Positions 1-64,000 of a stretch of DNA of 64,000 nt are shown here, piece after piece. The stretch lies in assembly GCF_026162365.1 (NCBI RefSeq), contig NZ_JAOANW010000015.1, positions 62,001-126,000 on the forward strand, written 5' to 3'. The DNA comes from Nitratireductor luteus (GTDB taxonomy: Bacteria > Pseudomonadota > Alphaproteobacteria > Rhizobiales > Rhizobiaceae). The notes beneath the pieces are model-generated. The model saw only the letters and a program-made list of their open reading frames with translations, did not search any database and was not told the DNA's origin. The position numbers and the translations under genes were made by a program. The stretch's first letter is position 1. The number at the start of each line of letters is the position of its first letter.

Positions 1-565
1 TGACACGATGTGTTGCGCTCTCGAATGCCTCGTTGACCACACTCTCTTCGCCCATCTTGATAGCGAAGCTGACGTTGTCAGTGCAGTCGTCCCACACAGC
101 CGATGCACCTGGAGCCAGGCCTGCCGGCGAGTTCGGGACAGTCGCAAGTTCCTCAAAGTCGACTTCGATCAATTCAGCGGCATTGCGCGCCGCCGTCAGT
201 GTTTCGGCTACAACGAACGCAACGCGGTCACCAACAAACCGGACTTTGTCGGTCACGAGAACCGGGCGCTTTGTGCGATATCCGTCCTTGGTCAGGCCGA
301 AATCCTGGGGCATGAAGTTCGGTAGCATCGGTCCGATCTGGTCCGCCTCGATATCCTTTCCTGTAAGGATGCAAAGCACCCCGGGTATCTGAAGAGCAGC
401 AGACGTGTCGATTGAACTGATTCTGGCGTGCGCCATGGGTGAAAGCACGACATGCCCGTAGCATTCTCGAGGAAGGTGAATGTCGTCCACATATCGGCCG
501 CGACCGGTCACGAAGCGCGCATCCTCAACGCGCTTGACCGAATGACCTATTCCGTTTTCTGCCAT
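1..565 (-). CDS. Molybdenum hydroxylase large subunit (CoxL/XdhB-like), N-terminal part only
   Basis: This is the first 188 codons of a xanthine dehydrogenase/CO dehydrogenase-family molybdopterin subunit; the gene runs off the left edge. The N-terminus reads MAENGIGHSVKRVEDARFV followed by TGRGRYVDDI, the family's opening signature, then a conserved stretch with RPVLVTDKVRFVGDRVAFVVAE. These enzymes hydroxylate heterocycles, aldehydes or CO using a Mo cofactor with separate FAD and 2Fe-2S subunits. Those partners lie on the opposite strand near 6.9-8.1 kb. The ATG has a good GGGAGG ribosome site. It follows dctM by 36 bases and probably belongs to the same leftward operon. Substrate is unknown. 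Confidence 0.9.
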   Translation of the reverse strand, partial: MAENGIGHSVKRVEDARFVTGRGRYVDDIHLPRECYGHVVLSPMAHARISSIDTSAALQIPGVLCILTGKDIEADQIGPMLPNFMPQDFGLTKDGYRTKRPVLVTDKVRFVGDRVAFVVAETLTAARNAAELIEVDFEELATVPNSPAGLAPGASAVWDDCTDNVSFAIKMGEESVVNEAFESATHRV

Positions 566-601
566 TTCTGCCTCCCTAGGTCGGGTCATTTCATTTCACT
601 C

Positions 602-1924
602 TCAAAGCAGTCCGATTGCGATCTGCGGCAGCAAAACGACGAGCAATAGGACGAATAACATTGCGAGTGTCAGGGGTGCCGACCCTATGAAGATGTCCTT
701 CAGCGACACGTCCCGACGAGAGAGTGTCGCGTGTACGACAAAGACCGAGAGCCCTAGGGGCGGGGTCAACAGCCCGATCTCGACTGCGATAACGGTTACG
801 ATGCCGAACCAGACAGGATCGATGCCGAAGGGCTGAAGAGCGGCAAGGAAGATCGGCACCATGATCGCCATGATCGAGATGGATTCGATCACAGTCCCCA
901 AAACGAGAATGATGGCGAAGTAAATGAGCAGGAGGGCGACATAACCAAGGCCTGAATCCATCACCAAATCTCCCATCTGGGTCGGCAGGCCGGAAATGCC
1001 CAGCATACGGCTGAACATGCTTGCCGCTATGATCAGGAACAGCAAAGACGCGGTGATGTGGCCTGTGTCGATCAGAACTTCGCCAAGCTTTTTCCATGTC
1101 AGCCGCCGACGGATCAACACGATAAGGAAAGCCGCAAATGCGCCCATCCCGCCCGCTTCAATGGCCGTGAATACGCCTCCGTAGATGCCGCCGAAGACGA
1201 GCGTGATCAGGAGTGCCAGGGGGACGGTCTTCCAGAGAATTTGTTCTCCGGTAGGCCGATCTAAATCGGCGTCTTCATGGCTTAGCTCCGACCCGCTCGA
1301 CCAGACCAAATTTGGCGTAAACCGGGCCATCAGGACAATGGTGACACCAAACATCAATGTCAGGAGCAAGCCGGGGCCAATCCCTGCCAGGAAAAGGTCG
1401 CCGACCGATTGTTCCGTCAGGATCGCATAGAAGATCAAAAGGATGCTTGGAGGAATGAGCATGCCCAAAATAGCGGAACCCGCCACTGTGCCCACCGCAA
1501 AGCGGGTGCGATAGCCAAAGCGTTCCATCTCAGGCACTGCGACTCTCGTGAAGACCGACGCCGAGGCGATCGATGATCCGGTAACCGAGGCGAACAGCGC
1601 GTTGGCCGCGACTGTCGCGATACCAAGCCCGCCCAGCACACGCGACAAGAGGTAGTGCGCTATCTCATATGCATCGCGCCCCATGCCGGCCGCGGAGACG
1701 AAGAAGCCCATTAGGACGAAAAGCGGAACGATCCCGAATATGTATTCGTTGATCGTATGTGCGGCGGATTCATAAAGCAGCGCCGCTGCAATATCGAAAC
1801 TTCCCCGCATGACCCAAACGCTGACAAACGACGTCAGGGCGAGCGCAATCGGTACATGCATGCCGAAGTAGATCAGCGCTATCATTATGACGGCAGATAC
1901 AATGCCGATTTCAAACCCCGTCAT
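602..1924 (-). CDS. dctM: TRAP transporter large permease DctM
   Basis: A 440-residue polytopic membrane protein starting MTGFEIGIVSAVIMIALIYF. It has the family's length and repeated hydrophobic segments, and internal matches such as GSSIASASVFTRVAVPEMER and RFAVGTVAGSAILGMLIPPS. It is the ion-coupled translocation subunit of a tripartite organic-acid importer in the inner membrane. A longer open frame continues upstream, but that part is out-of-frame dctQ sequence. The chosen ATG overlaps the dctQ stop (TGATG), indicating translational coupling. It works with the DctQ and DctP genes immediately upstream. Confidence 0.93.
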   Translation of the reverse strand: MTGFEIGIVSAVIMIALIYFGMHVPIALALTSFVSVWVMRGSFDIAAALLYESAAHTINEYIFGIVPLFVLMGFFVSAAGMGRDAYEIAHYLLSRVLGGLGIATVAANALFASVTGSSIASASVFTRVAVPEMERFGYRTRFAVGTVAGSAILGMLIPPSILLIFYAILTEQSVGDLFLAGIGPGLLLTLMFGVTIVLMARFTPNLVWSSGSELSHEDADLDRPTGEQILWKTVPLALLITLVFGGIYGGVFTAIEAGGMGAFAAFLIVLIRRRLTWKKLGEVLIDTGHITASLLFLIIAASMFSRMLGISGLPTQMGDLVMDSGLGYVALLLIYFAIILVLGTVIESISIMAIMVPIFLAALQPFGIDPVWFGIVTVIAVEIGLLTPPLGLSVFVVHATLSRRDVSLKDIFIGSAPLTLAMLFVLLLVVLLPQIAIGLL

Positions 1925-2550
1925 CACGATTGACCTTCTTCTATACTCTCGTCGGGCGATTGTTTTTCGTTCGCAGCCCCTAGGCCAAGTTCGTCGGCAG
2001 CCATGATGAGGAACTGTACGAGCAAGAGCGCGCAACCGAACCAAATCGCAAAGCGGATCGGCCATTCGGGGAAGGTGAAAACCCCGTGAGCGCCGATGAA
2101 ATAGCCGTGATCGTAAGCATCGAGCCATTTGGGCCAGGCCAACCAAGCGATCACAGCCATCAATGCTGCGCCTGCAGCATGCATGAGCGCGCCCGTCACG
2201 CTTCCCACCAAAGGGAAGCGCCGCCTCAAACCCATGAAGAATGCATCGGAACGCGTAACCCGGCCTTCTTTGAGGGTGTGTGCGATCTGCAGGTAGACGA
2301 TCACCACGATGGAGGCCTGGATAATTTCTGTAGGGCCATTGATCGGCGCATTGAAGTAACGAAAAGCCACATCGACGACGACGATGATCATCATCGCGAA
2401 TATCCAAACCGAACCCAGCCAGTTGCATACATAGGTGAGATGCTCGAACGCTCGTCGTGGCGCCGATTTGGATCCGTGAGCAGTTGATTGGGGGAAAGTG
2501 AAGGCACCGCTATCCGGCGTCCTCACGTCGTCGTTTCCTGCGGAACTCAT
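1924..2550 (-). CDS. dctQ: TRAP transporter small permease DctQ
   Basis: A 208-residue protein with about four membrane segments, including VCNWLGSVWIFAMMIIVVVD (roughly residues 42-61) and the typical DVAFRYF motif after the first. It is the small membrane subunit that docks DctM with the periplasmic binding protein. The ATG at 2550 overlaps the dctP stop as ATGA, so it is preferred over the TTG four codons upstream. The last residues overlap the dctM start by one base. Confidence 0.92.
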   Translation of the reverse strand: MSSAGNDDVRTPDSGAFTFPQSTAHGSKSAPRRAFEHLTYVCNWLGSVWIFAMMIIVVVDVAFRYFNAPINGPTEIIQASIVVIVYLQIAHTLKEGRVTRSDAFFMGLRRRFPLVGSVTGALMHAAGAALMAVIAWLAWPKWLDAYDHGYFIGAHGVFTFPEWPIRFAIWFGCALLLVQFLIMAADELGLGAANEKQSPDESIEEGQS

Positions 2551-3614
2551 TCCTGATCCCAATCCCGAAGCAACTTCTGGCCGTTCGACCGAAGGTAGTC
2601 GAGATAGGCGGAAAGCAACTCGTGTCCTGGCTTGCCGTCTGACTCCGCGCGATCAGCCCACTGTTTGCCCAGGCTTGGCATCACCTGCGCCCAGGCAATC
2701 ATGTCTTCTTCGGGCAGCGTGGTGGTCTGTTGTCCGTATTCGGTTTCGCATAACGCGCGACCAGCTTCTGAACCTGCAACCAGCGCATCCAGGTTGACGG
2801 TGTTCCAGACTTCAGCGCCTTCCTCGAATGCAGATTTGACTTCGTCGGGAAGACGGTCCCAAACCCCGTTGTTGACCGTCAACATGACGGTGGCACTGCC
2901 GCCTGCCCCTGTCACGAGCGCATAGGGAGCTGGTTCGCAAATCTTCAATGCCGCGGCGATCTGCTGCCAAAGGAGCATTCCGTCGTACACACCAGTTTGG
3001 ATGGAATTGTACGCCGTTGCCATTTCCCCAGTGACTGCGCCGGCGCCTGCCGCCTGAATCCAGGGGAGATTTGCGCCGACCGCGGCGAACTTCTTGCCCT
3101 TCATATCCTTGAGCGAGTTTATCGGGATGCTCGAATAGAGCGTGTAGGCGTCTACGACCGCCGAATTGCGCAAATAATGTTGATTGAACGCATCCCACTC
3201 TGCTTGGTAAGGCTCATAGGTCTCGACCATGTAGTTGATCGCATCTACTGCCACGCTCAGGTCCTGCGCTGTGAAGGGCGTGGAGAATGAGATCTGATGG
3301 AGTGGAAGCTTGTCGGGCGTGTAGGCGGAAATGACAACGCCGACGTCGCCAAGCCCCGATGAGACCGCCTCGAGTTCGGCACGGGGTTTTGCGATCTGCC
3401 CGCTATAGGCTTCGTTCCAGGAGATCTTATAGTTTCCCGTCTCTGCAAGGATTTCATCGACGGTAGGTATGAACCCAGTGGTGACTGCACTTACCGCCGA
3501 GAATTGCGGGGCGTTGCCCGAGACGACAGTTATGCTGATCGTTTCTGCGGCCGAGGCCGTAGAGGCGAGCAGAGCTCCGGCTACGCCGAAAGCAATCGTG
3601 TATTTGTAGTTCAT
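2547..3614 (-). CDS. dctP: TRAP transporter substrate-binding protein DctP
   Basis: A 355-residue secreted binding protein. A clear signal peptide covers about residues 1-22 (MNYKYTIAFGVAGALLASTASAAE, cleaved after ASA). The body has the TAXI/DctP layout: a stretch near SSIPINSLKDMKGKKFAAVG and a later ALKICEPAPYALVTGAGGSA. It captures a solute in the periplasm and delivers it to DctQM. In this context the ligand is likely an aromatic or organic acid degraded by the neighbouring enzymes; that is inference. A 66-base gap separates it from the cyclase gene, so it may have its own ribosome site but the same transcript. Confidence 0.92.
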   Translation of the reverse strand: MNYKYTIAFGVAGALLASTASAAETISITVVSGNAPQFSAVSAVTTGFIPTVDEILAETGNYKISWNEAYSGQIAKPRAELEAVSSGLGDVGVVISAYTPDKLPLHQISFSTPFTAQDLSVAVDAINYMVETYEPYQAEWDAFNQHYLRNSAVVDAYTLYSSIPINSLKDMKGKKFAAVGANLPWIQAAGAGAVTGEMATAYNSIQTGVYDGMLLWQQIAAALKICEPAPYALVTGAGGSATVMLTVNNGVWDRLPDEVKSAFEEGAEVWNTVNLDALVAGSEAGRALCETEYGQQTTTLPEEDMIAWAQVMPSLGKQWADRAESDGKPGHELLSAYLDYLRSNGQKLLRDWDQE

Positions 3615-3680
3615 TCTGGTATCCTCCCATGATATCCACTACCCGTGCTTTGAGGCGGTGGAATCTCTAACAAACTGAAA

Positions 3681-4478
3681 TCACTCGACTAAATTCTCCT
3701 GCTCTTCGCTGTCTCTAATGAAAGCAACAGGCCGGACCCAGCCAGCCGAGGCGCCCGCGATTTTCACGGGAAAGCAGCACACCTTGAAACCGTGCGGTGG
3801 AAGGCGGTCGAGGTTGGTGAGCTTCTCCATATGGCAGTAGCCCTTCTCGCTGCCTGCCTTGTGTCCCTCCCAGATAACGGAGGGATCACCCGTCTCTTCG
3901 AACCGTCGTCGGGTGGCTGAGAATGGAGCATCCCAGCTCCATCCGTCGGTACCGGTAATCTTGACGCCCTGTTCCAACAGATAAAGCGTGGCTTCTCGGC
4001 CCATTCCACATCCGGCGTCCAAGAAACGGTCGGTGCCGTATGCCGTGGCGGCCGATGTGTTGACCATGACGATGTCAAATGGCTTGAGGTTGTATTCAAT
4101 CAGGTCGAGCGATCGCCTCACGTCGTCGACCGAACAGACATAGCCGTCAGGCATCTCAGTCATGTCGAGCTTCACGCCATCTGCGAAGCACCACTCCAAT
4201 GGAACTTCATCGATCGTCAGGGCAGGTTTGCCGCCATCCATGGTCGGATGGAAATGCCAGGGAGCATCCATGTGGGTGCCGTTGTGGGTGGTCAATATTA
4301 CCCGTTCCAAGGCGGCACCTTTGCCCTCGGGAAGCTGGCTCACCGACAGGCCGGGAAACATTTGCACGAAATCGTGGGCACCCGCATCGTGATCCAGATA
4401 CTCGATTGTTGGCAGCATATTCGGAGGGTCCGATGCGATACCAGCGCGCAGGTCAACGGAGAGGTCGATCATGCGCAT
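3681..4478 (-). CDS. Cyclase-family metal hydrolase (kynurenine formamidase-like fold)
   Basis: A 265-residue member of the cyclase/KynB superfamily. The metal-binding motif HNGTHMDAPWH is at about residues 65-75, matching the family pattern HxGTHxDxPxH. A second conserved part, ITGTDGWSWDAPF, is near the middle. Family members hydrolyse amides or lactones using Mn or Zn. The ATG overlaps the thioesterase stop (TGATG). The substrate is unknown; the setting in an aromatic-degradation operon suggests opening a lactone or amide intermediate. Confidence 0.85.
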   Translation of the reverse strand: MRMIDLSVDLRAGIASDPPNMLPTIEYLDHDAGAHDFVQMFPGLSVSQLPEGKGAALERVILTTHNGTHMDAPWHFHPTMDGGKPALTIDEVPLEWCFADGVKLDMTEMPDGYVCSVDDVRRSLDLIEYNLKPFDIVMVNTSAATAYGTDRFLDAGCGMGREATLYLLEQGVKITGTDGWSWDAPFSATRRRFEETGDPSVIWEGHKAGSEKGYCHMEKLTNLDRLPPHGFKVCCFPVKIAGASAGWVRPVAFIRDSEEQENLVE

Positions 4479-4963
4479 CACGAAACCTCTCCTGGGCTTT
4501 TGGCACCGAGCCTCTGGGTAACCTCGCAAGGGATGGGGATGCTGTGGATTTTGCTCGGGTCGTTTTCGTCCCGACCGATCCAAACCCGGGTGTCATTCCC
4601 TTCCACCGCCAGTGCGCCAGACCGGCTCGTCACGCGATGGGAAAGCGTAATGCTTGATCTCCCGATACGAACCACATCCGTGGCAATAGTGACTTGCTGC
4701 CCGAACGAGATCGGTGTCGCGAACTTCGCTTGGCAGTCGACCATCGGCCAACCTGCCACCTTGAAACGACGGAGAATGTCCGGCTTCTGCATGCCCAATG
4801 CATCCGCCAGTAGAGAATTGGTGTTTGCATCGAAGAATTCGAAGTAGCGGGGATAGTAAACAATGCCGGCAGGGTCGCAGTCTCCCCACTCGACCATCAT
4901 CGATCGCTCAAATCGATAAAGTGGGTACGACCCGGACCGGCTATCTGCTGCCCCGTTCATCAT
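4478..4963 (-). CDS. Acyl-CoA thioesterase, 4-hydroxybenzoyl-CoA thioesterase type (hotdog fold)
   Basis: A 161-residue hotdog-fold protein. The sequence WGDCDPAGIVYYPRYFEFFD at residues 26-45 matches the active-site segment of 4-hydroxybenzoyl-CoA thioesterases, with Asp30 in the place of the catalytic Asp of that group. It should hydrolyse an aromatic or short acyl-CoA to the free acid in the cytoplasm. Its start overlaps the stop of the BKACE gene (ATGA) and its stop overlaps the cyclase start, so the three enzymes are tightly coupled. Exact substrate cannot be read from sequence. Confidence 0.88.
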   Translation of the reverse strand: MMNGAADSRSGSYPLYRFERSMMVEWGDCDPAGIVYYPRYFEFFDANTNSLLADALGMQKPDILRRFKVAGWPMVDCQAKFATPISFGQQVTIATDVVRIGRSSITLSHRVTSRSGALAVEGNDTRVWIGRDENDPSKIHSIPIPCEVTQRLGAKSPGEVS

Positions 4964-5856
4964 TGCCCGCCATTCAGTTGGGCGAGCCCGAGCATCTCAC
5001 GGGCTTCGGAAGGCGACGCGACCTCGCGCCCGAGTTCGTTGGCGATCCGCACTGTCCGCGCGACCAGCATTTCGTTCGTCGCAAGTTCGCCCTTGCGATA
5101 GTAGTTGTTGTCTTCGAGACCAACGCGCACGTGACCACCCCAGAGAATTCCCTGGGTCGTTGCGGGCAACTGGGCTGGACCGATTCCGGAAACGCAGAAG
5201 ACAGACTGCGGCGGCAGGAGCTTGATCATCGACTCCAGCACGTCGTGGCTATACGCCATTGCACCTTGGAAATTCCGGTGTGCACCGAGAACGATGTTGA
5301 TGTAGTAGGGGGGCTTGTCGTACCCTTTCTCGATCAGCCTGCAGACGTCCTGAGCGATATGGGCTGGATTGAAGACCTCCCATTCCGGCTTGACGCCGCG
5401 CTCCTGGAAGCGCTTCGCGAGCTTCTCGCTGCGGCTAGGCGAGGTGATAACTAGGATCTCTTTGTCGCCAAAGGTGTCGACCGCGGTAAAGCCATCCAGA
5501 GTGGCCATCTCCGCGCCTGCGTCTGCACCCTTAATCCGCTCATCGAAGTTGTTCTCGAACATCCCATCCGGGCGCTCGAGCAACATATCGCCGCTCGAAC
5601 CGCCCCCAGTGGAATTGTTGATGATGATGTCGCAGCGCTCCCGAATTAGGGAGTTCATGTTGCGGTAGATATCGGGATTGCAGGTGGCCAGATCGTCCGG
5701 ACGGCGTGCATGCAATGCCGCAATGGCCGCGCCTTCCTTGTGTGACAAAGCGACGGATGCGGCGATCTCTTCTGGTTGAGTGGGCAATGCAGGATTGGAT
5801 TCCTTCGATGCCATACCGCCGGTAGGCGCAACCGTAATAATCAGCTTTGAGGTCAC
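4960..5856 (-). CDS. BKACE-family beta-keto acid cleavage enzyme (3-keto-5-aminohexanoate cleavage protein, DUF849)
   Basis: About 298 residues with the DUF849 TIM-barrel layout: ITVAPTGG near the N-terminus, IIINNSTGGG after the second strand, and GHVRVGLEDNNYYRKGELA near the C-terminus. Family members transfer the acetyl unit of acetyl-CoA onto a beta-keto acid, giving acetoacetate and a CoA ester. A GTG start at 5856 is chosen because GGAGAG lies four bases upstream; a TTG four codons earlier is the alternative. The usual first zinc-ligand motif HxH reads ALHAR here, so one histidine is replaced by alanine. In this cluster 3-oxoadipate is an attractive substrate, but that is inference. Confidence 0.88.
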   Translation of the reverse strand: MTSKLIITVAPTGGMASKESNPALPTQPEEIAASVALSHKEGAAIAALHARRPDDLATCNPDIYRNMNSLIRERCDIIINNSTGGGSSGDMLLERPDGMFENNFDERIKGADAGAEMATLDGFTAVDTFGDKEILVITSPSRSEKLAKRFQERGVKPEWEVFNPAHIAQDVCRLIEKGYDKPPYYINIVLGAHRNFQGAMAYSHDVLESMIKLLPPQSVFCVSGIGPAQLPATTQGILWGGHVRVGLEDNNYYRKGELATNEMLVARTVRIANELGREVASPSEAREMLGLAQLNGGQ

Positions 5857-5881
5857 AGTACTCTCCAATTAACTCGTTGAA

Positions 5882-6556
5882 TTAGCTTTTCTTTTCGGAA
5901 TCACTCATCCGATCGTCCAGGACAGACGAGTAGAACTCGGTCGTCGTCCGGAGATTTCTTTCCAGCAGCTCGACCGCTTCTTCGGTCTTGCCGGATACGG
6001 TGGCGTCTGCGATCGCGGTATGCTGCTCGATGATCTCCTCGCGGTTCATGTTTTCATCCATGAGCGCGATGCGGTAACGGCGGTGCTGATCTGCTAGGCG
6101 CCGTTGGATTTCGAGGGCTCGTGGGCTGCCGCAGGCCGAAATCAGAGCTTTGTGGAATTCATCATGCTCGTCGTTCCAGGCGTCGAGACCTTCTTTATCG
6201 GTCGCTGTGTTGAGCGTGATGTCCTTCAGGCGATAGAGCGCGCCGACAACCTCGGCCTTCCACTCTACGCCGCCTTTGGCAATCGACTGGCGGAGCGCGG
6301 CGGTTTCCACCGTTACCCTCATCCATTCGATGTCGAGCAGATCACTTCTCGTAAGGGGCTTAAGTCGGAAGCCGCGGTTTGCCGCAAACTCGATAAGGCC
6401 CTCTCCGGCGAGCCCGGTAAGCGCCTCCCGCAGGGGACTGCTTCCCAGGTTGTATTCTTTTCTCAGTTCCTGGAGCCGAAGCCACTCCGAAGGAGGCCAG
6501 CGACCTTCAATGATGTCGCGGCGAAGCAGGGTCTTTGCCAAAAATGTTTGATTCAC
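5882..6556 (-). CDS. GntR-family transcriptional regulator, FCD type
   Basis: A 224-residue regulator. An N-terminal winged helix (about residues 5-70) contains YNLGSSPLREALTGLAGEGL, the GntR recognition-helix region, followed by an all-helical FCD ligand domain with EWMRVTVETAALRQ and DEHDEFHKALISACGS. These proteins usually repress catabolic operons and release DNA on binding an acid ligand. The start is GTG. It is the first gene of the leftward arm, only 25 bases before the BKACE gene, and faces the cox-like arm across an AT-rich intergenic region, so it probably controls both. Confidence 0.9.
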   Translation of the reverse strand: MNQTFLAKTLLRRDIIEGRWPPSEWLRLQELRKEYNLGSSPLREALTGLAGEGLIEFAANRGFRLKPLTRSDLLDIEWMRVTVETAALRQSIAKGGVEWKAEVVGALYRLKDITLNTATDKEGLDAWNDEHDEFHKALISACGSPRALEIQRRLADQHRRYRIALMDENMNREEIIEQHTAIADATVSGKTEEAVELLERNLRTTTEFYSSVLDDRMSDSEKKS

Positions 6557-6877
6557 GGTGCTTGCAGCCTCCTCTGAACAGCGTATGTTAAATGTTGCAA
6601 ATTATCGATTATCAAGTCAAGATGACATTATAAATTTAGAAACATGAAGTTCGTGCAAGAATGCATTATTCGGTCATGACATTGAAAATAAACGACTTCT
6701 ACCGTGGCTGGGCATTCGAATGAAAGGGAGAATGAGGATGAGATTGTACGAAAGACGCTGGCGTTTGACCCGGGAGTCAACGGAAGCCCTGTCAAAAAGA
6801 GAGTGTGCTGGACTTTGATGGAAACACGATTTCCCGTCGCAACAGGAGAGCATTCATCCAGTGGAGGCCACAGCAAA
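6557..6877. promoter_or_regulatory. Divergent intergenic control region
   Basis: About 320 bases between the GntR gene and the 2Fe-2S subunit gene, much more AT-rich than its neighbours around 6590-6690. The stretch ATTATCGATTATC near 6600 has a partial dyad around ATCGAT. This is where promoters and GntR operators for the two arms are expected. No convincing -35/-10 pair can be assigned by eye, and no gene is supported here, although an open frame reads into it from the 2Fe-2S subunit gene. Confidence 0.4.
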
Positions 6878-7351
6878 ATGGACTTCGTATCAATTAGTGT
6901 GAATGGGACCGAGTTAGCGGGCCCTGCAGAACCCAGAAATCTTCTGGTTGAATTCCTTAGAGCGAATGGCCTAACCGGCACCCACGTCGGATGCGACACC
7001 AGTCAGTGTGGCGCGTGCAATGTCTTGGTCGATGGAAAGCTGATCAAATCCTGCACTGCTTTCGCTGTCGAACTGCAGGGGCGGTCGGTAACGACTATCG
7101 AGGGAGTTGCGGTCGGAGGCGCGCTTCATCCAATTCAACGGGCCTTCCATGATTATCACGGACTTCAATGTGGGTTCTGCACCCCCGGCATGATTATCGC
7201 GGCACTTGCGCTGCTTCAGGAAAATACGAAGCCCACGGAAGACGAAATACGCGCTTTTCTAGCCGGCAGTATCTGTCGCTGCACAGGCTATCAAAACATC
7301 GTCACCGCCATACAGGCTGCTGCTGAGCAAATGGAGAGCGGGAATGTATGA
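6878..7351 (+). CDS. Molybdenum hydroxylase 2Fe-2S subunit (CoxS-like)
   Basis: A 157-residue protein, the normal length for the small subunit. It carries the plant-type 2Fe-2S cysteines C39, C44, C47 and C59 and the second cluster's C98, C101, C133 and C135 (in CGFCTPG and CRCTGYQN). It passes electrons from the Mo centre to FAD. The ATG at 6878 has GTGGAGG about ten bases upstream; the frame is open for 58 codons before it, but with no family similarity. It overlaps the FAD-subunit gene by eight bases. The large subunit is not adjacent; the partial gene at the left edge is the obvious partner. Confidence 0.93.
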
Positions 7352-8126
7352 CTTCGAGTTTGTTGGCCCAAAGACCATTGCCGAAGCGGTGGACGCCCTT
7401 AGAGCGGAAGGTTCTCAGCCATTGTCCGGTGGGCAAACGCTTATTCCGACAATGAAGCAGAGACTTGCCGCTCCCACCCGACTGGTTTCGCTTGCCGAAA
7501 TCGATGAGATGAAGGGCGTCCAGCGTAAAAATAATTGTATCCGAATTAGGGGGGCGACGACGCATGCTGAGGTGTCGCGGAATGTGAAAGACTTTCCAGC
7601 GCTTGCTAAGCTCGCGGGTGGGATTGGAGATCCCGCAGTTAGAAACCGCGGAACGATCGGCGGGTCGCTAGCGAACAATGATCCGTCTGCTTGTTATCCA
7701 TCTGCAGTTTTGGCGTCGGCAGCCACAATCATCACGAACTCCCATGAGATTGCGGCCGACGATTTCTTCCAGGGCGTATTCACTACCGCGCTTGCCGAGG
7801 GCGAGATTATTACGGCTGTGGAATTTCCCGTTCCCCGGCGGGCTGCATATCTCAAATTTGAGCAACCAGCGTCGCGCTTTGCGCTGGTCGGGGTCTTCGT
7901 GGCCCAGTTTGAATCGGGTGTCCGTGTCGCCGTAACAGGCGCTGGCGAAGACGGTGTCTTTCGCTGGCGGGAGGCGGAAGCACTTCTGTCAGGATCGTTC
8001 TCGCCTGATGCGATTGCGGGGCTTTCGCCACCTGCTGATCAAATGATGGGCGATCTGTTCGGTACACCGGAATACCGCGCCCACCTCGTTGGTGTTCTAA
8101 CAAAGCGCGCTGTTGCTGCGGCTTGA
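7344..8126 (+). CDS. Molybdenum hydroxylase FAD-binding subunit (CoxM-like)
   Basis: A 260-residue FAD-binding subunit, slightly shorter than the usual 280-290. FAD motifs are visible as [13 protein letters not shown] (about residues 29-41) and [14 protein letters not shown] (about 103-116). It accepts electrons from the 2Fe-2S subunit and hands them to an acceptor. It starts inside the end of the 2Fe-2S gene, the usual coupled arrangement, and is followed after about 100 bases by a CoxG-like gene. Confidence 0.92.
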
Positions 8127-8231
8127 TCTGCAGCACATCCGCCCCTCGTTCAAACCCGCAGAAATGCCAGATATCCAATCGGTCATGACAACCGTCAGTG
8201 CCGACAAGTAGTGATCACATAGAGGTTCAAA

Positions 8232-8681
8232 ATGAAGTTAGAGGGCGAGTTCGTCGTTCCGTTGTCCAGGCAAGAAGTTTGGACGATGCTCAACGATCCC
8301 GAGGTTCTCCAGCGGGCCATTCCAGGCTGCAAGGAACTCACCGAAACGGATGATGGCTATTCGGCAAAAGTGGGCGTTGCCATCGGTCCGGTCAAAGCGA
8401 CCTTTTCGGGCGACGTGACATTCACGGATGTGACCGAGTTCCACGGCTACACGCTTATGGGGCAGGGATCCGGAGGTGTCGCGGGATTCGCCAAGGGTTC
8501 CGCCAAAATGCTTCTTGAAGAGCGCGAGGAAGGAACGGCCATCCTTTATGATGTCGATGCTTCTGTGGCCGGTAAACTGGCGCAATTGGGCAACCGTCTG
8601 ATCGCTTCGACGTCGAAGAAACTCGCGGCACAGTTCTTTGACGAACTGAATGTGATCGCCCAAGAGCGAGCCGCTGCCTGA
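8232..8681 (+). CDS. CoxG-like SRPBCC-domain protein
   Basis: A 149-residue protein of the CoxG (carbon monoxide dehydrogenase subunit G) family, START/SRPBCC fold. The opening MKLEGEFVVPLSRQEVWTML and the segment with AIPGCKEL are characteristic. In CO dehydrogenases CoxG is linked to membrane anchoring or maturation, and homologues accompany many Mo hydroxylase operons. It most likely supports the enzyme encoded just upstream. The start has a weak GAGG about seven bases before the ATG. Confidence 0.9.
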   Translation: MKLEGEFVVPLSRQEVWTMLNDPEVLQRAIPGCKELTETDDGYSAKVGVAIGPVKATFSGDVTFTDVTEFHGYTLMGQGSGGVAGFAKGSAKMLLEEREEGTAILYDVDASVAGKLAQLGNRLIASTSKKLAAQFFDELNVIAQERAAA

Positions 8682-8800
8682 TGACGGATACGGAATCGAG
8701 GAGGTTCCAAGAGAGCAGAGTGCATCGACTGCCGGGTAGCTGATAGCTCTAGATACACAGGGGCACACGAATTCGCCGATCGGCACACAAGGTTGATAAT

Positions 8801-8817
8801 GTGACATCTATTGTCAC
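8801..8817. promoter_or_regulatory. Inverted repeat upstream of the monooxygenase gene
   Basis: The sequence GTGACATCTATTGTCAC is a six-base inverted repeat with a five-base spacer. It sits in the 250-base gap between the CoxG-like gene and the FAD monooxygenase start, about 115 bases before the latter. It is a candidate operator for the GntR or AraC protein of the locus; which one, if any, is not determined. Confidence 0.35.
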
Positions 8818-8931
8818 GTGTGTGAATTGTTGCCGCCCCGCAACCCTTCGATAATCACCCCAAATCAAGCAGTCTGACACGGAACCATTGAAGGTAATTT
8901 GGTCGGAAAAATGAAATGCTGGGAGGCAGGA

Positions 8932-10164
8932 ATGCGGAGAGTAGCGATTGCGGGTGCCGGTATTGGCGGGCTTACGGCGGCATTGTCGCTTCACGAGATG
9001 GGATTTGAGGTCAAAGTCTTTGAGGCGGTGGATGAGCTGCAGCCTTTGGGCGTCGGCATCAATCTGATGCCGCATTCGTCCGAGGTGCTTCATGGACTTG
9101 GTCTTGCGGAAGCGCTGGACGACATCGCGGTTCGTACCCGGTGTATCGAATATCGGACAAAGTACGGACATGTCATCCAGTCGGATCCGCGCAATGTTGA
9201 AGCGGGGTTTGCTTCCCCCCAATACTCAATCCATCGTGGCGAGTGTCAGTTCCTTCTGTTCGACACCGTAAGGTCTCGCCTAGGGGCCGATTCAGTGGAA
9301 ACGGGCATGATGGTTGAGAGCTACGATCAAACTTCAGATCAGGTCAATGTGCATTTCGCCAACGGACGCAGCTACGATTTTGATTTCCTGATTGGTGGCG
9401 ACGGACTGCGATCGAACGTCCGCCGACAGATGCATCCGGATGAAGGTCCGCCCCACTACGAGGGTACGATGATGTATCGCGGCGCAGTCGAAATGGAGCA
9501 GATCGGCGACGGGCGCACCATGGTTATTGCGGGAAACCATGATGTGAAATTCGTCACCTATCCGATCAGCGAAAAGGCTCGAAAACAGGGGCGCGCGCTT
9601 ACCAACTGGGTAGCTGAGGTGCGCGTCGATCAACCCCGACACATTAAGGATGCCGACTGGACGCGGCGAGGGACGCGGGACTTCATTCAACGCTTCAATG
9701 ATTTCGTCATGCACGACATGAATGTCGTCGACATCATGGAAAGCACCGAAGCAATAACGGAGTTCCCGATGATCGACCGGGATCCACTTGAAGTTTGGAC
9801 CGACGGCCGTGTGACGTTGTTAGGTGATGCGGCTCATCCGATGTATCCGATTGGCGCAAATGGAGCGTCACAAGCAATCATCGATGCGAAGGTTTTGGCT
9901 GAGAAGCTTGCGGAAGCCCCTGAGTCGGCTGGTTTACGCGAGTACGAGAAAATTCGGCGCCCGATCACTACCAAGGTCGTTCTGACAAATAGGCAGTCTG
10001 GTCCTGAAAAAGTACTCGACATTGCAGATGCCAGGGTGACTGGACCGGATGATCGTGTTGAGGATTTGATTACACCCGAAGAGCTGGAGGAAGTGGCGGC
10101 AAGCTATCGGGAGATTGCGGGATTTCAAAAGAAATCCGTGATGCCGGCCACCGACGCCCAGTAG
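8932..10164 (+). CDS. FAD-dependent aromatic monooxygenase
   Basis: A 410-residue class A flavin monooxygenase. The Rossmann FAD motif GAGIGG is at residues 8-13, the DG motif appears in GGDGLRSNVR, and the GD motif in LLGDAAHPMYPIGANG near residue 298. These enzymes insert one oxygen ortho or para to a hydroxyl group using NAD(P)H. With maleylacetate reductase and hydroxyquinol dioxygenase directly downstream, the simplest reading is that it makes hydroxyquinol from a phenol or hydroxybenzoate, but the exact substrate is not readable. ATG 8932 follows a clear GGGAGG; upstream in-frame ATG and TTG codons lack such a site. Confidence 0.88.
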   Translation: MRRVAIAGAGIGGLTAALSLHEMGFEVKVFEAVDELQPLGVGINLMPHSSEVLHGLGLAEALDDIAVRTRCIEYRTKYGHVIQSDPRNVEAGFASPQYSIHRGECQFLLFDTVRSRLGADSVETGMMVESYDQTSDQVNVHFANGRSYDFDFLIGGDGLRSNVRRQMHPDEGPPHYEGTMMYRGAVEMEQIGDGRTMVIAGNHDVKFVTYPISEKARKQGRALTNWVAEVRVDQPRHIKDADWTRRGTRDFIQRFNDFVMHDMNVVDIMESTEAITEFPMIDRDPLEVWTDGRVTLLGDAAHPMYPIGANGASQAIIDAKVLAEKLAEAPESAGLREYEKIRRPITTKVVLTNRQSGPEKVLDIADARVTGPDDRVEDLITPEELEEVAASYREIAGFQKKSVMPATDAQ

Positions 10165-10264
10165 GTCCGCCTCCAGGTAATCGGCTCGACAGTGCCTTGT
10201 CGGCGTGAGCACCTTCTTTATTCCTCTTAACATCAAGCACGGAATGGATTCGTAGGTGGCAAGA

Positions 10265-11353
10265 ATGGTTCAAAACTTGGGAAACGGCATTGAGGCGCCG
10301 GCCTTTGTCTACAATGTGAATCCCGCACGTATCGTATTTGGCGCGGGTACGCTGGCTTCTCTCGCGCGCGAAGTGTCTGCCGCTGGTTGTCGTCGCGTCT
10401 TGATTCTTTCGACGCCATTTCAAAAACCCGATGCAGAGCGTCTCGCGTCCGATCTGGGTGAACTAACAGCTGGCGTCTTCTCTGAAGCTGCGATGCATAC
10501 GCCCACTCCGGTGACCAACGCGGCTGTAGCTAAATATAGCTCTTGCCAGGCCGATGGTGTTGTTTCACTGGGAGGGGGTTCTACAATCGGGCTGGGAAAG
10601 GCTATCGCATATCGAACTGATGCAATTCAGTTTGCTGTTCCGACAACATATGCCGGCTCCGAGGTAACCCCCATATTAGGTCAGACTGAGCAAGGCAAAA
10701 AAACTACCTTGCGCAGCAACATCGTTCTGCCCGAAGTTGTGATTTACGATCCTGACCTGACCCTTGGTCTCCCCGTCGCAATGAGCGTTACCAGCGGTCT
10801 CAACGCTATGGCGCATGCGATCGAAGCGATTTATGCCCAGGATCGAAACCCAATTTCGTCCCTGATGGCCGTCGAAGGCGTTCGGTCGCTTCGCGATGCA
10901 TTACCGCAGATAGTCCGCGTTCCTTATGACAGAACGGCCAGGGGCCTTGCACTTTATGGCTCGTGGCTATGCGGAACGGTTCTCGGCACCGTGGGTATGT
11001 CGCTGCACCACAAGCTATGCCACACGCTCGGCGGGTCATTCGATCTTCCGCACTCTGAAACCCATGCAATCCTTATTCCCCATACCGCGGCCTACAACGA
11101 GCTGGCGGCAAGCGATCAGCTTGCTCCGATCGCAAACCTGTTTGGAGGTCGGTTGGGTGCAGGTCTGTGGGAATTTGCCAAATCCATCGGTTCTCCCGTC
11201 TCCCTAAAAGAACTTGGTTTGGAGGAAGCCGATATTGAACGCGCAGCCGATGTGGCTGTTCAGAACCCATATTGGAATCCTCGGGAGATCGATCGCAACT
11301 CGATTGCGGGGCTTTTGCGGCGAGCCTGGGCGGGGCAGGCACCTCAGTCATGA
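10265..11353 (+). CDS. Maleylacetate reductase
   Basis: A protein of about 362 residues in the iron-alcohol-dehydrogenase-like superfamily, close in style to maleylacetate reductases. It has the nucleotide-binding GGGSTIGLGKAI and PTTYAGSEVTPI segments, and the histidine-rich HHKLCHTLGGSFDLPH and HAILIPH. It reduces maleylacetate to 3-oxoadipate with NAD(P)H in the cytoplasm, the step after hydroxyquinol ring cleavage. ATG 10265 is preferred because AGGTGG lies about six bases upstream; a GTG three codons earlier is possible. A perfect palindrome spans its stop codon. Confidence 0.93.
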   Translation: MVQNLGNGIEAPAFVYNVNPARIVFGAGTLASLAREVSAAGCRRVLILSTPFQKPDAERLASDLGELTAGVFSEAAMHTPTPVTNAAVAKYSSCQADGVVSLGGGSTIGLGKAIAYRTDAIQFAVPTTYAGSEVTPILGQTEQGKKTTLRSNIVLPEVVIYDPDLTLGLPVAMSVTSGLNAMAHAIEAIYAQDRNPISSLMAVEGVRSLRDALPQIVRVPYDRTARGLALYGSWLCGTVLGTVGMSLHHKLCHTLGGSFDLPHSETHAILIPHTAAYNELAASDQLAPIANLFGGRLGAGLWEFAKSIGSPVSLKELGLEEADIERAADVAVQNPYWNPREIDRNSIAGLLRRAWAGQAPQS

Positions 11354-11366
11354 CTGAGGTGCCTGC
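11335..11366. terminator. Perfect 32-bp palindrome over the maleylacetate reductase stop codon
   Basis: The arm GCAGGCACCTCAGTCA is followed immediately by its exact reverse complement, giving a 32-base perfect palindrome with no spacer. It includes the last codons and the stop (TGA at 11351-11353) and ends 40 bases before the hydroxyquinol dioxygenase start. In RNA it would form a long stem with a tiny loop. No T-run follows, so a classical terminator is doubtful. An mRNA-stability or attenuation element, or a protein-binding site, fits as well. Confidence 0.5.
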
Positions 11367-11405
11367 GATTGAAGTTCGAAGTCCGTGACGAAAAAGGGGG
11401 TTTCG

Positions 11406-12251
11406 ATGGCGAGCTATTTTAACGAAGAACGATCAGCGGAGATCGTAAACGAACGAATGGGCCGCGACATCAATCCTCGTTTCCGGGAAATAATGTCGTC
11501 TCTGGTTCGGCATCTGCATGATTTTGCCAAGGAAGTTGAACTGACCCAAGAGGAGTGGGAATTCGCAATCGATTTTCTCACCAAGACTGGCCAGATCTGC
11601 AGTGAGGAACGTCAGGAGTTCATTCTTCTCAGTGACGTTCTCGGCTTCTCGATGCTAGTCGACGCAATCAACAATAGACGCCCAGCCGGTGCCACAGAGA
11701 ACACCGTGTTCGGTCCGTTTCATGTCGCGGGTGCTCCCGAGCGAACGATGGGAGACAACATCTCGTTGGACGGGAAAGGCGAAAGCTGCCTGTTCATTGG
11801 ACGAGTGATTGATCTTAATGGCGCTCCCATTTCGGGGGCCAAGATCGATGTGTGGTCGGATAACGCCGACGGCTTCTACGATGTACAGCAGCCTAACATT
11901 CAGCCGAAGTGGAACAACCGCGGAATATTTACGACCGGTGCGGATGGACGATACGAGTTCAAGGGGATCAAACCGGTTTCGTATCCCATTCCGGACGATG
12001 GTCCAGTCGGCCAGATGCTGGAGCACATCGGTCGGCACCCTTACAGGCCTGCCCACACCCACTTCCTTGTGACTGCGCCTGGCTTTCAGAAACTGGTCAC
12101 CCACACCTTTGTTGGAGATGACGACTACATCGAGTCCGATACAGTGTTCGGTGTGAAGCAATCACTCGTCGCTCCTTTTGCGCATACCCCTGAAGGCCCG
12201 ACCGAATGGGTCTCTAAGTTTGATTTTGTTCTTGCGCCAACGCACCCGTGA
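11406..12251 (+). CDS. Hydroxyquinol 1,2-dioxygenase (intradiol ring cleavage)
   Basis: A 281-residue intradiol dioxygenase. The N-terminal helical dimerisation region is followed by the catalytic barrel. The iron ligands expected from the family are present with the right spacing: Tyr158 (GFYD), Tyr193 (VSYPIP), His217 and His219 (RPAHTHF). ENTVFGPFHVAGAP (residues 98-111) is typical of the hydroxyquinol branch. It opens 1,2,4-trihydroxybenzene to maleylacetate, which the preceding gene product reduces. ATG 11406 is chosen for the AAGGGGG site just upstream. Confidence 0.93.
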   Translation: MASYFNEERSAEIVNERMGRDINPRFREIMSSLVRHLHDFAKEVELTQEEWEFAIDFLTKTGQICSEERQEFILLSDVLGFSMLVDAINNRRPAGATENTVFGPFHVAGAPERTMGDNISLDGKGESCLFIGRVIDLNGAPISGAKIDVWSDNADGFYDVQQPNIQPKWNNRGIFTTGADGRYEFKGIKPVSYPIPDDGPVGQMLEHIGRHPYRPAHTHFLVTAPGFQKLVTHTFVGDDDYIESDTVFGVKQSLVAPFAHTPEGPTEWVSKFDFVLAPTHP

Positions 12252-12511
12252 GCACCCGGAAAACGAAGGCCTGAAGCGAAGAGGCGGCTGAAACGTCATT
12301 GCTGAAAATCGAAGTCGATGAAGCTTTGTGGGCGGACAGAGAGAGCCAGTTAAAGGCCAGCGTGCCGGCAGGGTTGTACCGGAATACAGGGCAATCTGCT
12401 GAGTACTCCCCTTTCCGAAAGTGCGATTATAGAGCTCTTGGGCGGACATCTGCCCAAAAACCTCAACGCCATTGCTACCGAAACCCCGTCGAACGGGTCG
12501 CGCTGAACGCC

Positions 12512-13477
12512 TCAGTAGTTGTGCCGACATATGTCGGCATTTCTAGGAACTCCGAAGTCCCGAAGTTCTTTGGTTGTGGTCGATGTAGGTACCACGGCGC
12601 CTATTCGCCGGAACTCAACTGGTGTAATTCCCGTGCGTCGGCGGAAAAACCTGGAGAAATAGGAAGGCGTCGAGAAGCCAAGCGAATAGCCAATCTGGTT
12701 TATAGCGCGCTCGGAGAACAGAAGGTCCCTCTTCGCCTCCAGCAAGATCCTTTCCTGTATGATTTCAAGAGCCGTCGATCCTGTGATCGTTTTGACGGTC
12801 CGTGACAGGTGTGTTGGCGTTACCGCTAGAACGTCGGCATAGTCTGAAACCGAATGCGTTTCACAGAAACGCGCATCAACGAGCCGGCGGAATTCCCGGA
12901 TGAGCGACATCGGTCGCCGGACAGATGGGGATGTGTGCTCTTCCTCCCTGTCGAGCCCGCGGGAGAAGTGTGCGAGCAAAACCTGAAAGTGAGATTGAAG
13001 CACAAAGTTCCGGTCTGCATTCCAGCTCCGGTGCTCCTCAACCATTTCGCGCACAATGAAATCCGCCGTACGGAATACATCTGCGTGGTGGCATCCAGCG
13101 AGATAGCGCGGAGAGTCGATCCAGCTTGCGAGCCAAGGAGCAGCTCGCACAATGCGCGATAGATCAGCAGTGGCGACTGTCACGACCCACCCCGCGATGT
13201 CGGGCGGATATTGGAAACCGTGGACGCTCAACGCAGGCGCCCAGACCAATGTCGGTCCTTCAAGTACCGTGTGCACATCGTCGAGTTGGGTGGTTACTCG
13301 CGCGTCTACGAAATAGAACAGTTGAGAAAGCCCCTCATGGTGGTGAGGGGTGACGTTCCAATGATGGATGTGCTGGCGTTCTGAAATTGCCTCACAGTTC
13401 AAGAATCCAACGTGTTCTGCAGCGCTGCCAGAAACATAAAGGTGATCGTCAAAGGTTGTGCGGGCAGGTTGTGTCAT
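12512..13477 (-). CDS. AraC-family transcriptional regulator (PobR-like)
   Basis: A regulator of about 321 residues. A cupin-like N-terminal domain contains HIHHWNVTPHHHEGLSQLFY, and the C-terminal double helix-turn-helix (about residues 205-300) contains LAVTPTHLSRTVKTITGSTA and SLGFSTPSYFSRFFRRRTG. PobR-type AraC proteins activate aromatic catabolic genes on binding the substrate. It points toward the hydroxyquinol genes from the opposite side and may be a second, activating control on the pathway. ATG 13477 is used; a GTG four codons upstream is an alternative start. The 260 bases between it and the dioxygenase hold no supported gene. Confidence 0.9.
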   Translation of the reverse strand: MTQPARTTFDDHLYVSGSAAEHVGFLNCEAISERQHIHHWNVTPHHHEGLSQLFYFVDARVTTQLDDVHTVLEGPTLVWAPALSVHGFQYPPDIAGWVVTVATADLSRIVRAAPWLASWIDSPRYLAGCHHADVFRTADFIVREMVEEHRSWNADRNFVLQSHFQVLLAHFSRGLDREEEHTSPSVRRPMSLIREFRRLVDARFCETHSVSDYADVLAVTPTHLSRTVKTITGSTALEIIQERILLEAKRDLLFSERAINQIGYSLGFSTPSYFSRFFRRRTGITPVEFRRIGAVVPTSTTTKELRDFGVPRNADICRHNY

Positions 13478-13649
13478 CGGCGCTGCCACGTTCGATTTGT
13501 GACAGTTTGATTCATAGCCCCGTATCGAATGTTTGTCGACTTGCGGTTCCCTCGTGCGGGATCCCCGGATACTTTTTTATGTCATCTTTGCACCAGATGG
13601 GAGTAGCTCATTTGGTGCCTGTCATAGGCTTTGTGTGGAGCTGGTCGGG

Positions 13650-13790
13650 ATGTACCTAGCCGATCACCGGTCCATTTTTGAAGATGAAACAAGGCGCCGA
13701 AAACTGATCGATTGCATCGCGCTTTTTGTGGAAGCGGGCTGGCCTGAAGCAAGGAAACTGTTCCAGAGCCTTCCCGAGCTATTGCAGTAG
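13650..13790 (+). CDS. Small hypothetical protein or C-terminal gene remnant
   Basis: A 46-residue frame (MYLADHRSIFEDETRRRKLI, then DCIALFVEAGWPEARKLFQS) with protein-like helical composition. The frame is open further upstream without a convincing start, so this may be the tail of a larger broken gene. It lies just before the broken coiled-coil gene and could have been its partner. I do not recognise a family, and no function is offered. Confidence 0.3.
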   Translation: MYLADHRSIFEDETRRRKLIDCIALFVEAGWPEARKLFQSLPELLQ

Positions 13791-13868
13791 CGTTTGCTGC
13801 GCTGCGTATAGGAAGTCGAGGTTGGCCCGCCTTCGATAACAATCACGGAATACAGGGGAGGAGGGCGT

Positions 13869-14125
13869 ATGAGTTCAGCCAATCAAAGCCAGATCGACAG
13901 GCTTAACCGTGAAATTTCTGACCTACGAAAAGCCGATGCGCGAGAGGCAAAAAAAGAAGCTGATCTGATCGGCAAGATTAACAAGGCGGAAACTGCAGCA
14001 TCCCGTACCAAAAACGATTCCACGCACCGAACAAAGATGAAGGAGATTGAACGCGCATCGAAGGACCTTGCTTCGGTTCAGAAAAAGCGGGCTGATATCT
14101 CCGGCAAGATTGCCGCGAAAGCCGC
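13869..14125 (+). pseudogene. Broken coiled-coil gene, possible N-terminus of a TIR-type effector
   Basis: An ATG after GGGGAGGAGGG opens a frame with a strong charged coiled coil (SQIDRLNREISDLRKADARE, then repeated EADLIGKINKAETAASRTKN and KDLASVQKKRADISGKIAAK). This style of coiled coil precedes a TIR domain in some bacterial TIR proteins; that assignment is from memory and tentative. At about 14126 the sequence changes abruptly into the reverse strand of an ArdC-like gene. The open frame runs on by chance to 14927, giving a chimeric, probably meaningless, 352-codon frame. Confidence 0.55.
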
Positions 14126-14351
14126 GCTCGATCACGGCGCCCCAGAGCAGGAGCGCGTTGATGCCGGAATAGCGCCGGCCGGTCGTGGCGTTCTGCGGCA
14201 TGGCCAGCGGCGCCTTCGCCGCAGCCGTGCCCCATGGCTGGACCCAGGGCACGCGGCCGGCCTCCAGCTCGGCGTTGATCTTGTCGGTGATTTCGGAATA
14301 GAGATTGGTCCGGTCGCGCTTGGCCTCGGCGTTGCGGCTGTATCTGGATAT
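14126..14351 (-). pseudogene. ArdC-type antirestriction protein, N-terminal fragment, copy 1
   Basis: Read leftward this gives SRYSRNAEAKRDRTNLYSEI, TDKINAELEAGRVPWVQPWG and NATTGRRYSGINALLLWGAV, the N-terminal DNA-binding domain of ArdC/DUF1738 antirestriction proteins found on plasmids and integrative elements. The expected start codon is ATA instead of ATG, and the gene stops abruptly at the junction with the coiled-coil gene at 14126. It is dead on both counts. It is the counterpart of copy 2 at 16042-16345. Confidence 0.75.
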
Positions 14352-14430
14352 CGCGGTTCTCCGCGACGGGCATCGAGGGCCTCTCCCTCGGCTTCCAACC
14401 CGTCACGGCAGACCGGTCCGCACTCTCACT
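14126..14430. repeat. About 300-bp direct repeat, copy 1
   Basis: This segment matches 16144-16420 in the same orientation over nearly its whole length (by eye about 90 percent identical, with a roughly 20-base deletion in copy 2). Both copies contain the start of an ArdC-like gene plus its upstream region, ending near GGTCCGCACTC. The repeat brackets the CsbD/small-membrane-protein cassette. Confidence 0.75.
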
Positions 14431-14597
14431 CTAATCCCCGGCGGTTGCGCAAGAAGCAGAACTGGAACGGCGCCGAGAGGGCTCCACGGATTTCCGCGTC
14501 AAGGACGGATGGCCGGGAGGCGAGTCCTGATCAAGGTTGCCGTCGACGCTTGGCTGGCCGAAGCGACGCTCGCACTGCAACGTCTCAGGGCGACATC

Positions 14598-14925
14598 GTG
14601 AACAAGCCTCGCAGCAACCAATGCGCGCAGGCGCTGGAGTCGCAGCGTCGGAGTGGATACCGCAATACCGCTGCCGCGGCGCGCGAGATCGTCGACAATG
14701 CGATGGAGGCGGGTGCAACGCGCATCGATGTCTGCTGCGGAAAGCCGAAGAAGCTGAAAGCGCATCAGCGCACCGACCCGATTAACGCCATCGCTTTCAT
14801 CGACAACGGCTCTGACATGGTGCCGGCTATGGCCCGGTATGCTCTGTCATGGGGTGCGGGGGACGCATCAGAAGGACCATCGCCAGCGGCATCGCGGCGC
14901 CTACGGCAAAGGTCGCGACTGATGT
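14598..14925 (+). pseudogene. GHKL-type ATPase N-terminal fragment
   Basis: A GTG at 14598 opens a frame with SGYRNTAAAAREIVDNAMEA followed by GATRIDVCCGKPKK and AIAFIDNGSDMVPAMARYAL. The EIVDN and DNGSDM pieces correspond to the N-box and G1-box region of GHKL (Hsp90/MORC/histidine-kinase-like) ATPases. Similarity stops soon after, near SWGAGDASEGP, so only about 95 codons of what should be a much longer gene remain. Such ATPases often sit in mobile or defence loci, which fits the neighbourhood. Confidence 0.6.
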
Positions 14926-15118
14926 GAGTGCTGCCTGAATGGGTGCGCAGCCGTTACCTCGGAGATGCCGAGTTCGTCGCGCGTGTTGGTTTGTCATGTC
15001 GCGGCTTCAGGAAACGGGAATGGTTGTGCCCGAAAACCCGAGCGGATGGCTAAGACAGCAACACTCATGCGAAACGGAACTGGCAGGACTGCGAAGACAG
15101 CGAGAACAGTGAAGGTAA

Positions 15119-15132
15119 TTGACCTGGATCAA
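15119..15132. promoter_or_regulatory. FNR/FixK-like box upstream of CsbD gene
   Basis: TTGACCTGGATCAA matches the FNR/FixK dyad TTGAY-N4-RTCAA exactly. It lies 63 bases before the CsbD start, a usual activating distance once an untranslated leader is allowed. Confidence 0.6.
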
Positions 15133-15195
15133 CGCACCATTCGGAGACATCGCTATCAGTGTATACGGCTCGCTGTGTTTCGAAAGGAGAACGGC

Positions 15196-15369
15196 ATGGA
15201 CAAGGATCGGGTCGTCGGTTCCGCGAAGATCGTCAAGGGAAAGGTCAAGGAGGCCTTGGGCGAGGCGATTGGCGACGCCAAGCTCGAAACAGAGGGGAAG
15301 GCCGACAAGTTCGAAGGCAAGATTCAGAACGCCGCTGGTGGACTGAAAGATGCGATCCGCGGAGACTAG
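15196..15369 (+). CDS. CsbD-family stress protein
   Basis: A 57-residue small soluble protein, MDKDRVVGSAKIVKGKVKEA onward, with the repeated G-K-K/A-E-G pattern of the CsbD family (GKADKFEGKIQNAAGGLKDA). Family members are abundant stress-induced proteins of unknown mechanism. ATG 15196 follows AAAGGAGA. A long upstream extension of the frame has no similarity and is ignored. An FNR/FixK-like box lies upstream. Confidence 0.88.
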   Translation: MDKDRVVGSAKIVKGKVKEALGEAIGDAKLETEGKADKFEGKIQNAAGGLKDAIRGD

Positions 15370-15422
15370 GCTTAAGGCCTGATGGCGCGGGGTTTCGCAG
15401 GGCGTGTGAAAGGGCAGACGTA

Positions 15423-15563
15423 ATGAGTCGCAACGTGCTTTATTTGGTCATCGGCCTGCTCGCGGTAGGTGTCCTTGTTGTGGGCTACCTCTACTATCAG
15501 GAAAGCCAGAGTGGCATCGACATCGAGATTGGCGAGCATGGCGTAACGATTGACGGGAACTAG
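15423..15563 (+). CDS. Small single-pass membrane protein
   Basis: A 46-residue protein. MSRNVLYLVIGLLAVGVLVV forms one membrane helix (about residues 5-25), followed by a short tail IDIEIGEHGVTIDGN. Proteins of this form are common and uncharacterised in Rhizobiales. It lies 53 bases after the CsbD gene and probably shares its transcript. The tail may face the periplasm. Confidence 0.7.
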   Translation: MSRNVLYLVIGLLAVGVLVVGYLYYQESQSGIDIEIGEHGVTIDGN

Positions 15564-15641
15564 TCAATCCGATTCCGTACTAGGCACCAGCGTTCTGGGT
15601 TACGGTCAATAGTCGGCAACCCTACCGCGAAAGGAAACTCC

Positions 15642-15805
15642 ATGTCGCTCGGTACCATTCTTCTCATCATTCTCATCATCTTCCTCTTGGGGGGCTTCAG
15701 TGGTCGTATCGGTGGCTACGGCTACGGATTCGGAGATGGCGGGTCGGCGTCATCGGCGTTCTGATCATCATCCTTCTGATTCTGGTTCTGACTGGACGAA
15801 TCTGA
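15642..15805 (+). pseudogene. DUF3309-like small membrane protein, frameshifted
   Basis: The ATG at 15642 follows AAAGGAA and opens MSLGTILLIILIIFLLGGFS followed by GRIGGYGYGFG, the typical DUF3309 opening. The frame then ends early at 15762-15764. Shifting by one base near 15742 restores the expected second half, VGVIGVLIIILLILVLTGRI, ending at 15803-15805. A single base, probably one G of the GGG run, appears missing. Sequencing error or true inactivation cannot be told apart here. Confidence 0.75.
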
Positions 15806-16041
15806 TCTGGCGGCACGCCGGGAGGCGATCGACTAGCTGGGTGATGGACTTGGCGCAGGTGGGTCGATGCTCGACGCAGATCTCGAGGCGGGCATAGTGG
15901 CGATCATTGACGACTGCCCCAGATCCTCCAAACGGCATTGACGCCAAGAACCACCGGCACGCCCCGTCCGAGGCAGTAATCTGCACCAGTCTCGTACAGG
16001 TGCGAGAGCAGGCATCTGTGCGACTGAGTCTTTCTGCAGGA

Positions 16042-16345
16042 TCAGTCGGCATAGACGACCGTCGTGCCGCGCTCGCCCTTGCGGACATTGCCGCCGAGCG
16101 ACAGCGCCTGGCGGAAGGTGAGCCAACTCTGGCCGCCGAACCCGCGCTCGATGACGGCGCCCCAGAGCAGGAGCACGTTGATCCCGGAATAGCGCCGGCC
16201 GGTTGCGGCGTTCTGCGGCCGTGCCCCAGGGTTGGACCCAGGGCACGCGGCCCGCCTCCAGCTCGGTGATGATCTTGTCGGTGATTTCTGAGGAGAGATT
16301 GGTCCGGTCGCGCTTGGCGCCGGTCTTTTGATTGTGTCTGGACAT
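16042..16345 (-). pseudogene. ArdC-type antirestriction protein, N-terminal fragment, copy 2
   Basis: Leftward from ATG 16345 it reads MSRHNQKTGAKRDRTNLSSE, ITDKIITELEAGRVPWVQPW, then loses frame at a small deletion. The other frame continues NAATGRRYSGINVLLLWGAV and QALSLGGNVRKGERGTTVVY before a stop at 16042. This is ArdC N-terminal domain broken by the deletion and lacking the C-terminal metalloprotease-like part. Decayed sequence continues to about 15830 with no supported gene. Confidence 0.75.
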
Positions 16346-16420
16346 CGCGGTTCTCCGCGACGGGCGCAGAGGGCCTCTCCCTCGGCTTCCAACCCGTCAC
16401 GGCAAACCGGTCCGCACTCT
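16144..16420. repeat. About 300-bp direct repeat, copy 2
   Basis: Second copy of the segment at 14126-14430, same orientation. It retains the ATG that copy 1 has lost but has its own deletion, so the two copies decayed independently. Confidence 0.75.
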
Positions 16421-16669
16421 TCCTCTCTGGTGACCTCTGCAGAGCCGTAGAACCGGAAAAGCGCCCAAACGAAAACGCGTATTCCCGCGTCAGGGATGGA
16501 TGCCGTGGTAAGGGGGAAGACCTGTAAGGGGCTTCCGCTTCGCCGCAGCCCGGCCCGAAGGGATGATGACAAACATCTCTTCAGGCCAGGCTTCCAGCAA
16601 CGCGTCGCGTCTGCCGGATGTGGAATCAGGTGGCTCAGTACGGGTTGGTTGAAACAATCATGTCGAAAT
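16421..16669. other. Intergenic stretch without a supported gene
   Basis: The bases between the ArdC remnant and the AbiE operators show no protein-like frame and no repeat that I can identify. Together with the operator and promoter segment the gap before abiEi is about 340 bases. Confidence 0.4.
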
Positions 16670-16688
16670 ATCCGCGCATTGCGCGGAT
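16670..16688. promoter_or_regulatory. AbiE operator, inverted repeat 1
   Basis: ATCCGCGCATTGCGCGGAT is a perfect eight-base inverted repeat with a three-base centre. It lies about 70 bases before abiEi. AbiEi antitoxins are known to repress their own operon by binding inverted repeats in this position. Confidence 0.6.
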
Positions 16689-16732
16689 TTATGAGATCGA
16701 ATCGCTTCCCCTAATGAAACCATGTTGATATT

Positions 16733-16749
16733 TCCGCACTATAAGCGGA
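16733..16749. promoter_or_regulatory. AbiE operator, inverted repeat 2, overlapping a possible -10 box
   Basis: TCCGCACTATAAGCGGA has five-base arms and shares the TCCGC/GCGGA half-sites with the stronger repeat at 16670. The centre TATAAG resembles a -10 element, so binding here would block transcription. It ends ten bases before the abiEi start codon. Confidence 0.5.
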
Positions 16750-16758
16750 TAATAAGGC

Positions 16759-17586
16759 ATGATTCACGATCAACGATCCGGCTTGGCAGGCTATGTCAGC
16801 GGCCTGCTCTCGGCGGGCCGGACGGTTTTCACCGCCGATGAGGCCGAACAAGCGCTCGACGTCGGTCGCGGCGCGTTGCTGGATGCCGCCGAGCGGCTGC
16901 AGCGCCGCAAGGCACTGGTGAACCCGCGGCAGGGGTTCTACGTCGTCGTCCCGCCGCAATTTGCGTCGTGGGGGGCGCCGCCACCGTCCTGGTATATCGA
17001 TGCGCTCATGCACTATGAGGGTCAAGCCTATTATGTCGGGCTCTTGAAGGCGGCGGAGTTGCACGGTTCGACCCATCAGGCCGTGATGGAATTCCAGGTT
17101 CTGACAGCCAAGCGCCTGCCAAAGATCCGTGCCGGCCGTAATCTGATCGTCTTCTACTTCCGCAAGGATATGGAGGCGGTGGCGACGGGGATCGAGGACC
17201 GCAAGACCGATACCGGCACGATGAAGATATCGTCGCCTGCGCTGACGGCTCTCGACTTGCTGCGCTATCCGCAGGCTTCGGGCGGTCTCGACAATGTGGC
17301 CACGGTGCTCTCCGACCTCGCAGAGAAAATCGATCCCCAGCAACTCGCCGCCCTGTCGGTGACGGTCGAGCGGCCGGTCGTGCAGCGTCTCGGGCACCTG
17401 CTGGATCGCCTCGGACATGAAGCCCTGACGGAGCCGATGCAGCAGGTGCTGCAGGCGCGCGGATCGCCACCATGGGCCGAGCTCGATCGGCAGGAGGCGC
17501 GGGATCCCGATTTCGCACCCGAACCGCAGGAGCGCGATTCCCGCTGGCGTGTCATCGTGCGGCGCGTACCGGAGCTCGACGAATGA
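16759..17586 (+). CDS. abiEi: AbiEi-type antitoxin of a type IV toxin-antitoxin system
   Basis: A 275-residue AbiEi protein. An N-terminal winged helix (about residues 1-75) contains TVFTADEAEQALDVGRGALL and the conserved RQGFYVVVPPQ, followed by the second AbiEi domain with PSWYIDALMHYEGQAYYVGL and LTAKRLPKIRAGRNLIVFYF. Such proteins repress the operon and counteract the partner nucleotidyltransferase, giving phage-abortive infection or plasmid stability. Its stop overlaps the abiEii start (ATGA), and two inverted-repeat operators precede it. Confidence 0.92.
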   Translation: MIHDQRSGLAGYVSGLLSAGRTVFTADEAEQALDVGRGALLDAAERLQRRKALVNPRQGFYVVVPPQFASWGAPPPSWYIDALMHYEGQAYYVGLLKAAELHGSTHQAVMEFQVLTAKRLPKIRAGRNLIVFYFRKDMEAVATGIEDRKTDTGTMKISSPALTALDLLRYPQASGGLDNVATVLSDLAEKIDPQQLAALSVTVERPVVQRLGHLLDRLGHEALTEPMQQVLQARGSPPWAELDRQEARDPDFAPEPQERDSRWRVIVRRVPELDE

Positions 17587-18446
17587 TCCCGGCCCAAAAC
17601 ATCGTTGCCTGGGGCAATGTTGTGCCGTGGGCGGATCAACGGCAGGTCGAGCAGGATCTTATCATCAGTCGTGCCCTGGTCGAAATCTTCTCGGACGACA
17701 TGCTGCGCGACGCGTTGCGGTTTCGCGGCGGCACGGCGCTCAACAAGCTGCATTTTCCAGCGCCGCTGCGCTATTCGGAGGATATTGACCTCGTCCGCAC
17801 CTCCGCCGGCCCGATCGGTCCAATCCTCGACCAGTTGCGTGCCGTTCTGGAGCCATGGCTCGGACAGGCGCGGTTTGACCAGAGTCCAGTCGCACCAAAG
17901 TTTCGCTTCCGGGTCGAGGCCGAGGATGGCAGCGATGTGCCGATCAGGCTGAAGATCGAGATCAACACCCGCGAGATCGAGGCGTTCGATGCGCCGGCGG
18001 CTTTGCCGCTGGAGGTCGCGAATCCTTGGTTCTCCGGCGAGGTTGCCATTCCGACATTCTCCCGCGAGGAGATGCTGGCGACCAAGCTGCGGGCGCTGCT
18101 GCAGCGCGACAAGGGACGCGACCTCTATGACCTGGCACATGGGCTCGAGGTCTTCGAGGGCCTTAACGCCGATCGTGTCATCGAGATGTTCGGGCTGTAT
18201 CTCGACCTTACCGGCCAGGCGATCTCACGCGCCGAGGCGCAAGAGCGCATGTTCGCCAAGCTGGCCAATCCGCATTTCCTTCTGGACATGCGGCCTTTGC
18301 TGCCGGCGGCACAGGTTGAAGCGCTGACCGAGGGGTCGACGGCGGAATCGTTTCGCCGCGTGTTCACGACCTTTGTCGACCGGCTGCCGGGCGAGCCCTG
18401 GGCGAAGATGCCGGCCATGAAGGAAAGGTTCGGGCTTTCTTGGTGA
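17583..18446 (+). CDS. abiEii: AbiEii nucleotidyltransferase toxin
   Basis: A 287-residue nucleotidyltransferase of the AbiEii/DUF1814 family. Motif I is FRGGTALNKL with GG at residues 49-50, and the metal-binding DID is at 67-69 (YSEDIDLV). The later motifs III and IV are in ATKLRALLQRDKGRDLYDLA, with Lys168, Asp180 and Asp183. Members act as toxins that nucleotidylate tRNA in the cytoplasm. All key residues are present, so the system looks functional. The start overlaps the abiEi stop. Confidence 0.93.
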   Translation: MIPAQNIVAWGNVVPWADQRQVEQDLIISRALVEIFSDDMLRDALRFRGGTALNKLHFPAPLRYSEDIDLVRTSAGPIGPILDQLRAVLEPWLGQARFDQSPVAPKFRFRVEAEDGSDVPIRLKIEINTREIEAFDAPAALPLEVANPWFSGEVAIPTFSREEMLATKLRALLQRDKGRDLYDLAHGLEVFEGLNADRVIEMFGLYLDLTGQAISRAEAQERMFAKLANPHFLLDMRPLLPAAQVEALTEGSTAESFRRVFTTFVDRLPGEPWAKMPAMKERFGLSW

Positions 18447-18804
18447 ACTGGGTGGCATGACCATGTCTGTCCCAACACGATGCATTCGGCCGATTACATG
18501 TTATCCCGCTGTTGGCAGTATCTGCTGGCGTGGCCACGGCTACAGGCAGATGCCTGACGGATCGCGGCTCAGATGTTGTCGAAGAGGGATGTGATCTCGC
18601 GATTTGCATCGGGATTCAGGCGGCTGATTAGCTCTCATTTCCCATGTCGTCGCCGAGTACGACGCGGTTGTTACGCGGCGCGCCCTACAGTTGAGTGGGA
18701 GAGAGGATCGCGGTGGTCACTGATGAGGCACGTGTGGACTTGGCGTATTCCGCGCTCGGCCTGCTCTCCTCCTGCGTGCTGCCCGGCCCACGGCAAAGAC
18801 GGCA
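18447..18804. other. Intergenic stretch without a supported gene
   Basis: About 360 bases between the AbiE operon and the opposing ArsR gene. Short frames exist on both strands but none has protein-like composition or a ribosome site. It probably marks the right edge of the defence remnant island. I see no attachment-site repeat. Confidence 0.4.
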
Positions 18805-19104
18805 TCATATCGACGTGCAGAATGCCTTGTGGAGCGCTTCCACGACAGTGAGCACTTCCGGCCGGGCGATCCTGTAATAGACGGTCGTGCCCACGCGGCG
18901 CGACTCCACCAAGCCGTCCGACCTGAGCCGCATCAACTGCTGCGACATCGGAACCTGGTCTATCCCGAGTTCGGTTCGAAGCTGAGCAACCGACTTCTCC
19001 TCACCGCCAAGCGCGCAGAGCACCAAAAGCCGCTGCGGGTGCGACAGGCTTCGCATCAGGTCAGCGGCCTCCTGTGAGGCGGGGATCATTTCTCTTACAT
19101 TCAT
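18805..19104 (-). CDS. ArsR-family regulator, SqrR/BigR persulfide-sensor type
   Basis: A 99-residue winged-helix repressor. It has only two cysteines, Cys30 (LLVLCALGGEE) and Cys96 (KAFCTSI). Their spacing of 66 residues equals that of the two sensing cysteines in SqrR and BigR, which form a disulfide or polysulfide link with reactive sulfur species. The recognition helix is around VPMSQQLMRLRSDGLVESRR. It is divergent from a sulfide:quinone oxidoreductase-like gene, the classical SqrR/BigR target. ATG 19104 is chosen; an upstream extension lacks similarity. Confidence 0.88.
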   Translation of the reverse strand: MNVREMIPASQEAADLMRSLSHPQRLLVLCALGGEEKSVAQLRTELGIDQVPMSQQLMRLRSDGLVESRRVGTTVYYRIARPEVLTVVEALHKAFCTSI

Positions 19105-19120
19105 ATTCTTGAATTTATGA
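19101..19120. promoter_or_regulatory. Candidate ArsR operator at the divergent promoter
   Basis: TCATATTCTTGAATTTATGA has an ATTC-TT-GAAT core flanked by TCAT and ATGA. It overlaps the regulator's own start codon, and a further GAAT follows at 19126. AT-rich ATTC/GAAT dyads are the kind of site bound by BigR-type repressors. The next gene rightward starts at 19301. Confidence 0.4.
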
Positions 19121-19300
19121 AGTTTGAATGTTACATGCAAGTGCGAAGCGGACAGCCGGCGGGCAATGCCAGTTTGGAATTTAACCGAGTAGGGACGATC
19201 TGTCCTTCCGTCATTTCCACTGGGTTTGCGCCGGATCAAAGCGTCGCCGGATACGACAGGCTACCCCGGCCTTTCGGCAATCCCGCCAAGGAGAAATGGC

Positions 19301-20590
19301 ATGTCCCGTATCGTTGTTCTCGGCGCCGGCCTGGGCGGCGTCATCATGGCCTACGAGATGAAGGACAAGATGCGTCCCTCGGACGAACTGACTGTAGTCA
19401 ATCTTGGGTCTACCTACTCCTTCGTTCCCTCCAATCCCTGGGTGGCCGTCGGTTGGCGTGAGCCCGAAGCGGTCACCGTCGACCTCGAGCCCATCTTCAA
19501 ACATCGAGGCATCAACCTGAGGCCGGAAGGCGCCAGGCGGGTGATGGCATCGGAAAATCGCATCGCGCTCAACGACGGCACATTCATTGACTACGACTAT
19601 CTGATCGTCGCCACAGGCCCCGATCTCGCCTTCGATGAGGTGCCGGGGCTGGGGCCGGAAGGCCACACCCAGTCGATCTGTCAGGTCGATCATGCGGCGG
19701 AGGCGAAGCGCGCATTCGATACGCTGCTGAACGAGCCGGGGCCGGTCGTGGTCGGCGCAGTCCAGGGCGCCTCCTGCTTCGGCCCGGCCTACGAGTTCGC
19801 CTTCATCCTCGACACGGCGCTCCGGCAGGCAAGGAAGCGTGACCAGGTGCCAATCACCTTCGTCACGCCGGAGCCCTATATCGGCCATCTCGGCCTCGAC
19901 GGGGTGGGCGACACCAAGGGTCTCATCGAAAGCGCCATGCGCGAGCGCCACATCAAGTGGATCACCAACGCCAAGGTGGCGAAGGTGGCACCTGACCGGA
20001 TGTATGTGGAGGAAGTCGATGAGGCCGGCAAGACCGCAGCCAAGCACGAGCTTCCCTTCGCCTTTTCCATGATGCTGCCCGCCTTCCGGGGCGTGCCGGC
20101 GGTTTACGGCATCGAAGGGCTCGTGAATCCGCGCGGCTTTGTCACCGTCGACAAGCACCAGCGCAACGAGGCGTTTCCCAATATTTTCGCCGTTGGCGTG
20201 TGCGTGGCCGTTCCGGCAGTCGGCAAGACGCCGCTACCAGTCGGCGTACCGAAGACCGGCTTCATGATCGAGTCGATGGTCACGGCCACGGCAGAGAACA
20301 TCGCCGCCCTGCTGACGGGCGAGGAGCCGAGGGCGGTCGCCTCCTGGAACGCGGTCTGCCTCGCTGATTTCGGCGACGAGGGTATCGCCTTCGTGGCGCA
20401 GCCGCAGATTCCGCCGCGCAACGTCAACTGGTCCTCGCAGGGCCGCTGGGTGCACGCGGCCAAGATCGGCTTCGAGAAGTACTTCCTGCATAAAGTTCGG
20501 CAAGGCAAGGCGGAGACCTTCTACGAGAACCTCGCCCTGCACATGCTCGGCATTCGGAAACTCAAGGAAATCGAGATCGCGCCGGGCTAA
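19301..20590 (+). CDS. Sulfide:quinone oxidoreductase-like flavoprotein
   Basis: A 429-residue FAD-dependent pyridine-nucleotide-disulfide-family protein. The FAD motif GAGLGGVIMAYEMKD is at about residues 8-22 and ATGPDLAFDEV is near 107. Cysteines expected in the redox relay are present in QGASCFGPAYEF and in VGVCVAVPAVGKTPLPVGVP. SQRs oxidise sulfide, bind polysulfide and pass electrons to quinone at the membrane. The SqrR/BigR-like regulator and the YgaP-like gene beside it support a sulfide-detoxification role. The start follows AAGGAGAA. Confidence 0.85.
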   Translation: MSRIVVLGAGLGGVIMAYEMKDKMRPSDELTVVNLGSTYSFVPSNPWVAVGWREPEAVTVDLEPIFKHRGINLRPEGARRVMASENRIALNDGTFIDYDYLIVATGPDLAFDEVPGLGPEGHTQSICQVDHAAEAKRAFDTLLNEPGPVVVGAVQGASCFGPAYEFAFILDTALRQARKRDQVPITFVTPEPYIGHLGLDGVGDTKGLIESAMRERHIKWITNAKVAKVAPDRMYVEEVDEAGKTAAKHELPFAFSMMLPAFRGVPAVYGIEGLVNPRGFVTVDKHQRNEAFPNIFAVGVCVAVPAVGKTPLPVGVPKTGFMIESMVTATAENIAALLTGEEPRAVASWNAVCLADFGDEGIAFVAQPQIPPRNVNWSSQGRWVHAAKIGFEKYFLHKVRQGKAETFYENLALHMLGIRKLKEIEIAPG

Positions 20591-20622
20591 TGAACGCACG
20601 GCCAACCCCAAGGAGAATGACA

Positions 20623-20826
20623 ATGACCCTCGACCGCACCGTCATGATGTTTGCCGGCTTCATGGTGCTCGCCTCGCTGGCACTCGGCTTCTACGTCTCG
20701 CCCTATTGGTATCTCCTGACCGCCTTTGTCGGGCTCAACCTGATGCAGGCGTCGCTTACCGGCTTCTGCCCGGCCGCCATGGTCTTCAAGAAGCTCGGCG
20801 TAAAACCGGGCACGGCTTTCAAATAG
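20623..20826 (+). CDS. YgaP-like membrane protein (DUF2892)
   Basis: A 67-residue inner-membrane protein with two hydrophobic helices (about residues 10-27 and 31-50) and the family signature LTGFCPAAMVFKKLGVK near the C-terminus. DUF2892 is the membrane part of YgaP-type rhodanese proteins; the conserved Cys in GFCP is present. It probably works with the SQR in sulfur handling. AAGGAG lies seven bases before ATG 20623, which is preferred over the ATG two codons upstream. Confidence 0.88.
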   Translation: MTLDRTVMMFAGFMVLASLALGFYVSPYWYLLTAFVGLNLMQASLTGFCPAAMVFKKLGVKPGTAFK

Positions 20827-20834
20827 GCGGATCC

Positions 20835-21833
20835 ATGGCGCGCTTTAACCTCCTCGTTGTCCTGCTGCTCGCGGCCGCCACCGCTCATCCCGCCCTGGCC
20901 GGCGAATTCACGGTGAACACGATCGTCACGCCTGAGATGAAAGCCGTTTTCGGCCAGGTGCGAAGCCGCACGGTCGTGCCGGCGCGCGCCCGCACCGGCG
21001 GCACCATCCGCGCCATCCATGTCACCGAGGGTAGTGAGGTGGAAGAGGGGCAGGTGGTCGCCATCGTCGTCGACGACAAGATCGCGCTTGAGTTGGATGC
21101 GGCGGAGGCGAGGATCAAGGAGATCACTTCGCAGCTCGACAACGCTCGAACCGAGCTCGATCGCGCCGAGCAGCTCCTCGCCCGCGGCGTCGTCTCTCAG
21201 GGACGTGTGGACCAGGCCAGGACCCAGTTCGAGGTCGCCAGCAATCAGCTTGCGGCGGCGGAGGCGAGCAAGGCCGTGCTGGAGCAGCGCGCCCGGGAGG
21301 GCGAGGTCATTGCGCCGGCCACCGGCCGTGTCCTCACGGTGCCGGTCACCCCCGGCTCCGTTGTCCTGTCCGGCGAGGAGGTGGCGCGCATTGCCTCCGG
21401 TCAATATTATCTTCGCCTCTCCCTGCCGGAGCGACACGCCGCCGAGATCAGGGAAGGGGCCATTGTGCGTCTCGGCCAGCGCGGCCTTCGCGGTAGTGCT
21501 GCGGCGGAAACGGAGTTCGAAGGCCGCATCGCAAAGGTCTACCCGGAGATTTCGGAAGGCCGCGTGATCGCCGATGTCGAGGTCGCGGGCCTCGGCGACT
21601 ATTTCGTCAATGAGCGCACGCTCGTGTGGATTCCTGTCGGCAGCCGCGATGTTGTCGCCGTGCCGCCCGAGGCGATAACGACGCGGCACGGCATCGACTA
21701 TGTCAGCCTGGCGACAGCCGATGGGCCGACGGACATCGCCGTCATTCTGGGCGAGAGCATCGCCGATGCCGCCGGAGAGCGGATCGAGATCCTGAGCGGC
21801 CTGCGGGCGGGCGACAAGGTGCTCGTCCCATGA
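20835..21833 (+). CDS. RND efflux membrane-fusion (periplasmic adaptor) protein
   Basis: A 332-residue adaptor. The signal peptide MARFNLLVVLLLAAATAHPA ends at ALA-GEF, followed by the lipoyl half-motifs (GGTIRAIHVTEGSEVEEGQV and GEVIAPATGRVLTVPVTPGS) separated by an alpha-helical hairpin (about residues 90-150). It bridges the inner-membrane RND pump to the outer membrane. It begins eight bases after the YgaP-like gene and overlaps the pump gene by four bases, so it is part of the sulfide operon. Confidence 0.9.
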   Translation: MARFNLLVVLLLAAATAHPALAGEFTVNTIVTPEMKAVFGQVRSRTVVPARARTGGTIRAIHVTEGSEVEEGQVVAIVVDDKIALELDAAEARIKEITSQLDNARTELDRAEQLLARGVVSQGRVDQARTQFEVASNQLAAAEASKAVLEQRAREGEVIAPATGRVLTVPVTPGSVVLSGEEVARIASGQYYLRLSLPERHAAEIREGAIVRLGQRGLRGSAAAETEFEGRIAKVYPEISEGRVIADVEVAGLGDYFVNERTLVWIPVGSRDVVAVPPEAITTRHGIDYVSLATADGPTDIAVILGESIADAAGERIEILSGLRAGDKVLVP

Positions 21834-24800
21834 AGCTCGGCATCGCCGGCGGGCTCACCCGCGCCTTCATCGCTTCGCCGCTCACACCGCTCTTTCTGCT
21901 TGCGGCTTTCGCGCTCGGTCTCGTGGCCCTGGTCACGCTCCCGCGCGAGGAGGAGCCACAGATCTCCGTGCCGATGGTCGACATCCACGTCCAGGCCAAC
22001 GGCCTGAAGGCGGAGGATGCGGTCAAGCTCGTGACGGAACCGCTGGAAGCCATCGTCAAGAGCATCGACGGTGTCGAGCATGTCTATTCCCAGACCCAGG
22101 ATGACGGTGCGCTGGTGACGGCGCGCTTCCTGGTCGGCACGAGTGCGGATGCCGCGATCCTGCGCGTCCACGAGAAGGTGCGAGCCAATATGGATCGCAT
22201 TCCCGTCGGCATCCCCGAGCCGTTAATCGTCGGCCGTGGCATAGACGACGTCGCCATCGTCGTCGTCACCCTCACACCGAGCCCTGAGGCTGCCGAGCGC
22301 TGGACGGCCAACGGGCTGACGCGCCTTGCCCGCGAGTTGCAGGTCGAGGTGGCGAAGCTCCCCGATATCGGCCTCACCTATATCGTCGGCGAGCAGCCGG
22401 AGGAAATCCGCATCGAGCCCGATCCCGAAAAGTTGTCGCTCTATGGCGTCACGCTGCAGCAGCTTTCCGCCAAGGTGGAGGGGGCCAATCGCTCGTTCCA
22501 GGCGGCGACCGTGCGTGAAGGAGGCGGGCAGCGCACGTTGCTCGCCGGCCAGACGCTGCAGACGCAAAGCGAGATCGGCAATCTTCTCGTCACGGCCCGC
22601 GATGGCCGGCCCGTCTATGTGCGCGACGTGGCCCAGGTGGTGCTTGCGACCGAGCCGAACGAAAGCCGTGTCACGGAGGTGCGCAAGACGGAGGAGGGGC
22701 TTGAACGCTTGCCCGCCGTCTCCCTCGCAATCGCCAAGCGGCCCGGCACCAATGCCGTCGTCATCGCCGAGACCATCATCCACCGGCTGGAGCAGGTGCG
22801 CGGGCAGATCTTCCCCGAAGATGTCGAGATGACGGTCACGCGCGACTATGGCGAGACGGCCAACGAGAAGGCAAACGAGCTGCTCTTTCATCTGGGGCTG
22901 GCCACGGTCTCCATCGTGCTCCTCGTCGCTTTCGCGATCGGCTGGCGGGAGGCGCTGGTCGTCGCGGTGGTGATCCCCACGACGATCCTGCTCACGCTCT
23001 TTGCCTCGCGCGTCATGGGCTACACGCTCAACCGCGTGAGCCTCTTCGCGCTCATCTTCTCGATCGGCATCCTGGTGGACGACGCCATCGTGGTGATCGA
23101 GAACATCGCGCGCCATTGGGCGATGAAGGACGGCCGCACGCGCGCCCAGGCGGCGATAGAGGCTGTCGCGGAGGTCGGCAACCCTACCATCGTGGCGACG
23201 CTGACGGTGGTCGCAGCCCTCCTGCCCATGCTGTTCGTGTCGGGCATGATGGGGCCCTATATGAGCCCGATCCCGGCGAACGCATCCGCCGCGATGCTGT
23301 TTTCCTTCTTCGTGGCCGTCATGCTGACGCCGTGGCTGATGCTGAAATTTGCGGGGAAGGGCGGTGAAGGCCCTGCCCACGGACATGGCGACGACCATGG
23401 CGGCCGGCTCGGGAAGGCTTATATGGCGATAGCCTGGCCGATCCTAAGATCGCGTCTGCGCGCCTGGATCTTCCTGCTGTTGGTCGGCGTCGCCACGCTC
23501 GCGTCCCTGGTGCTCATCTACACCAAGGACGTGACGGTCAAGCTGCTTCCCTTCGACAACAAGACGGAACTGCAGGTGGTCGTCGACTTGCCCGAAGGCG
23601 CATCGGTGGAGGATACCGATCGTGCCTTGCAGCAGATTGTCAATCGCCTGGCTTCGGTTCCGGAGGTCGTCTCTTTCCAGAGCTATGCGGGCACCTCTGC
23701 CCCGTTCAACTTCAATGGCCTGGTGCGCCACTACTACCTGCGTTCGTCCCCGGAGCTGGGAGATGTGCAGGTCAACCTCCTGCCGAAAGGTGAGCGTGAT
23801 CGCGCCAGCCACGACATTGCACTTGAGCTACGAGAGCGTCTGGCGGGTCTCGGCTTGCCGGACGGGACGGCGATCAAGGTCGTCGAGCCGCCGCCGGGGC
23901 CGCCGGTCATGGGGACCCTGCTCGCCGAGATCTATGGTCCCGACCCGGAGACCAGGCGCGCTGTCGCGGCGAAGGTGCGTGACACCTTCGAGAGCGTTCC
24001 CTTCATCGTCGATGTGGACGATTCCTACGGCGTTCGGCACGAACGGGTGCGGCTCGGCATCGATCAGGACAATCTCGAATACCACAAGGTCGAACAGGCC
24101 GACGTCTTCGACGCGATCCGTGCGCTCTACTCCGGTTCGACCGTCGGCTATTCGCATCGTGGAGGCGGGCGGCAGCCGATCCCGATCCGCATTGCGCTGC
24201 CCAAAAGCGAAAAAGTGATCAATGAAAGGGCGCTGGCTACGCCGGTGCCGGCCAACGCGCTGCCGGGCGGGCGAGGCATCGTCGAACTCGGGGATGTCGT
24301 CACAGTGACGCGGGAGCCGGCATCCTTCCCGATTTTCCGGCACAACGGCCGTGCCGCCGAGATGGTGACGGCAGAGCTTGCCGGGCAATTCGAGGCTCCG
24401 GTCTACGGGATGATGGCGGTGGCCGATGCGATCGAAGAGGCCGATTGGGGCGACGTGCCGAAGCCCGTGATCGCGCTTAATGGCCAGCCCGACGACGAGT
24501 CTTATCCGACCCTGCTGTGGGATGGGGAGTGGGAGGTGACCTGGGTCACGTTCCGCGACATGGGCGCGGCCTTCATGGTCGCCATTCTGGGCATCTACAT
24601 CCTCGTCGTCGCCCAGTTCGGCTCCTTCAAGCTGCCGCTGGTCATCCTGACACCGATCCCGCTCACCTTCATCGGCATCATGCTCGGGCACTGGCTGTTC
24701 GGCGCGCCTTTTTCGGCGACTTCCATGATCGGCTTCATCGCGCTTGCCGGTATCATCGTGCGCAACTCGATCCTGCTTGTGGACTTCATCCGTCATGCGC

Positions 24801-25099
24801 ATACGCCCGAGCGGCCGCTGATCGGTGTGCTTCTGCAGGCTGGTGCCATACGGTTCAAGCCGATCCTGCTCACCGCGATCGCGGCGATGATCGGCGCGGC
24901 GGTCATCCTCGCCGATCCAATCTTCCAGGGCCTGGCGATCTCACTGCTCTTCGGGCTTGCATCTTCGACCGCGCTCACCGTGCTGGTCATCCCGGCGATC
25001 TATGTGGCGCTCAGGGGCGAGCGCGCAGGCGCATTCGAGCCGGATGAGGGTTTGGACAAGCTGGCTCCCCCGAACCGGAACCAGTTGAAGGTCGTCTAG
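21830..25099 (+). CDS. RND-family efflux permease (AcrB/HAE-like)
   Basis: A 1089-residue inner-membrane pump with the RND two-fold repeat. It begins MKLGIAGGLTRAFIASPLTP and has the proton-relay DD in GILVDDAIVVIENIARHWAM (TM4). TM7-12 lie in the C-terminal half, including GFIALAGIIVRNSILLVDFI. A histidine-rich loop (GPAHGHGDDHGG) is in the middle, at about residues 510-521. Its substrate is unknown; location suggests export of a sulfur species or a metal. No outer-membrane factor gene is adjacent. Confidence 0.92.
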   Translation: MKLGIAGGLTRAFIASPLTPLFLLAAFALGLVALVTLPREEEPQISVPMVDIHVQANGLKAEDAVKLVTEPLEAIVKSIDGVEHVYSQTQDDGALVTARFLVGTSADAAILRVHEKVRANMDRIPVGIPEPLIVGRGIDDVAIVVVTLTPSPEAAERWTANGLTRLARELQVEVAKLPDIGLTYIVGEQPEEIRIEPDPEKLSLYGVTLQQLSAKVEGANRSFQAATVREGGGQRTLLAGQTLQTQSEIGNLLVTARDGRPVYVRDVAQVVLATEPNESRVTEVRKTEEGLERLPAVSLAIAKRPGTNAVVIAETIIHRLEQVRGQIFPEDVEMTVTRDYGETANEKANELLFHLGLATVSIVLLVAFAIGWREALVVAVVIPTTILLTLFASRVMGYTLNRVSLFALIFSIGILVDDAIVVIENIARHWAMKDGRTRAQAAIEAVAEVGNPTIVATLTVVAALLPMLFVSGMMGPYMSPIPANASAAMLFSFFVAVMLTPWLMLKFAGKGGEGPAHGHGDDHGGRLGKAYMAIAWPILRSRLRAWIFLLLVGVATLASLVLIYTKDVTVKLLPFDNKTELQVVVDLPEGASVEDTDRALQQIVNRLASVPEVVSFQSYAGTSAPFNFNGLVRHYYLRSSPELGDVQVNLLPKGERDRASHDIALELRERLAGLGLPDGTAIKVVEPPPGPPVMGTLLAEIYGPDPETRRAVAAKVRDTFESVPFIVDVDDSYGVRHERVRLGIDQDNLEYHKVEQADVFDAIRALYSGSTVGYSHRGGGRQPIPIRIALPKSEKVINERALATPVPANALPGGRGIVELGDVVTVTREPASFPIFRHNGRAAEMVTAELAGQFEAPVYGMMAVADAIEEADWGDVPKPVIALNGQPDDESYPTLLWDGEWEVTWVTFRDMGAAFMVAILGIYILVVAQFGSFKLPLVILTPIPLTFIGIMLGHWLFGAPFSATSMIGFIALAGIIVRNSILLVDFIRHAHTPERPLIGVLLQAGAIRFKPILLTAIAAMIGAAVILADPIFQGLAISLLFGLASSTALTVLVIPAIYVALRGERAGAFEPDEGLDKLAPPNRNQLKVV

Positions 25100-25298
25100 C
25101 ATCTTGCGGTCGTTGCTTATGCCGCTTCGGATGCGGTCCGGCTTGTCCTCGTTGATCCTGTTGAGAGCGAGAACGGCCGCGGGCGGAACCGGGAGCTGAT
25201 GTTGCCACCTGTCTCACACGCCATGGAGTGACGGTGGATCGTAAGGCGACCGGAAGCGCCGGCGTGCAGCAGCCCGAGCCAGGCCAGCCAATAAGGTC

Positions 25299-25748
25299 CT
25301 ACTCCTTGGCCTCCCGTCCCGAGACCTTATCGACAGAGATGCGGAAAAAGACGTGGGGTGAATGATCCGACAAGGGTGGCGTCACCGGCTTGAGGCCACC
25401 TGGCTCCCACCAATTGGCATGTTTGCTCAAGAGCGACCAAGCGTATTCGCGTTCACGCTTGCGACCGATGCGGTCCGGCAGTTCCTCGTAGGTGCCGTCG
25501 ACAATAACGCTGCGCCATTCGCGCCCTTGCCCCTGATCCTCGATCAAGACCGAAACCCGCGGGTTGGCCCTCATCCAGTCGATCTTCTTGCCGGGCATGG
25601 AAAACGCATAAAGGTAGTTCTTGGCGTAAGCGTAGTAAACCGGCACGAGATAGGGCTGGCCGTCCCTGGCACAAGCCAGTCGCCCGACCCGGTTCTCGGC
25701 CAACAGGTTCTCGCATTCGGTCTTGTTCAAGGTAAGTATCAACATCAT
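25299..25748 (-). CDS. Pyridoxamine 5'-phosphate oxidase-family (PPOX) flavin-binding protein
   Basis: A 149-residue split-barrel protein: ECENLLAENRVGRLACARDG, then YAYAKNYLYAFSMPGKKIDW and MRANPRVSVLIEDQ, the usual FMN-binding half-barrel. Such proteins bind FMN, F420 or heme; function unknown. ATG 25748 follows GGGAG at six bases; a longer upstream frame is unsupported. A broken paralogue lies at 43430-43743. The 200 bases between it and the RND gene show nothing recognisable. Confidence 0.85.
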   Translation of the reverse strand: MMLILTLNKTECENLLAENRVGRLACARDGQPYLVPVYYAYAKNYLYAFSMPGKKIDWMRANPRVSVLIEDQGQGREWRSVIVDGTYEELPDRIGRKREREYAWSLLSKHANWWEPGGLKPVTPPLSDHSPHVFFRISVDKVSGREAKE

Positions 25749-25839
25749 TCCATCTCCCGTTTCCAATGCAGATGGCGAACGCAGTTGGACAACCAGCATT
25801 GACTCCCGTCAACCGATCGGATCCCCTGCACGCTGGCCC

Positions 25840-27036
25840 TCAGTTGCGGCGCTCCACGCGGCTCCCCTCGGCGAGTGTGTCCGCTGGGTGAAGTACCACG
25901 CTGGCGCCGGCTTCGATGCCGCCGAGCACTTGGGCGACTTCGTCATTCAACTGCCCGATCTCCAACGTAGCTTGCCGCAGGCGGTCGTCCTCGAGAACGA
26001 AGACACTCCAATCGCCCCCGTTCCGGAACAGGGCGCTGATGGGCACCTGCAGGCAATCGGCACATTCCCAGATGGCCAGTTCCACGAAAACACGGTAGCC
26101 GTGCCCCAGCCGGCCGTCACCTTGGTCGAGATCGAGAACGGTGTTGACGCGCTGCTCCTCGATACCGAGGGCGGAGACTTTCGTAAAGGCGGCGGGATCG
26201 ACGCGGCGGACGGTGGCCTCCAGGCTGCGTTCACCGCCCCAGTCCCGCACAAGCGCCTTGGTTCCGGGGCCGATGCGGACGGCATCGGCCGATAGAAGGT
26301 CGGCCACAATTTCGAGGTCGGTGGTGTTGCCGATTTCCGCGATGCGCGCCCCGGCCGCCACAGCCTGTTCGCTCTTGGCCGCCACGGCGAGCACGACTCC
26401 GTCCACGGGCGCGAGAACATCGACACAGCAGCCTTCGGCAGCCAAAGCTGCGGACCCCGGCTGCATGAGGCGAGCCTCCGCGCTCGCAAGCTCCGCGCGG
26501 CGGAATCCGACTGTCGCCTTTGCTGCTTCCACTGCCGCCTTCTGCAGTTCGAATTCGTTCGTTGCGCGATGCAGAGCGCTCTCGGAAATGACGCCTGGCA
26601 CCGCCAGCTTGAGCGCGCGGCCGAGTTCCGTCTCGGCAAGGTGCAGGGCGGTCTCGGCGCGTTGCAGCTCACTCTCGGCAATGCCCACGCCGGAGCGCGC
26701 GGCATCGCGGGCGGCGAGCAGTTCGGCCTCGGTGCGCCTGTCGATCAGCGGCGGGGCGAGCGGGTGGATCGCCGCGACCACGGTTTCTCCGGCCTTTACG
26801 CGATCACCCTCGTTGAGCAGGGTGCGCGAAAGTTGCCCGGCGATCGGAGCGGAGACGGCGTAGACCTCGCGAACCCGGGTGACGCCTTCCTCACGGATCG
26901 TCACCTTCATCGGTCCCTGCTTCACCTCAGCCACGTCGACGAGGGCCGGCTGTTCGCGCAGGGACCAGGCCAAGAGGGCGATCACCGCGACGGCGGCAAG
27001 CCCGAAGAGAATGCGTTTGAACCAGGGGGATTTCAT
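25840..27036 (-). CDS. HlyD/MacA-type periplasmic adaptor of an ABC exporter
   Basis: A 398-residue adaptor with an N-terminal anchor (MKSPWFKRILFGLAAVAVIA, about residues 7-25), a lipoyl domain (VYAVSAPIAGQLSRTLLNEG), a long helical hairpin (about residues 105-200) and a beta-barrel domain. It is the last gene of a leftward operon, four bases after the FtsX-like permease and the ATPase, so the three encode a MacAB-like exporter. The substrate is unknown. Confidence 0.9.
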   Translation of the reverse strand: MKSPWFKRILFGLAAVAVIALLAWSLREQPALVDVAEVKQGPMKVTIREEGVTRVREVYAVSAPIAGQLSRTLLNEGDRVKAGETVVAAIHPLAPPLIDRRTEAELLAARDAARSGVGIAESELQRAETALHLAETELGRALKLAVPGVISESALHRATNEFELQKAAVEAAKATVGFRRAELASAEARLMQPGSAALAAEGCCVDVLAPVDGVVLAVAAKSEQAVAAGARIAEIGNTTDLEIVADLLSADAVRIGPGTKALVRDWGGERSLEATVRRVDPAAFTKVSALGIEEQRVNTVLDLDQGDGRLGHGYRVFVELAIWECADCLQVPISALFRNGGDWSVFVLEDDRLRQATLEIGQLNDEVAQVLGGIEAGASVVLHPADTLAEGSRVERRN

Positions 27037-27040
27037 TGGA

Positions 27041-29409
27041 TCATTCCCTTGTCTTGAGAACGCGCACCAGATCGAGCCTGTCGATGCGGCGGCGCACGAT
27101 CAGCGCCGAGATCGCCGCAACGGTTACGACGATGAGGCTTGCAATGGCGAAGGTGGATCGGTTGATGACGAAGGGGACGCGGAACAGGTCGCTCTCGAAA
27201 CCGCGTACGACCGACCAGGAAAGAAGATATCCGAGCAGCCAGCCGAGCGGCTGCGCGAGAAGCACCATGGCGCCGAGCTCGATCAGGAGCACGCTCGATA
27301 CCTCGCCATTGGTGAAGCCGAACACGCGCAGGCTCGCCAGCTCCCGCGCCCGCTCGGAGAACTGGATGCGGGCGGAGTTGTAGACGACGCCGAATGTGAT
27401 GATGACCGCAAGCGCCGTATAGACGCTGGTCATGATCGTGATGTTCTGCTCGATCGTCTCGCGGAAGCGCTGGCGGGACAGGCCCTGCAGGGCAATCGCC
27501 GCGACGGCGGGCGTCTCCTTGATCGTCTTGTACAGGTCGTCGAGCCGGGAGGAATCGACTTTCACGCGGACGCCGGATAGCCGCGGGCCATCGCCGATGA
27601 CGCGGTCGAGGGCGTCGGCGCGCATATAGACGGCGAGCCCGATATAGCTTTCCACGATGGCGCTGACGGGAACGGCCACCTTGCGGTGCGCCCGTTCGAG
27701 AAGCTCCACTTCGGCGATATCGCCCACCTGGAGGTGGAGCAGCTTGGCGACCCATTCGGAGATCATCAGGCCGACCGGCGCCGGCTCAACGGGATCGAGC
27801 GCCTTGTCCAGCATGCGCGCGAGATCCGGGTTCTCCGTCATGCCGGAGATCGTCAGGCGCCGCTCGCGATGTCCGTAACGCAGGATTACCGGTGTCGCGC
27901 GAAAACCTTCCGCACGCAGGACACCCGGCATGGCGGCGACGGACTGCAGCGCCCGTGGCGACCGTTCGTTGGCAAATGCGATCGTGGCATCCTGACGCTC
28001 GGTGCGGAAGAACACCGTGTCGACCATGAAGGCGACGGAATCGAAGGAGAAGAGCGCCATGATCAGGAGAGCCACGGCAAGCGAGGTACCGAAAGCCGTG
28101 AGTAGCGTGCGCACCGGCCAACGAACCAGATGCCTCAAGGCCATGATCGTCAGCTGCGAGAATATCTTCAGATGGTGGGCGCCCCCGGAAAAGAAACTGC
28201 GGTAGCGCGTCGGTGTTGGCGGCTGCATGGCGATGGCAGGCGGCAGGCTGGCGATGCTCCAGATCGCGCGCATGCTGCCCGCCAGCGCGGCAACGGCACT
28301 GACGATCGCTGCGATCGCGTAGAGATCGAGGCTCTGGCGGAAGATGAGGAACGGGAAGGAATAGAATTGGGCATAGAGCCGTGTCATGCCTCGGCCCAGC
28401 CAGTCACCTGCAATGGAGCCGATGACGATGCCGATGAGCGCGATGACGAGCGTGAGTTTGGCGTAGTGCCAGGCGATTGCCGCGGAGCCGTAGCCGACCG
28501 CCTTCATGAGCCCCACCTGTTCGCGCTCGAGCGCGATGAGCCGCGTCAGGATCATGTTGACGAGGAATGCCGAGACGAACAGGAAGACAGGCGGGATGAC
28601 GGCTGCCATGGCGCGAAGCTGGGCCAGCTCCTCGTCGAGGAATGTATGCGAGATCTGGTCGGTCCGGTCATGCGCGCCCGTGCCGCCATAGGGTGTCAGG
28701 ACGGCATCGAGCGTGTCGATGATTTCGCTGAAGTCGGCGTTCCTGTGCGTGCGTAGGGCGACGTCGTTGAACGCGCCTTCCATGTCGAAGATGCCCGCCA
28801 GCGCCGTGCGCGGCATGAAGAAGACGCCGAAGCGGCGCTGGTCCGGAATCATGTCGCCGGGGCCGATGGCATAGATATATTCGGGCGAAAGAACGATGCC
28901 CGTGACGACCAGCGTGCGCTTTCGGCCATTCATGATGGCGTCGAACCGGCTGCCGGCCGCCATTCGGTGCGCGAGGGCAAAGGGCTCCGTCACGGCGATC
29001 TCGCCGGTGCGGCCGGGCTCCGGCAGTCGGCCTGAGCGCAGATAGAGCCGGTTGACGGCGGGTTCGCCATGGTCGGGGATCGAGACGGCGATGCCGGTGG
29101 CGGGCTCGGCCATTCCGGGCATGTCGAGCAGGACCGGCTTTACGATGCGCAGCTCGATCCCGCTCACGCCGGAGATCGAGGCGAGTTCGTTCTTCATCTG
29201 CAAGGGAGCGCGCGTCAGCCCGGAAAAGACGGTCGCGAAGCGGTAGCGGTCATAGAAGGCCGAACGCGTTTCTTCCAGCGACCGATAGGCGCCGATCGCA
29301 AGGATGATCGTCGCAACCCCGCAGGCCATGACAAGCGCGATCGCCAGAACCTGCGCCCACAGGCGGAAGAGGTCGCGCAGCAATTTCCTGTCCAGAACGG
29401 ACATCGCCT

Positions 29410-29413
<4 letters not shown>
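27041..29413 (-). CDS. ABC transporter permease, FtsX/MacB type
   Basis: A 790-residue permease with two FtsX-type repeats, each with large extracytoplasmic loops between membrane helices. The first helix is in [40 protein letters not shown] and [20 protein letters not shown] are the FtsX core segments. The GTG start overlaps the ATPase stop as GTGA, indicating coupling. It pairs with the ATPase and adaptor genes on either side. Confidence 0.91.
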
Positions 29414-30117
<704 letters not shown>

Positions 30118-30171
30118 GAAAGCGGCCTCGGCATTTGTCCGCCTTTGATAGGAGGTCGGGGCCGCACTGCC

Positions 30172-30185
30172 TTGATGCGCATCAA
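30172..30185. promoter_or_regulatory. FNR/FixK-like box upstream of the ABC exporter operon
   Basis: TTGATGCGCATCAA is a perfect palindrome matching the FNR consensus at every defined base. It lies 55 bases upstream of the ABC ATPase start on the minus strand. Confidence 0.7.
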
Positions 30186-30207
30186 GCCGCTGCTCTGGCT
30201 GCCATCC

Positions 30208-30310
30208 CGAAAGCAGTTCGTTAATCCGCTGCCACGGCTGGCGGCGATTTCTTCATGGCGTTACGGACTTGGAGAATCTCGCCGGGCGAGATATCGTGAT
30301 CGATGCGGCC
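30208..30310 (-). pseudogene. DUF2267 gene, 3' fragment
   Basis: This stretch closely resembles 43801-43905, the 3' end of the intact DUF2267 gene: both contain CGAAAGCAG, TTCTTCATGG and GAGATAT in the same order with few changes. Only the last 30 or so codons remain. Its upstream part is replaced by SHOCT-like sequence. On the downstream side it runs into the region upstream of the ABC ATPase gene, the same junction type as at 43.75 kb. Confidence 0.65.
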
Positions 30311-30430
30311 TATTTGTCGGGCACGTGCCGGTGTTCCGCCGACTCTTGCTTATCAACCTCGTCGCGGGCGAAACGCTCCCTCAGGATTTCGAGTGGTGTC
30401 AATCCCGCGGCTGATTGCTGTCGGGCCGTA
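30309..30430 (-). pseudogene. SHOCT-domain gene, 3' fragment
   Basis: The bases match 45305-45425, the C-terminal end of the SHOCT-domain gene; GGGCGAAACGCTCCCTCAGG (at 30368) is identical in both. It would encode only the LEILRERFARGEID helix pair. It abuts the DUF2267 fragment on one side and leads into an FNR/FixK-like box and a polX fragment on the other. Confidence 0.65.
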
Positions 30431-30442
30431 AACATATCGGCC

Positions 30443-30456
30443 TTGACGCCAATCAA
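30443..30456. promoter_or_regulatory. FNR/FixK-like box beside the polX fragment
   Basis: TTGACGCCAATCAA fits TTGAY-N4-RTCAA. It lies about 40 bases before the polX fragment, which no longer has a body to express, so the box may be a relic. Confidence 0.5.
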
Positions 30457-30496
30457 CGCGACGCCTTTCATTCAAGCCAAATTGAACAGACAGCCG

Positions 30497-30590
30497 TGCA
30501 CAACGCCGACATAGCTGCGCTCTTCAATCGGATTGCGGACCTCCTCGAGATAGAGGGCGCCCAAACGTTCCCTATCCGTGCCTATCGAGG
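30497..30590 (+). pseudogene. PolX-type DNA polymerase, N-terminal fragment
   Basis: A GTG opens VHNADIAALFNRIADLLEIE followed by GAQTFPIRAYRGRR. This is the characteristic start of bacterial family X DNA polymerases (helix-hairpin-helix domain). After about 32 codons it runs into the opposing kinase gene's 3' end, so more than 500 codons are missing. Confidence 0.65.
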
Positions 30591-32177
30591 CCGCCGATGT
30601 CCTGAAGACCCAGCCCTAGAACGAACTCGAGCCTCTTTTCTCTCGCTAGGCGTATGCGCCTCTTCAAGGTGTGCGAGGATGTCCGCAACGATCGTTTCCA
30701 GGTCGCGTCCGGCGTCGATCTTCGTCCAGTAGGAATAGTCGATGTGCCGCTGCAGTTGGCGCGCCAGAACGTCGGCCGTGGCGTCGGACGGCCCGCCCCG
30801 ACGCGTTTCGACCCGTTGCCGGAGGCTCGCCGGAACCGCATCGAGCCAGAAACCCAGAAAGGGCAGGCCGATCTTGCGGGCTTCCGCTTCGATGTTGATA
30901 CGGTCGGTCGCCCGCTCGAACACCGCATCGGCAATCACCGAGCCGCCTTGGCGCAGAATAAGGCCGGCGCGGCGAACCATCTCCTGGTAGACCTTCTGCG
31001 ACACCTCCGGCCGATAGGCGTCACTTGGAAGATGTGTTTCAGCCGGGACGCCGTAAAGGGCCTTGCGGATCCTGTCGCTTTCCACGATCCGTGCGCCCGG
31101 CGGTACGCCCAGGTTTGCGGCGAGCATCTCCGCCACACTCGTCTTGCCCGATCCGCTCAAGCCCGCAATGGCGACCAGCCGCGGCGGAGTCTCCCGAAGC
31201 AGGGCAAGAGCAAGGTCAAAATAGGCTCGAGCCTCGTCGATGAGCCCCGCCGCCGTGCCTCCCTCCTCGACGAGCGTCGCCGTGACGTGCGCCCGCACGG
31301 CCGCCCTTATGGCCATGAAGAAGGGAAGAAGTGAGAAGCCGTCATCCTCATCAGTCTCGTCGAGATAGCGGTTCATGACGAGGTTCGCCAATGCGGCAAA
31401 GCCGTGGTGCCACAAGTCCATCAGCAGGAATGCCAAGTCGTAAAGAACATCGACGGTTGCGATCTCCTTGCTGAACTCGATGCAGTCGAAGAGCCGCGGC
31501 GCGCCGTCGAAGAGACAGATGTTCCTCAGGTGAAGGTCGCCGTGGCAGCGGCGAACCTTGCCTTCCATCGCCCGCCGATCGAGGAGGGTGGCGTGACGCG
31601 CCAGGGCGGAACGAAAAGCCTTGTTGAAGGTTGCCGTCTCCGCCTCACGGAACACGTGGCTGCCGGCTAATCCCGCTTCGTTGATATCAAGCACGCCGGC
31701 CATGATTTCGGCGCCGCTGCGCTCATGGGCGATGGGAGCATCGCGATGGAAGCGCGCGATCACTTGCGCCGTCTCGCTCATTAAGGCGGGTGAGAGTTTG
31801 CGTGCGAGCGCCAACCGATCGAGCAGGCTCGACTGCTCGAATCGCTTCATCTCTACCACCGCATCAACCAGACGTCCCGTTCCATCCAAGGCAAGCCGTC
31901 CATCGGCTTCCTCGGTGATCTGATGGGACCTGATATACAGCCCCGGCGCGGTCTTAGAATTCAGCTCCACCTCCTTGGCACAGGCTGCAAGGCGAAGCTC
32001 GGGCGTGGAGAAGTCGACATAGGGCAGCTTTACCGCGCGCTTCATTTTCCACGCTCTCTCGCCTGCAAGAAATATGCGTGAGATGTGAGTCTCGATGATA
32101 TCGACCGACCCGCGGACGCCGTGAAAGGCCGGGTTGCTCAGCAGTGCGATCGCGGCTGCCTGGTTGTCGGTGATCAT
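30582..32177 (-). CDS. Fused aminoglycoside-phosphotransferase-like/AAA kinase protein (COG2187-COG0645)
   Basis: A 531-residue two-domain protein. The N-terminal half is a kinase-like APH domain with CHGDLHLRNICLFD near residue 210 (catalytic loop HxD...N) and DCIEFSKEI. The C-terminal half is a P-loop kinase with GLSGSGKTS near residues 337-345. The substrate is unknown; this architecture is common in proteobacterial stress islands. The ATG follows GGAGGAGG. The last 20 or so residues, rich in Arg and Ser, may have been altered by the junction with the polX fragment. Confidence 0.85.
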   Translation of the reverse strand: MITDNQAAAIALLSNPAFHGVRGSVDIIETHISRIFLAGERAWKMKRAVKLPYVDFSTPELRLAACAKEVELNSKTAPGLYIRSHQITEEADGRLALDGTGRLVDAVVEMKRFEQSSLLDRLALARKLSPALMSETAQVIARFHRDAPIAHERSGAEIMAGVLDINEAGLAGSHVFREAETATFNKAFRSALARHATLLDRRAMEGKVRRCHGDLHLRNICLFDGAPRLFDCIEFSKEIATVDVLYDLAFLLMDLWHHGFAALANLVMNRYLDETDEDDGFSLLPFFMAIRAAVRAHVTATLVEEGGTAAGLIDEARAYFDLALALLRETPPRLVAIAGLSGSGKTSVAEMLAANLGVPPGARIVESDRIRKALYGVPAETHLPSDAYRPEVSQKVYQEMVRRAGLILRQGGSVIADAVFERATDRINIEAEARKIGLPFLGFWLDAVPASLRQRVETRRGGPSDATADVLARQLQRHIDYSYWTKIDAGRDLETIVADILAHLEEAHTPSERKEARVRSRAGSSGHRRPR

Positions 32178-32325
32178 CCGGTTCTGCCTCCTCCAGGCGA
32201 TATTGGCTCGACGGGCGTTGGCATGCTCAACGGGCCCTTCCGCCGCATTGCGCCCGCGAAGGTCTGGCGTCTCATCACGGAAACTCAGCGGCTTTGAAAC
32301 CGGGACTCGTGCGAGGTGTTCCCCA

Positions 32326-32712
32326 TCAAAGGTCCCGGACGATATCACGCAGCAGATGTTGGACCTCACCGGCGATTTCGGTCAGCGCCGGATTGTCCAC
32401 CGAGGCCATCGACGCAAGCGGATCGACCGCCGCGACCTCGGTTTTTCCTGGCGTTACCTTGCTGACGATCACATTGCACGGCAGCATGGTGCCGATCTTA
32501 TCCTCCTGCTGCAGTGCGCGCCACGCGAAGTGCGGGTTGCATGCGCCCAGGATCGTATACGGCTTGAACTCTTCGCCCAGCTTGTCCTTCATGGTGGCGC
32601 GCACATCGATGGTGGTGAGTACGCCGAAGCCCTTGGCCGCGAGCGCCTTCGTCACATGAGTTGTCGCCTCGTTGAAGGTCATGTCGAGCGTCTTGCTGAA
32701 ATAATAACTCAC
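32326..32712 (-). CDS. DUF302-family protein
   Basis: A 128-residue protein, VSYYFSKTLDMTFNEATTHV onward, with the family segments GFGVLTTIDVRATMKDKLGE and YTILGACNPHFAWRAL and the conserved LPCNVIV. DUF302 proteins are small cytoplasmic proteins of unknown function, often near stress or redox genes. A GTG start is inferred because the upstream frame belongs to unrelated debris. It sits between the kinase gene and an ldhA fragment, all leftward. Confidence 0.85.
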   Translation of the reverse strand: MSYYFSKTLDMTFNEATTHVTKALAAKGFGVLTTIDVRATMKDKLGEEFKPYTILGACNPHFAWRALQQEDKIGTMLPCNVIVSKVTPGKTEVAAVDPLASMASVDNPALTEIAGEVQHLLRDIVRDL

Positions 32713-32869
32713 GGAGTGCCCTTTCTTGGCATGCCGGCGAAGGACCTGTTCACCGGTATCGTTGGACTCGTTGCCCGTCGGGTACCCCGCAAGGCACTCT
32801 TCCGCCTTGATCCAGAGCAAGGCGGTCTGCCGGTCCCTGTGGTCGCCGCCGCCCCGGTATTTGATGCAG

Positions 32870-33170
32870 CGGAAGGATCGCCTTGGCGGGCTGCAGTATC
32901 GCAATGCAGCGAAACGATGTCGCACCTCGCCAAAGTTCCTCCCGCGGCACATAACGCATACTCAGTTCCACGCGAGCGGGGTTCTGGCTGACGTCGCCGA
33001 GAAGCTTGCAACCGAAGGCCTTCAGGATACGCGCGAGCACGGCCCCGATCTCGCCGGTGTCGACAATACCGACGGTTCTCCCGTAAAGGTTGAGACTCAG
33101 GAGTCCATCCAGCGCGACGTTTCTCTCGCGAACGCGGTTGTTGCACGATGGATCAAGCGGTCGAGAGAGC
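32870..33170 (-). pseudogene. D-lactate/2-hydroxyacid dehydrogenase fragment
   Basis: Leftward frames give SLNLYGRTVGIVDTGEIGAV, LARILKAFGCKLLGDVSQNP and ELSMRYVPREELWRGATSFR, which match the NAD-binding domain of LdhA-type 2-hydroxyacid dehydrogenases (GxGxxG region included, with the first Gly changed to Asp). Frame changes are needed around 32.95 kb, and both ends are missing. It lies directly upstream of the DUF302 gene. Confidence 0.65.
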
Positions 33171-33638
33171 CCACTGACATAACTGCCTCAGTGGACCCCG
33201 CCGCTGGCAGTATCTTGCACGCTTGCCATGGCGCCTTGGTGCAGCGGTAGAGATCGTCGACGTCCTCGCGCCGGCACAGTTCCGTGCCGCGCCTCATGAC
33301 AGCCACCGTGCCGGCGGTCGCGGTGGTTCATGATGCCTCTCGCGGTCTTCATCCAGTTTCAGACGCATGAAGACAGCGCCTCCCACGCCGCCTTGATCCG
33401 CCTTAACAGGCAACTTGGCGTTGCGCCGTGCTCGCCACATGAAAGCTCACCTTTGCCGCGTTCTTTGACGCGGATCAACGACCGGCGCGGCTGGACGGCG
33501 TACTGGTGCATCATTGTCCGACACGCAACAGATCTGCTCCGCAGGGGCGAGTGCCAGACTTGGGAACGCCGGTTCGGTGAAAGCTTACCAACCCGCGCCA
33601 TATCTCGTCCCACGCGAGCCACCAATTGGGAGGCCGGC
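33171..33638. other. Intergenic stretch before the universal stress gene
   Basis: About 470 bases. The first part is probably more ldhA-related debris. The rest holds no supported gene apart from an FNR/FixK-like box at 33465. A long open frame reading into the stress-protein gene covers part of it but has no family similarity before codon 104. Confidence 0.4.
33465..33478. promoter_or_regulatory. FNR/FixK-like box upstream of the Usp-NdvB operon
   Basis: TTGACGCGGATCAA fits TTGAY-N4-RTCAA. It is 160 bases before the universal stress protein start, leaving room for a promoter with a leader of about 120 bases. Confidence 0.6.
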
Positions 33639-34670
33639 ATGCTGGCATCGTCCGTATCGAACCATGTTCACGAATCCACCACGGAAGTCTTCGAGCGAGC
33701 ACCATCCTGCGTGTCTTCGCCTGTTCTGGCCTATGTCGACACCTCGGTGTCGACCCGCAAGCTCATTCCGCATGCCATGGCGATAGCGGAAGCGTTGAAC
33801 GCGCCTTTGACGCTTCTCCACGTGCTGGATCTGCCACCGCAATCGGAAGGGCCAGCCGATCCGGTGGAGTGGAGTATTCGCCGGCAGGAGGCCCATGGTC
33901 AGGTCCGGCGGGCGGCGGAAAAAGAGCGCAAAAATACGCCAAAGCTGGACATCAGGATCGCGGAAGGTAGACCCGTCGACCAGATTTGCCGCTCCGTGCG
34001 CGAACTCGAAGCCGGCATTGTCGTGGTCGGCACGACGGCGGACGAGAATGCAGCCGACTGGGAACTGGGCGAAACAGCGCGGAAGCTCGTTGACCGCTCC
34101 GGTGGCGCGCTGCTTCTTATACCGCCGTCTGCGGAAGCGGCGGTTGAGGTACATTATGGGCGCGTCCTGGTCCCACTCGACGGCTCACGCACGGCGGAGA
34201 GTGTCCTGCCGCTGGCCGCGCGAATTTCACGGGGCGCCGGCGCGGAATTGCTTCTCGCGCACATCATTCCTGCGCCTGAGCTGACCGAGACCGGTCCGCT
34301 TGAAACTGACGATCACAGGTTGTGTCAGCAGGTGAGCGAACGCAACGAGCGCGTGGCGCGAAAATATGTCGAGCAGATTCGCAGCCGCCTCGCATGTTCC
34401 GGGCTTGCCGTGCGCGCCCTGGTCGTGCGCAACGGCGACGTACGCAGCGCCCTGGCACGGCTGATCGAAGATGAGAAGATCGATCTGCTCGTCATGTCGG
34501 CTCATGGTCGCAGCAGCCGGCCGGACGTGGCTTGCGGCAGCGTCGCCGGCTATATGGTCACCCATGCACGCGCACCGCTTCTCGTCGTCCTGGGTGCGCA
34601 TGCGCATCACGCCAATCACGCGGCGAACAATCAGAGAAACAACCGGCCGCTGCGCGGCCCCGTGTTGTGA
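33639..34670 (+). CDS. Tandem universal stress protein
   Basis: A 343-residue protein with two UspA domains. Domain 1 starts at about residue 27 (PVLAYVDTSVSTRKLIPHAM) and domain 2 near residue 170 (YGRVLVPLDGSRTAESVLPL). The ATP-binding G-x2-G-x9-G(S/T) region is recognisable in domain 2 (LLVMSAHGRSSRPDVACGSV). ATG 33639 follows GGGAGG. Its stop overlaps the start of the giant NdvB gene (TGATG), so the two are translated as one unit. Confidence 0.88.
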   Translation: MLASSVSNHVHESTTEVFERAPSCVSSPVLAYVDTSVSTRKLIPHAMAIAEALNAPLTLLHVLDLPPQSEGPADPVEWSIRRQEAHGQVRRAAEKERKNTPKLDIRIAEGRPVDQICRSVRELEAGIVVVGTTADENAADWELGETARKLVDRSGGALLLIPPSAEAAVEVHYGRVLVPLDGSRTAESVLPLAARISRGAGAELLLAHIIPAPELTETGPLETDDHRLCQQVSERNERVARKYVEQIRSRLACSGLAVRALVVRNGDVRSALARLIEDEKIDLLVMSAHGRSSRPDVACGSVAGYMVTHARAPLLVVLGAHAHHANHAANNQRNNRPLRGPVL

Positions 34671-37600
34671 TGCTGGCGGCGCCGGAAAGCGGGAGGGATC
34701 CGCTCACCACGACAGCTCGGGCGCTGGCTGAATGCCACCGCCCATCGAAGCTGAAGCCACGCCGCGTCGAGCCTTGGCGGAAGCTCGCCAAGATGGATGA
34801 GTGGCTTCGGTCATTGAGGATCGCTGCCGCCGATCCCGAGCCGCAGGGCGCCAAGGCTGCCGAGTGGCTGCTGGACAATGATTACCAGATACGACGCGCG
34901 ATCCGGCAGGTTGCGCGTGACATGCCGGAGGATTTTTACGAAAGGCTGCCCAGCCTGGAAAACGAGGAAGACGTGGGAATCCCGCGCATTCTGGCGCTGG
35001 CCTTCGGATATTTGCACGCGTCGCATCTTCAGCTTTCGCTGACGTCGGTTGTGCAGTACATCCGCGCCTATCAGGAGAGCGCACCGCTCACGATCGGTGA
35101 ATTGTGGGCTTTGCCGACCATGCTGCGACTTGCCTGCCTGGAAATTCTTGCGGACGCTTGCGGCCACCTGTTTCCGGAGGTGCGGCCGCCCTTCGTGCCG
35201 ACGCGTTACGTGAAGCTCTTTAACGCGTTCGACGACACGGACCGGGTCGCCCGCGTGCTCACCAATCTCATCGGCATGGCATCCATTCCCTGGAAGGACT
35301 TCTTTGACCGTACGAGCCTTGTGGAGGCCGCGCTGCGGGATGATCCTGCCGGCATCTATCCGCGCATGGATTTCGCGACGCGGGACCGCTACCGCAAGGC
35401 GGTCGAGGAACTGGCGGCAGGTACCGATATCGACGAGTCGGAAGTCGCAAGACAGGCCGTGGCGAGGGCTGGAGGCGTGTCCGAAGGTCCTTGCGACCAT
35501 GTCGGCCACTGGCTTGTCGGCGACGGCCGGTATTCCTTCGAGCATCTGCTGGGCTGCAAGATGCTGCTCCGGATCACATGCAGCCGCTGGCTCCGCCGTC
35601 ACCCGGGCCTGCTCTACATAACGGCGCTTCTGGCCGCCTCGGCGGCGGCGCTGATACTGCCCGTCGCCTATCTGGCGATCGTGGGCGCGGGCACAATCGG
35701 CCTGGCCATTGGTGCAATGCTGGCGCTGCTGCCGGCGTCGGTGCTCGGCATCACCTTCGTTCACTGGGTCATCACGCTTATGGTCCCACCGCGCGTCATG
35801 CCCAAGCTGGATTTCGAGAAGGGTATTCCTGAGGACTGCGCGACCGCGGTGACCGTGCCCGTCATCATACGCAGGGCGGACGAAATCGGGCGGCTGATGG
35901 AGAGGCTCGAAGCGCACCGCCTTGCCAACCCGGATCCGTCCCTGCGTTTCGTGCTGCTGAGCGATTTCGCCGATGCGCTGCAGGAGCATGCGCCGGGCGA
36001 CGAGGAGATCGAGGCGGCGCTTGTGGCTGGTATCCACCGGCTCAACGCGCGCTACGGCGCCGACGAAAGCGGGCCCTTTTATCTCTTGCACCGGCCGCGG
36101 CGGCTAAATCCCTGCGAGGGCTGCTGGATGGGCTGGGAGCGCAAGCGCGGCAAGCTCGAGGAGTTCAATCGCCTTGTGCTCGAAGGCGACATGTCACGCT
36201 TCAGCCTGATCGAGGGCGATGCGGAGCGTCTGCGCCGCGTCCGTTTCGTCGTCACCGTGGATGCGGATACGGTGCTGCCGCCGGGCGCCGTGAACCGACT
36301 CGCCGGCGCGCTGGCGCATCCGCTCAACGAGGCGCGCTTCGATGAACGCTCGGGCCGCGTGCGTACGGGCTACACTATCCTGCAGCCGCGCGTGGAGATC
36401 TCGCCGCTGAGCGGCAACCGCTCGCCCTTCGCGCGCCTTTATGCCGGCAATACGGCGATCGACATCTATTCGCGCGCGGTCTCCGACGTCTATCAGGACC
36501 TCTTCGGCGAAGGCATCTATGTCGGAAAAGGCATCTACGAGGTCGCTTCCTTCCAGAAGAGCCTTGAAGGCCGCGTGCCGGAAAACGCGCTCGTCAGCCA
36601 CGACCTTTTCGAGGGCGTGCACGGTCGCGCGGCCTTGGTGAGCGACATTGTGCTCTACGAGGATTTCCCGGCGGGCTATGTCGAGTATGCGCGCCGCTGG
36701 CACCGTTGGGTGCGAGGTGACTGGCAGCTCCTGCCGTGGCTGATGCGGCATGTGCCAGGGGCAAGCGGTCGGCGTGCCAACGACCTTTCCACGCTCGACC
36801 GCTGGAAGATCCTGGACAATTTCCGCCGCAGCCTCGTGCCGCTGTCGCTGCTGCTGCTTGCGCTAGCCGGCTGGCTGGTGCTGCCGGGCAGTCCGTGGGT
36901 CTGGACCCTGCTGACGGTTGCCGCACCTGGCGCCTATTTGTTCACGGATCTCGTCACGGGCCTGGCACGTGGCCCCCGACGCGGCGCCATGCAAGGGCTC
37001 GTTCACAATGTGAAAGACCATTCCGGGCGCTGGGCGCTTGCCATTGTCTTCCTGGTTCACGATGCGGCGGTCGCCGTCGACGCGATAATGCGCACATGCT
37101 GGCGCCTGTGCGTCTCGCGCCGGCATCTGCTCGAATGGACGTCCGCCGCCCATACGGCCGCCGCCGTCGACGGAGCTGGCCCCCGCCTGGCGGCCTGGCG
37201 CTACATGTGGTTCACGCCAGTGTTCTCCGTCCTGACGGCGGTTGCGGTCCTGTCTATAAATCCGGCCGCTCTTGTTGCGTCCGCACCACTGCTCGCCGTG
37301 TGGTTGATCTCGCCGGAAATCGCCGTGCTCATCAGCCGTCGCAAGAAGCCGCCGGTGGAGGAGGTGCGGTCGCAGGACCTGGCTTTCCTGCGGCGGCTTG
37401 CGCGGCGGACATGGCTTTATTTCGAGACATTCGTCGGCCCCGCCGACAACTGGCTGCCGCCGGATAACTTCCAAGAGGAGCCGCACTCGGCCATCGCGCA
37501 TCGCACCTCGCCGACCAATATCGGCATGATGTTCCTGTCCGCGCTCACCGCCTGGGACCTTGGATATGTGGACTCCCGTGAGTTGGCGGTGCGTTTGCGC

Positions 37601-40600
37601 AACACGTTCGACACGCTCGGCCGGCTCGCCAAGCATCGCGGTCATGTCCTCAACTGGTACGATACGCACACGCTCGAGCCGCTGGAGCCCCGTTATGTCT
37701 CGACCGTCGACAGTGGCAATCTCGCCGTTTGCCTTGTTGCGTTAAAGGCGGGATGCGAGGAGGCGGCATCCGCACCCTTTCTGAGACCGCAAGCGTGGGA
37801 TGGGCTTGCCGACACGCTGGAGGTTCTTACCGAGGCGACGGCCGCCTTGCCATATGAGGGCGGCGGCGCACTCGAGACCGTGCGGTCCCGTCTGTCGACG
37901 CTCGTTTCCCGAGCCCGCAACGATGTGACTATGTCCTGGCCGGTGTTGATCGAGATCACGGCACAAGCGTTTCCTCGTTTCGAGGAGGCCCTTGCGCAAG
38001 CGATATCGACTTCGCGTGAAGACCAGACGGCCGAGCACTTGCACTCCATTCAGGTCTGGCTCGAACGGACACGACACCATCTCACGCGCATGCAGCGCGA
38101 TTTTCGGGAGCTTTTCCCTTGGCTGCCCATTCTGGACGACGTGCCTGCCGGCTTTGAGGCGCTGGCCCTGGAGCTGGGGCAGGTGCTGTGCACACCAGTT
38201 TCTCCGCCTGATATCGGCGAGCGCTGTTCCAAGGTTCGCTCCGGGATCGCGGAAGCCAAAGCCACAGCGAAGGGTGAAGCCGCCGCTTGGCTGCACGACC
38301 TCGAAGCTGCACTTGAAGAGGGCTGCACGCGCCAGAATGCGCTCCACCAGGAATTGCTGGAATTGGCACGAACGAGCGAGGAGCTGGCCTTCGCAATGGA
38401 TTTCCGCCCGCTGTTCGACGGCGAGGCGCGGCTTTTCCACATCGGCTACAATGTCAGCGCCGACCGGCTGGACCCCTCGCACTACGATCTTCTGGCAAGT
38501 GAGGCTCGGCTTGCCAGCTTCTTCGCCATCGCCAAGGGCGATGTCGCTTTCGAGCACTGGTTCCATCTCGGACGTCCGCTCGCGCGCGAAAAAGGCGGCC
38601 TGGCGCTGATCTCATGGAACGGCTCCATGTTCGAATATCTGATGCCGCCGCTGCTTTTGAGAAGCGCCCCCGAGACGCTCTTGGGCGAGAGCGAGCGCAC
38701 AGCAGTCGATATCCAGCGCCGCCATGCCGAAAGGCTCGGCGTGCCCTGGGGTATTTCGGAATCCTCCTTCGCTTCCCGCGACGCCGACCACAACTACCGC
38801 TACCGCGGTTTCGGCGTGTCGGAACTGGGACTGCGCCGCGATCTCGCCCAAGACCTGGTCGTCGCACCTTATGCGACGGCGCTCGCCTTGCCCGTGCGGA
38901 CGGATTTGGCGGTGCAGAACTTGCGAACGCTCGAAGAGCTCGGCCTTGGCGGGCTCTACGGCCTGTTCGAGGCCGCCGACTTTACGCCCGAGCGCCTACC
39001 GTCCGGACGGCGCTTCGTACCCGTCCGTAGCTACATGGCGCACCACCAGGGCATGATTCTCGCCGCCCTCGACAACGCGCTTTGCGCCGGCGCGCTGGTG
39101 CGACGCTTCAATGCCCACGCCAATGTGCGCGCCATCGCGCTTCTGGTGCAGGAGCGCATTCCGTGGGAGCTGCCGCCGGAGTTTCAGGCATCCGAACTGG
39201 TGGAGCCGGAGGAGGAGCGGCAGAAGCGAGCGCTGCCTGCGCCGTCTCCCTGGCAGCCGCCTGGGGACAGCCCGCTGCCGCAGGTCCACGCGCTTGGAAA
39301 TGGCAGCCTCTCGAGCCACGTCAGCACGAGCGGGGGCGGAGGGCTCTCCTGGCGAGGCCACGCGTTGACCCGTTGGCAGCCTGACCCCACGCGCGACGAT
39401 GCAGGGCTGTGGCTTTATGTCAGAGACGAAGACGATGGCGCGCTATGGTCGATTGCGCGGCAGCCAACCGGCGTCGCCGCCGAGGAGGAAAGGATCGTCT
39501 TCCACCCCCACCTGGCAGAGTTTCATCGCCGCGACCGTGGCATCGGCCTCCGGATGGAGATGGGCGTCGCCCATGACGACGACGTGGAAATCAGGCGCAT
39601 CGGCATCGTCAACGAAAGCGACACCGAACGCCGCCTGCGCCTCGTCTCCTACGGCGAAGTGGTGCTCGCACCGGCGCTGGAGCACGAGCGCCATCCGGCC
39701 TTCAGCAAGCTCTTCGTGGGCAGCGAATATCTCCCCGGCCTCACAGGGCTTCTCTTCACGCGCCGCCCGCGGAGGGTGGAGGAAAAGCCGCCTTTCCTCC
39801 TTCACCGTATCGTCCCGGACGACGCTGGGGTAGAGATCGCGGGTTTCGAAACCGACCGGTACCGCTTCATCGGGCGCAACGGCACCCTGCGCGGGCCGCG
39901 GGCGTTGCGTGACGGGCTGACGGACACGTCCGGATGGACGCTCGATCCCGTCATGGCATTCGACATGCACATGACGCTCGCGCCGGGCGAGCGCCGGCGG
40001 TTTTCGCTCGTCACCATGGTCGCGGAATCGCGCGAGGCGGTGCTGCGCCTCGCCGACCGCTACACAACGCCGGCAGCGCTCGACTGGGCGCTTGACGATG
40101 CGGCGACGGAGGCGGCACGCGAGGTGCGGCAGCTCGGCCTCGAGCCGGGGCACCTGCCCGAACTGCAGGCGCTGTCGTCGCTGCTGATCTGCCGCCATCC
40201 GGCCTTGCGTGCCGCGCCCGAGGTCGTCGCGGCCAACCGGCTGGGCCAGCCCAGGCTGTGGAGCTTCGGCATTTCCGGCGATCATCCGATCCTACTCGTC
40301 CATGCGGGCGATCCCGAAAACGTCGATCTTCTGCGCGTGCTGATCGCAGGCCTGAAGACATGGCACCGGCGCGGCATCCAGGCCGATCTCGTAATCATGC
40401 GGCCGGGCATTTCGGGCTATATCGAACCCTTGCGCGAGAAGCTTCTGTCGCTTTTGCAGGAAGCGCAAGCGCAGGAGCTTCTGGGGCGTGCAGGCGGAGT
40501 GCATCTGGTACTGCGCGACCAGGTGGGGGAGGAGGACCGTCGGCTGCTCGAAGCCTGCGCTGTCGCCGTGCTCGACACGGCGCGTGGTACGCTGGGCGAA

Positions 40601-43138
40601 CAGCTCGCTGCAGCGGCCGAGATGCGGCCTCAGGCGCCGCATTTCGAGCCGACTTTGGCACCTCGACCCGCTGAGATACCGGACATCGCCCGGCAGGAGG
40701 GTCTTTTGTTCGACAACGGATATGGCGGTTTCACAGAGGACGGCCGTGAATATGTGATCCATCTGAAGCCGGGAGAGGCAACGCCGGCGCCGTGGTGCAA
40801 CGTGCTGGCCAACGACGTTTTCGGCACGCTCGTGACCGAGGCCGGCGGCGGCTTTACCTGGGCGGTAAACAGCGGCGAGAACCGATTGACGCCCTGGACC
40901 AACGATCCCGTCGCGGATCCCGGCCCCGAGGCGCTCTATCTCCGCGACGAGGAGACCGCCGAGGTCTGGACGCCTACCCCGCGGCCCGCAGGCGGCGATC
41001 GGGCGCACGAAATCCGCCACGGCGCCGGCTACACCGTCTGGCGCAGCGCCGCTCGTGGACTCAAACAAAGGCTGACCGTCTTCGTGCCGCCGGACGACCC
41101 GGTCAAGATCGTCCGGCTCGAACTCGACAATCCGCAACCGAGGGCCCGCAGAGTAACCGCCACCTACTATGCCGAGTGGCTGCTGGGCAGCTTGCCCCGC
41201 ATGGCACGGCCCTTCGTGGTGTGCGGTTACGATCCCTCCTGCCACATGCTGTATGCGCGCAACCCATGGAATCCGGATTTCGCCGACCGAGTGGCATTCC
41301 TGACCTCAAACCTGCCGCCGCACAGCTTCACCACCGATCGGGAGGACTTCCTGTGGCGGGAAGGCGACCCGGTGCTGCCGGCAGGTCTGACACGCTGGGA
41401 CTTCGGACAGCGCGCCCGACCCGGTGCAGACGCTTGTGCGGCTTTCCAGGTGCATCTCGACATTGAGGCGAACGGCAGGGCCGAGGCCATCTTCATCCTG
41501 GGGCAGGGGAGCGATTTCGCCGAAGCCGCAGATCTCGCCCAACGCTGGCAGGACCCGTCGCGCTGTGAGGACGCTTTTAACGACCTCGCACAGTTGTGGG
41601 ACCGCCGGCTCGGTGCCGTGCAGGTCTCGACGCCAGATCCGGCCATGGACCTGATGCTTAATCGCTGGCTCCTCTATCAGGTCTATTCCTCACGGCTTGT
41701 GGCGCGCGCTGGCTTTTACCAGGCGGGCGGAGCCTACGGCTTCCGCGATCAGTTGCAGGACGTGCTTGCGCTTTTGTGGAGCGAGCCAGAGCGGGCACGG
41801 GCGCACATCCTGAAGGCCGCCGCGCATCAGTTCGAGGAGGGCGACGTGCTGCACTGGTGGCATCCACCGAGTGATCGGGGCGTGCGCACGCGCTGCTCCG
41901 ACGACCTTCTATGGCTTCCCCACGTGACGGAGGCGTATGTCGAGGCCACGGGCGACGAGGCGATCCTGGAGGAGAAGGTGCCGTTCCTGCAAGCATCCCC
42001 GCTGACGGAAAAGGAGGATGACCGCTATGCGCGCTACGACACGCTGAGCGAGCCACGCACACTGTTCGAGCACTGCGAGCGCGCCCTGGAGCGCGGCATC
42101 ACCAGCGGCGCCCACGGCCTGCCGCTGATGGGCAGCGGCGACTGGAACGACGGCATGGACCGGGTCGGTCGCGAAGGGCGCGGCGAGAGCGTGTGGCTCG
42201 CCTGGTTCGCCATCGCCACGATGAAGCGCTTCTACCTGCTTGCCCGCATCATGAAGCGCGGCGACCTCGCGGCGCGGTGGGAAAGCCGCGCGCGGGAAAT
42301 GGAAGAAGCGGTCGAGGCTGCCGCCTGGGATGGCGGCTGGTATCTGCGCGCGGTCGACGACGACGGCAATCCCCTGGGGACGTCGGGCGCCGAGGAGTGC
42401 CGCATCGATTCCATCGCCCAATCTTGGGCGGTTCTCGCGCTTGAGGTGCCGTCGCGCCGCGCGAGGACCGCGCTGAAGAATGCCGAGAGTGAGCTTGTCT
42501 CGCAGGAGGCGCGGCTCGCACGCTTGCTATGGCCGCCCTTCGACAAGACGCCGCTCGATCCTGGGTACATCAAGGCCTATCCGCCCGGGATACGCGAGAA
42601 TGGCGGGCAATATTCCCATGCAGGCGCGTGGCTCGGTCATGCCTTTGCCCGTCTTGGCGAAGGTGACAGGGCGGCCGGAATCTTCGGCTGCCTCAATCCG
42701 CTTACCCATGCAGCGGCCAGGCCCGATGCGGAGCACTACCGTGTCGAGCCCTATGTGGTGGCCGCCGACATCGCCGGCGTCGAACCGCATACCGGTCGCG
42801 GCGGGTGGACCTGGTACACGGGGGCGGCTGCCTGGACCTGGCGACTTGGCATCGAGGCGATCCTGGGTCTGAAGCTCAGCCGGGGACGGCTTGTGATCGA
42901 CCCTGCGCTCCCCAAGGGCTGGGTCGGCTTCAAGGCAAAGATCAGGGCGCCGGGCGGTACTCTGGAGATCGAGGTTGAGGACCCGCAAGGGATGGGTCGC
43001 GGCCGCACTGAGATCACGGTTGACGGCAAAAGGCATGAGGGCGGCATCGCGCTGCCGACAGACGGGAAGACGCTCCGGGTCCAAGTCCGCCTGAAGCCCG
43101 TCGCGACCCAGCGCGCAAAAGCGGCCGAACGGATTTGA
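34670..43138 (+). CDS. ndvB: Cyclic beta-1,2-glucan synthase (NdvB type)
   Basis: A 2822-residue membrane enzyme, the usual NdvB length. Membrane segments lie near residues 313-372, 718-760 and 845-890. A GT84 glycosyltransferase region between the first two contains VTVDADTVLPPGAVN near residue 528. The C-terminal half is the GH94-like phosphorylase part that trims and closes the chain, with GSGDWNDGMDRVG near residue 2490. It makes periplasmic cyclic glucans, important for osmotic adaptation and for host interaction in rhizobia. The start overlaps the stress-protein stop; a longer upstream frame is out-of-frame stress-gene sequence. No ndvA exporter is nearby. Confidence 0.93.
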   Translation: MLAAPESGRDPLTTTARALAECHRPSKLKPRRVEPWRKLAKMDEWLRSLRIAAADPEPQGAKAAEWLLDNDYQIRRAIRQVARDMPEDFYERLPSLENEEDVGIPRILALAFGYLHASHLQLSLTSVVQYIRAYQESAPLTIGELWALPTMLRLACLEILADACGHLFPEVRPPFVPTRYVKLFNAFDDTDRVARVLTNLIGMASIPWKDFFDRTSLVEAALRDDPAGIYPRMDFATRDRYRKAVEELAAGTDIDESEVARQAVARAGGVSEGPCDHVGHWLVGDGRYSFEHLLGCKMLLRITCSRWLRRHPGLLYITALLAASAAALILPVAYLAIVGAGTIGLAIGAMLALLPASVLGITFVHWVITLMVPPRVMPKLDFEKGIPEDCATAVTVPVIIRRADEIGRLMERLEAHRLANPDPSLRFVLLSDFADALQEHAPGDEEIEAALVAGIHRLNARYGADESGPFYLLHRPRRLNPCEGCWMGWERKRGKLEEFNRLVLEGDMSRFSLIEGDAERLRRVRFVVTVDADTVLPPGAVNRLAGALAHPLNEARFDERSGRVRTGYTILQPRVEISPLSGNRSPFARLYAGNTAIDIYSRAVSDVYQDLFGEGIYVGKGIYEVASFQKSLEGRVPENALVSHDLFEGVHGRAALVSDIVLYEDFPAGYVEYARRWHRWVRGDWQLLPWLMRHVPGASGRRANDLSTLDRWKILDNFRRSLVPLSLLLLALAGWLVLPGSPWVWTLLTVAAPGAYLFTDLVTGLARGPRRGAMQGLVHNVKDHSGRWALAIVFLVHDAAVAVDAIMRTCWRLCVSRRHLLEWTSAAHTAAAVDGAGPRLAAWRYMWFTPVFSVLTAVAVLSINPAALVASAPLLAVWLISPEIAVLISRRKKPPVEEVRSQDLAFLRRLARRTWLYFETFVGPADNWLPPDNFQEEPHSAIAHRTSPTNIGMMFLSALTAWDLGYVDSRELAVRLRNTFDTLGRLAKHRGHVLNWYDTHTLEPLEPRYVSTVDSGNLAVCLVALKAGCEEAASAPFLRPQAWDGLADTLEVLTEATAALPYEGGGALETVRSRLSTLVSRARNDVTMSWPVLIEITAQAFPRFEEALAQAISTSREDQTAEHLHSIQVWLERTRHHLTRMQRDFRELFPWLPILDDVPAGFEALALELGQVLCTPVSPPDIGERCSKVRSGIAEAKATAKGEAAAWLHDLEAALEEGCTRQNALHQELLELARTSEELAFAMDFRPLFDGEARLFHIGYNVSADRLDPSHYDLLASEARLASFFAIAKGDVAFEHWFHLGRPLAREKGGLALISWNGSMFEYLMPPLLLRSAPETLLGESERTAVDIQRRHAERLGVPWGISESSFASRDADHNYRYRGFGVSELGLRRDLAQDLVVAPYATALALPVRTDLAVQNLRTLEELGLGGLYGLFEAADFTPERLPSGRRFVPVRSYMAHHQGMILAALDNALCAGALVRRFNAHANVRAIALLVQERIPWELPPEFQASELVEPEEERQKRALPAPSPWQPPGDSPLPQVHALGNGSLSSHVSTSGGGGLSWRGHALTRWQPDPTRDDAGLWLYVRDEDDGALWSIARQPTGVAAEEERIVFHPHLAEFHRRDRGIGLRMEMGVAHDDDVEIRRIGIVNESDTERRLRLVSYGEVVLAPALEHERHPAFSKLFVGSEYLPGLTGLLFTRRPRRVEEKPPFLLHRIVPDDAGVEIAGFETDRYRFIGRNGTLRGPRALRDGLTDTSGWTLDPVMAFDMHMTLAPGERRRFSLVTMVAESREAVLRLADRYTTPAALDWALDDAATEAAREVRQLGLEPGHLPELQALSSLLICRHPALRAAPEVVAANRLGQPRLWSFGISGDHPILLVHAGDPENVDLLRVLIAGLKTWHRRGIQADLVIMRPGISGYIEPLREKLLSLLQEAQAQELLGRAGGVHLVLRDQVGEEDRRLLEACAVAVLDTARGTLGEQLAAAAEMRPQAPHFEPTLAPRPAEIPDIARQEGLLFDNGYGGFTEDGREYVIHLKPGEATPAPWCNVLANDVFGTLVTEAGGGFTWAVNSGENRLTPWTNDPVADPGPEALYLRDEETAEVWTPTPRPAGGDRAHEIRHGAGYTVWRSAARGLKQRLTVFVPPDDPVKIVRLELDNPQPRARRVTATYYAEWLLGSLPRMARPFVVCGYDPSCHMLYARNPWNPDFADRVAFLTSNLPPHSFTTDREDFLWREGDPVLPAGLTRWDFGQRARPGADACAAFQVHLDIEANGRAEAIFILGQGSDFAEAADLAQRWQDPSRCEDAFNDLAQLWDRRLGAVQVSTPDPAMDLMLNRWLLYQVYSSRLVARAGFYQAGGAYGFRDQLQDVLALLWSEPERARAHILKAAAHQFEEGDVLHWWHPPSDRGVRTRCSDDLLWLPHVTEAYVEATGDEAILEEKVPFLQASPLTEKEDDRYARYDTLSEPRTLFEHCERALERGITSGAHGLPLMGSGDWNDGMDRVGREGRGESVWLAWFAIATMKRFYLLARIMKRGDLAARWESRAREMEEAVEAAAWDGGWYLRAVDDDGNPLGTSGAEECRIDSIAQSWAVLALEVPSRRARTALKNAESELVSQEARLARLLWPPFDKTPLDPGYIKAYPPGIRENGGQYSHAGAWLGHAFARLGEGDRAAGIFGCLNPLTHAAARPDAEHYRVEPYVVAADIAGVEPHTGRGGWTWYTGAAAWTWRLGIEAILGLKLSRGRLVIDPALPKGWVGFKAKIRAPGGTLEIEVEDPQGMGRGRTEITVDGKRHEGGIALPTDGKTLRVQVRLKPVATQRAKAAERI

Positions 43139-43146
43139 GCCGTGCT

Positions 43147-43160
43147 TTGATACCGGTCAA
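43147..43160. promoter_or_regulatory. FNR/FixK-like box before the SDR fragment
   Basis: TTGATACCGGTCAA fits the FNR/FixK dyad. It lies nine bases after the ndvB stop and directly before a truncated dehydrogenase, so it may be a relic of that gene's promoter or of a fusion event. Confidence 0.45.
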
Positions 43161-43161
43161 G

Positions 43162-43424
43162 GCGCGCTTGAATACGGCAAGCAGGGCATTCGCGTGAATT
43201 CCATCTGCCCGGGCGGCATCGATACGCGCATGCTGGATTCGCTGGCAGTGCAGTCGAGCAGCGGCAGGATGACTAGTCATGAAATGATGGATCCTCTGCA
43301 CCCCATCGGGCGCATCGGCAAACCGGAGGAAGTCGCGGAACTGATCGTTTGGCTATGCTCTGATCGCGCGTCGTTCGTTACTGGCGCAAATATCCCCGTC
43401 GACGGCGGATTCGTCGCGCAGTAG
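43162..43424 (+). pseudogene. Short-chain dehydrogenase (SDR), C-terminal fragment
   Basis: The frame reads LEYGKQGIRVNSICPGGIDT, then HPIGRIGKPEEVAELIVWLC and SFVTGANIPVDGGFVAQ, the classical SDR C-terminal third. The Rossmann motif and catalytic Tyr-x3-Lys are absent, so about 160 codons are missing upstream. No ribosome site is evident. Confidence 0.8.
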
Positions 43425-43429
43425 CCTTA

Positions 43430-43743
43430 CTCCCGGGTCTCTCACGCTTAGACATCCAGTCGACAATACGGAAGAAGATTTCCGGTGCGTATGTGGATAC
43501 GGGAAGTATGGGCCTTGAGCCCGGCTCCCACCAGCCCGCGGGCTTACTCAGCAGCAGCCAGGCGTGATCGCGCTCACGCTTGTGGCCGATCTCATCGGGC
43601 ATGAAGTCGATCTTCCTGCCTGGTAGCGAGAAGGCATAGAGGTGCCGACCGGCTTGTACGTAGTAGCAATGCGGCCCTTGAGTTGGGCCAGGTCTTGTAG
43701 AGTATAGCGCACGAGGTCGGGCGGAGAGAACCGGTCCATCCAT
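43430..43743 (-). pseudogene. PPOX-family gene remnant fused to an ABC ATPase 5' fragment
   Basis: Leftward, the first 60 or so bases (MDGPVLSAR in one frame) resemble the start of the ABC ATPase gene at 30117 (MDNPIFSAH). The rest reads YYVQAGRHLYAFSLPGRKID, then IGHKRERDHAWLLLSKPAGW and YAPEIFFRIVDWM, matching the intact PPOX gene at 25299 but lacking about 30 central residues. It is a chimeric, inactive remnant. Confidence 0.65.
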
Positions 43744-43813
43744 GAAAGCGGCTGCGGCATTCGTCCGCCATGCGCGACAAACGGCTGCTTGCCGCGCCCC
43801 CGAAAGCAGTCCG

Positions 43814-44242
43814 TTAGTGTGCCGGCCACAGCTGGCGTAGCGACTTCTTCATGGAGTTGCGGACCTGGAGGATCTCGCCGGACGAGATATGGCGGTCGAG
43901 CAACCGAAACACGGCGGCTATGGCCGTATCGGCGTCGTTTGGCATGTCGTCACCGAGATCGCTTGCGATACGGAAGACGAAGTCGTCCTTCTTGCGGTCC
44001 CATACCGGGCTTTCCTGGGGTTGCCAGCCCTCGAAGAAGATGCCGCGGACCAGGACGGGAAGTTGCGCGGAGAGATCGGCGGCTTCCTCCGGGGAAAGCC
44101 AGTCGCGAAGCGCGTGAAGGATCGAGCGGAGGAGACGATAGGCGCGTGGCTCGCTCCAATTCAGATCGGCCGCGAGTTCGTTCACCCATTGCTGCGCCTG
44201 CTGCGCGGCCTGGGTGAAGCTGGATATGGTGGTGTGTGTCAT
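43814..44242 (-). CDS. DUF2267-family protein
   Basis: A 142-residue helical protein: TQAAQQAQQWVNELAADLNW, then RAYRLLRSILHALRDWLSPE and EAADLSAQLPVLVRGIFFEG, all typical of DUF2267. The function is unknown; members are common in stress-related clusters. The ATG follows AGGAGC. An FNR/FixK-like box lies 50 bases upstream. A 3' fragment of a second copy is at 30208-30310. Confidence 0.85.
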   Translation of the reverse strand: MTHTTISSFTQAAQQAQQWVNELAADLNWSEPRAYRLLRSILHALRDWLSPEEAADLSAQLPVLVRGIFFEGWQPQESPVWDRKKDDFVFRIASDLGDDMPNDADTAIAAVFRLLDRHISSGEILQVRNSMKKSLRQLWPAH

Positions 44243-44291
44243 GGCAGTGCTCCTGAAAAGCACTTATTCCCACGGTCGGCGGCCAGCCGCA

Positions 44292-44305
44292 TTGAGCCTT
44301 ATCAA
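44292..44305. promoter_or_regulatory. FNR/FixK-like box upstream of the DUF2267 gene
   Basis: TTGAGCCTTATCAA has one departure from TTGAY-N4-RTCAA (G at position five). It lies 50 bases upstream of the DUF2267 start and just after the FNR-type regulator's stop. Confidence 0.5.
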
Positions 44306-44317
44306 GTCTCGCGCCGA

Positions 44318-45094
44318 TCAGGCGGTGCGCAACGTCCGTTCCACGGGAACGCTGAGCTTCATTTCGGTATCGTCGCTTCCAGAAAGTTCGACCAGCCGGC
44401 GTTCGTCCAGGATACGGAAATGCTGGGGGTCGATAATGCCCAACACACGCTGGCGAGCCATCTCCTGAATAGAGCGGCTGATCGATTCGACCGTCGTCCC
44501 AAGATAGGCGGCCATGTCTCGGCGCGAGATCGGGATCGTTACCGAGTTGCCCAGGCATTGAACGGTATCCGATTGCAATTTGGCCGAGCGGCGGCGAAGG
44601 ATCAGGAGAAAGGTGGCAATGCGTTCAGTCACCGATTGGCAGCCCAGTAGCAACATCCAATTCTGCGCGCTCTCAAGCTCATCGAGCATCGAGAGCAGCA
44701 TCCGGTGCTCCAATGCAGGGAATTGCGAAAGCAAGATTTCGAAGCCGGCACGACTGTAGCAGCATAGCGTCACGTCCGTTGCCGCTTCGATCGAAACATT
44801 TGAGGTGGAGGAGAAGACGCGGCCGAACATATCGGAAGGCATCAGGAGCCCAACGATCAGCTGTCGTCCGTCGTACAGCGTCTTCTGCATTCTTAGCACG
44901 CCACTCGTGACGGTGCCGACGAAGGGAGCTTCCTCTTCCTCACCGACGATAATTTCGCCTGCAGCATATCTTTTGATCCGCCCGAGACGCTGGAGTTGCC
45001 GGTGCAATTCCGGTTCCATCCCCTGACATATGGAACAGCGCTGGGTGGTTGATTGATCGGCTGCGGGCGTGTGCAGGGTGGACAGCGCGGTCAT
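44318..45094 (-). CDS. Crp/Fnr-family regulator, FNR/FixK type
   Basis: A 258-residue regulator. The N-terminus has Cys20 and Cys23 (CSIC), a cyclic-nucleotide-type barrel follows, and Cys111-Cys112 lie in the barrel. The C-terminal helix-turn-helix contains SRRDMAAYLGTTVESISRSI. The recognition helix carries ExxSR (Glu203, Ser206, Arg207), the FNR/FixK pattern that reads TTGAT half-sites. The usual third N-terminal cysteine is absent. It is the obvious candidate reader of the boxes found through this region. ATG 45094 follows GAGGAA; a TTG nine codons earlier is possible. Confidence 0.88.
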   Translation of the reverse strand: MTALSTLHTPAADQSTTQRCSICQGMEPELHRQLQRLGRIKRYAAGEIIVGEEEEAPFVGTVTSGVLRMQKTLYDGRQLIVGLLMPSDMFGRVFSSTSNVSIEAATDVTLCCYSRAGFEILLSQFPALEHRMLLSMLDELESAQNWMLLLGCQSVTERIATFLLILRRRSAKLQSDTVQCLGNSVTIPISRRDMAAYLGTTVESISRSIQEMARQRVLGIIDPQHFRILDERRLVELSGSDDTEMKLSVPVERTLRTA

Positions 45095-45214
45095 TGGTTT
45101 CCTCGACAGGCAAGGATGCAATTTCGCGCCGCTGGTCGTTGAGGCAAGCAGCGGTCGGGCTGCGTCCTGTTTCCTTCTTAGATGCCAGATTGGCAGAGTC
45201 GACCGCTTTGAACT

Positions 45215-45228
45215 TTGCTCAGGATCAA
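45215..45228. promoter_or_regulatory. FNR/FixK-like box upstream of the fnr-type gene
   Basis: TTGCTCAGGATCAA keeps the second half-site and most of the first. It lies 120 bases upstream of the regulator start, suggesting autoregulation. Confidence 0.4.
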
Positions 45229-45259
45229 AGAATTCGGTGGCTCACGATCAGTTATTGAA

Positions 45260-45284
45260 AAGGCCGGATCTTTGATCCGGCCTT
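45260..45284 (-). terminator. Strong stem-loop terminator after the SHOCT gene
   Basis: AAGGCCGGATC and its exact complement are separated by only three bases, giving an 11-base-pair stem. Read leftward it is followed by TTTTC, so it is a rho-independent terminator for the leftward SHOCT/EF-hand/Hsp20 group. Confidence 0.8.
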
Positions 45285-45310
45285 CAGGCAGCGGTACATT
45301 GGGGTGCCGC

Positions 45311-45679
45311 CTATTTCTCAAGCACCTGCCGACGATCCTCAAACTCTTTCTTGTCGATTTCGCCGCGGGCGAAACGCTCCCTCAGGATTTCGAGTGGCGT
45401 CAAGCCTGCGGCTGATTGCTGTAGCCCCGGGGTGGTCTGCCAACCTCCTCCCGCCCAACGGACGAGCAGGACCGTGACGGCAATCAAAGCCGCCAACACC
45501 AGAATGACGGTGAGCGGTCCAAAGATCATCATGCCATACAAACCGCTCCCCCAGTCCATCATGTGGGGGCCGTAGACATATCGGCCTTGTTCCGTCACCT
45601 CCTGCGCCAGCGCCGGGCCGGAAAGGAAGCCGGTGATGGCACTTCCTGCCACCACAAAGAGAGTGAACATCTTCAGCAT
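45311..45679 (-). CDS. SHOCT-domain membrane protein
   Basis: A 122-residue protein with a signal-like helix (MLKMFTLFVVAGSAITGFLS), a second membrane helix (about residues 50-73, LTVILVLAALIAVTVLLVRW) and a C-terminal SHOCT motif (LEILRERFARGEIDKKEFED). SHOCT tails are short helical adaptors of unknown function. ATG 45679 follows GGAG at six bases; the earlier ATG lacks such a site. It closes a leftward group ending at the stem-loop at 45260. Confidence 0.85.
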   Translation of the reverse strand: MLKMFTLFVVAGSAITGFLSGPALAQEVTEQGRYVYGPHMMDWGSGLYGMMIFGPLTVILVLAALIAVTVLLVRWAGGGWQTTPGLQQSAAGLTPLEILRERFARGEIDKKEFEDRRQVLEK

Positions 45680-45710
45680 TTTTAACTCCATCGCGCCAGG
45701 CCGCCGCGCT

Positions 45711-46178
45711 CTATTCCTGGATGAACTGGCGGATCTCGTCCGGCGTCACGTTTCCGTCCTTGTCCGCGTCGATGCTATCGAAGATCCGTTTGTGAATGGC
45801 CGAAACTTCCTCGAAGGAGAGGCCGCCGTCACCGTTGGCATCCGCAATGGCAAACATGATCTTCATCATGTGCGGCCGCACAGGCCGCATGGGCATGGCG
45901 CCCATCATCCCCGGCTGCATGGCACCCATCATATTGGGCATCATGCCGCCACCCATCATACCAGGACCCCCTTGCCCCATCATGCCGGGGCGGGCGGGCT
46001 GCTCTTCTTGTGGCGCTTCGGCATCTGCCTGGGGAGATGGCGCGGCCTGAGCAACAACCGGATGATGTGCATCATGGGACGTATCCGTCTGTGCGGCGGG
46101 TGCCGAGGTTGCGGCGGCTGTCACCAACGCCGCCAGGACTAGCGTCGTTGGAAATGCGGTTCTGATATTGACATGCAT
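45711..46178 (-). CDS. Secreted Met-rich EF-hand protein
   Basis: A 155-residue exported protein with a signal peptide (MHVNIRTAFPTTLVLAALVT..., cut near APA). A long Met/Gly/Pro segment (about residues 64-105, many GMM and MMG repeats) is followed by two EF-hand loops, DANGDGGLSFEE (113-124) and DADKDGNVTPDE (137-148). Met-rich segments often bind copper(I) and EF-hands bind calcium, so it may be a periplasmic metal sensor or buffer; that is inference. The ATG follows GGAGG. Confidence 0.85.
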   Translation of the reverse strand: MHVNIRTAFPTTLVLAALVTAAATSAPAAQTDTSHDAHHPVVAQAAPSPQADAEAPQEEQPARPGMMGQGGPGMMGGGMMPNMMGAMQPGMMGAMPMRPVRPHMMKIMFAIADANGDGGLSFEEVSAIHKRIFDSIDADKDGNVTPDEIRQFIQE

Positions 46179-46191
46179 GGAAACCTCCATC

Positions 46192-46425
46192 TCATTCATT
46201 GCACATATGCGCCGAGGCGCGACGCGCGCTTATGCCACCATTGTCTTCCCCCTGCCGGGGCGGGCGGAAAGCCGCTTGTGCCAGATGCTCCAAGTCCGGC
46301 TCCCAGATGCTCAATCCGAGATACCGTCGGATCGCCGCGTCCGGGACGCCGAGATCGCGTAGGACCGCGATGGACAGTGCGAGCTCCATGGCCTGGCGGA
46401 GATCGGGTAGCTGTGATCGTGCCAT
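46192..46425 (-). CDS. Small hypothetical helical protein
   Basis: A 77-residue frame, MARSQLPDLRQAMELALSIA and then VLRDLGVPDAAIRRYLGLSI, with protein-like amphipathic helices. It fits between the Hsp20 and EF-hand genes on the same strand with gaps of 52 and 13 bases, and AAAGAGA precedes the ATG. I do not recognise a family. Confidence 0.5.
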   Translation of the reverse strand: MARSQLPDLRQAMELALSIAVLRDLGVPDAAIRRYLGLSIWEPDLEHLAQAAFRPPRQGEDNGGISARRASAHMCNE

Positions 46426-46477
46426 GTCTCTTTTCCCGACTCTTACGTGTGCCCGCTCCGGCGCTGGCTTCGCCGTC

Positions 46478-47005
46478 TCACGCGGCCTTGACTTCGATCT
46501 TCTTGTCGGCCTTCTGCGCCTGAGCTGTCTTCGGCAGTCTTACAGTCAGGACACCTTTGGTGAAGGTAGCCTCGATCCTGTCTGCATCCACCCCGTCGGG
46601 GACCCGGAAAGAGCGCTGGAAGGAGCCATAGCGGCGCTCGGACAGGTAGTAGTCCTTTTCTTTTTCCTCCTTCTCTTCCTTCTTCTCGCCCTTGATCGTC
46701 AGCGTGTGGTTGGAAAGCTTGATCTCGACGTTCTTTTCGTCGATGCCGGGAAGCTCGGCCGTGATTTCGTATTCCTTCTCCTTCTCGACGAGATCCATTG
46801 CCGGCGCGACCTGCCAGGCGGCGCGGCTGAACTTCGGCATCTCGAGGTCGAGGACTGCACGGGACGGCAGGCGCCAGCCCAAGGGATGGAAATCGTCGAA
46901 GAGACGATCGATTTCCCGCCGCAGGCTTTCAAACGGTGCCCATCCTTCAGCAGGCGTAGTGGACTTTTCGGATTTCACCGGCAGTTTTGTGGCAGCTTCG
47001 GCCAT
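46478..47005 (-). CDS. Hsp20/alpha-crystallin small heat-shock protein
   Basis: A 175-residue chaperone. After an N-terminal arm (SLRREIDRLFDDFHPLGWRL) the alpha-crystallin domain covers about residues 68-165: VEKEKEYEITAELPGIDEKN and GSFQRSFRVPDGVDADRIEA, with GVLTVRLPK near the end. It holds unfolding proteins in the cytoplasm under stress. A longer frame upstream is not supported. An FNR/FixK-like box lies about 240 bases upstream, compatible with a long leader. Confidence 0.92.
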   Translation of the reverse strand: MAEAATKLPVKSEKSTTPAEGWAPFESLRREIDRLFDDFHPLGWRLPSRAVLDLEMPKFSRAAWQVAPAMDLVEKEKEYEITAELPGIDEKNVEIKLSNHTLTIKGEKKEEKEEKEKDYYLSERRYGSFQRSFRVPDGVDADRIEATFTKGVLTVRLPKTAQAQKADKKIEVKAA

Positions 47006-47242
47006 GGATCTATACTCCTTGTTTCTCCTGGAACTACCAGGTGCCGCCGCCTCCGTCCGTGGCCATCGGGATCTCCCTGAAGGCGCGCGGGCCGGAGGCA
47101 AGCGGACCCGCCTGTCAGGTGTCTTCGCCGGTCTGGTCGTCACGTCGCGAGATGCGCCTTGCGGCGGCTTCTTGCGTCCGCTTCTCCGAACCGGCTCAGC
47201 CTGACAAGAGCTACATCAAACCGGAAAGGCAGCCGCAGGGCA

Positions 47243-47256
47243 TTGATGCGCGTCAA
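47243..47256. promoter_or_regulatory. FNR/FixK-like box upstream of the Hsp20 gene
   Basis: TTGATGCGCGTCAA fits TTGAY-N4-RTCAA. It lies between the XRE-like gene and Hsp20, 238 bases before the Hsp20 start. Confidence 0.55.
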
Positions 47257-47278
47257 CTTCGCGCCGAATTGCCCGGCT

Positions 47279-47584
47279 TTACGGAACGTCGTCTTCAGCC
47301 GCCCTGCCGCCTTCGCTCTCCCAAGCAGAGATGCGACGGGTCTGGTCCGCGTCGAACCGAAGGCGCACACCGACCCCACCAGCCGCGTCGTTACCGATGA
47401 ACCTCGCGCCAAGCCTTTCAAGGCCGGCCTGCAATCGGGACATGTCGTCAAGGGGCTCGATCAATCCGGACGTCTCGAAATCGGCGATCCTTTCCAGCGG
47501 GACGCCTGTTGTGTGTGCTAGCAAGGCGCGATCGACCTGTGTCAGGATTCGTGCGGCCCGGCACTGTTCGGGTGTGATCGCCAT
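47279..47584 (-). CDS. Small XRE-like helix-turn-helix protein
   Basis: A 101-residue protein, MAITPEQCRAARILTQVDRA, then LLAHTTGVPLERIADFETSG. This is the minimal XRE-type HTH followed by a short beta segment with GGVGVRLRF, as in a widespread group of alphaproteobacterial HTH proteins of unknown targets. ATG 47584 fits the family's usual beginning; the longer frame is not supported. Confidence 0.8.
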   Translation of the reverse strand: MAITPEQCRAARILTQVDRALLAHTTGVPLERIADFETSGLIEPLDDMSRLQAGLERLGARFIGNDAAGGVGVRLRFDADQTRRISAWESEGGRAAEDDVP

Positions 47585-47640
47585 GGGGTTCGGCTCCAAT
47601 GGATGAGTTCCTTCGGCGTCGCCGTGATCGGCTGGCGCGC

Positions 47641-47970
47641 TCAATAGCCCACCATCTGTTTCTTACGTGCGAGGAGCAGCCGTCTTGCGGCGCTGAGCGC
47701 CTCGTGGATGGGGAGGTTGACGTTTTCGGCGGCGCGTTGCTTCGTCCCACGAGCCGCGTCACGATGATATCTGGTCCGGAACGCGCAGAGCGACATGAAC
47801 TTTAAATGTGCGTCCTGAAAGCTTCCTCTTTTGCGCGGCCTCGATGGCGACATCACAGCTGACGATGCGGTCGAAGAACTTTCGATCTCGCCGATACGGC
47901 GCAACACGTAGCCGTCGAATGCGCCGGACGGCTCCATATTGCGGAAAGTGATCTTCGGCGGATTTTGCAT
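47641..47970 (-). pseudogene. RaiA/HPF-like ribosome hibernation factor with two compensating frameshifts
   Basis: The 109-codon frame begins MQNPPKITFRNMEPSGAFDG like a RaiA/HPF protein and ends DAARGTKQRAAENVNLPIHE, also family-like, but its middle is nonsense. The adjacent frame supplies the missing core: KFFDRIVSCDVAIEAAQKRK and FKVHVALRVPDQI. One shift near 47880 and a second near 47770 cancel each other, so the frame stays open but about 35 core residues are scrambled. An FNR/FixK-like box lies 37 bases upstream. Confidence 0.7.
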
Positions 47971-48006
47971 GTCAGTCCCCAATATCGGACTTGCCGGGGC
48001 TGGACA

Positions 48007-48020
48007 TTGACGGAGGTCAA
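48007..48020. promoter_or_regulatory. FNR/FixK-like box upstream of the RaiA-like gene
   Basis: TTGACGGAGGTCAA fits TTGAY-N4-RTCAA, 37 bases before the start codon. Confidence 0.6.
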
Positions 48021-48138
48021 CTTAGCCCCAAGGCTGCGCAAGGAAACCCCGTGTGGGAGAAGTGATATAGATCTTGTCGTTAAAGAGATGAGCGCCCGCT
48101 ATCATTAACCTCGAATCATCGGATTTCATAAATCCCGA

Positions 48139-48624
48139 TCAACGGGACGTTCGATCGAGCTGAGAATGGCTGACGCAGGGACGTAGGCCGGCGAGAGCAG
48201 TGTGGAGTTTATCGGCCGGAAGTTTTGTGAGGTCTTTGCCTATCTCGCTGACGACCAGCTCCTTTAGTGTCTGAGGGAGCAATTGTCGGAGAATGCCAAG
48301 CATTCGCGGCTCTGCGACAATCGCCAGACGATCGAACTGGCCGGCGGTGTGTCGGTCCTGAAGATGCTCGCTCAACATCAACGCGAACCGTACCTGGCGA
48401 TCTCGGACCGGATCGGAATGATACTCTATCGCAGACCGTCGCGCGCCGCACGATTCAAAGCTACGTCCCGGACGGTCGGACATGATTTGCCGAAGCGGCT
48501 TGTGCTCGACTTCGTAGATGAGATCGTCGAGACGCTCTCCGATTTCCGTATCGCACGCCAGCTTGCGCACGATGCGCGCCTTTGCACCATCCGCCACGAG
48601 AATCCAGGTTCTCGGCTTCTTCAT
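48139..48624 (-). CDS. Host-attachment family protein
   Basis: A 161-residue protein starting MKKPRTWILVADGAKARIVR, the standard opening of the host-attachment (Host_attach, eRF1-like) family, with RFALMLSEHLQDRHTAGQFD and IVAEPRMLGILRQLLP following. The name is historical; these are cytoplasmic proteins of unclear, perhaps ribosome-related, function. The ATG follows GGAG. Two FNR/FixK-like boxes lie between it and the divergent BON gene. Confidence 0.88.
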   Translation of the reverse strand: MKKPRTWILVADGAKARIVRKLACDTEIGERLDDLIYEVEHKPLRQIMSDRPGRSFESCGARRSAIEYHSDPVRDRQVRFALMLSEHLQDRHTAGQFDRLAIVAEPRMLGILRQLLPQTLKELVVSEIGKDLTKLPADKLHTALAGLRPCVSHSQLDRTSR

Positions 48625-48702
48625 CGTACTTCTCCGTTGATCGAGAGACTGCACATGCAGCTTTCTTCATGGGAGTCATGGGCCGGTCCAAGAGTGATCG
48701 CC

Positions 48703-48716
48703 TTGACGCGCATCAA
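48703..48716. promoter_or_regulatory. FNR/FixK-like box, host-attachment side
   Basis: TTGACGCGCATCAA fits TTGAY-N4-RTCAA, 79 bases upstream of the leftward host-attachment gene. Confidence 0.65.
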
Positions 48717-48740
48717 CTATCGAGAGGATGTGCTGATGCG

Positions 48741-48754
48741 TTGACGCCGATCAA
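48741..48754. promoter_or_regulatory. FNR/FixK-like box, BON side
   Basis: TTGACGCCGATCAA fits TTGAY-N4-RTCAA, 79 bases upstream of the rightward BON gene. With the box at 48703 it gives each divergent gene its own site. Confidence 0.65.
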
Positions 48755-48832
48755 CGCCGTGCGATGCCATTGCGCCGATACTCGCCTCGCAAAAGGCGGG
48801 AGTGGTTCCCGCTGCAACAGCGAGGTGAAGTT

Positions 48833-49483
48833 ATGAGCGATATCGATCTGAAACGGGACATCAATGACGAACTCGATTTTGAACCGAGCATTGATGCTGC
48901 CGACATCGGCGTGGCAGTCGAGAACGGCATTGTAACGCTGACCGGACATGTCCCGACCTACGCACAGAAAGCGACCGTCGAGGAGGTGGTTCGTCGGGTG
49001 AAGGGCGTGAAGGGAATTGCTCAGGAAATCGAAGTCCGCCCGTACGGGAGCAACCAGACGGCTGACGACGAAATCGCCAAACGTGCGATCAACATGATCC
49101 ACTGGAACACGGCCATTCCCGACGGTGCCGTCCAGGTCAAGGTGCAGAAGGGCTGGGTAACGCTGACCGGTAAGGTCGAGTGGCAGTATCAGAAGACCGC
49201 CGCCGCGGACGTGATTCGCGGCCTTGGGGGTGTCGTCGGTATACAGAACAACATTGCGGTAAAGGCGCATGCGTCGGTGTCCGACGTCAAAAAGCGCATC
49301 GAGGATGCCCTGAAACGCAACGCGGAAGTGGAGGCCAAGGCGATCCACGTCGACGTCCTCGACGGCGGAAAGGTAAGGCTCGAAGGCCGTGTCCATGCAT
49401 GGTCCGAGCGCAGTGCCGTCGAACGCGCAGCATGGTCCGCGCCGGGCGTCAATCTTGTCGAAGACCGCATTAGCATTGGATGA
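48833..49483 (+). CDS. Triple BON-domain protein (OsmY-like)
   Basis: A 216-residue protein with three BON repeats: about residues 5-70 (VENGIVTLTGHVPTYAQKAT), 77-145 (VQKGWVTLTGKVEWQYQKTA) and 150-216 (LDGGKVRLEGRVHAWSERSA). BON domains bind phospholipid or act in envelope stress. There is no signal peptide, so it is probably cytoplasmic. The ATG follows GAGGTGA. Confidence 0.9.
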   Translation: MSDIDLKRDINDELDFEPSIDAADIGVAVENGIVTLTGHVPTYAQKATVEEVVRRVKGVKGIAQEIEVRPYGSNQTADDEIAKRAINMIHWNTAIPDGAVQVKVQKGWVTLTGKVEWQYQKTAAADVIRGLGGVVGIQNNIAVKAHASVSDVKKRIEDALKRNAEVEAKAIHVDVLDGGKVRLEGRVHAWSERSAVERAAWSAPGVNLVEDRISIG

Positions 49484-49568
49484 GTTCCAATCATTGCGTC
49501 ATCATGTGGAGGGAGGCGGATGCAGCGTTCCGCCTCCCGTCGACAGCCTGGTAGTGAGAGAGGCAGCC

Positions 49569-50555
49569 ATGAAGGCGATGGTGCTGGAGGAGGTGCGGAG
49601 ACCGCTGGTCTTGAGCAACCTTCCGGATCCCACGCCAGGACGCGGCGAGATCAGGCTCAAGGTGGAGGCCTGCGCGGTCTGCCGGACCGATCTTCACGTG
49701 GTCGACGGCGATCTGAAAGACCCGAAGCTTCCGCTTATTCCGGGACACGAGATCGTCGGCATCATCGACAAGGTCGGAGAAGGCGTCGACGAGGCAAGGC
49801 TCAGTCGCCGGGCAGGGGTGCCTTGGCTCGGCCATACCTGCGGAGCATGCTCCTACTGCCTTGCGGGCACCGAGAACCTTTGTAATCAGCCGCAGTTCAC
49901 CGGCTACACGCGCGATGGCGGCTTTGCCACTCATGTGGTGGCCGACGCCGAATTCGCCTTTGATCTCGATGCCCCGGGCGATCCGGTGGCCCTGTCGCCT
50001 CTACTCTGCGCCGGGCTCATAGGCTGGCGCTCTCTTAAGATGGCCGGTGACGGAAGGCGGATCGGCATTTACGGCTTCGGTGCTGCCGCTCATATCATTG
50101 CTCAGATCTGTGCCTGGCAGGGCCGGGATGTGTTCGCTTTTACCCGGTCAGGCGATACGGAGGCGCAGCGTTTTGCGCTGAGCCTCGGTGCGGCCTGGGC
50201 TGGCGGCTCCGACGCCGCGCCGCCTGATCTAATGGATGCTGCGATCATATTTGCTCCCGTCGGAGACCTCGTGCCGGCCGCGCTCCGGGCCGTGCGCAAG
50301 GGTGGGCGCGTCGTGTGCGGGGGCATTCACATGAGCGACATCCCCGCGATGCCGTATTCCCTGCTGTGGGAAGAGCGCCAGCTGGTAACTGTGGCCAATC
50401 TGACCCGTATCGACGCGACAGAGTTTTTTCCCATCGCCAGAGAGGCAGGAGTGCGCACGCATACAACGGTGTATTCGCTCGAAAGGGCCAATGAAGCGCT
50501 TGCAGATCTGCGCGCCGGCCGCCTCAGTGGTGCAGCGGTGCTCGTCCCGGGTTAG
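49569..50555 (+). CDS. Zinc-dependent alcohol dehydrogenase
   Basis: A 328-residue MDR-family enzyme. Catalytic zinc ligands are Cys38, with His60 and Glu61 in GHE, and the structural zinc set Cys91, Cys94, Cys97 and Cys105 is complete (CGACSYCLAGTENLC). The NAD motif is IGIYGFGAAAHIIAQ. It oxidises alcohols or reduces aldehydes and could regenerate NAD under low oxygen. It lies 85 bases after the BON gene on the same strand and probably shares its transcript. Confidence 0.92.
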   Translation: MKAMVLEEVRRPLVLSNLPDPTPGRGEIRLKVEACAVCRTDLHVVDGDLKDPKLPLIPGHEIVGIIDKVGEGVDEARLSRRAGVPWLGHTCGACSYCLAGTENLCNQPQFTGYTRDGGFATHVVADAEFAFDLDAPGDPVALSPLLCAGLIGWRSLKMAGDGRRIGIYGFGAAAHIIAQICAWQGRDVFAFTRSGDTEAQRFALSLGAAWAGGSDAAPPDLMDAAIIFAPVGDLVPAALRAVRKGGRVVCGGIHMSDIPAMPYSLLWEERQLVTVANLTRIDATEFFPIAREAGVRTHTTVYSLERANEALADLRAGRLSGAAVLVPG

Positions 50556-50638
50556 CCAACCGACCGCATCGGTTGAGCCGGGATATCGTCAAACAGGGCT
50601 GCACCGTAGCCATCGAACGTCTTGGCACCAAAATTCGT

Positions 50639-51109
50639 CTAACAGTGCTCGTCCCGGCACAGCACATACAGCCGCTCGAGGAAAGGACGCTGGCCGGCAA
50701 TAATCCTTTCCCGTGCCTTCTCGAAGTCGAACCATTCTGCACGATCGACCTCCGGGAAGACTTGCATTCGGCCGCTGTTCGGCGGCCACTCGAGTTCGAA
50801 CGCATTGCTGCTCAACGTTTGGGGATCGAAGTCGGCATTCAAGGCGAAGGCTGTGACGTATTTCCCGCCTGCCTGGCGGATCTCCCCGAGTGGCGACAAC
50901 GCTCCAATGGCCTCCCATCCGGTTTCTTCAGTGAATTCCCGGCGTGCAGCGGATTCGGGGTGCTCGCTATCGGCATACTCTCCCTTTGCGATCGACCACG
51001 CTCCCTCATCCCGGTTACGCCAGAACGGGCCGCCGGGATGAACGAGCAAGACCTGTACGTCGCCGAATCTAAGCCTGTAGGGCAAGATGCCGGCGCTCTT
51101 TCGCGCCAT
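50639..51109 (-). CDS. NUDIX hydrolase
   Basis: A 156-residue protein with a complete Nudix box at residues 43-65 (GEYADSEHPESAARREFTEE plus TGW). The GILPYR opening and the C-terminal EWFDFEKARERIIAGQRPFL are as in NTP pyrophosphohydrolases of this type. The substrate is unknown. It shares an FNR/FixK-like box with the divergent universal stress gene. Confidence 0.92.
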   Translation of the reverse strand: MARKSAGILPYRLRFGDVQVLLVHPGGPFWRNRDEGAWSIAKGEYADSEHPESAARREFTEETGWEAIGALSPLGEIRQAGGKYVTAFALNADFDPQTLSSNAFELEWPPNSGRMQVFPEVDRAEWFDFEKARERIIAGQRPFLERLYVLCRDEHC

Positions 51110-51154
51110 TCGCCGCTCTCCACCTTTTTAACTTGGGCTCGCCGGCCGCTCCCC

Positions 51155-51168
51155 TTGATCCGCGTCAA
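51155..51168. promoter_or_regulatory. FNR/FixK-like box between NUDIX and Usp genes
   Basis: TTGATCCGCGTCAA fits TTGAY-N4-RTCAA. It is 45 bases upstream of the leftward NUDIX gene and 57 bases upstream of the rightward stress gene. Confidence 0.65.
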
Positions 51169-51225
51169 CGAAACAATCCGCCGATCGTGTTGCACTTCCT
51201 CCGCGATGCTGAAGGAGCAAACAAC

Positions 51226-52053
51226 ATGACCTACAAGAGTATCATGGTCCAACTCGATATAGACGCCCCCGCAACGCCGCGCACCAAATTCGCGATGGAT
51301 CTTGCGAAGCGGTTCAAAGCGGACCTGATCGGCTTTGCGGCGGCGGAGGTGCATGTCTTCGTGCCGAGAGACGAGGGAGGCTTGGTCGCGGCAGAGGTGC
51401 TGCGCCAGCGGACACGGGAGATTGAAGAGGGACTGAAGGAGCTCGAGGACGAGTTCCTCAGCATCACGGGCAAAGACGAACACGTCTCCTGGCGTAGCGA
51501 TGTCGGCAGCCCCACGCATCTGCTCGCGATCCATTCGCGTGCCGCCGACCTTCTTGTAACCGGAGCACCGGCACCAGGGGGCGCCTCGGACGGTCGCCGG
51601 ACGCTGGATCCGGGAACGTTGATCCTGTCGGTCGGCCGTCCTGTACTTTTCGCCGCCGACACCCTGGCCCCGCTCCTTGCGCAGAAAGTATTGGTCGCTT
51701 GGAAGGACACGCGGGAAGCCCGCCGTGCCGTGGTTGACGCCATGCCCCTGCTCGTCAGTGCGCATGAGGTGACGGTGATCACGATTGCCGAAGGTGACCA
51801 GAAGGCCGCACGGGAAAGCGCTGCGGATGTCGCTCATTTCCTGACGAAACACGGCGTCAAGGCAAGTTCCGACGTCCTGGGTATCGGCGGCGCCGATCGC
51901 GAGGAGGCACTTGTCGAGATCGCACGTGAGATGGGTTCGGACCTGGTCGTAGCCGGCGGCTACGGCCATAGCCGATTGCGCGAATGGGCGTTCGGTGGTG
52001 TCACGCGGTCGCTGCTCGCCGATGGATCCCTGCACCGCCTGATTTCCAACTGA
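51226..52053 (+). CDS. Universal stress protein (two-domain)
   Basis: A 275-residue protein. Domain 1 starts YKSIMVQLDIDAPATPRTKF and domain 2 starts KVLVAWKDTREARRAVVDAM (about residue 154). The nucleotide-binding glycine stretch VVAGGYGHSRLREWAFGGVT is intact near the C-terminus. ATG 51226 follows AAGGAGC; an upstream extension of the frame is unsupported. It is likely controlled by the box at 51155. Confidence 0.9.
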   Translation: MTYKSIMVQLDIDAPATPRTKFAMDLAKRFKADLIGFAAAEVHVFVPRDEGGLVAAEVLRQRTREIEEGLKELEDEFLSITGKDEHVSWRSDVGSPTHLLAIHSRAADLLVTGAPAPGGASDGRRTLDPGTLILSVGRPVLFAADTLAPLLAQKVLVAWKDTREARRAVVDAMPLLVSAHEVTVITIAEGDQKAARESAADVAHFLTKHGVKASSDVLGIGGADREEALVEIAREMGSDLVVAGGYGHSRLREWAFGGVTRSLLADGSLHRLISN

Positions 52054-52145
52054 ACTTCTGTCTCTAGGACCAAACCCGGTGCCGTCTTGAAGAACGCAAC
52101 CCTTTGCCCCAAGCTTTTCGATGGTGGTGAATGGGGATCTTGAGC

Positions 52146-53402
52146 CTATGTCGACAGGTGAGATAGCAGAGCGTAGGCGGCGTAGCCGAGACTGAGTGCC
52201 AAAAGGGTGAAGCAGGCGAGGGCAAAAGAAAACAGGGGCGGACCTGCCATCATCGCGAGCACCGTGCGCATAAGGGCATTGGTGGCCAAGGCGACAAGCA
52301 CCGCCAGCCCGGCCGTTTGGGCAGGAACCATTTCCCGGACGAGGCGCAACGCGCTCAGCACTGCGACATCCACATCAAAGGCACCGGAGATGGCCGATGT
52401 CGCGAGCAGCCCGCCTGCGCCGGAGACATCGGCCAGGGCGGCACTCGCGGTCGCCACCACCGCAAAGAGCAGGGCAAAAAGGAGCAGCGGCGCAATCTCG
52501 AAGGGATTGCGGGTAGGCGAGTTGCCCAATTCCTGGCCGTCACGGAACATGAACAGCGCACCGCAGGCACCGAAGCAGAGAGCCGCTGCGAGCGCGGGAG
52601 CGATGATCACCGGTAAGACGCGCGGTTCAACGATGATGACGACCAGCGATACGCGCAGGATGGAAACCATGGCTACGAGTGAGGCTGCGCCGGAAAGCGA
52701 GGCCCACCGGCTGCTGTCCTTGGCCATACGTGCCAGGGCGAGAGTCACCGCGGTGGAGGAAACGATGGCGCCGGCGAGCACGCTGACGAGGAGGCCGCGG
52801 GCTTCTCCCAACACGCGCACCGCGACATAACCCAAAAAGGATATGGCGGCCACGAGGACGGTGAAGAACCAGATCTCCCAAGGGTTCAGGCCGCCCCAAG
52901 GGTCGATCGTCCTGTTCGGCAGGAGCGGGAGCACGATGGCCGTCATCACCGTCAGGACCAGGGCGGAACGCAACTCGATCCAGGTCAGCCTCCGCAGCAG
53001 GCCGTGCAGGACCTCCCGGCTGGCGAGGATCGCAGCTAGGGCTGCTCCTCCAGCCGCGGCCACGCGATAATCTCCGGCCACCGCAAGCGCCCCGAGGGCG
53101 ACGACGCTCAACCCTGCTATCACGCCCGTGACGCTGAAATCCTCGTCATGGGCCGACTCGCGCGCCTTGTACCAGGCGAAGATGGCGGCAAAGCTGACAA
53201 AGCCGGCGATCAGCACCGCATTCGAGCCAAGGGCGCCCGCGAGGACGGCGAAGATGCCGCCGAGGAGCCCGGAGATGCCAAAAGTGCGAATGCCGGCGGT
53301 ACGGCTGCGGTCAGGAGCGTCCCGCTCGCGCCAGCCGCGTTCCAGGCCGACAAGAAGGCCAATGGCGAGTGCCAGGCCGAGCTTTGGGAACAGTGGGTCC
53401 AT
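52146..53402 (-). CDS. MgtC/DUF4010-family membrane protein
   Basis: A 418-residue polytopic membrane protein. The opening KLGLALAIGLLVGLERGWRE and RTAGIRTFGISGLLGGIFAV is the MgtC/SapB-like N-terminal domain, followed by the DUF4010 region with about seven more helices (for example LLVSVLAGAIVSSTAVTLAL). The function is unknown; MgtC homologues act in magnesium or acid stress. It is followed leftward by about 90 bases without a gene before the stress gene's end. Confidence 0.88.
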   Translation of the reverse strand: MDPLFPKLGLALAIGLLVGLERGWRERDAPDRSRTAGIRTFGISGLLGGIFAVLAGALGSNAVLIAGFVSFAAIFAWYKARESAHDEDFSVTGVIAGLSVVALGALAVAGDYRVAAAGGAALAAILASREVLHGLLRRLTWIELRSALVLTVMTAIVLPLLPNRTIDPWGGLNPWEIWFFTVLVAAISFLGYVAVRVLGEARGLLVSVLAGAIVSSTAVTLALARMAKDSSRWASLSGAASLVAMVSILRVSLVVIIVEPRVLPVIIAPALAAALCFGACGALFMFRDGQELGNSPTRNPFEIAPLLLFALLFAVVATASAALADVSGAGGLLATSAISGAFDVDVAVLSALRLVREMVPAQTAGLAVLVALATNALMRTVLAMMAGPPLFSFALACFTLLALSLGYAAYALLSHLST

Positions 53403-53411
53403 GTTGTTGGG

Positions 53412-53858
53412 TCAGACAGACGCGGCCGGCAGTCGGGCGCACACCCACTGCACGATCTGGCCGGCCGTCATCGCACCGGATGTGCGTGCGATCTCCCGGC
53501 CGCCATGAAACAGGATGACCGTCGGAATTCCCCGGATTTCAAGCTTCGCAGCCGCGGACTGCTCGACATCGGAGTTGAGCTTGACCAGGCGCAGGTGAGG
53601 CTCGAGTTCACGGGCGGCGGCCTCGATGGCGGGCGCCATTATCCGGCACGGGCCGCACCATGGTGCCCAGACATCGACGAGCACGGGAACGGTATTGCGG
53701 GCGATCTGGCGCTCAAGGACAGCCGTGTCGACATCCTCGGGGTGTCCCGAAAAGAGCCTCGTTCCGCATTTTCCGCACTTGCCGCCGAGGGCGGATCGGG
53801 AAGGTGGCAGGCGATTGACCCCGCCGCATTTGGCACACACGACAAGGGACCCGCTCAT
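53412..53858 (-). CDS. trxC: Thioredoxin 2 (zinc-containing)
   Basis: A 148-residue thioredoxin of the TrxC type. The N-terminal zinc module has Cys8, Cys11, Cys28 and Cys31, and the active site is WCGPC with Cys68 and Cys71. The conserved cis-proline loop is GIPTVILF. It reduces disulfides in the cytoplasm and is often induced by oxidative stress. It lies nine bases upstream of the DUF4010 gene on the same strand. Confidence 0.93.
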   Translation of the reverse strand: MSGSLVVCAKCGGVNRLPPSRSALGGKCGKCGTRLFSGHPEDVDTAVLERQIARNTVPVLVDVWAPWCGPCRIMAPAIEAAARELEPHLRLVKLNSDVEQSAAAKLEIRGIPTVILFHGGREIARTSGAMTAGQIVQWVCARLPAASV

Positions 53859-53879
53859 CGCTCATGTCTCCCGCAAGGA

Positions 53880-54203
53880 TCACTCCTGGATGCTTTCGAT
53901 ATACTCGACGATATCATGGACCTGCTCGCGCGTTGGCTTGAAATCCGGCATCGCCGGATGCCGAAGGAATAACGGACCGGCAAGATCCAGCCTCAGATCC
54001 CTGTAGGATGCGAGCCGTAACAGCCTGCGAAAGGGTGGTGCCTGCGGATTTTCGCTTTGGTCGACTTGTGCAATCGTGTGGCATATGGCGCAATTGGCCT
54101 CGGCGATCCTGCGCCCGCGGAACGCGCTCTCGGGCTCGGTGGCAAAGCTGTTCGTCGCGCCTGCGACGAGAAGAATAATAGACGGCATGGCTATGGCCAG
54201 CAT
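53880..54203 (-). CDS. Small secreted c-type cytochrome
   Basis: A 107-residue protein. The signal peptide MLAIAMPSIILLVAGATNSF ends near FAT, the single heme site CAICH has Cys38, Cys41 and His42, and the likely axial Met84 is in HPAMPDF. It should carry electrons in the periplasm. The short C-terminal helix REQVHDIVEYIESIQE is typical. An FNR/FixK-like box lies 57 bases upstream. It precedes trxC by 21 bases. Confidence 0.88.
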   Translation of the reverse strand: MLAIAMPSIILLVAGATNSFATEPESAFRGRRIAEANCAICHTIAQVDQSENPQAPPFRRLLRLASYRDLRLDLAGPLFLRHPAMPDFKPTREQVHDIVEYIESIQE

Positions 54204-54260
54204 TGTCAGAAGCCCCTGAGCGTTCGGATGAAAGCCTATTGCATTGACGAGCGGCCGGTC

Positions 54261-54274
54261 TTGATCCGTGTCAA
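54261..54274. promoter_or_regulatory. FNR/FixK-like box upstream of the cytochrome gene
   Basis: TTGATCCGTGTCAA fits TTGAY-N4-RTCAA. It is 57 bases upstream of the leftward cytochrome gene and directly abuts the first ATG of the rightward CBS fragment. Confidence 0.6.
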
Positions 54275-54692
54275 TGCTTGAAGAAATCAACCATGCGATG
54301 AAGATTCTGCTCGATGAGCGGATTTCCGGCGCGCCGGTCGGCGATGCCAGGGGACTGCTCGTCGGTGTGCTGTCCAAGAAGGATTGCCTGAGGGCGCCCT
54401 GAACGCGAACTACCACCAGGAATGGGGCGGCAGCGTCACCGACTACATGACGAGCCCCGTCGAAACATTGGAGGCAGACATCGAACTCATCCAAGCGGCG
54501 GAGCACTTCCTGTCGAGCCACTGGCGGTTTCCCGTCACGAGCGACGGGCGCCTTGCCGGTCAGATCAGCCGCGCCGACATTCTGCGGACATTGACGGTGA
54601 ACTGGCGATATACGCAGGCTTATTCCCGATGGTCGAGACACTATCGTCGATTCTGCAAGAAAGAGCGTTCGGGTGACGGGCGCTGGCGGTGA
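54274..54692 (+). pseudogene. CBS-domain protein, truncated and frameshifted
   Basis: The first frame reads MLEEINHAMKILLDERISGA, then GLLVGVLSKKDCLRAP and a stop. One base later in another frame the text resumes LNANYHQEWGGSVTDYMTSP, HFLSSHWRFPVTSDGRLAGQ and SRADILRTL. Together these are a two-CBS-domain protein broken by a single missing base near 54396. The beginning of domain 1 is also lost at the FNR/FixK-like box. CBS pairs sense adenylates. Confidence 0.75.
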
Positions 54693-54754
54693 AGAATCCC
54701 GCCATCGGCGTAGCCGCGAAGGGTGGCAAGGAAACCGCCGCAACCGCACTACTT

Positions 54755-56590
54755 TTATGCCGCGACATCCGGCGTGTGGAGCGGATCGCCAATCAAGGAA
54801 CGGAGCTCGGTTTCGTCAAGCGTCTCCGTTTCGAGCAACCGGCGAGCCGCTCGCTCAAGCAATTCGCGGCGCTCGGTGATAAGCGCTACCGCCCTGCCAA
54901 AAGCCTTCTCGATAATGTTGCGCACCTCTCCGTCGATCAAGTCGGCTGTGGCCTCACCATAGTCGCGCTCCTGCGGGAAACCGGGGAGCGGTGTGGAACT
55001 CAGAAAGGAGTGTTGGTCCTTTTCCAATGCTACATGACCAATTTTCTCCGACATGCCGTAGTGCGTCACCATCGCCCGCGCGATGTCGGTTACCCGGGCG
55101 AGGTCGTCAGCCGCGCCGGTTGACAGATGCTTGAATACGATCCACTCGGCCGCCCGGCCGCCGAGCAGTACAGCCATCTTGTTCTCCAGTTCCTCCCGGG
55201 TCATCAGAAAGCGGTCTTCCGTCGGCCGCTGGATGGTGTAGCCGAGGGCTCCCACACCACGCGGAATAATCGAAACCTTGTGAACGGGGTCTACGCCCGG
55301 CAGCGTCAGCGCGACCAGCGTGTGACCCATTTCGTGATAGGCGACAATCTCGCGCTCCTTCGGATTGAGCAGTCGATTGCGCTTTTCCAGCCCGGCCACG
55401 ATACGCTCGATCGCATTGTTGAAGTCCTCCATCGTCACGGAGTCGGCCTTTCGCCGAGTCGCCAGCAGCGTCGCCTCATTGACGAGGTTGGCAAGGTCTG
55501 CGCCGGTGAAGCCCGGTGTAAGGGCAGCCACCTTCTCCGGATCTACGTTCGCGCCAACCTTGGCTTTCCTCATATGGACCTGCAGGATCTGGATGCGACC
55601 CCGCTTGTCCGGTCGGTCGATCAACACTTGCCGGTCGAACCGGCCGGCGCGCAGGAGCGCGGGGTCGAGGATTTCGGGTCGGTTGGTGGCGGCCAGAAGC
55701 ACGACACCGGTCGACGCATCAAAGCCGTCCAGTTCGACAAGAAGCTGGTTCAGTGTCTGTTCCTTCTCGTCATGGCCGCCCATCATTGGTCCCGCACCGC
55801 GAGCCCGGCCGAGCGCGTCGAGCTCGTCGATGAAGATAATGGCGGGGGCTTTCGCGCGCGCCTGCTCGAACAGGTCGCGCACGCGGGCGGCTCCCACGCC
55901 GACGAACATCTCGACGAACTCGGAACCGGAGATCGAGAAGAATGGCACCTTTGCTTCGCCGGCCACGGCCCTGGCGATCAGCGTTTTGCCGGTACCGGGC
56001 GGTCCGAGCAACAGCACGCCCTTGGGCATACGCCCGCCCAGCCTGCCATATTCTTCCGGATTACGCAGGAACTCGATGATCTCCTGCAATTCCTCCTTCG
56101 CCTCGTCCACACCTGCCACATCTTCGAAGGTGACCTTGGTATCGGTCTCGACATAAACCTTCGCCCTGCTTTTGCCGAGCTGCAGCAGACCACTGCCCGT
56201 ACCACCGCCCATGCGCCGGATCACGAACACCCAGACGCCGACAAACAGCACCATCGGAATCACCCACGACAGGAGATCACGCAGGAATGTGCTCTCGATT
56301 TGCCCGGTGACGACGACATCGTGCTGCCGCAGCTGTTCGGCGAAGTCGGGCTCGACGCGCGTGGTGATGAACTTTGACTGACCGGCTGCAAGAGGTTGTT
56401 TGAATGTTCCCTGAACAAAGCGGTCCGACACTTGGAGTTCGGCGATCCGGCCGGCCTGCAAATGGCTCTCGAATTCGCTGTAAGGTATCTGTGCAACCTG
56501 CTGCGTGGTAGCGAATAGGTACTGGATCAACATCAGTCCAATAAAGGCCGCGAGCCAGTACCAGATGTTGAACTGTATCTTATTGTTCAT
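54755..56590 (-). CDS. ftsH: FtsH-family membrane AAA protease
   Basis: A 611-residue FtsH. Two N-terminal membrane helices (about residues 10-27 and 103-124) enclose a periplasmic domain. Walker A is GPPGTGKT (196-203), Walker B is [10 protein letters not shown], and the SRH is around [20 protein letters not shown]. The zinc protease motif HEMGH is at 419-423. It degrades membrane and regulatory proteins. In this setting it is probably an accessory copy rather than the housekeeping one; that is inference. Confidence 0.93.
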
Positions 56591-56749
56591 CTTTTCGAAC
56601 TCTTCACCAAACGGGTTAGAAGTCCCGGCAATCGCGACCGGAAATCTTCACCTAGGCCCAGCCGTCTCTTTCAATCCTGTCTATACGCTGAGGTCAGACG
56701 GTGAATTGCGCCATATCAATTTCATGAGGCTCCCCGCATCATCTCAAGC

Positions 56750-56930
56750 TTGCTTGAGGAGTTGATCGGTTCAGAGCACCACCGACACACTTGCTGGGAA
56801 TGTGTTGAGACCTGCGGAGACTGCGCCGAACGATTGCGTGCGCATTAGCGACATGGATGAATGTGTGGCAGCGTGCCGGCTCTACGCAGAATCGCAGCCA
56901 AGTGGCTGCCTGAGGATCTGGTGGGCCGGG
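56750..56930 (+). pseudogene. Four-helix-bundle copper-binding protein (DUF326/Csp-like) remnant
   Basis: The frame LEELIGSEHHRHTCWECVET, then CGDCAERLRAH and a stop is followed, one base shifted, by MDECVAACRLYAESQPSGC. The CxxC-x3-C-x2-C pattern and the CxxxC-R-L core match cysteine-rich copper-storage four-helix-bundle proteins. It is broken by a stop and a shift, and one cysteine is replaced by Tyr. It precedes the CopB gene by about 300 bases. The remaining 650 bases between ftsH and copB show nothing else. Confidence 0.6.
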
Positions 56931-57237
56931 GATTCATGGATTTGCGCGTTTCTACCGGTCGGAGGTCCGCTTGCGCGAGATCAATTCCCGTCGCCCAGAG
57001 TCGGGTAGAGTAGCTTTGTCGATTGGCAGGGAAGAAAACTCTCGACCTTCCAATTGCAGGAAGCTTCAGTTCCCAGAATATGAGGAAAGGCAAGGCTTGC
57101 TTCTGGCTATTTTCTGCTGATCAACGTCGCGGATTCGCGGGCTCGGATAGCTGTCGACTTGCAGACCGGGCGTGTAATTGCCGACGGGTGAAGATAGCTA
57201 CCAGACTAGCCTTGGTAGCCGAGGCAAGGGGAGACGA

Positions 57238-59331
57238 ATGCAGGATGCCGATCACCACGCCGCAAGGCAGAACGCTCACCACGGACAGCACGCCGAGGCG
57301 CCCCTAACTGGCGACCGAAATCCTGACAGGGGCTCCGGCTCGGATCATGGGGTGCATGCCGGGCATGCCGATCATTCGGCCATGGTGGAAGACTTTCGCC
57401 GCAGATTCTGGGTGGCGCTGGCGCTGACGCCGCCGATCCTCATCCTATCGCCGATGATCCAGCACTGGCTGGGGTTGAGCGATATTCTGGCCTTCCCCGG
57501 TAGCGAGTTGCTGCTCTTCCTCCTGTCCAGCATCGTCTATTTCTACGGCGGTTGGCCCTTCATCAGCGGGTTTTCCTCGGAGCTGAAGGCCGGCAAGCCC
57601 GGCATGATGACGCTGATCGCGCTGGCGATCTCGGTCGCCTACTTCTATTCGGCGGCCGTGACGTTCGGGCTGCCCGGCATGTCCTTCTATTGGGAGCTTG
57701 CCACCCTTATCGCCATCATGCTGCTCGGTCACTGGCTGGAAATGCGCTCCGTTATGGGCGCCTCGCGGGCGTTGGAGGAACTGGTCAGGCTTCTCCCTGA
57801 CACGGCGCTGCGGCTCGATGCCGAGGGCAACAGTCATGAGGTGGCGATCTCCGCACTTGCGCCCGGAGACCGTGTACTCGTCCGACCAGGCGCGAAAGTC
57901 CCGGTCGACGGCCGCGTCGCCGAGGGCGAAACCTCTTTCAACGAGTCGATGCTAACGGGCGAGTCGCGCCCGGTTTCCAAGAAGCCGGGAGACAGCGCGA
58001 TCGGCGGTGCGATCAACGGCGCGGGCGCCGTGACGATCGAGGTGACGGCGACGGGAAGCAGCACATATCTCGCGCAGGTCATCGACATGGTGAAGCAGGC
58101 GCAGGCCAGCCGCTCACGCACGCAAGACATCGCCAATCGCGCCGCGGGCTGGCTCACCTATGTCGCGCTGATCGTCGGCTTCGGCTCATTGGCCTTCTGG
58201 ATGATGGCCGGCGAGACCTGGGAATTCGCGATTGAGCGCATGGTCACCGTGATGGTGATCGCCTGTCCGCACGCGCTCGGCCTGGCGGTCCCACTCGTCG
58301 TCGCCGTCAGCACCTCGCTCAGCGCCGGAAATGGGCTTCTCATCCGCGACCGCGCTGCCTTCGAGCGTGCGCGCAATCTCAACGCCGCCGTCTTCGACAA
58401 AACGGGAACGCTGACCGAGGGCAGGTTCGGCGTCAGCGATATCGTCATGCTGTCGGGCGAAGACGAGACGGATGCGCTGCGGCTCGCCGCTTCAGCGGAA
58501 AGCCAGTCGGAGCACCCGATCGCCCAGGGTATCGTGGCGGCCGCAAAAGAGCGGTGCCTCGCCTTTCCGAAGCCCGACAGCGTCCGCAACATTACCGGCG
58601 AAGGCATCGTTGCCGCGGTCCAGGGTGAGGAGTTCAGCATCGTCAGCCCAGGCCGTCTCGCACGGCAGGGTAAACTGATCGCCCACCCGCGCCTGAAGCA
58701 GCTCGAGGAGCAAGGAAAGACTGTGGTCGTTCTGGTCAGGGCCGGCGAACCGCAGGCTCTGTTTGCGCTGGCCGACATCGTGCGGCCGGAATCGCGGGAG
58801 GCGGTGGCGCAGCTCAAGCAACTGGGCATCAGCCCGATCATGCTGACGGGCGACGCCGAGGGCGTAGCACGCTCGGTCTCCGCAGAGCTCGGCATCGACG
58901 AGTACTTCGCCGAGGTGCTGCCGGATCAGAAGGCCGCCAAGATCAGCGCACTCCAGGACAGAGGCCTGCGGGTGGCGATGGTGGGCGACGGCGTCAACGA
59001 TGCGCCGGCCCTTGTACAGGCCGATCTCGGCGTGGCCATCGGCGCAGGCACGGACGTCGCCGTGGAGTCGGCCGACGTCGTTCTTGTCCGCAGCGATCCG
59101 CGCGACGTGGCCGCCATCCTCAGCCTGTCGCGGGCGACCTACCGCAAGATGGTGCAGAACCTGATCTGGGCGACCGGCTACAACGCGATCGCCATTCCCA
59201 TGGCGGCGGGCATCACTTTCGGGACGGGCTTCTTGATGACGCCCGCCATCGGCGCCGTCTTCATGTCGGCCAGCACCATCATCGTCGCCATCAACGCCCA
59301 ATTGTTACGGCTTTACGGACGAGGAAAGTAG
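57238..59331 (+). CDS. copB: Copper-translocating P-type ATPase, CopB type (P1B-3)
   Basis: A 697-residue heavy-metal ATPase. The histidine-rich N-terminus (HH at residues 6-7, HHGQH at 14-18, DHGVHAGHADH at 36-46) replaces a CxxC domain. The TM6 motif is CPH (343-345), the P1B-3 signature. The phosphorylation site is Asp387 in DKTGTLTEG, TGES is at 240-243, and GDGVNDAPAL is in the hinge. It exports copper from the cytoplasm. ATG 57238 follows AAGGGGA. A broken copper-binding gene lies upstream. Confidence 0.92.
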   Translation: MQDADHHAARQNAHHGQHAEAPLTGDRNPDRGSGSDHGVHAGHADHSAMVEDFRRRFWVALALTPPILILSPMIQHWLGLSDILAFPGSELLLFLLSSIVYFYGGWPFISGFSSELKAGKPGMMTLIALAISVAYFYSAAVTFGLPGMSFYWELATLIAIMLLGHWLEMRSVMGASRALEELVRLLPDTALRLDAEGNSHEVAISALAPGDRVLVRPGAKVPVDGRVAEGETSFNESMLTGESRPVSKKPGDSAIGGAINGAGAVTIEVTATGSSTYLAQVIDMVKQAQASRSRTQDIANRAAGWLTYVALIVGFGSLAFWMMAGETWEFAIERMVTVMVIACPHALGLAVPLVVAVSTSLSAGNGLLIRDRAAFERARNLNAAVFDKTGTLTEGRFGVSDIVMLSGEDETDALRLAASAESQSEHPIAQGIVAAAKERCLAFPKPDSVRNITGEGIVAAVQGEEFSIVSPGRLARQGKLIAHPRLKQLEEQGKTVVVLVRAGEPQALFALADIVRPESREAVAQLKQLGISPIMLTGDAEGVARSVSAELGIDEYFAEVLPDQKAAKISALQDRGLRVAMVGDGVNDAPALVQADLGVAIGAGTDVAVESADVVLVRSDPRDVAAILSLSRATYRKMVQNLIWATGYNAIAIPMAAGITFGTGFLMTPAIGAVFMSASTIIVAINAQLLRLYGRGK

Positions 59332-59356
59332 GCGGCTTTATTTTCGGCCCCATGGC

Positions 59357-59370
59357 TTGATCCACATCAT
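59357..59370. promoter_or_regulatory. FNR/FixK-like box variant after copB
   Basis: TTGATCCACATCAT differs from TTGAY-N4-RTCAA at the last base only. It is 25 bases past the copB stop. Confidence 0.4.
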
Positions 59371-59498
59371 GGATGGGTCGCCATGGGCGTGGCAGCATTA
59401 ATGAAGCCCACTGCGCGAGGGAAGGGAAGACATACGCCTTCTGCACGCCAATAGAAGCAAAAAAACGCCCTCTGCGGCTCCAATTCGTCTCCGCAGCG

Positions 59499-59747
59499 AT
59501 GCATCGGCTGATGATCGCTTTCCTCTTGGCGGCGTCGATGATCCTTATCGATAGCTTCCACGCCCATGCCGGAAACTCTTCTGCAGGCCTGCACACTGCC
59601 GAAACCCATGACATCTTCCTCGGCACAGGCATCGCTCTAACCGTCGGCTTCGGCGATACCGGCGCGGTCGGCACCAGATTCGCCGAAATCCTCGCGCGAA
59701 GCGGGTCTCTTCGGTGGCCGCAACCCGCAAAAGGCACACGAGGTTGA
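59499..59747 (+). CDS. Hypothetical, possibly secreted small protein
   Basis: An 82-residue frame. MHRLMIAFLLAASMILIDSF resembles a signal peptide ending at AHA. The rest (ETHDIFLGTGIALTVGFGDT) is not recognised. No good ribosome site precedes it, and codon phase changes soon after, so it may be a remnant. Confidence 0.25.
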   Translation: MHRLMIAFLLAASMILIDSFHAHAGNSSAGLHTAETHDIFLGTGIALTVGFGDTGAVGTRFAEILARSGSLRWPQPAKGTRG

Positions 59748-59861
59748 CGCTCCCCTGGATCCCACAGTCGTCAAGACGATCGAAGGACTTGCCCGCAAGG
59801 TGGCGTGCCGCGGCGTGAAGGTCTATCCAACCAGCACCGCGCACCGGATGCGCCCGCCCCG

Positions 59862-60026
59862 CTAGGCATTTTGTTCGCGGATGGGACGGTCCTCGTCGAC
59901 GAGGATGCGCGCAGCCGCGCCGTCGAGGTCTTCATACTGCCCGTCGCGCAACGACCAGAGGAAGGCGACGAGGGCGGCTATGCCCATGAGGATGGCGAGC
60001 GGGACGAGCCAGACGAGATAACTCAT
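59862..60026 (-). CDS. ccoS: cbb3-type oxidase assembly protein CcoS
   Basis: A 54-residue protein: [20 protein letters not shown] is one membrane helix, then [20 protein letters not shown], the typical CcoS/FixS sequence (xWSxxxGQYxDLxGxAxRIL). It helps insert cofactors into cbb3 oxidase. The ATG overlaps the ccoI stop by four bases (ATGA). It is the last gene of the cluster. Confidence 0.93.
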
Positions 60027-62266
60027 GAGGCAACCTCCTCCAGTTTCGGTGCACGCTGTTCACTCGGCCTCAGCGTCGGCTCTCCCCCGCGTAGCCTGAG
60101 GGCGTTGGCGACGACGAGGATCGAGGAGGAAGACATGGCGATGGCGGCGATCAGCGGGGTGAGGTGGCCGGCCAGCGCCAGCGGCAGGACGGCCATGTTA
60201 TAGACCACCGCAAGCGCCAGGTTCTGGCGGACCAGCACCGCCGCGCGCCGGGCCGTCGCCAGTGCCGTCGGCACGGCGCTCAGTGCCCCGGTGAAGAAGA
60301 CCATGTCGGCGGCGTTGCGCCCCACCTCCGCGGCGCTGCCCGGAGCCATGGAGACATGCGCGGCGGCAAGTGCCGGCGCATCGTTCAAACCGTCGCCGAC
60401 CATCAGCACGGTGCGGCCCTGCCTGCGCAGTTCTTCCAGCCGTGCCACCTTGTCCGCCGGCAGCATCGCGGCCCGGTAGGTTTCGATGCGGAGATGGTGC
60501 GCGGCGGCCGCGACTGCCTGCGCGCCGTCGCCCGACACGATCTCCACGGCGATGCCGTGCTCCAGGAGGGCGTGGACGGCGCCTTTCGCGTCGGCGCGCG
60601 GCGTTTCGGTGAAGGAGAACGTCCCGAGGGGAGCACCGTCGCGCGACAGGGCACTCATGCTCCGTTCGCTTGCAGAGGTGGTCTCCGCGCACGCCCAGGA
60701 GGGACGGCCGAGGCGGTAGAGTGCGCCGCCGATCCGTCCCTCGATCCCGAGGCCCGGCTGCTCGGCGAAGTCTTCCACCATGAGGTCTTCGCCGGCCTGA
60801 TCGAGCCGCGCGACGGCGCGCGCGGCGGGGTGGCGGGAGCGGGCCGCAAGGGCCGCTGCGGTTGCCAGGTCGCGCTTAGGCACGGTGGAGGCGGCGACGC
60901 GCAGGTCGCCGAGCGTCAGTGTTCCGGTCTTGTCGAAAACGGCCGTGTCGATTTCGGCCAGCCGCTCCAGCGCGCTGCCGTCCTTGAGCGCGATGCCGCG
61001 CTCGAAGAGCCGACGCGCGGCCATTACCTGCACCATCGGCACGGCGAGCCCCAGGGCACAGGGGCAGGTGATGATCAGAACCGAGACGGCCACGGTGAGC
61101 GCGCGGTGCCAGTCGCCCGTGGCCGCCATCCAGCCGATGAAGGCGGCAAGCGCCAGCGTGTGGATGACCGGCGAGTAGAGGCTCGCCGCGCGGTCGGCGA
61201 TCCGCCGGTAGCGCGAGTGGCCGGCCTCGGCCGCTTCCATCATGCGCATCATCTCGGCAAGGAACGAATCCTCTGCTTTCCGCTCGGCGCGGAGGGTCAG
61301 TGAGGCGTTCAAGTTCAGCATGCCGGCGCTGACGGTATCGCCCGCGCCGACGGCCACGGGCGCGGCCTCGCCGGTGACGAGCTGGGCGTCCAGCTCGCCG
61401 CTGCCATGCATGACGGTTCCGTCGAGCGGGATGCGCTCGCCCGGGGCGACGAGCAGCGTCTCGCCCGGCACGATCGCCCGGACCTCCTTGTAGTCGCGTA
61501 CGCCGTCGGCCGACACGGTCACCGCCCCGCGCGGCATGATGCGCGCCAGCCCGACGATGGCGGTTCTGGCCCTGCGGCGCATCATGTGGTCGAGCGTGCG
61601 GCCGATGAGGAGGAAGAAGGTGAGCGAGACCACGGCATCAAAATAGGCATGCGGCTCGTTCCGAAATGTATCGTGCAGGCTGAGTGCCAGCGTGAGCAGG
61701 ATGCCGACGGAGATCGGCACGTCCATGTTGGTGCGCCGCGCCTTGAGCGCAGACCACGCGGAGGCGAAGAAGATGCGGCCGGAATAGGCGATGGCCGGCA
61801 GCGCCAGCAGCGCCGAGACCATGTGGAAAGCCTGGCGCGTCTCCGCATCCGCGCCCGACCAGACGGAGACCGAAAGCAGCATGATGTTCATCGCTGCGAA
61901 ACCCGCCACCGCCGTGGCGCGCAGGAGGCGGCCGAATTCGGGATCGTCCTCCGATTGGTCGTGCGTATAAAGGGCGGCGTCGTAGCCCGCCCGCGCCAAC
62001 GCATCGAAGAAAGGCGGCACCGGGCCGTCCTTGCGCCATTGCACCGCAACCCGGCGGGTGGAGAGGTTGAGCCTTGCGGCCTCCACGCCGGGCAGCGCCA
62101 GGAGCGCCTTCTCAATCGCACGGATACAGGCGCCGCAATGGGCCGCCGGCACGGTGAGATCCGTCTGCATCAGCGTTTCGGACAGCGTGCGGCTTGCAAG
62201 GCGCACCTCCTCTTCGGCGGGCCGGCCCGCCGGCGCAACGTCGGCTCCAGGGGCGCAGCAGCCCAC
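60023..62266 (-). CDS. ccoI: Copper-transporting P-type ATPase CcoI/FixI for cbb3 oxidase
   Basis: A 747-residue ATPase. The start [10 protein letters not shown] fits the MxCCAxG opening of FixI proteins and has GGAG eight bases upstream, so GTG 62266 is chosen over an earlier ATG. It has a heavy-metal CGAC at 44-47, CPC at 401-403, phosphorylation Asp445 in DKTGTLTLG, and [10 protein letters not shown]. It supplies copper to the binuclear centre of cbb3 oxidase. The gene begins four bases after the DUF2189 stop and overlaps ccoS. Confidence 0.93.
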
Positions 62267-62270
62267 GGTC

Positions 62271-63062
62271 TCAGCTCCGGGCGATGGTGGTGTAGGCATG
62301 CCAGGTGGCATGGCCCAGAAGCGGGAAGATGATCACGAGGCCGAGAAGCCCGGTGGCGATGGCGACGAGGAAGAAGGCCAGCACGATGCCGCCCCACATG
62401 AGCATGACGGGCAGGTTGTTCCACACCAGCGCCATGCTGGTGCCCATGGCCGTCAGCGCGTCGGTGGAGCGATCAACCATCATGGGAATGGCGAAGACGC
62501 TGATGGCGAAGGAAAAGGCGGCAAAGAGCCCACCGACAACGGTGCCGGTGAGAAGCATCGCCCAGCCAATGGGCGTCAAAATGAGCATCGGCATGATCTG
62601 GTCGAGGCCGGGGAAGGGCCGCAGGCCGAAAAAGAGCGCATAGATGAGGACGGCCGCGCGCATCCAGAACACCATGAGCAAGGCCAGGATCAGCCCGACG
62701 AAGAAGATCTGCCCACCGGAGCGCACTGGAATGAAGAGCACGTGCCCGAGGCCGAGCGGCTCGTCCGCCGCCAGCCTGCGGCTTTTCTCATAGGTGCCGA
62801 TGGCGATCAGCGGGCCGACGATCATGAAACCGGAGAGCGCGGGAAACAGGATGTGGTCCCAGCCGGCGGCGAACATCACCGCCACGGTGAGCGCCGACAG
62901 GGTGAGCACGCCGAAACCGTAGACGAGACTCAGGCCCGGCCGCGTGATGAAATCGCGCCAGCCGGCGCCCAGCCAGCGAAACGCTTCGGAGGGCGGCAGG
63001 TCGCGGCTGCGGATGGCCGGTGCTGCGGCCTCGACGTTGCTTGCGTGGATGTCGTTCGCCAT
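62271..63062 (-). CDS. DUF2189-family membrane protein
   Basis: A 263-residue protein with six or so membrane helices: [20 protein letters not shown] near residue 45, then pairs to the C-terminus ([20 protein letters not shown]). The opening [20 protein letters not shown] is the DUF2189 start. The function is unknown. It occupies the position where ccoH (fixH) is usual in cbb3 clusters. ATG 63062 is used; a GTG seven codons earlier is possible. Confidence 0.85.
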
Positions 63063-63085
63063 GGTTCTTGCTCTCTTTCCCACCT

Positions 63086-63283
63086 TCAGCAGGCGGACTT
63101 CGCCGCGCGGAACTCACCGGGCCGCGTCTCGTCCGGCATCCTGATATGGTCGACGCAATCCGGCCGAGCCTCGAACGCCACATAAAGCAGGTGCGCGTTG
63201 GCGCCGACGACGAGGAGGAGGGCGGCGACCGCCCCGCCCAGCACCCAGAACCGCGTCCCCAGGCGGTGCACAACCGCCCTCAT
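63086..63283 (-). CDS. Small membrane protein in the cbb3 cluster
   Basis: A 65-residue protein: MRAVVHRLGTRFWVLGGAVA, with one membrane helix about residues 12-34, then VAFEARPDCVDHIRMPDETR and a C-terminal AKSAC. The start overlaps the ccoP stop by four bases, so it is translated with it. I do not recognise the family by name; it may take part in assembly or be a small oxidase subunit. Confidence 0.75.
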   Translation of the reverse strand: MRAVVHRLGTRFWVLGGAVAALLLVVGANAHLLYVAFEARPDCVDHIRMPDETRPGEFRAAKSAC

Positions 63284-64000
63284 TGCGCCGCCTCCATTTT
63301 CCTGCCGGCGATCTCCGTCACGTAAATCGCAAGGATCTTGCGGTCGATCTCGGCAAGCCGCTCTTCCCAGTGCGGCATCTGGCCCTGCCGGCCCTGCCAG
63401 ATGGTGCGGCTCAGCGATGCGCGGTCGCTGCTGATCACCCAGGAATTGTCCATGAGATCGGGTGCGCCCATGGCCGGATCGCCGCGCCCCTCCGCGCCAT
63501 GGCAGGCGGCGCAGTTCTCGGCGAAGAGCTGGGCGCCTTCCTCCACGCCCTTCATGTCCAGCGGTCCCAGATCGTCGATGCCTTCGGCGTTGTTGCGGAT
63601 GAAGGAGACGATGGAGGAGATGGCCGGCCGGTCCAGGATGCCGTCGCGGCCGAAGGCCGGCATCTGCGCGAAACGCGTCTCGGGATGGGTCGAATTGATG
63701 CCGATCCGCAGGGTCTCGGCCACGATCTCCGGATTACCACCCCATAGCCAGCTATCGTCCGCGAGGCTCGGGAAGCCGGGACTGCCCTTCGCATCGGTGC
63801 CGTGACAGACGGCGCAATTGTCGCCGAACAAAGTGCTGCCGGATTCGCGCACGATCCGCATCAACTCTGGACGCTTGGTGATCTCGGCGAAGTCGAGCCG
63901 GACAATCTCGTCCGTCCATGCCGCGCGCTGGGCGGCGGCTTCCTCAACAGCCTTCTCCACTGTCTGGCGCTGGTCGATGCCGAGCAGGCCCTTCGTATAG
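63280..64000 (-). CDS. ccoP: cbb3-type cytochrome c oxidase diheme subunit CcoP, C-terminal part
   Basis: The last 240 codons of CcoP/FixP; the gene begins beyond the right edge. Two heme c sites are visible, CAVCH near the start of this part and CAACH about 95 residues later, with the Met ligands in RFAQMPAFG and GQMPHWEERL. It accepts electrons from cytochromes and feeds the high-affinity oxidase. ccoN, ccoO and ccoQ should lie just outside the window. Confidence 0.95.
   Translation of the reverse strand, partial: YTKGLLGIDQRQTVEKAVEEAAAQRAAWTDEIVRLDFAEITKRPELMRIVRESGSTLFGDNCAVCHGTDAKGSPGFPSLADDSWLWGGNPEIVAETLRIGINSTHPETRFAQMPAFGRDGILDRPAISSIVSFIRNNAEGIDDLGPLDMKGVEEGAQLFAENCAACHGAEGRGDPAMGAPDLMDNSWVISSDRASLSRTIWQGRQGQMPHWEERLAEIDRKILAIYVTEIAGRKMEAAQ

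Follow-up and report, generated by a model that had tools for sequence, protein, structure and literature searches.

A conserved FNR/FixK-box island with stress genes in an alphaproteobacterium

Most of the exact FNR/FixK boxes of this genome stand in a single locus, and the genes of this locus are found again, in mosaic order, on the chromosomes and plasmids of relatives. The window, which is the entire 64-kb stretch of DNA that was analyzed, holds 12 of these boxes, and the comparison of sequences indicates that the FNR/FixK-box island is a genuine and conserved arrangement; arrangements of this kind have been described before in other bacteria. We consider it probable that the window belongs to a low-oxygen survival island in an alphaproteobacterium related to Mesorhizobium and Aquibium, in which FixLJ would act through FixK, with or without the regulator encoded in the window, to activate the boxed genes.

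Twelve exact dyads of the form TTGAYN4RTCAA were found in the window, compared with a mean of 0.16 and a maximum of 2 in 100 shuffles. The whole genome (4.92 Mb) contains 28 exact dyads versus 6 for a reversed control pattern, and the window accounts for 12/28 with only 1.3% of the genome (binomial 6e-16). This density check had been proposed in an earlier note on the same DNA, and it bears out the compact FNR/FixK-box island described there, which is far denser in boxes than the rest of the genome, contains stress and micro-oxic genes, and shows activator-like spacing. A segment of 24.1 kb carries 10 of the 28 exact sites, where 20,000 random placements give a maximum of 5. When the arms were permuted around the same core (n = 12), TTGA gave 12 matches, two others gave 2 and 1, and nine gave none; TTGAY/RTCAA with other spacers from 0 to 12 gave 0 or 1 match each. 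With up to two mismatches allowed, 93 sites were found in the window versus 51 expected. Chance or base composition as the source of the boxes is ruled out by the shuffles, the reversed control, the arm and spacer permutations, and the clustering. As in a FixK/FNR regulon, enriched consensus boxes stand upstream of genes. The boxes are listed below with the genes that we selected, none of which was assigned left of 15 kb.

15119..15132, plus strand: exact box, centre 70 nt before the CsbD gene, with a -10-like TATCAG at 21 nt
25799..25812, minus strand: exact box, 57 nt before a pyridoxamine-phosphate-oxidase-like (PNPOx) gene; not conserved (0/5 matches in relatives)
25840..30117, minus strand: exporter genes for an HlyD adaptor, an FtsX permease, and an ABC ATPase
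30172..30185, minus strand: exact box, 61 nt before the ABC ATPase gene, with TATCAA at 21 nt
30443..30456, no strand assigned: exact box without a clear target gene
33465..33478, plus strand: exact box, 240 nt before a Usp gene
33711..34670, plus strand: universal stress protein with two Usp stretches
43147..43160, plus strand: exact box directly after a cyclic-glucan-synthase-like gene and ahead of a C-terminal SDR remnant
43814..44242, minus strand: DUF2267 protein
44292..44305, minus strand: one-mismatch box ahead of the DUF2267 gene; G011 and the Aquibium relative have comparable one-mismatch sites
44318..45094, minus strand: Crp/Fnr regulator from an FnrL-related clade; it has the ExxSR helix and lacks two canonical N-terminal Cys; start picked by eye
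45215..45228, minus strand: one-mismatch box, 127 nt before the Crp/Fnr regulator gene
46478..47005, minus strand: Hsp20 small heat shock protein
47243..47256, minus strand: exact box, 244 nt before the Hsp20 gene
48007..48020, minus strand: exact box before an interrupted ORF, RaiA-like by eye only
48139..48624, minus strand: host-attachment/baeRF family protein
48703..48716, no strand assigned: exact box in the divergent host-attachment/BON region
48741..48754, plus strand: exact box, 85 nt before the BON gene
48833..49483, plus strand: protein with three BON domains
49569..50555, plus strand: zinc alcohol dehydrogenase
50639..51109, minus strand: NUDIX protein
51155..51168, no strand assigned: exact box between divergent NUDIX and Usp genes
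51226..52053, plus strand: universal stress protein
53880..54203, minus strand: c-type cytochrome, weak Pfam matches
54261..54274, minus strand: exact box, 64 nt before the cytochrome c gene, with TAnnnT at 22 nt
54274..54692, plus strand: CBS-domain coding stretch, split over two frames; its first base is the last base of the opposite-strand 54261 box
59357..59370, plus strand: one-mismatch box after a heavy-metal P-type ATPase gene; the downstream ORF is without assignment
59862..63960, minus strand: FixS-like, FixI-like P-type ATPase, DUF2189, FixH-like, and CcoP-like genes (Fix/Cco names mostly by eye), a run that continues to ccoN beyond the window

All 14 dyads of the earlier list are present, with 11 exact and three (44292, 45215, and 59357) one base off; none is two bases off, and a twelfth exact site, at 25799, had been overlooked. 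The window has 11 one-mismatch sites in total, and the remaining eight lie inside assigned genes (six) or left of 15 kb (two). That the boxes are nearly all intergenic was confirmed, since none of the 12 exact centres falls in a listed gene even though 15-60 kb is 83% coding; a weak 53-aa ORF (30310-30471) that contains the 30443 box was left out of the gene list. Other details were corrected. The distances from box centre to gene start, given before as 35-240 bases, range from 6.5 to 332 nt in the window, the boxes at 30443 and 43147 are without a convincing intact target, and the supposed RaiA-like ORF at 47641 has no Pfam match and a frame that looks interrupted. The window contains no tRNA genes and no Rfam matches at gathering level, and none were found at E<=0.1 in 43000-60000.

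An offset of 21-22 nt between the box and the -10 element is the spacing expected for class II activation by FNR. A -10-like hexamer at this offset, which was first noticed in pooled data that included these same sites, follows 6/18 of the genome's own island boxes (background 0.058) and 0/10 of its boxes elsewhere. In relatives the corresponding counts are 8/21 in G011, 9/19 in G001, 1/5 in Aquibium, and 17/27 on plasmids, where one of the 28 boxes was too close to the locus end. A box near -41.5 relative to a sigma-70-like -10 is therefore a property of the group only, found for a minority (a third) of the own island boxes.

An exact box stands before 15/29 orthologs of boxed genes versus 4/46 of unboxed genes, counted from matches with at least 40% identity and half length, with starts estimated from alignments and one Hsp20 cut by its locus end. 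The other 14/29, including PNPOx in all five cases, have no exact box within 300 nt. The ABC ATPase box is also found at 61 nt in G011 and 65 nt in G001, and the Hsp20 box in four of five matches, the fifth being the truncated one. The BON-gene box has counterparts 70-84 nt before the gene in G011 and on two Agrobacterium plasmids; none was found in R. lentis. Clusters of boxes occur in G011 (21/34 in 148 kb, a total that exceeds the listed positions by one) and M. xinjiangense (13/27 in 64 kb), the latter probably being one genome with G298. Four plasmids, picked for their BON or alcohol dehydrogenase homologs and not a random sample, carry 11/19, 13/18, 4/4, and 16/27 of their boxes in 7-49 kb. 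The Aquibium locus (L037) and the contig of G082 are the same.

The stress genes might instead have come together on mobile DNA, with the boxes hitch-hiking and little present regulation. Similar clusters on plasmids, ArdC remnants and transposase genes nearby, the interrupted CBS and RaiA-like ORFs, and the presence of regulator relatives in 20/394 genomes of the family would all fit such passive clustering, but the boxes stand at similar distances before orthologs that are 60-90% identical and are followed by the -10 spacing described above, and we regard it as highly improbable. Since the genes of the locus recur in mosaic order, low-oxygen survival looks like a module that could be acquired or lost as a unit.

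We infer that the window belongs to a larger locus that includes cbb3, nirK, arginine deiminase, and FixL-FixJ-FixK genes. Joining the contig of the window (C5) with a second contig (C10), a join inferred from gene order in a relative, places 18/28 exact boxes in ~84 kb. In G011, 19/20 of the C5/C10 query genes stand together with FixLJ-FixK at one end; a hemN-like gene was not found in the corresponding stretch. FixJ, CcoN, NirK, arginine deiminase, ornithine carbamoyltransferase, and acetate kinase reach their NCBIfam cut-offs, and FixL and FixK are the best NCBIfam matches of their genes with scores below the cut-off. No exact box precedes ccoN or arcA, and near ccoN the sole candidate, with one mismatch, lies within the adjacent Rrf2-like ORF. 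Control by nitrogen oxides through a DNR/NnrR-type regulator could be proposed from the presence of nirK, an nnrS-like gene, and a Crp/Fnr gene on the part of C5 outside the window and from the likeness of FNR, FixK, and DNR sites noted in PMC2908626. We find this improbable, because the boxed genes are mostly stress genes as in published FixK regulons and the 15 kb holding nirK contain only one exact box.

The divergent Crp/Fnr regulator of the window is the unusual part of the island. It has the domains of this family with the ExxSR recognition helix reported earlier, present as ESISR. The four [4Fe-4S] Cys columns read A,S,C,C in the own protein and in G011, and C,C,C,C in the Aquibium relative. 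Because the protein is without two of these canonical cysteines, direct oxygen sensing need not be required of it. Its best family match is the NCBIfam FnrL equivalog, at 185.7 bits versus a cut-off of 300, and by its missing Cys it fits the FixK group sensu Dufour 2010 (FNR-FixK proteins without a Cys ligand). The trees set it apart from the own FixK-like protein. Its clade has 100/100 support in the second tree, which combined 14 earlier rows with 19 new ones; the bootstrap of this tree had not settled, and 17/30 of its inner branches are open. The M. xinjiangense regulator, split in two pieces, is in neither tree, and a further Crp/Fnr gene of the wider locus (C5:134158) was left out of the alignment and trees.

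The earlier note placed the island around its own regulator, which would make this protein a dedicated master that senses oxygen directly and reads the local boxes. The protein does stand in the middle of the boxes, its helix is of the right type, and 59 exact boxes were counted in the 19 regions (353.6 kb) that surround its relatives, many of these regions also with Usp, Hsp20, host-attachment, or DUF2267 genes. Three of these 19 regions have no exact box, however, two of the four cysteines are absent, and FixL-FixJ-FixK and the further Crp/Fnr gene are present in the wider locus. Moreover, the congener G001 has no relative of the regulator at E<=1e-20 and keeps boxed genes, with an exact box before 5/7 of its matches to the boxed genes of the island. 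A dedicated master regulator is thus unlikely, and FixK is the likelier main reader of the boxes; FixK, the window regulator, and the third Crp/Fnr protein are indistinguishable by box. The imperfect box of the window regulator gene, with one-mismatch counterparts in G011, R. daejeonense, and Rhodobacter CZR27 and none in Aquibium, suggests that the regulator probably acts downstream or in feedback, with an oxygen-sensing site that was rebuilt or lost. A more speculative and rather doubtful proposal is that an FnrL-related clade, patchy in the family and mostly in box-rich stress islands, is rebuilding its oxygen sensor. The own protein, which keeps C20, C23, C111, and C112, may then carry an Fe-S cluster with other ligands, or no cluster at all, and control the island at an oxygen or redox level that differs from that of FixK.

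With FixK as the main reader, a fall in oxygen would lead FixL-FixJ of the same locus to induce FixK. FixK, with or without the FnrL-clade regulator of the window, would bind boxes centred near -41.5 and turn on the Usp, Hsp20, BON, host-attachment, CBS, cytochrome c, and exporter genes. The genes so activated would stand beside the cbb3 oxidase, arginine deiminase, and phosphoketolase/acetate kinase genes of the same locus. The island offers a natural setting for the question of how one box is common to FixK and an FnrL-type regulator with changing iron-sulphur ligands.

The DosR regulon of mycobacteria, to which the earlier note likened the island as a counterpart built on FNR, has another type of regulator and another motif than FNR. 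The likeness holds in function only: according to PMC6127331, DosR serves survival under hypoxia, and its regulon has Usp and alpha-crystallin genes. The same comparison has already been published for the Burkholderia cenocepacia lxa locus. That locus is described as a low-oxygen-induced cluster of ~50 genes with six Usp proteins, an alpha-crystallin, and a BON protein (PMC6127331, PMC3759415). The island likewise combines Usp, alpha-crystallin, and BON genes, a likeness by gene content. The lxa host is a betaproteobacterium, and BCAM0049, proposed as the regulator of the locus, is numbered far from BCAM0275-0323. In Rhizobium leguminosarum, control by FnrN/FixK uses the same TTGAT-N4-ATCAA anaerobox, a FixL-type sensor and FnrN form one pathway, and the small heat shock protein RLV_1399 is FnrN-dependent (PMC7888657, PMC11784457). 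This FnrN keeps its cysteine cluster, and fnrN of strain 3841 is described as standing outside any gene cluster. Open-licence literature listings with the starts of abstracts contained no description that we recognised of such an island in Rhizobiales, which does not imply absence from print.

The FixK (FixLJ-FixK2) regulon of alphaproteobacteria has the same box as the island. The predicted FixK set includes Hsp20, HlyD, ABC permease, CBS, cytochrome c, kinase, zinc alcohol dehydrogenase, and phosphoketolase (PMC2908626). Usp, host-attachment, CBS, Hsp20, and HlyD proteins of B. diazoefficiens are reported as micro-oxically induced, some as direct FixK2 targets, among them the host-attachment protein bll5315; nine locus tags between bll4644 and blr4659 are given as induced under these conditions, including Usp, host-attachment, CBS, PEP synthase, and glucokinase (PMC6515984). 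Unlike in that regulon, 18/28 exact boxes are gathered here in one ~84 kb locus that also holds the divergent FnrL-clade regulator. In predicted gene content, the island resembles both the published FixK regulons and the Burkholderia lxa locus.

All 14 positions listed in the earlier note as FNR/FixK-type boxes were found, 11 as exact TTGAYN4RTCAA dyads and 3 one base off; an exact box at 25799 had been overlooked. The window contains 12 exact boxes, compared with a shuffle mean of 0.16, and 11 one-mismatch boxes, including those 3. No comparable excess over the window was found with permuted arms or other spacer lengths. The whole genome contains 28 exact boxes, whereas the reversed control pattern occurs 6 times. 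The boxes were confirmed to be denser here than in the rest of the genome, with 12 of the 28 in the 64-kb window and 10 of the 28 in 24.1 kb, compared with a maximum of 5 per such stretch in 20,000 random placements. None of the centres of the 12 exact window boxes lies inside a gene of our own gene list.

The Pfam families found in the window are CsbD, HlyD, FtsX, ABC, Usp, DUF2267, Crp/Fnr, Hsp20, host-attachment, BON, alcohol dehydrogenase, NUDIX, CBS, FtsH and P-type ATPases, with a weak match for cytochrome c. The RaiA-like gene previously named could not be confirmed. Individual features are as follows.

13923-14252 and 16042-16176, minus strand: two fragments of an ArdC antirestriction N-terminal domain on either side of the CsbD gene, probably mobile-DNA remnants at the left edge of the island
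16783-18446, plus strand: AbiEi/AbiEii toxin-antitoxin type pair adjoining the island
34793-43138, plus strand: large cyclic-glucan-synthase-like protein located between Usp and the regulator, with domains of the GH94, glycosyltransferase and glucoamylase types
44318-45094, minus strand: Crp/Fnr gene of an FnrL-related clade (window FNR)
47641-47970 and 54274-54692: RaiA-like and CBS coding stretches, respectively, apparently broken between frames, with exact boxes adjoining both

The cyclic-glucan-synthase-like gene comes after Usp in the congener G001; the 160-kb stretch of the relative G011 that was searched yielded no match to it. To the right of the window, its contig (C5) carries ccoN, hemN-like, another Crp/Fnr, nnrS-like and nirK genes, with arginine deiminase at the contig end. 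A second contig (C10) carries ornithine carbamoyltransferase, carbamate-kinase-like, Usp, cytochrome-c-like, phosphoketolase-like, acetate kinase, CBS, Usp and FixL-FixJ-FixK genes; names lacking a family match on either contig were assigned by eye. C5 and C10 are probably adjacent, because 19 of 20 query genes lie within one 160-kb stretch of G011 (hemN-like had no match there), where a gap of ~120 nt separates the arcA and otc alignments. Given this join, 18 of the 28 exact boxes would probably fall within ~84 kb.

Among 90 boxes pooled from this and related islands, a TAnnnT/TATAAT-like hexamer is most frequent 21-22 nt past the box, which places the box centre at -40.5 or -41.5. At this spacing, an offset chosen from the same data in which it was counted, the hexamer follows 6 of 18 island boxes (background 0.058, P 0.0004), 0 of 10 N. 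luteus boxes outside the island, 8/21 in G011, 9/19 in G001, 17/27 on four plasmids and 1/5 in Aquibium. An exact box lies within 300 nt upstream of 15 of 29 matches to boxed genes, compared with 4 of 46 matches to unboxed genes. It lies 70-85 nt before BON in 4/5 genomes and 61-65 nt before the ABC ATPase in 3/3; none precedes the PNPOx gene in five relatives. The N. luteus genes ccoN and arcA have no exact box before them.

The best family match of the window FNR is FnrL (185.7 bits, far under the cut-off of 300), and its top match by sequence among solved structures is FixK2. At E ≤ 1e-50, 20 of 394 family genomes and 12 of 109 genera have relatives of it (N. luteus counted), and 23 rows form a supported clade. 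Nineteen regions around them (≤20 kb each) contain 59 exact boxes in 353.6 kb, with none in 3 regions. An imperfect box precedes the regulator gene in N. luteus, G011, R. daejeonense and Rhodobacter CZR27, and is absent in Aquibium. In M. xinjiangense, a ~93%-identical relative is broken into two pieces (L038 10001-10800; G298 C2:101718-102517, L063 and L079); G298 and M. xinjiangense are probably one record.

The seemingly changing Fe-S ligands of this regulator are the least expected part. All four FNR cysteine columns are kept in 12 of 19 relatives. The N. luteus and G011 proteins keep the last two and have a further cysteine three residues ahead of the third; this extra cysteine is shared by G003, G119 and G279, in which the first is missing; five rows lack at least one in other ways.

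The earlier note had centred the boxes on their own regulator, a view that calls for revision. G001 has no window FNR relative at E ≤ 1e-20 and an exact box before 5 of 7 matches to boxed genes; those boxes are thus independent of this protein. The sequence shows the sites, the spacing of a subset, conservation and gene content; the regulatory steps are inferred. Low oxygen would lead FixL-FixJ to induce FixK, which would be the class II activator of the island, and the window FNR may form a second, altered layer on top of FixK. A two-layer pathway of hFixL/FixK plus FnrN is described for R. leguminosarum (PMC7888657).

The island is not one of a kind, and comparable clusters are found in relatives and on plasmids. 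They hold 21/34 boxes in 148 kb of G011, 19/42 in three clusters of G001, 13/27 in 64 kb of M. xinjiangense, and 11/19, 13/18, 4/4 and 16/27 in 7-49 kb of Agrobacterium and Rhizobium plasmids chosen for carrying homologs. In the plasmid clusters the selection of BON, alcohol dehydrogenase, Usp, CBS, Hsp20, host-attachment, FtsH and GroEL genes varies and the gene order is shuffled. A Rhodobacter sp. CZR27 plasmid has an adjacent Crp/Fnr gene pair between Hsp20 and a host-attachment gene (L058 10168-13091), a minimal form of the same module.

The island belongs to a kind already known, to which N. luteus adds another case. Predicted FixK regulons (PMC2908626) include many of the gene families of the N. 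luteus island. In B. diazoefficiens, several of them are up at 0.5% oxygen, and one of the proteins that FixK2 controls directly is a host-attachment protein (PMC6515984). The closest known cluster is the lxa locus of B. cenocepacia, already likened to DosR in print (PMC6127331).
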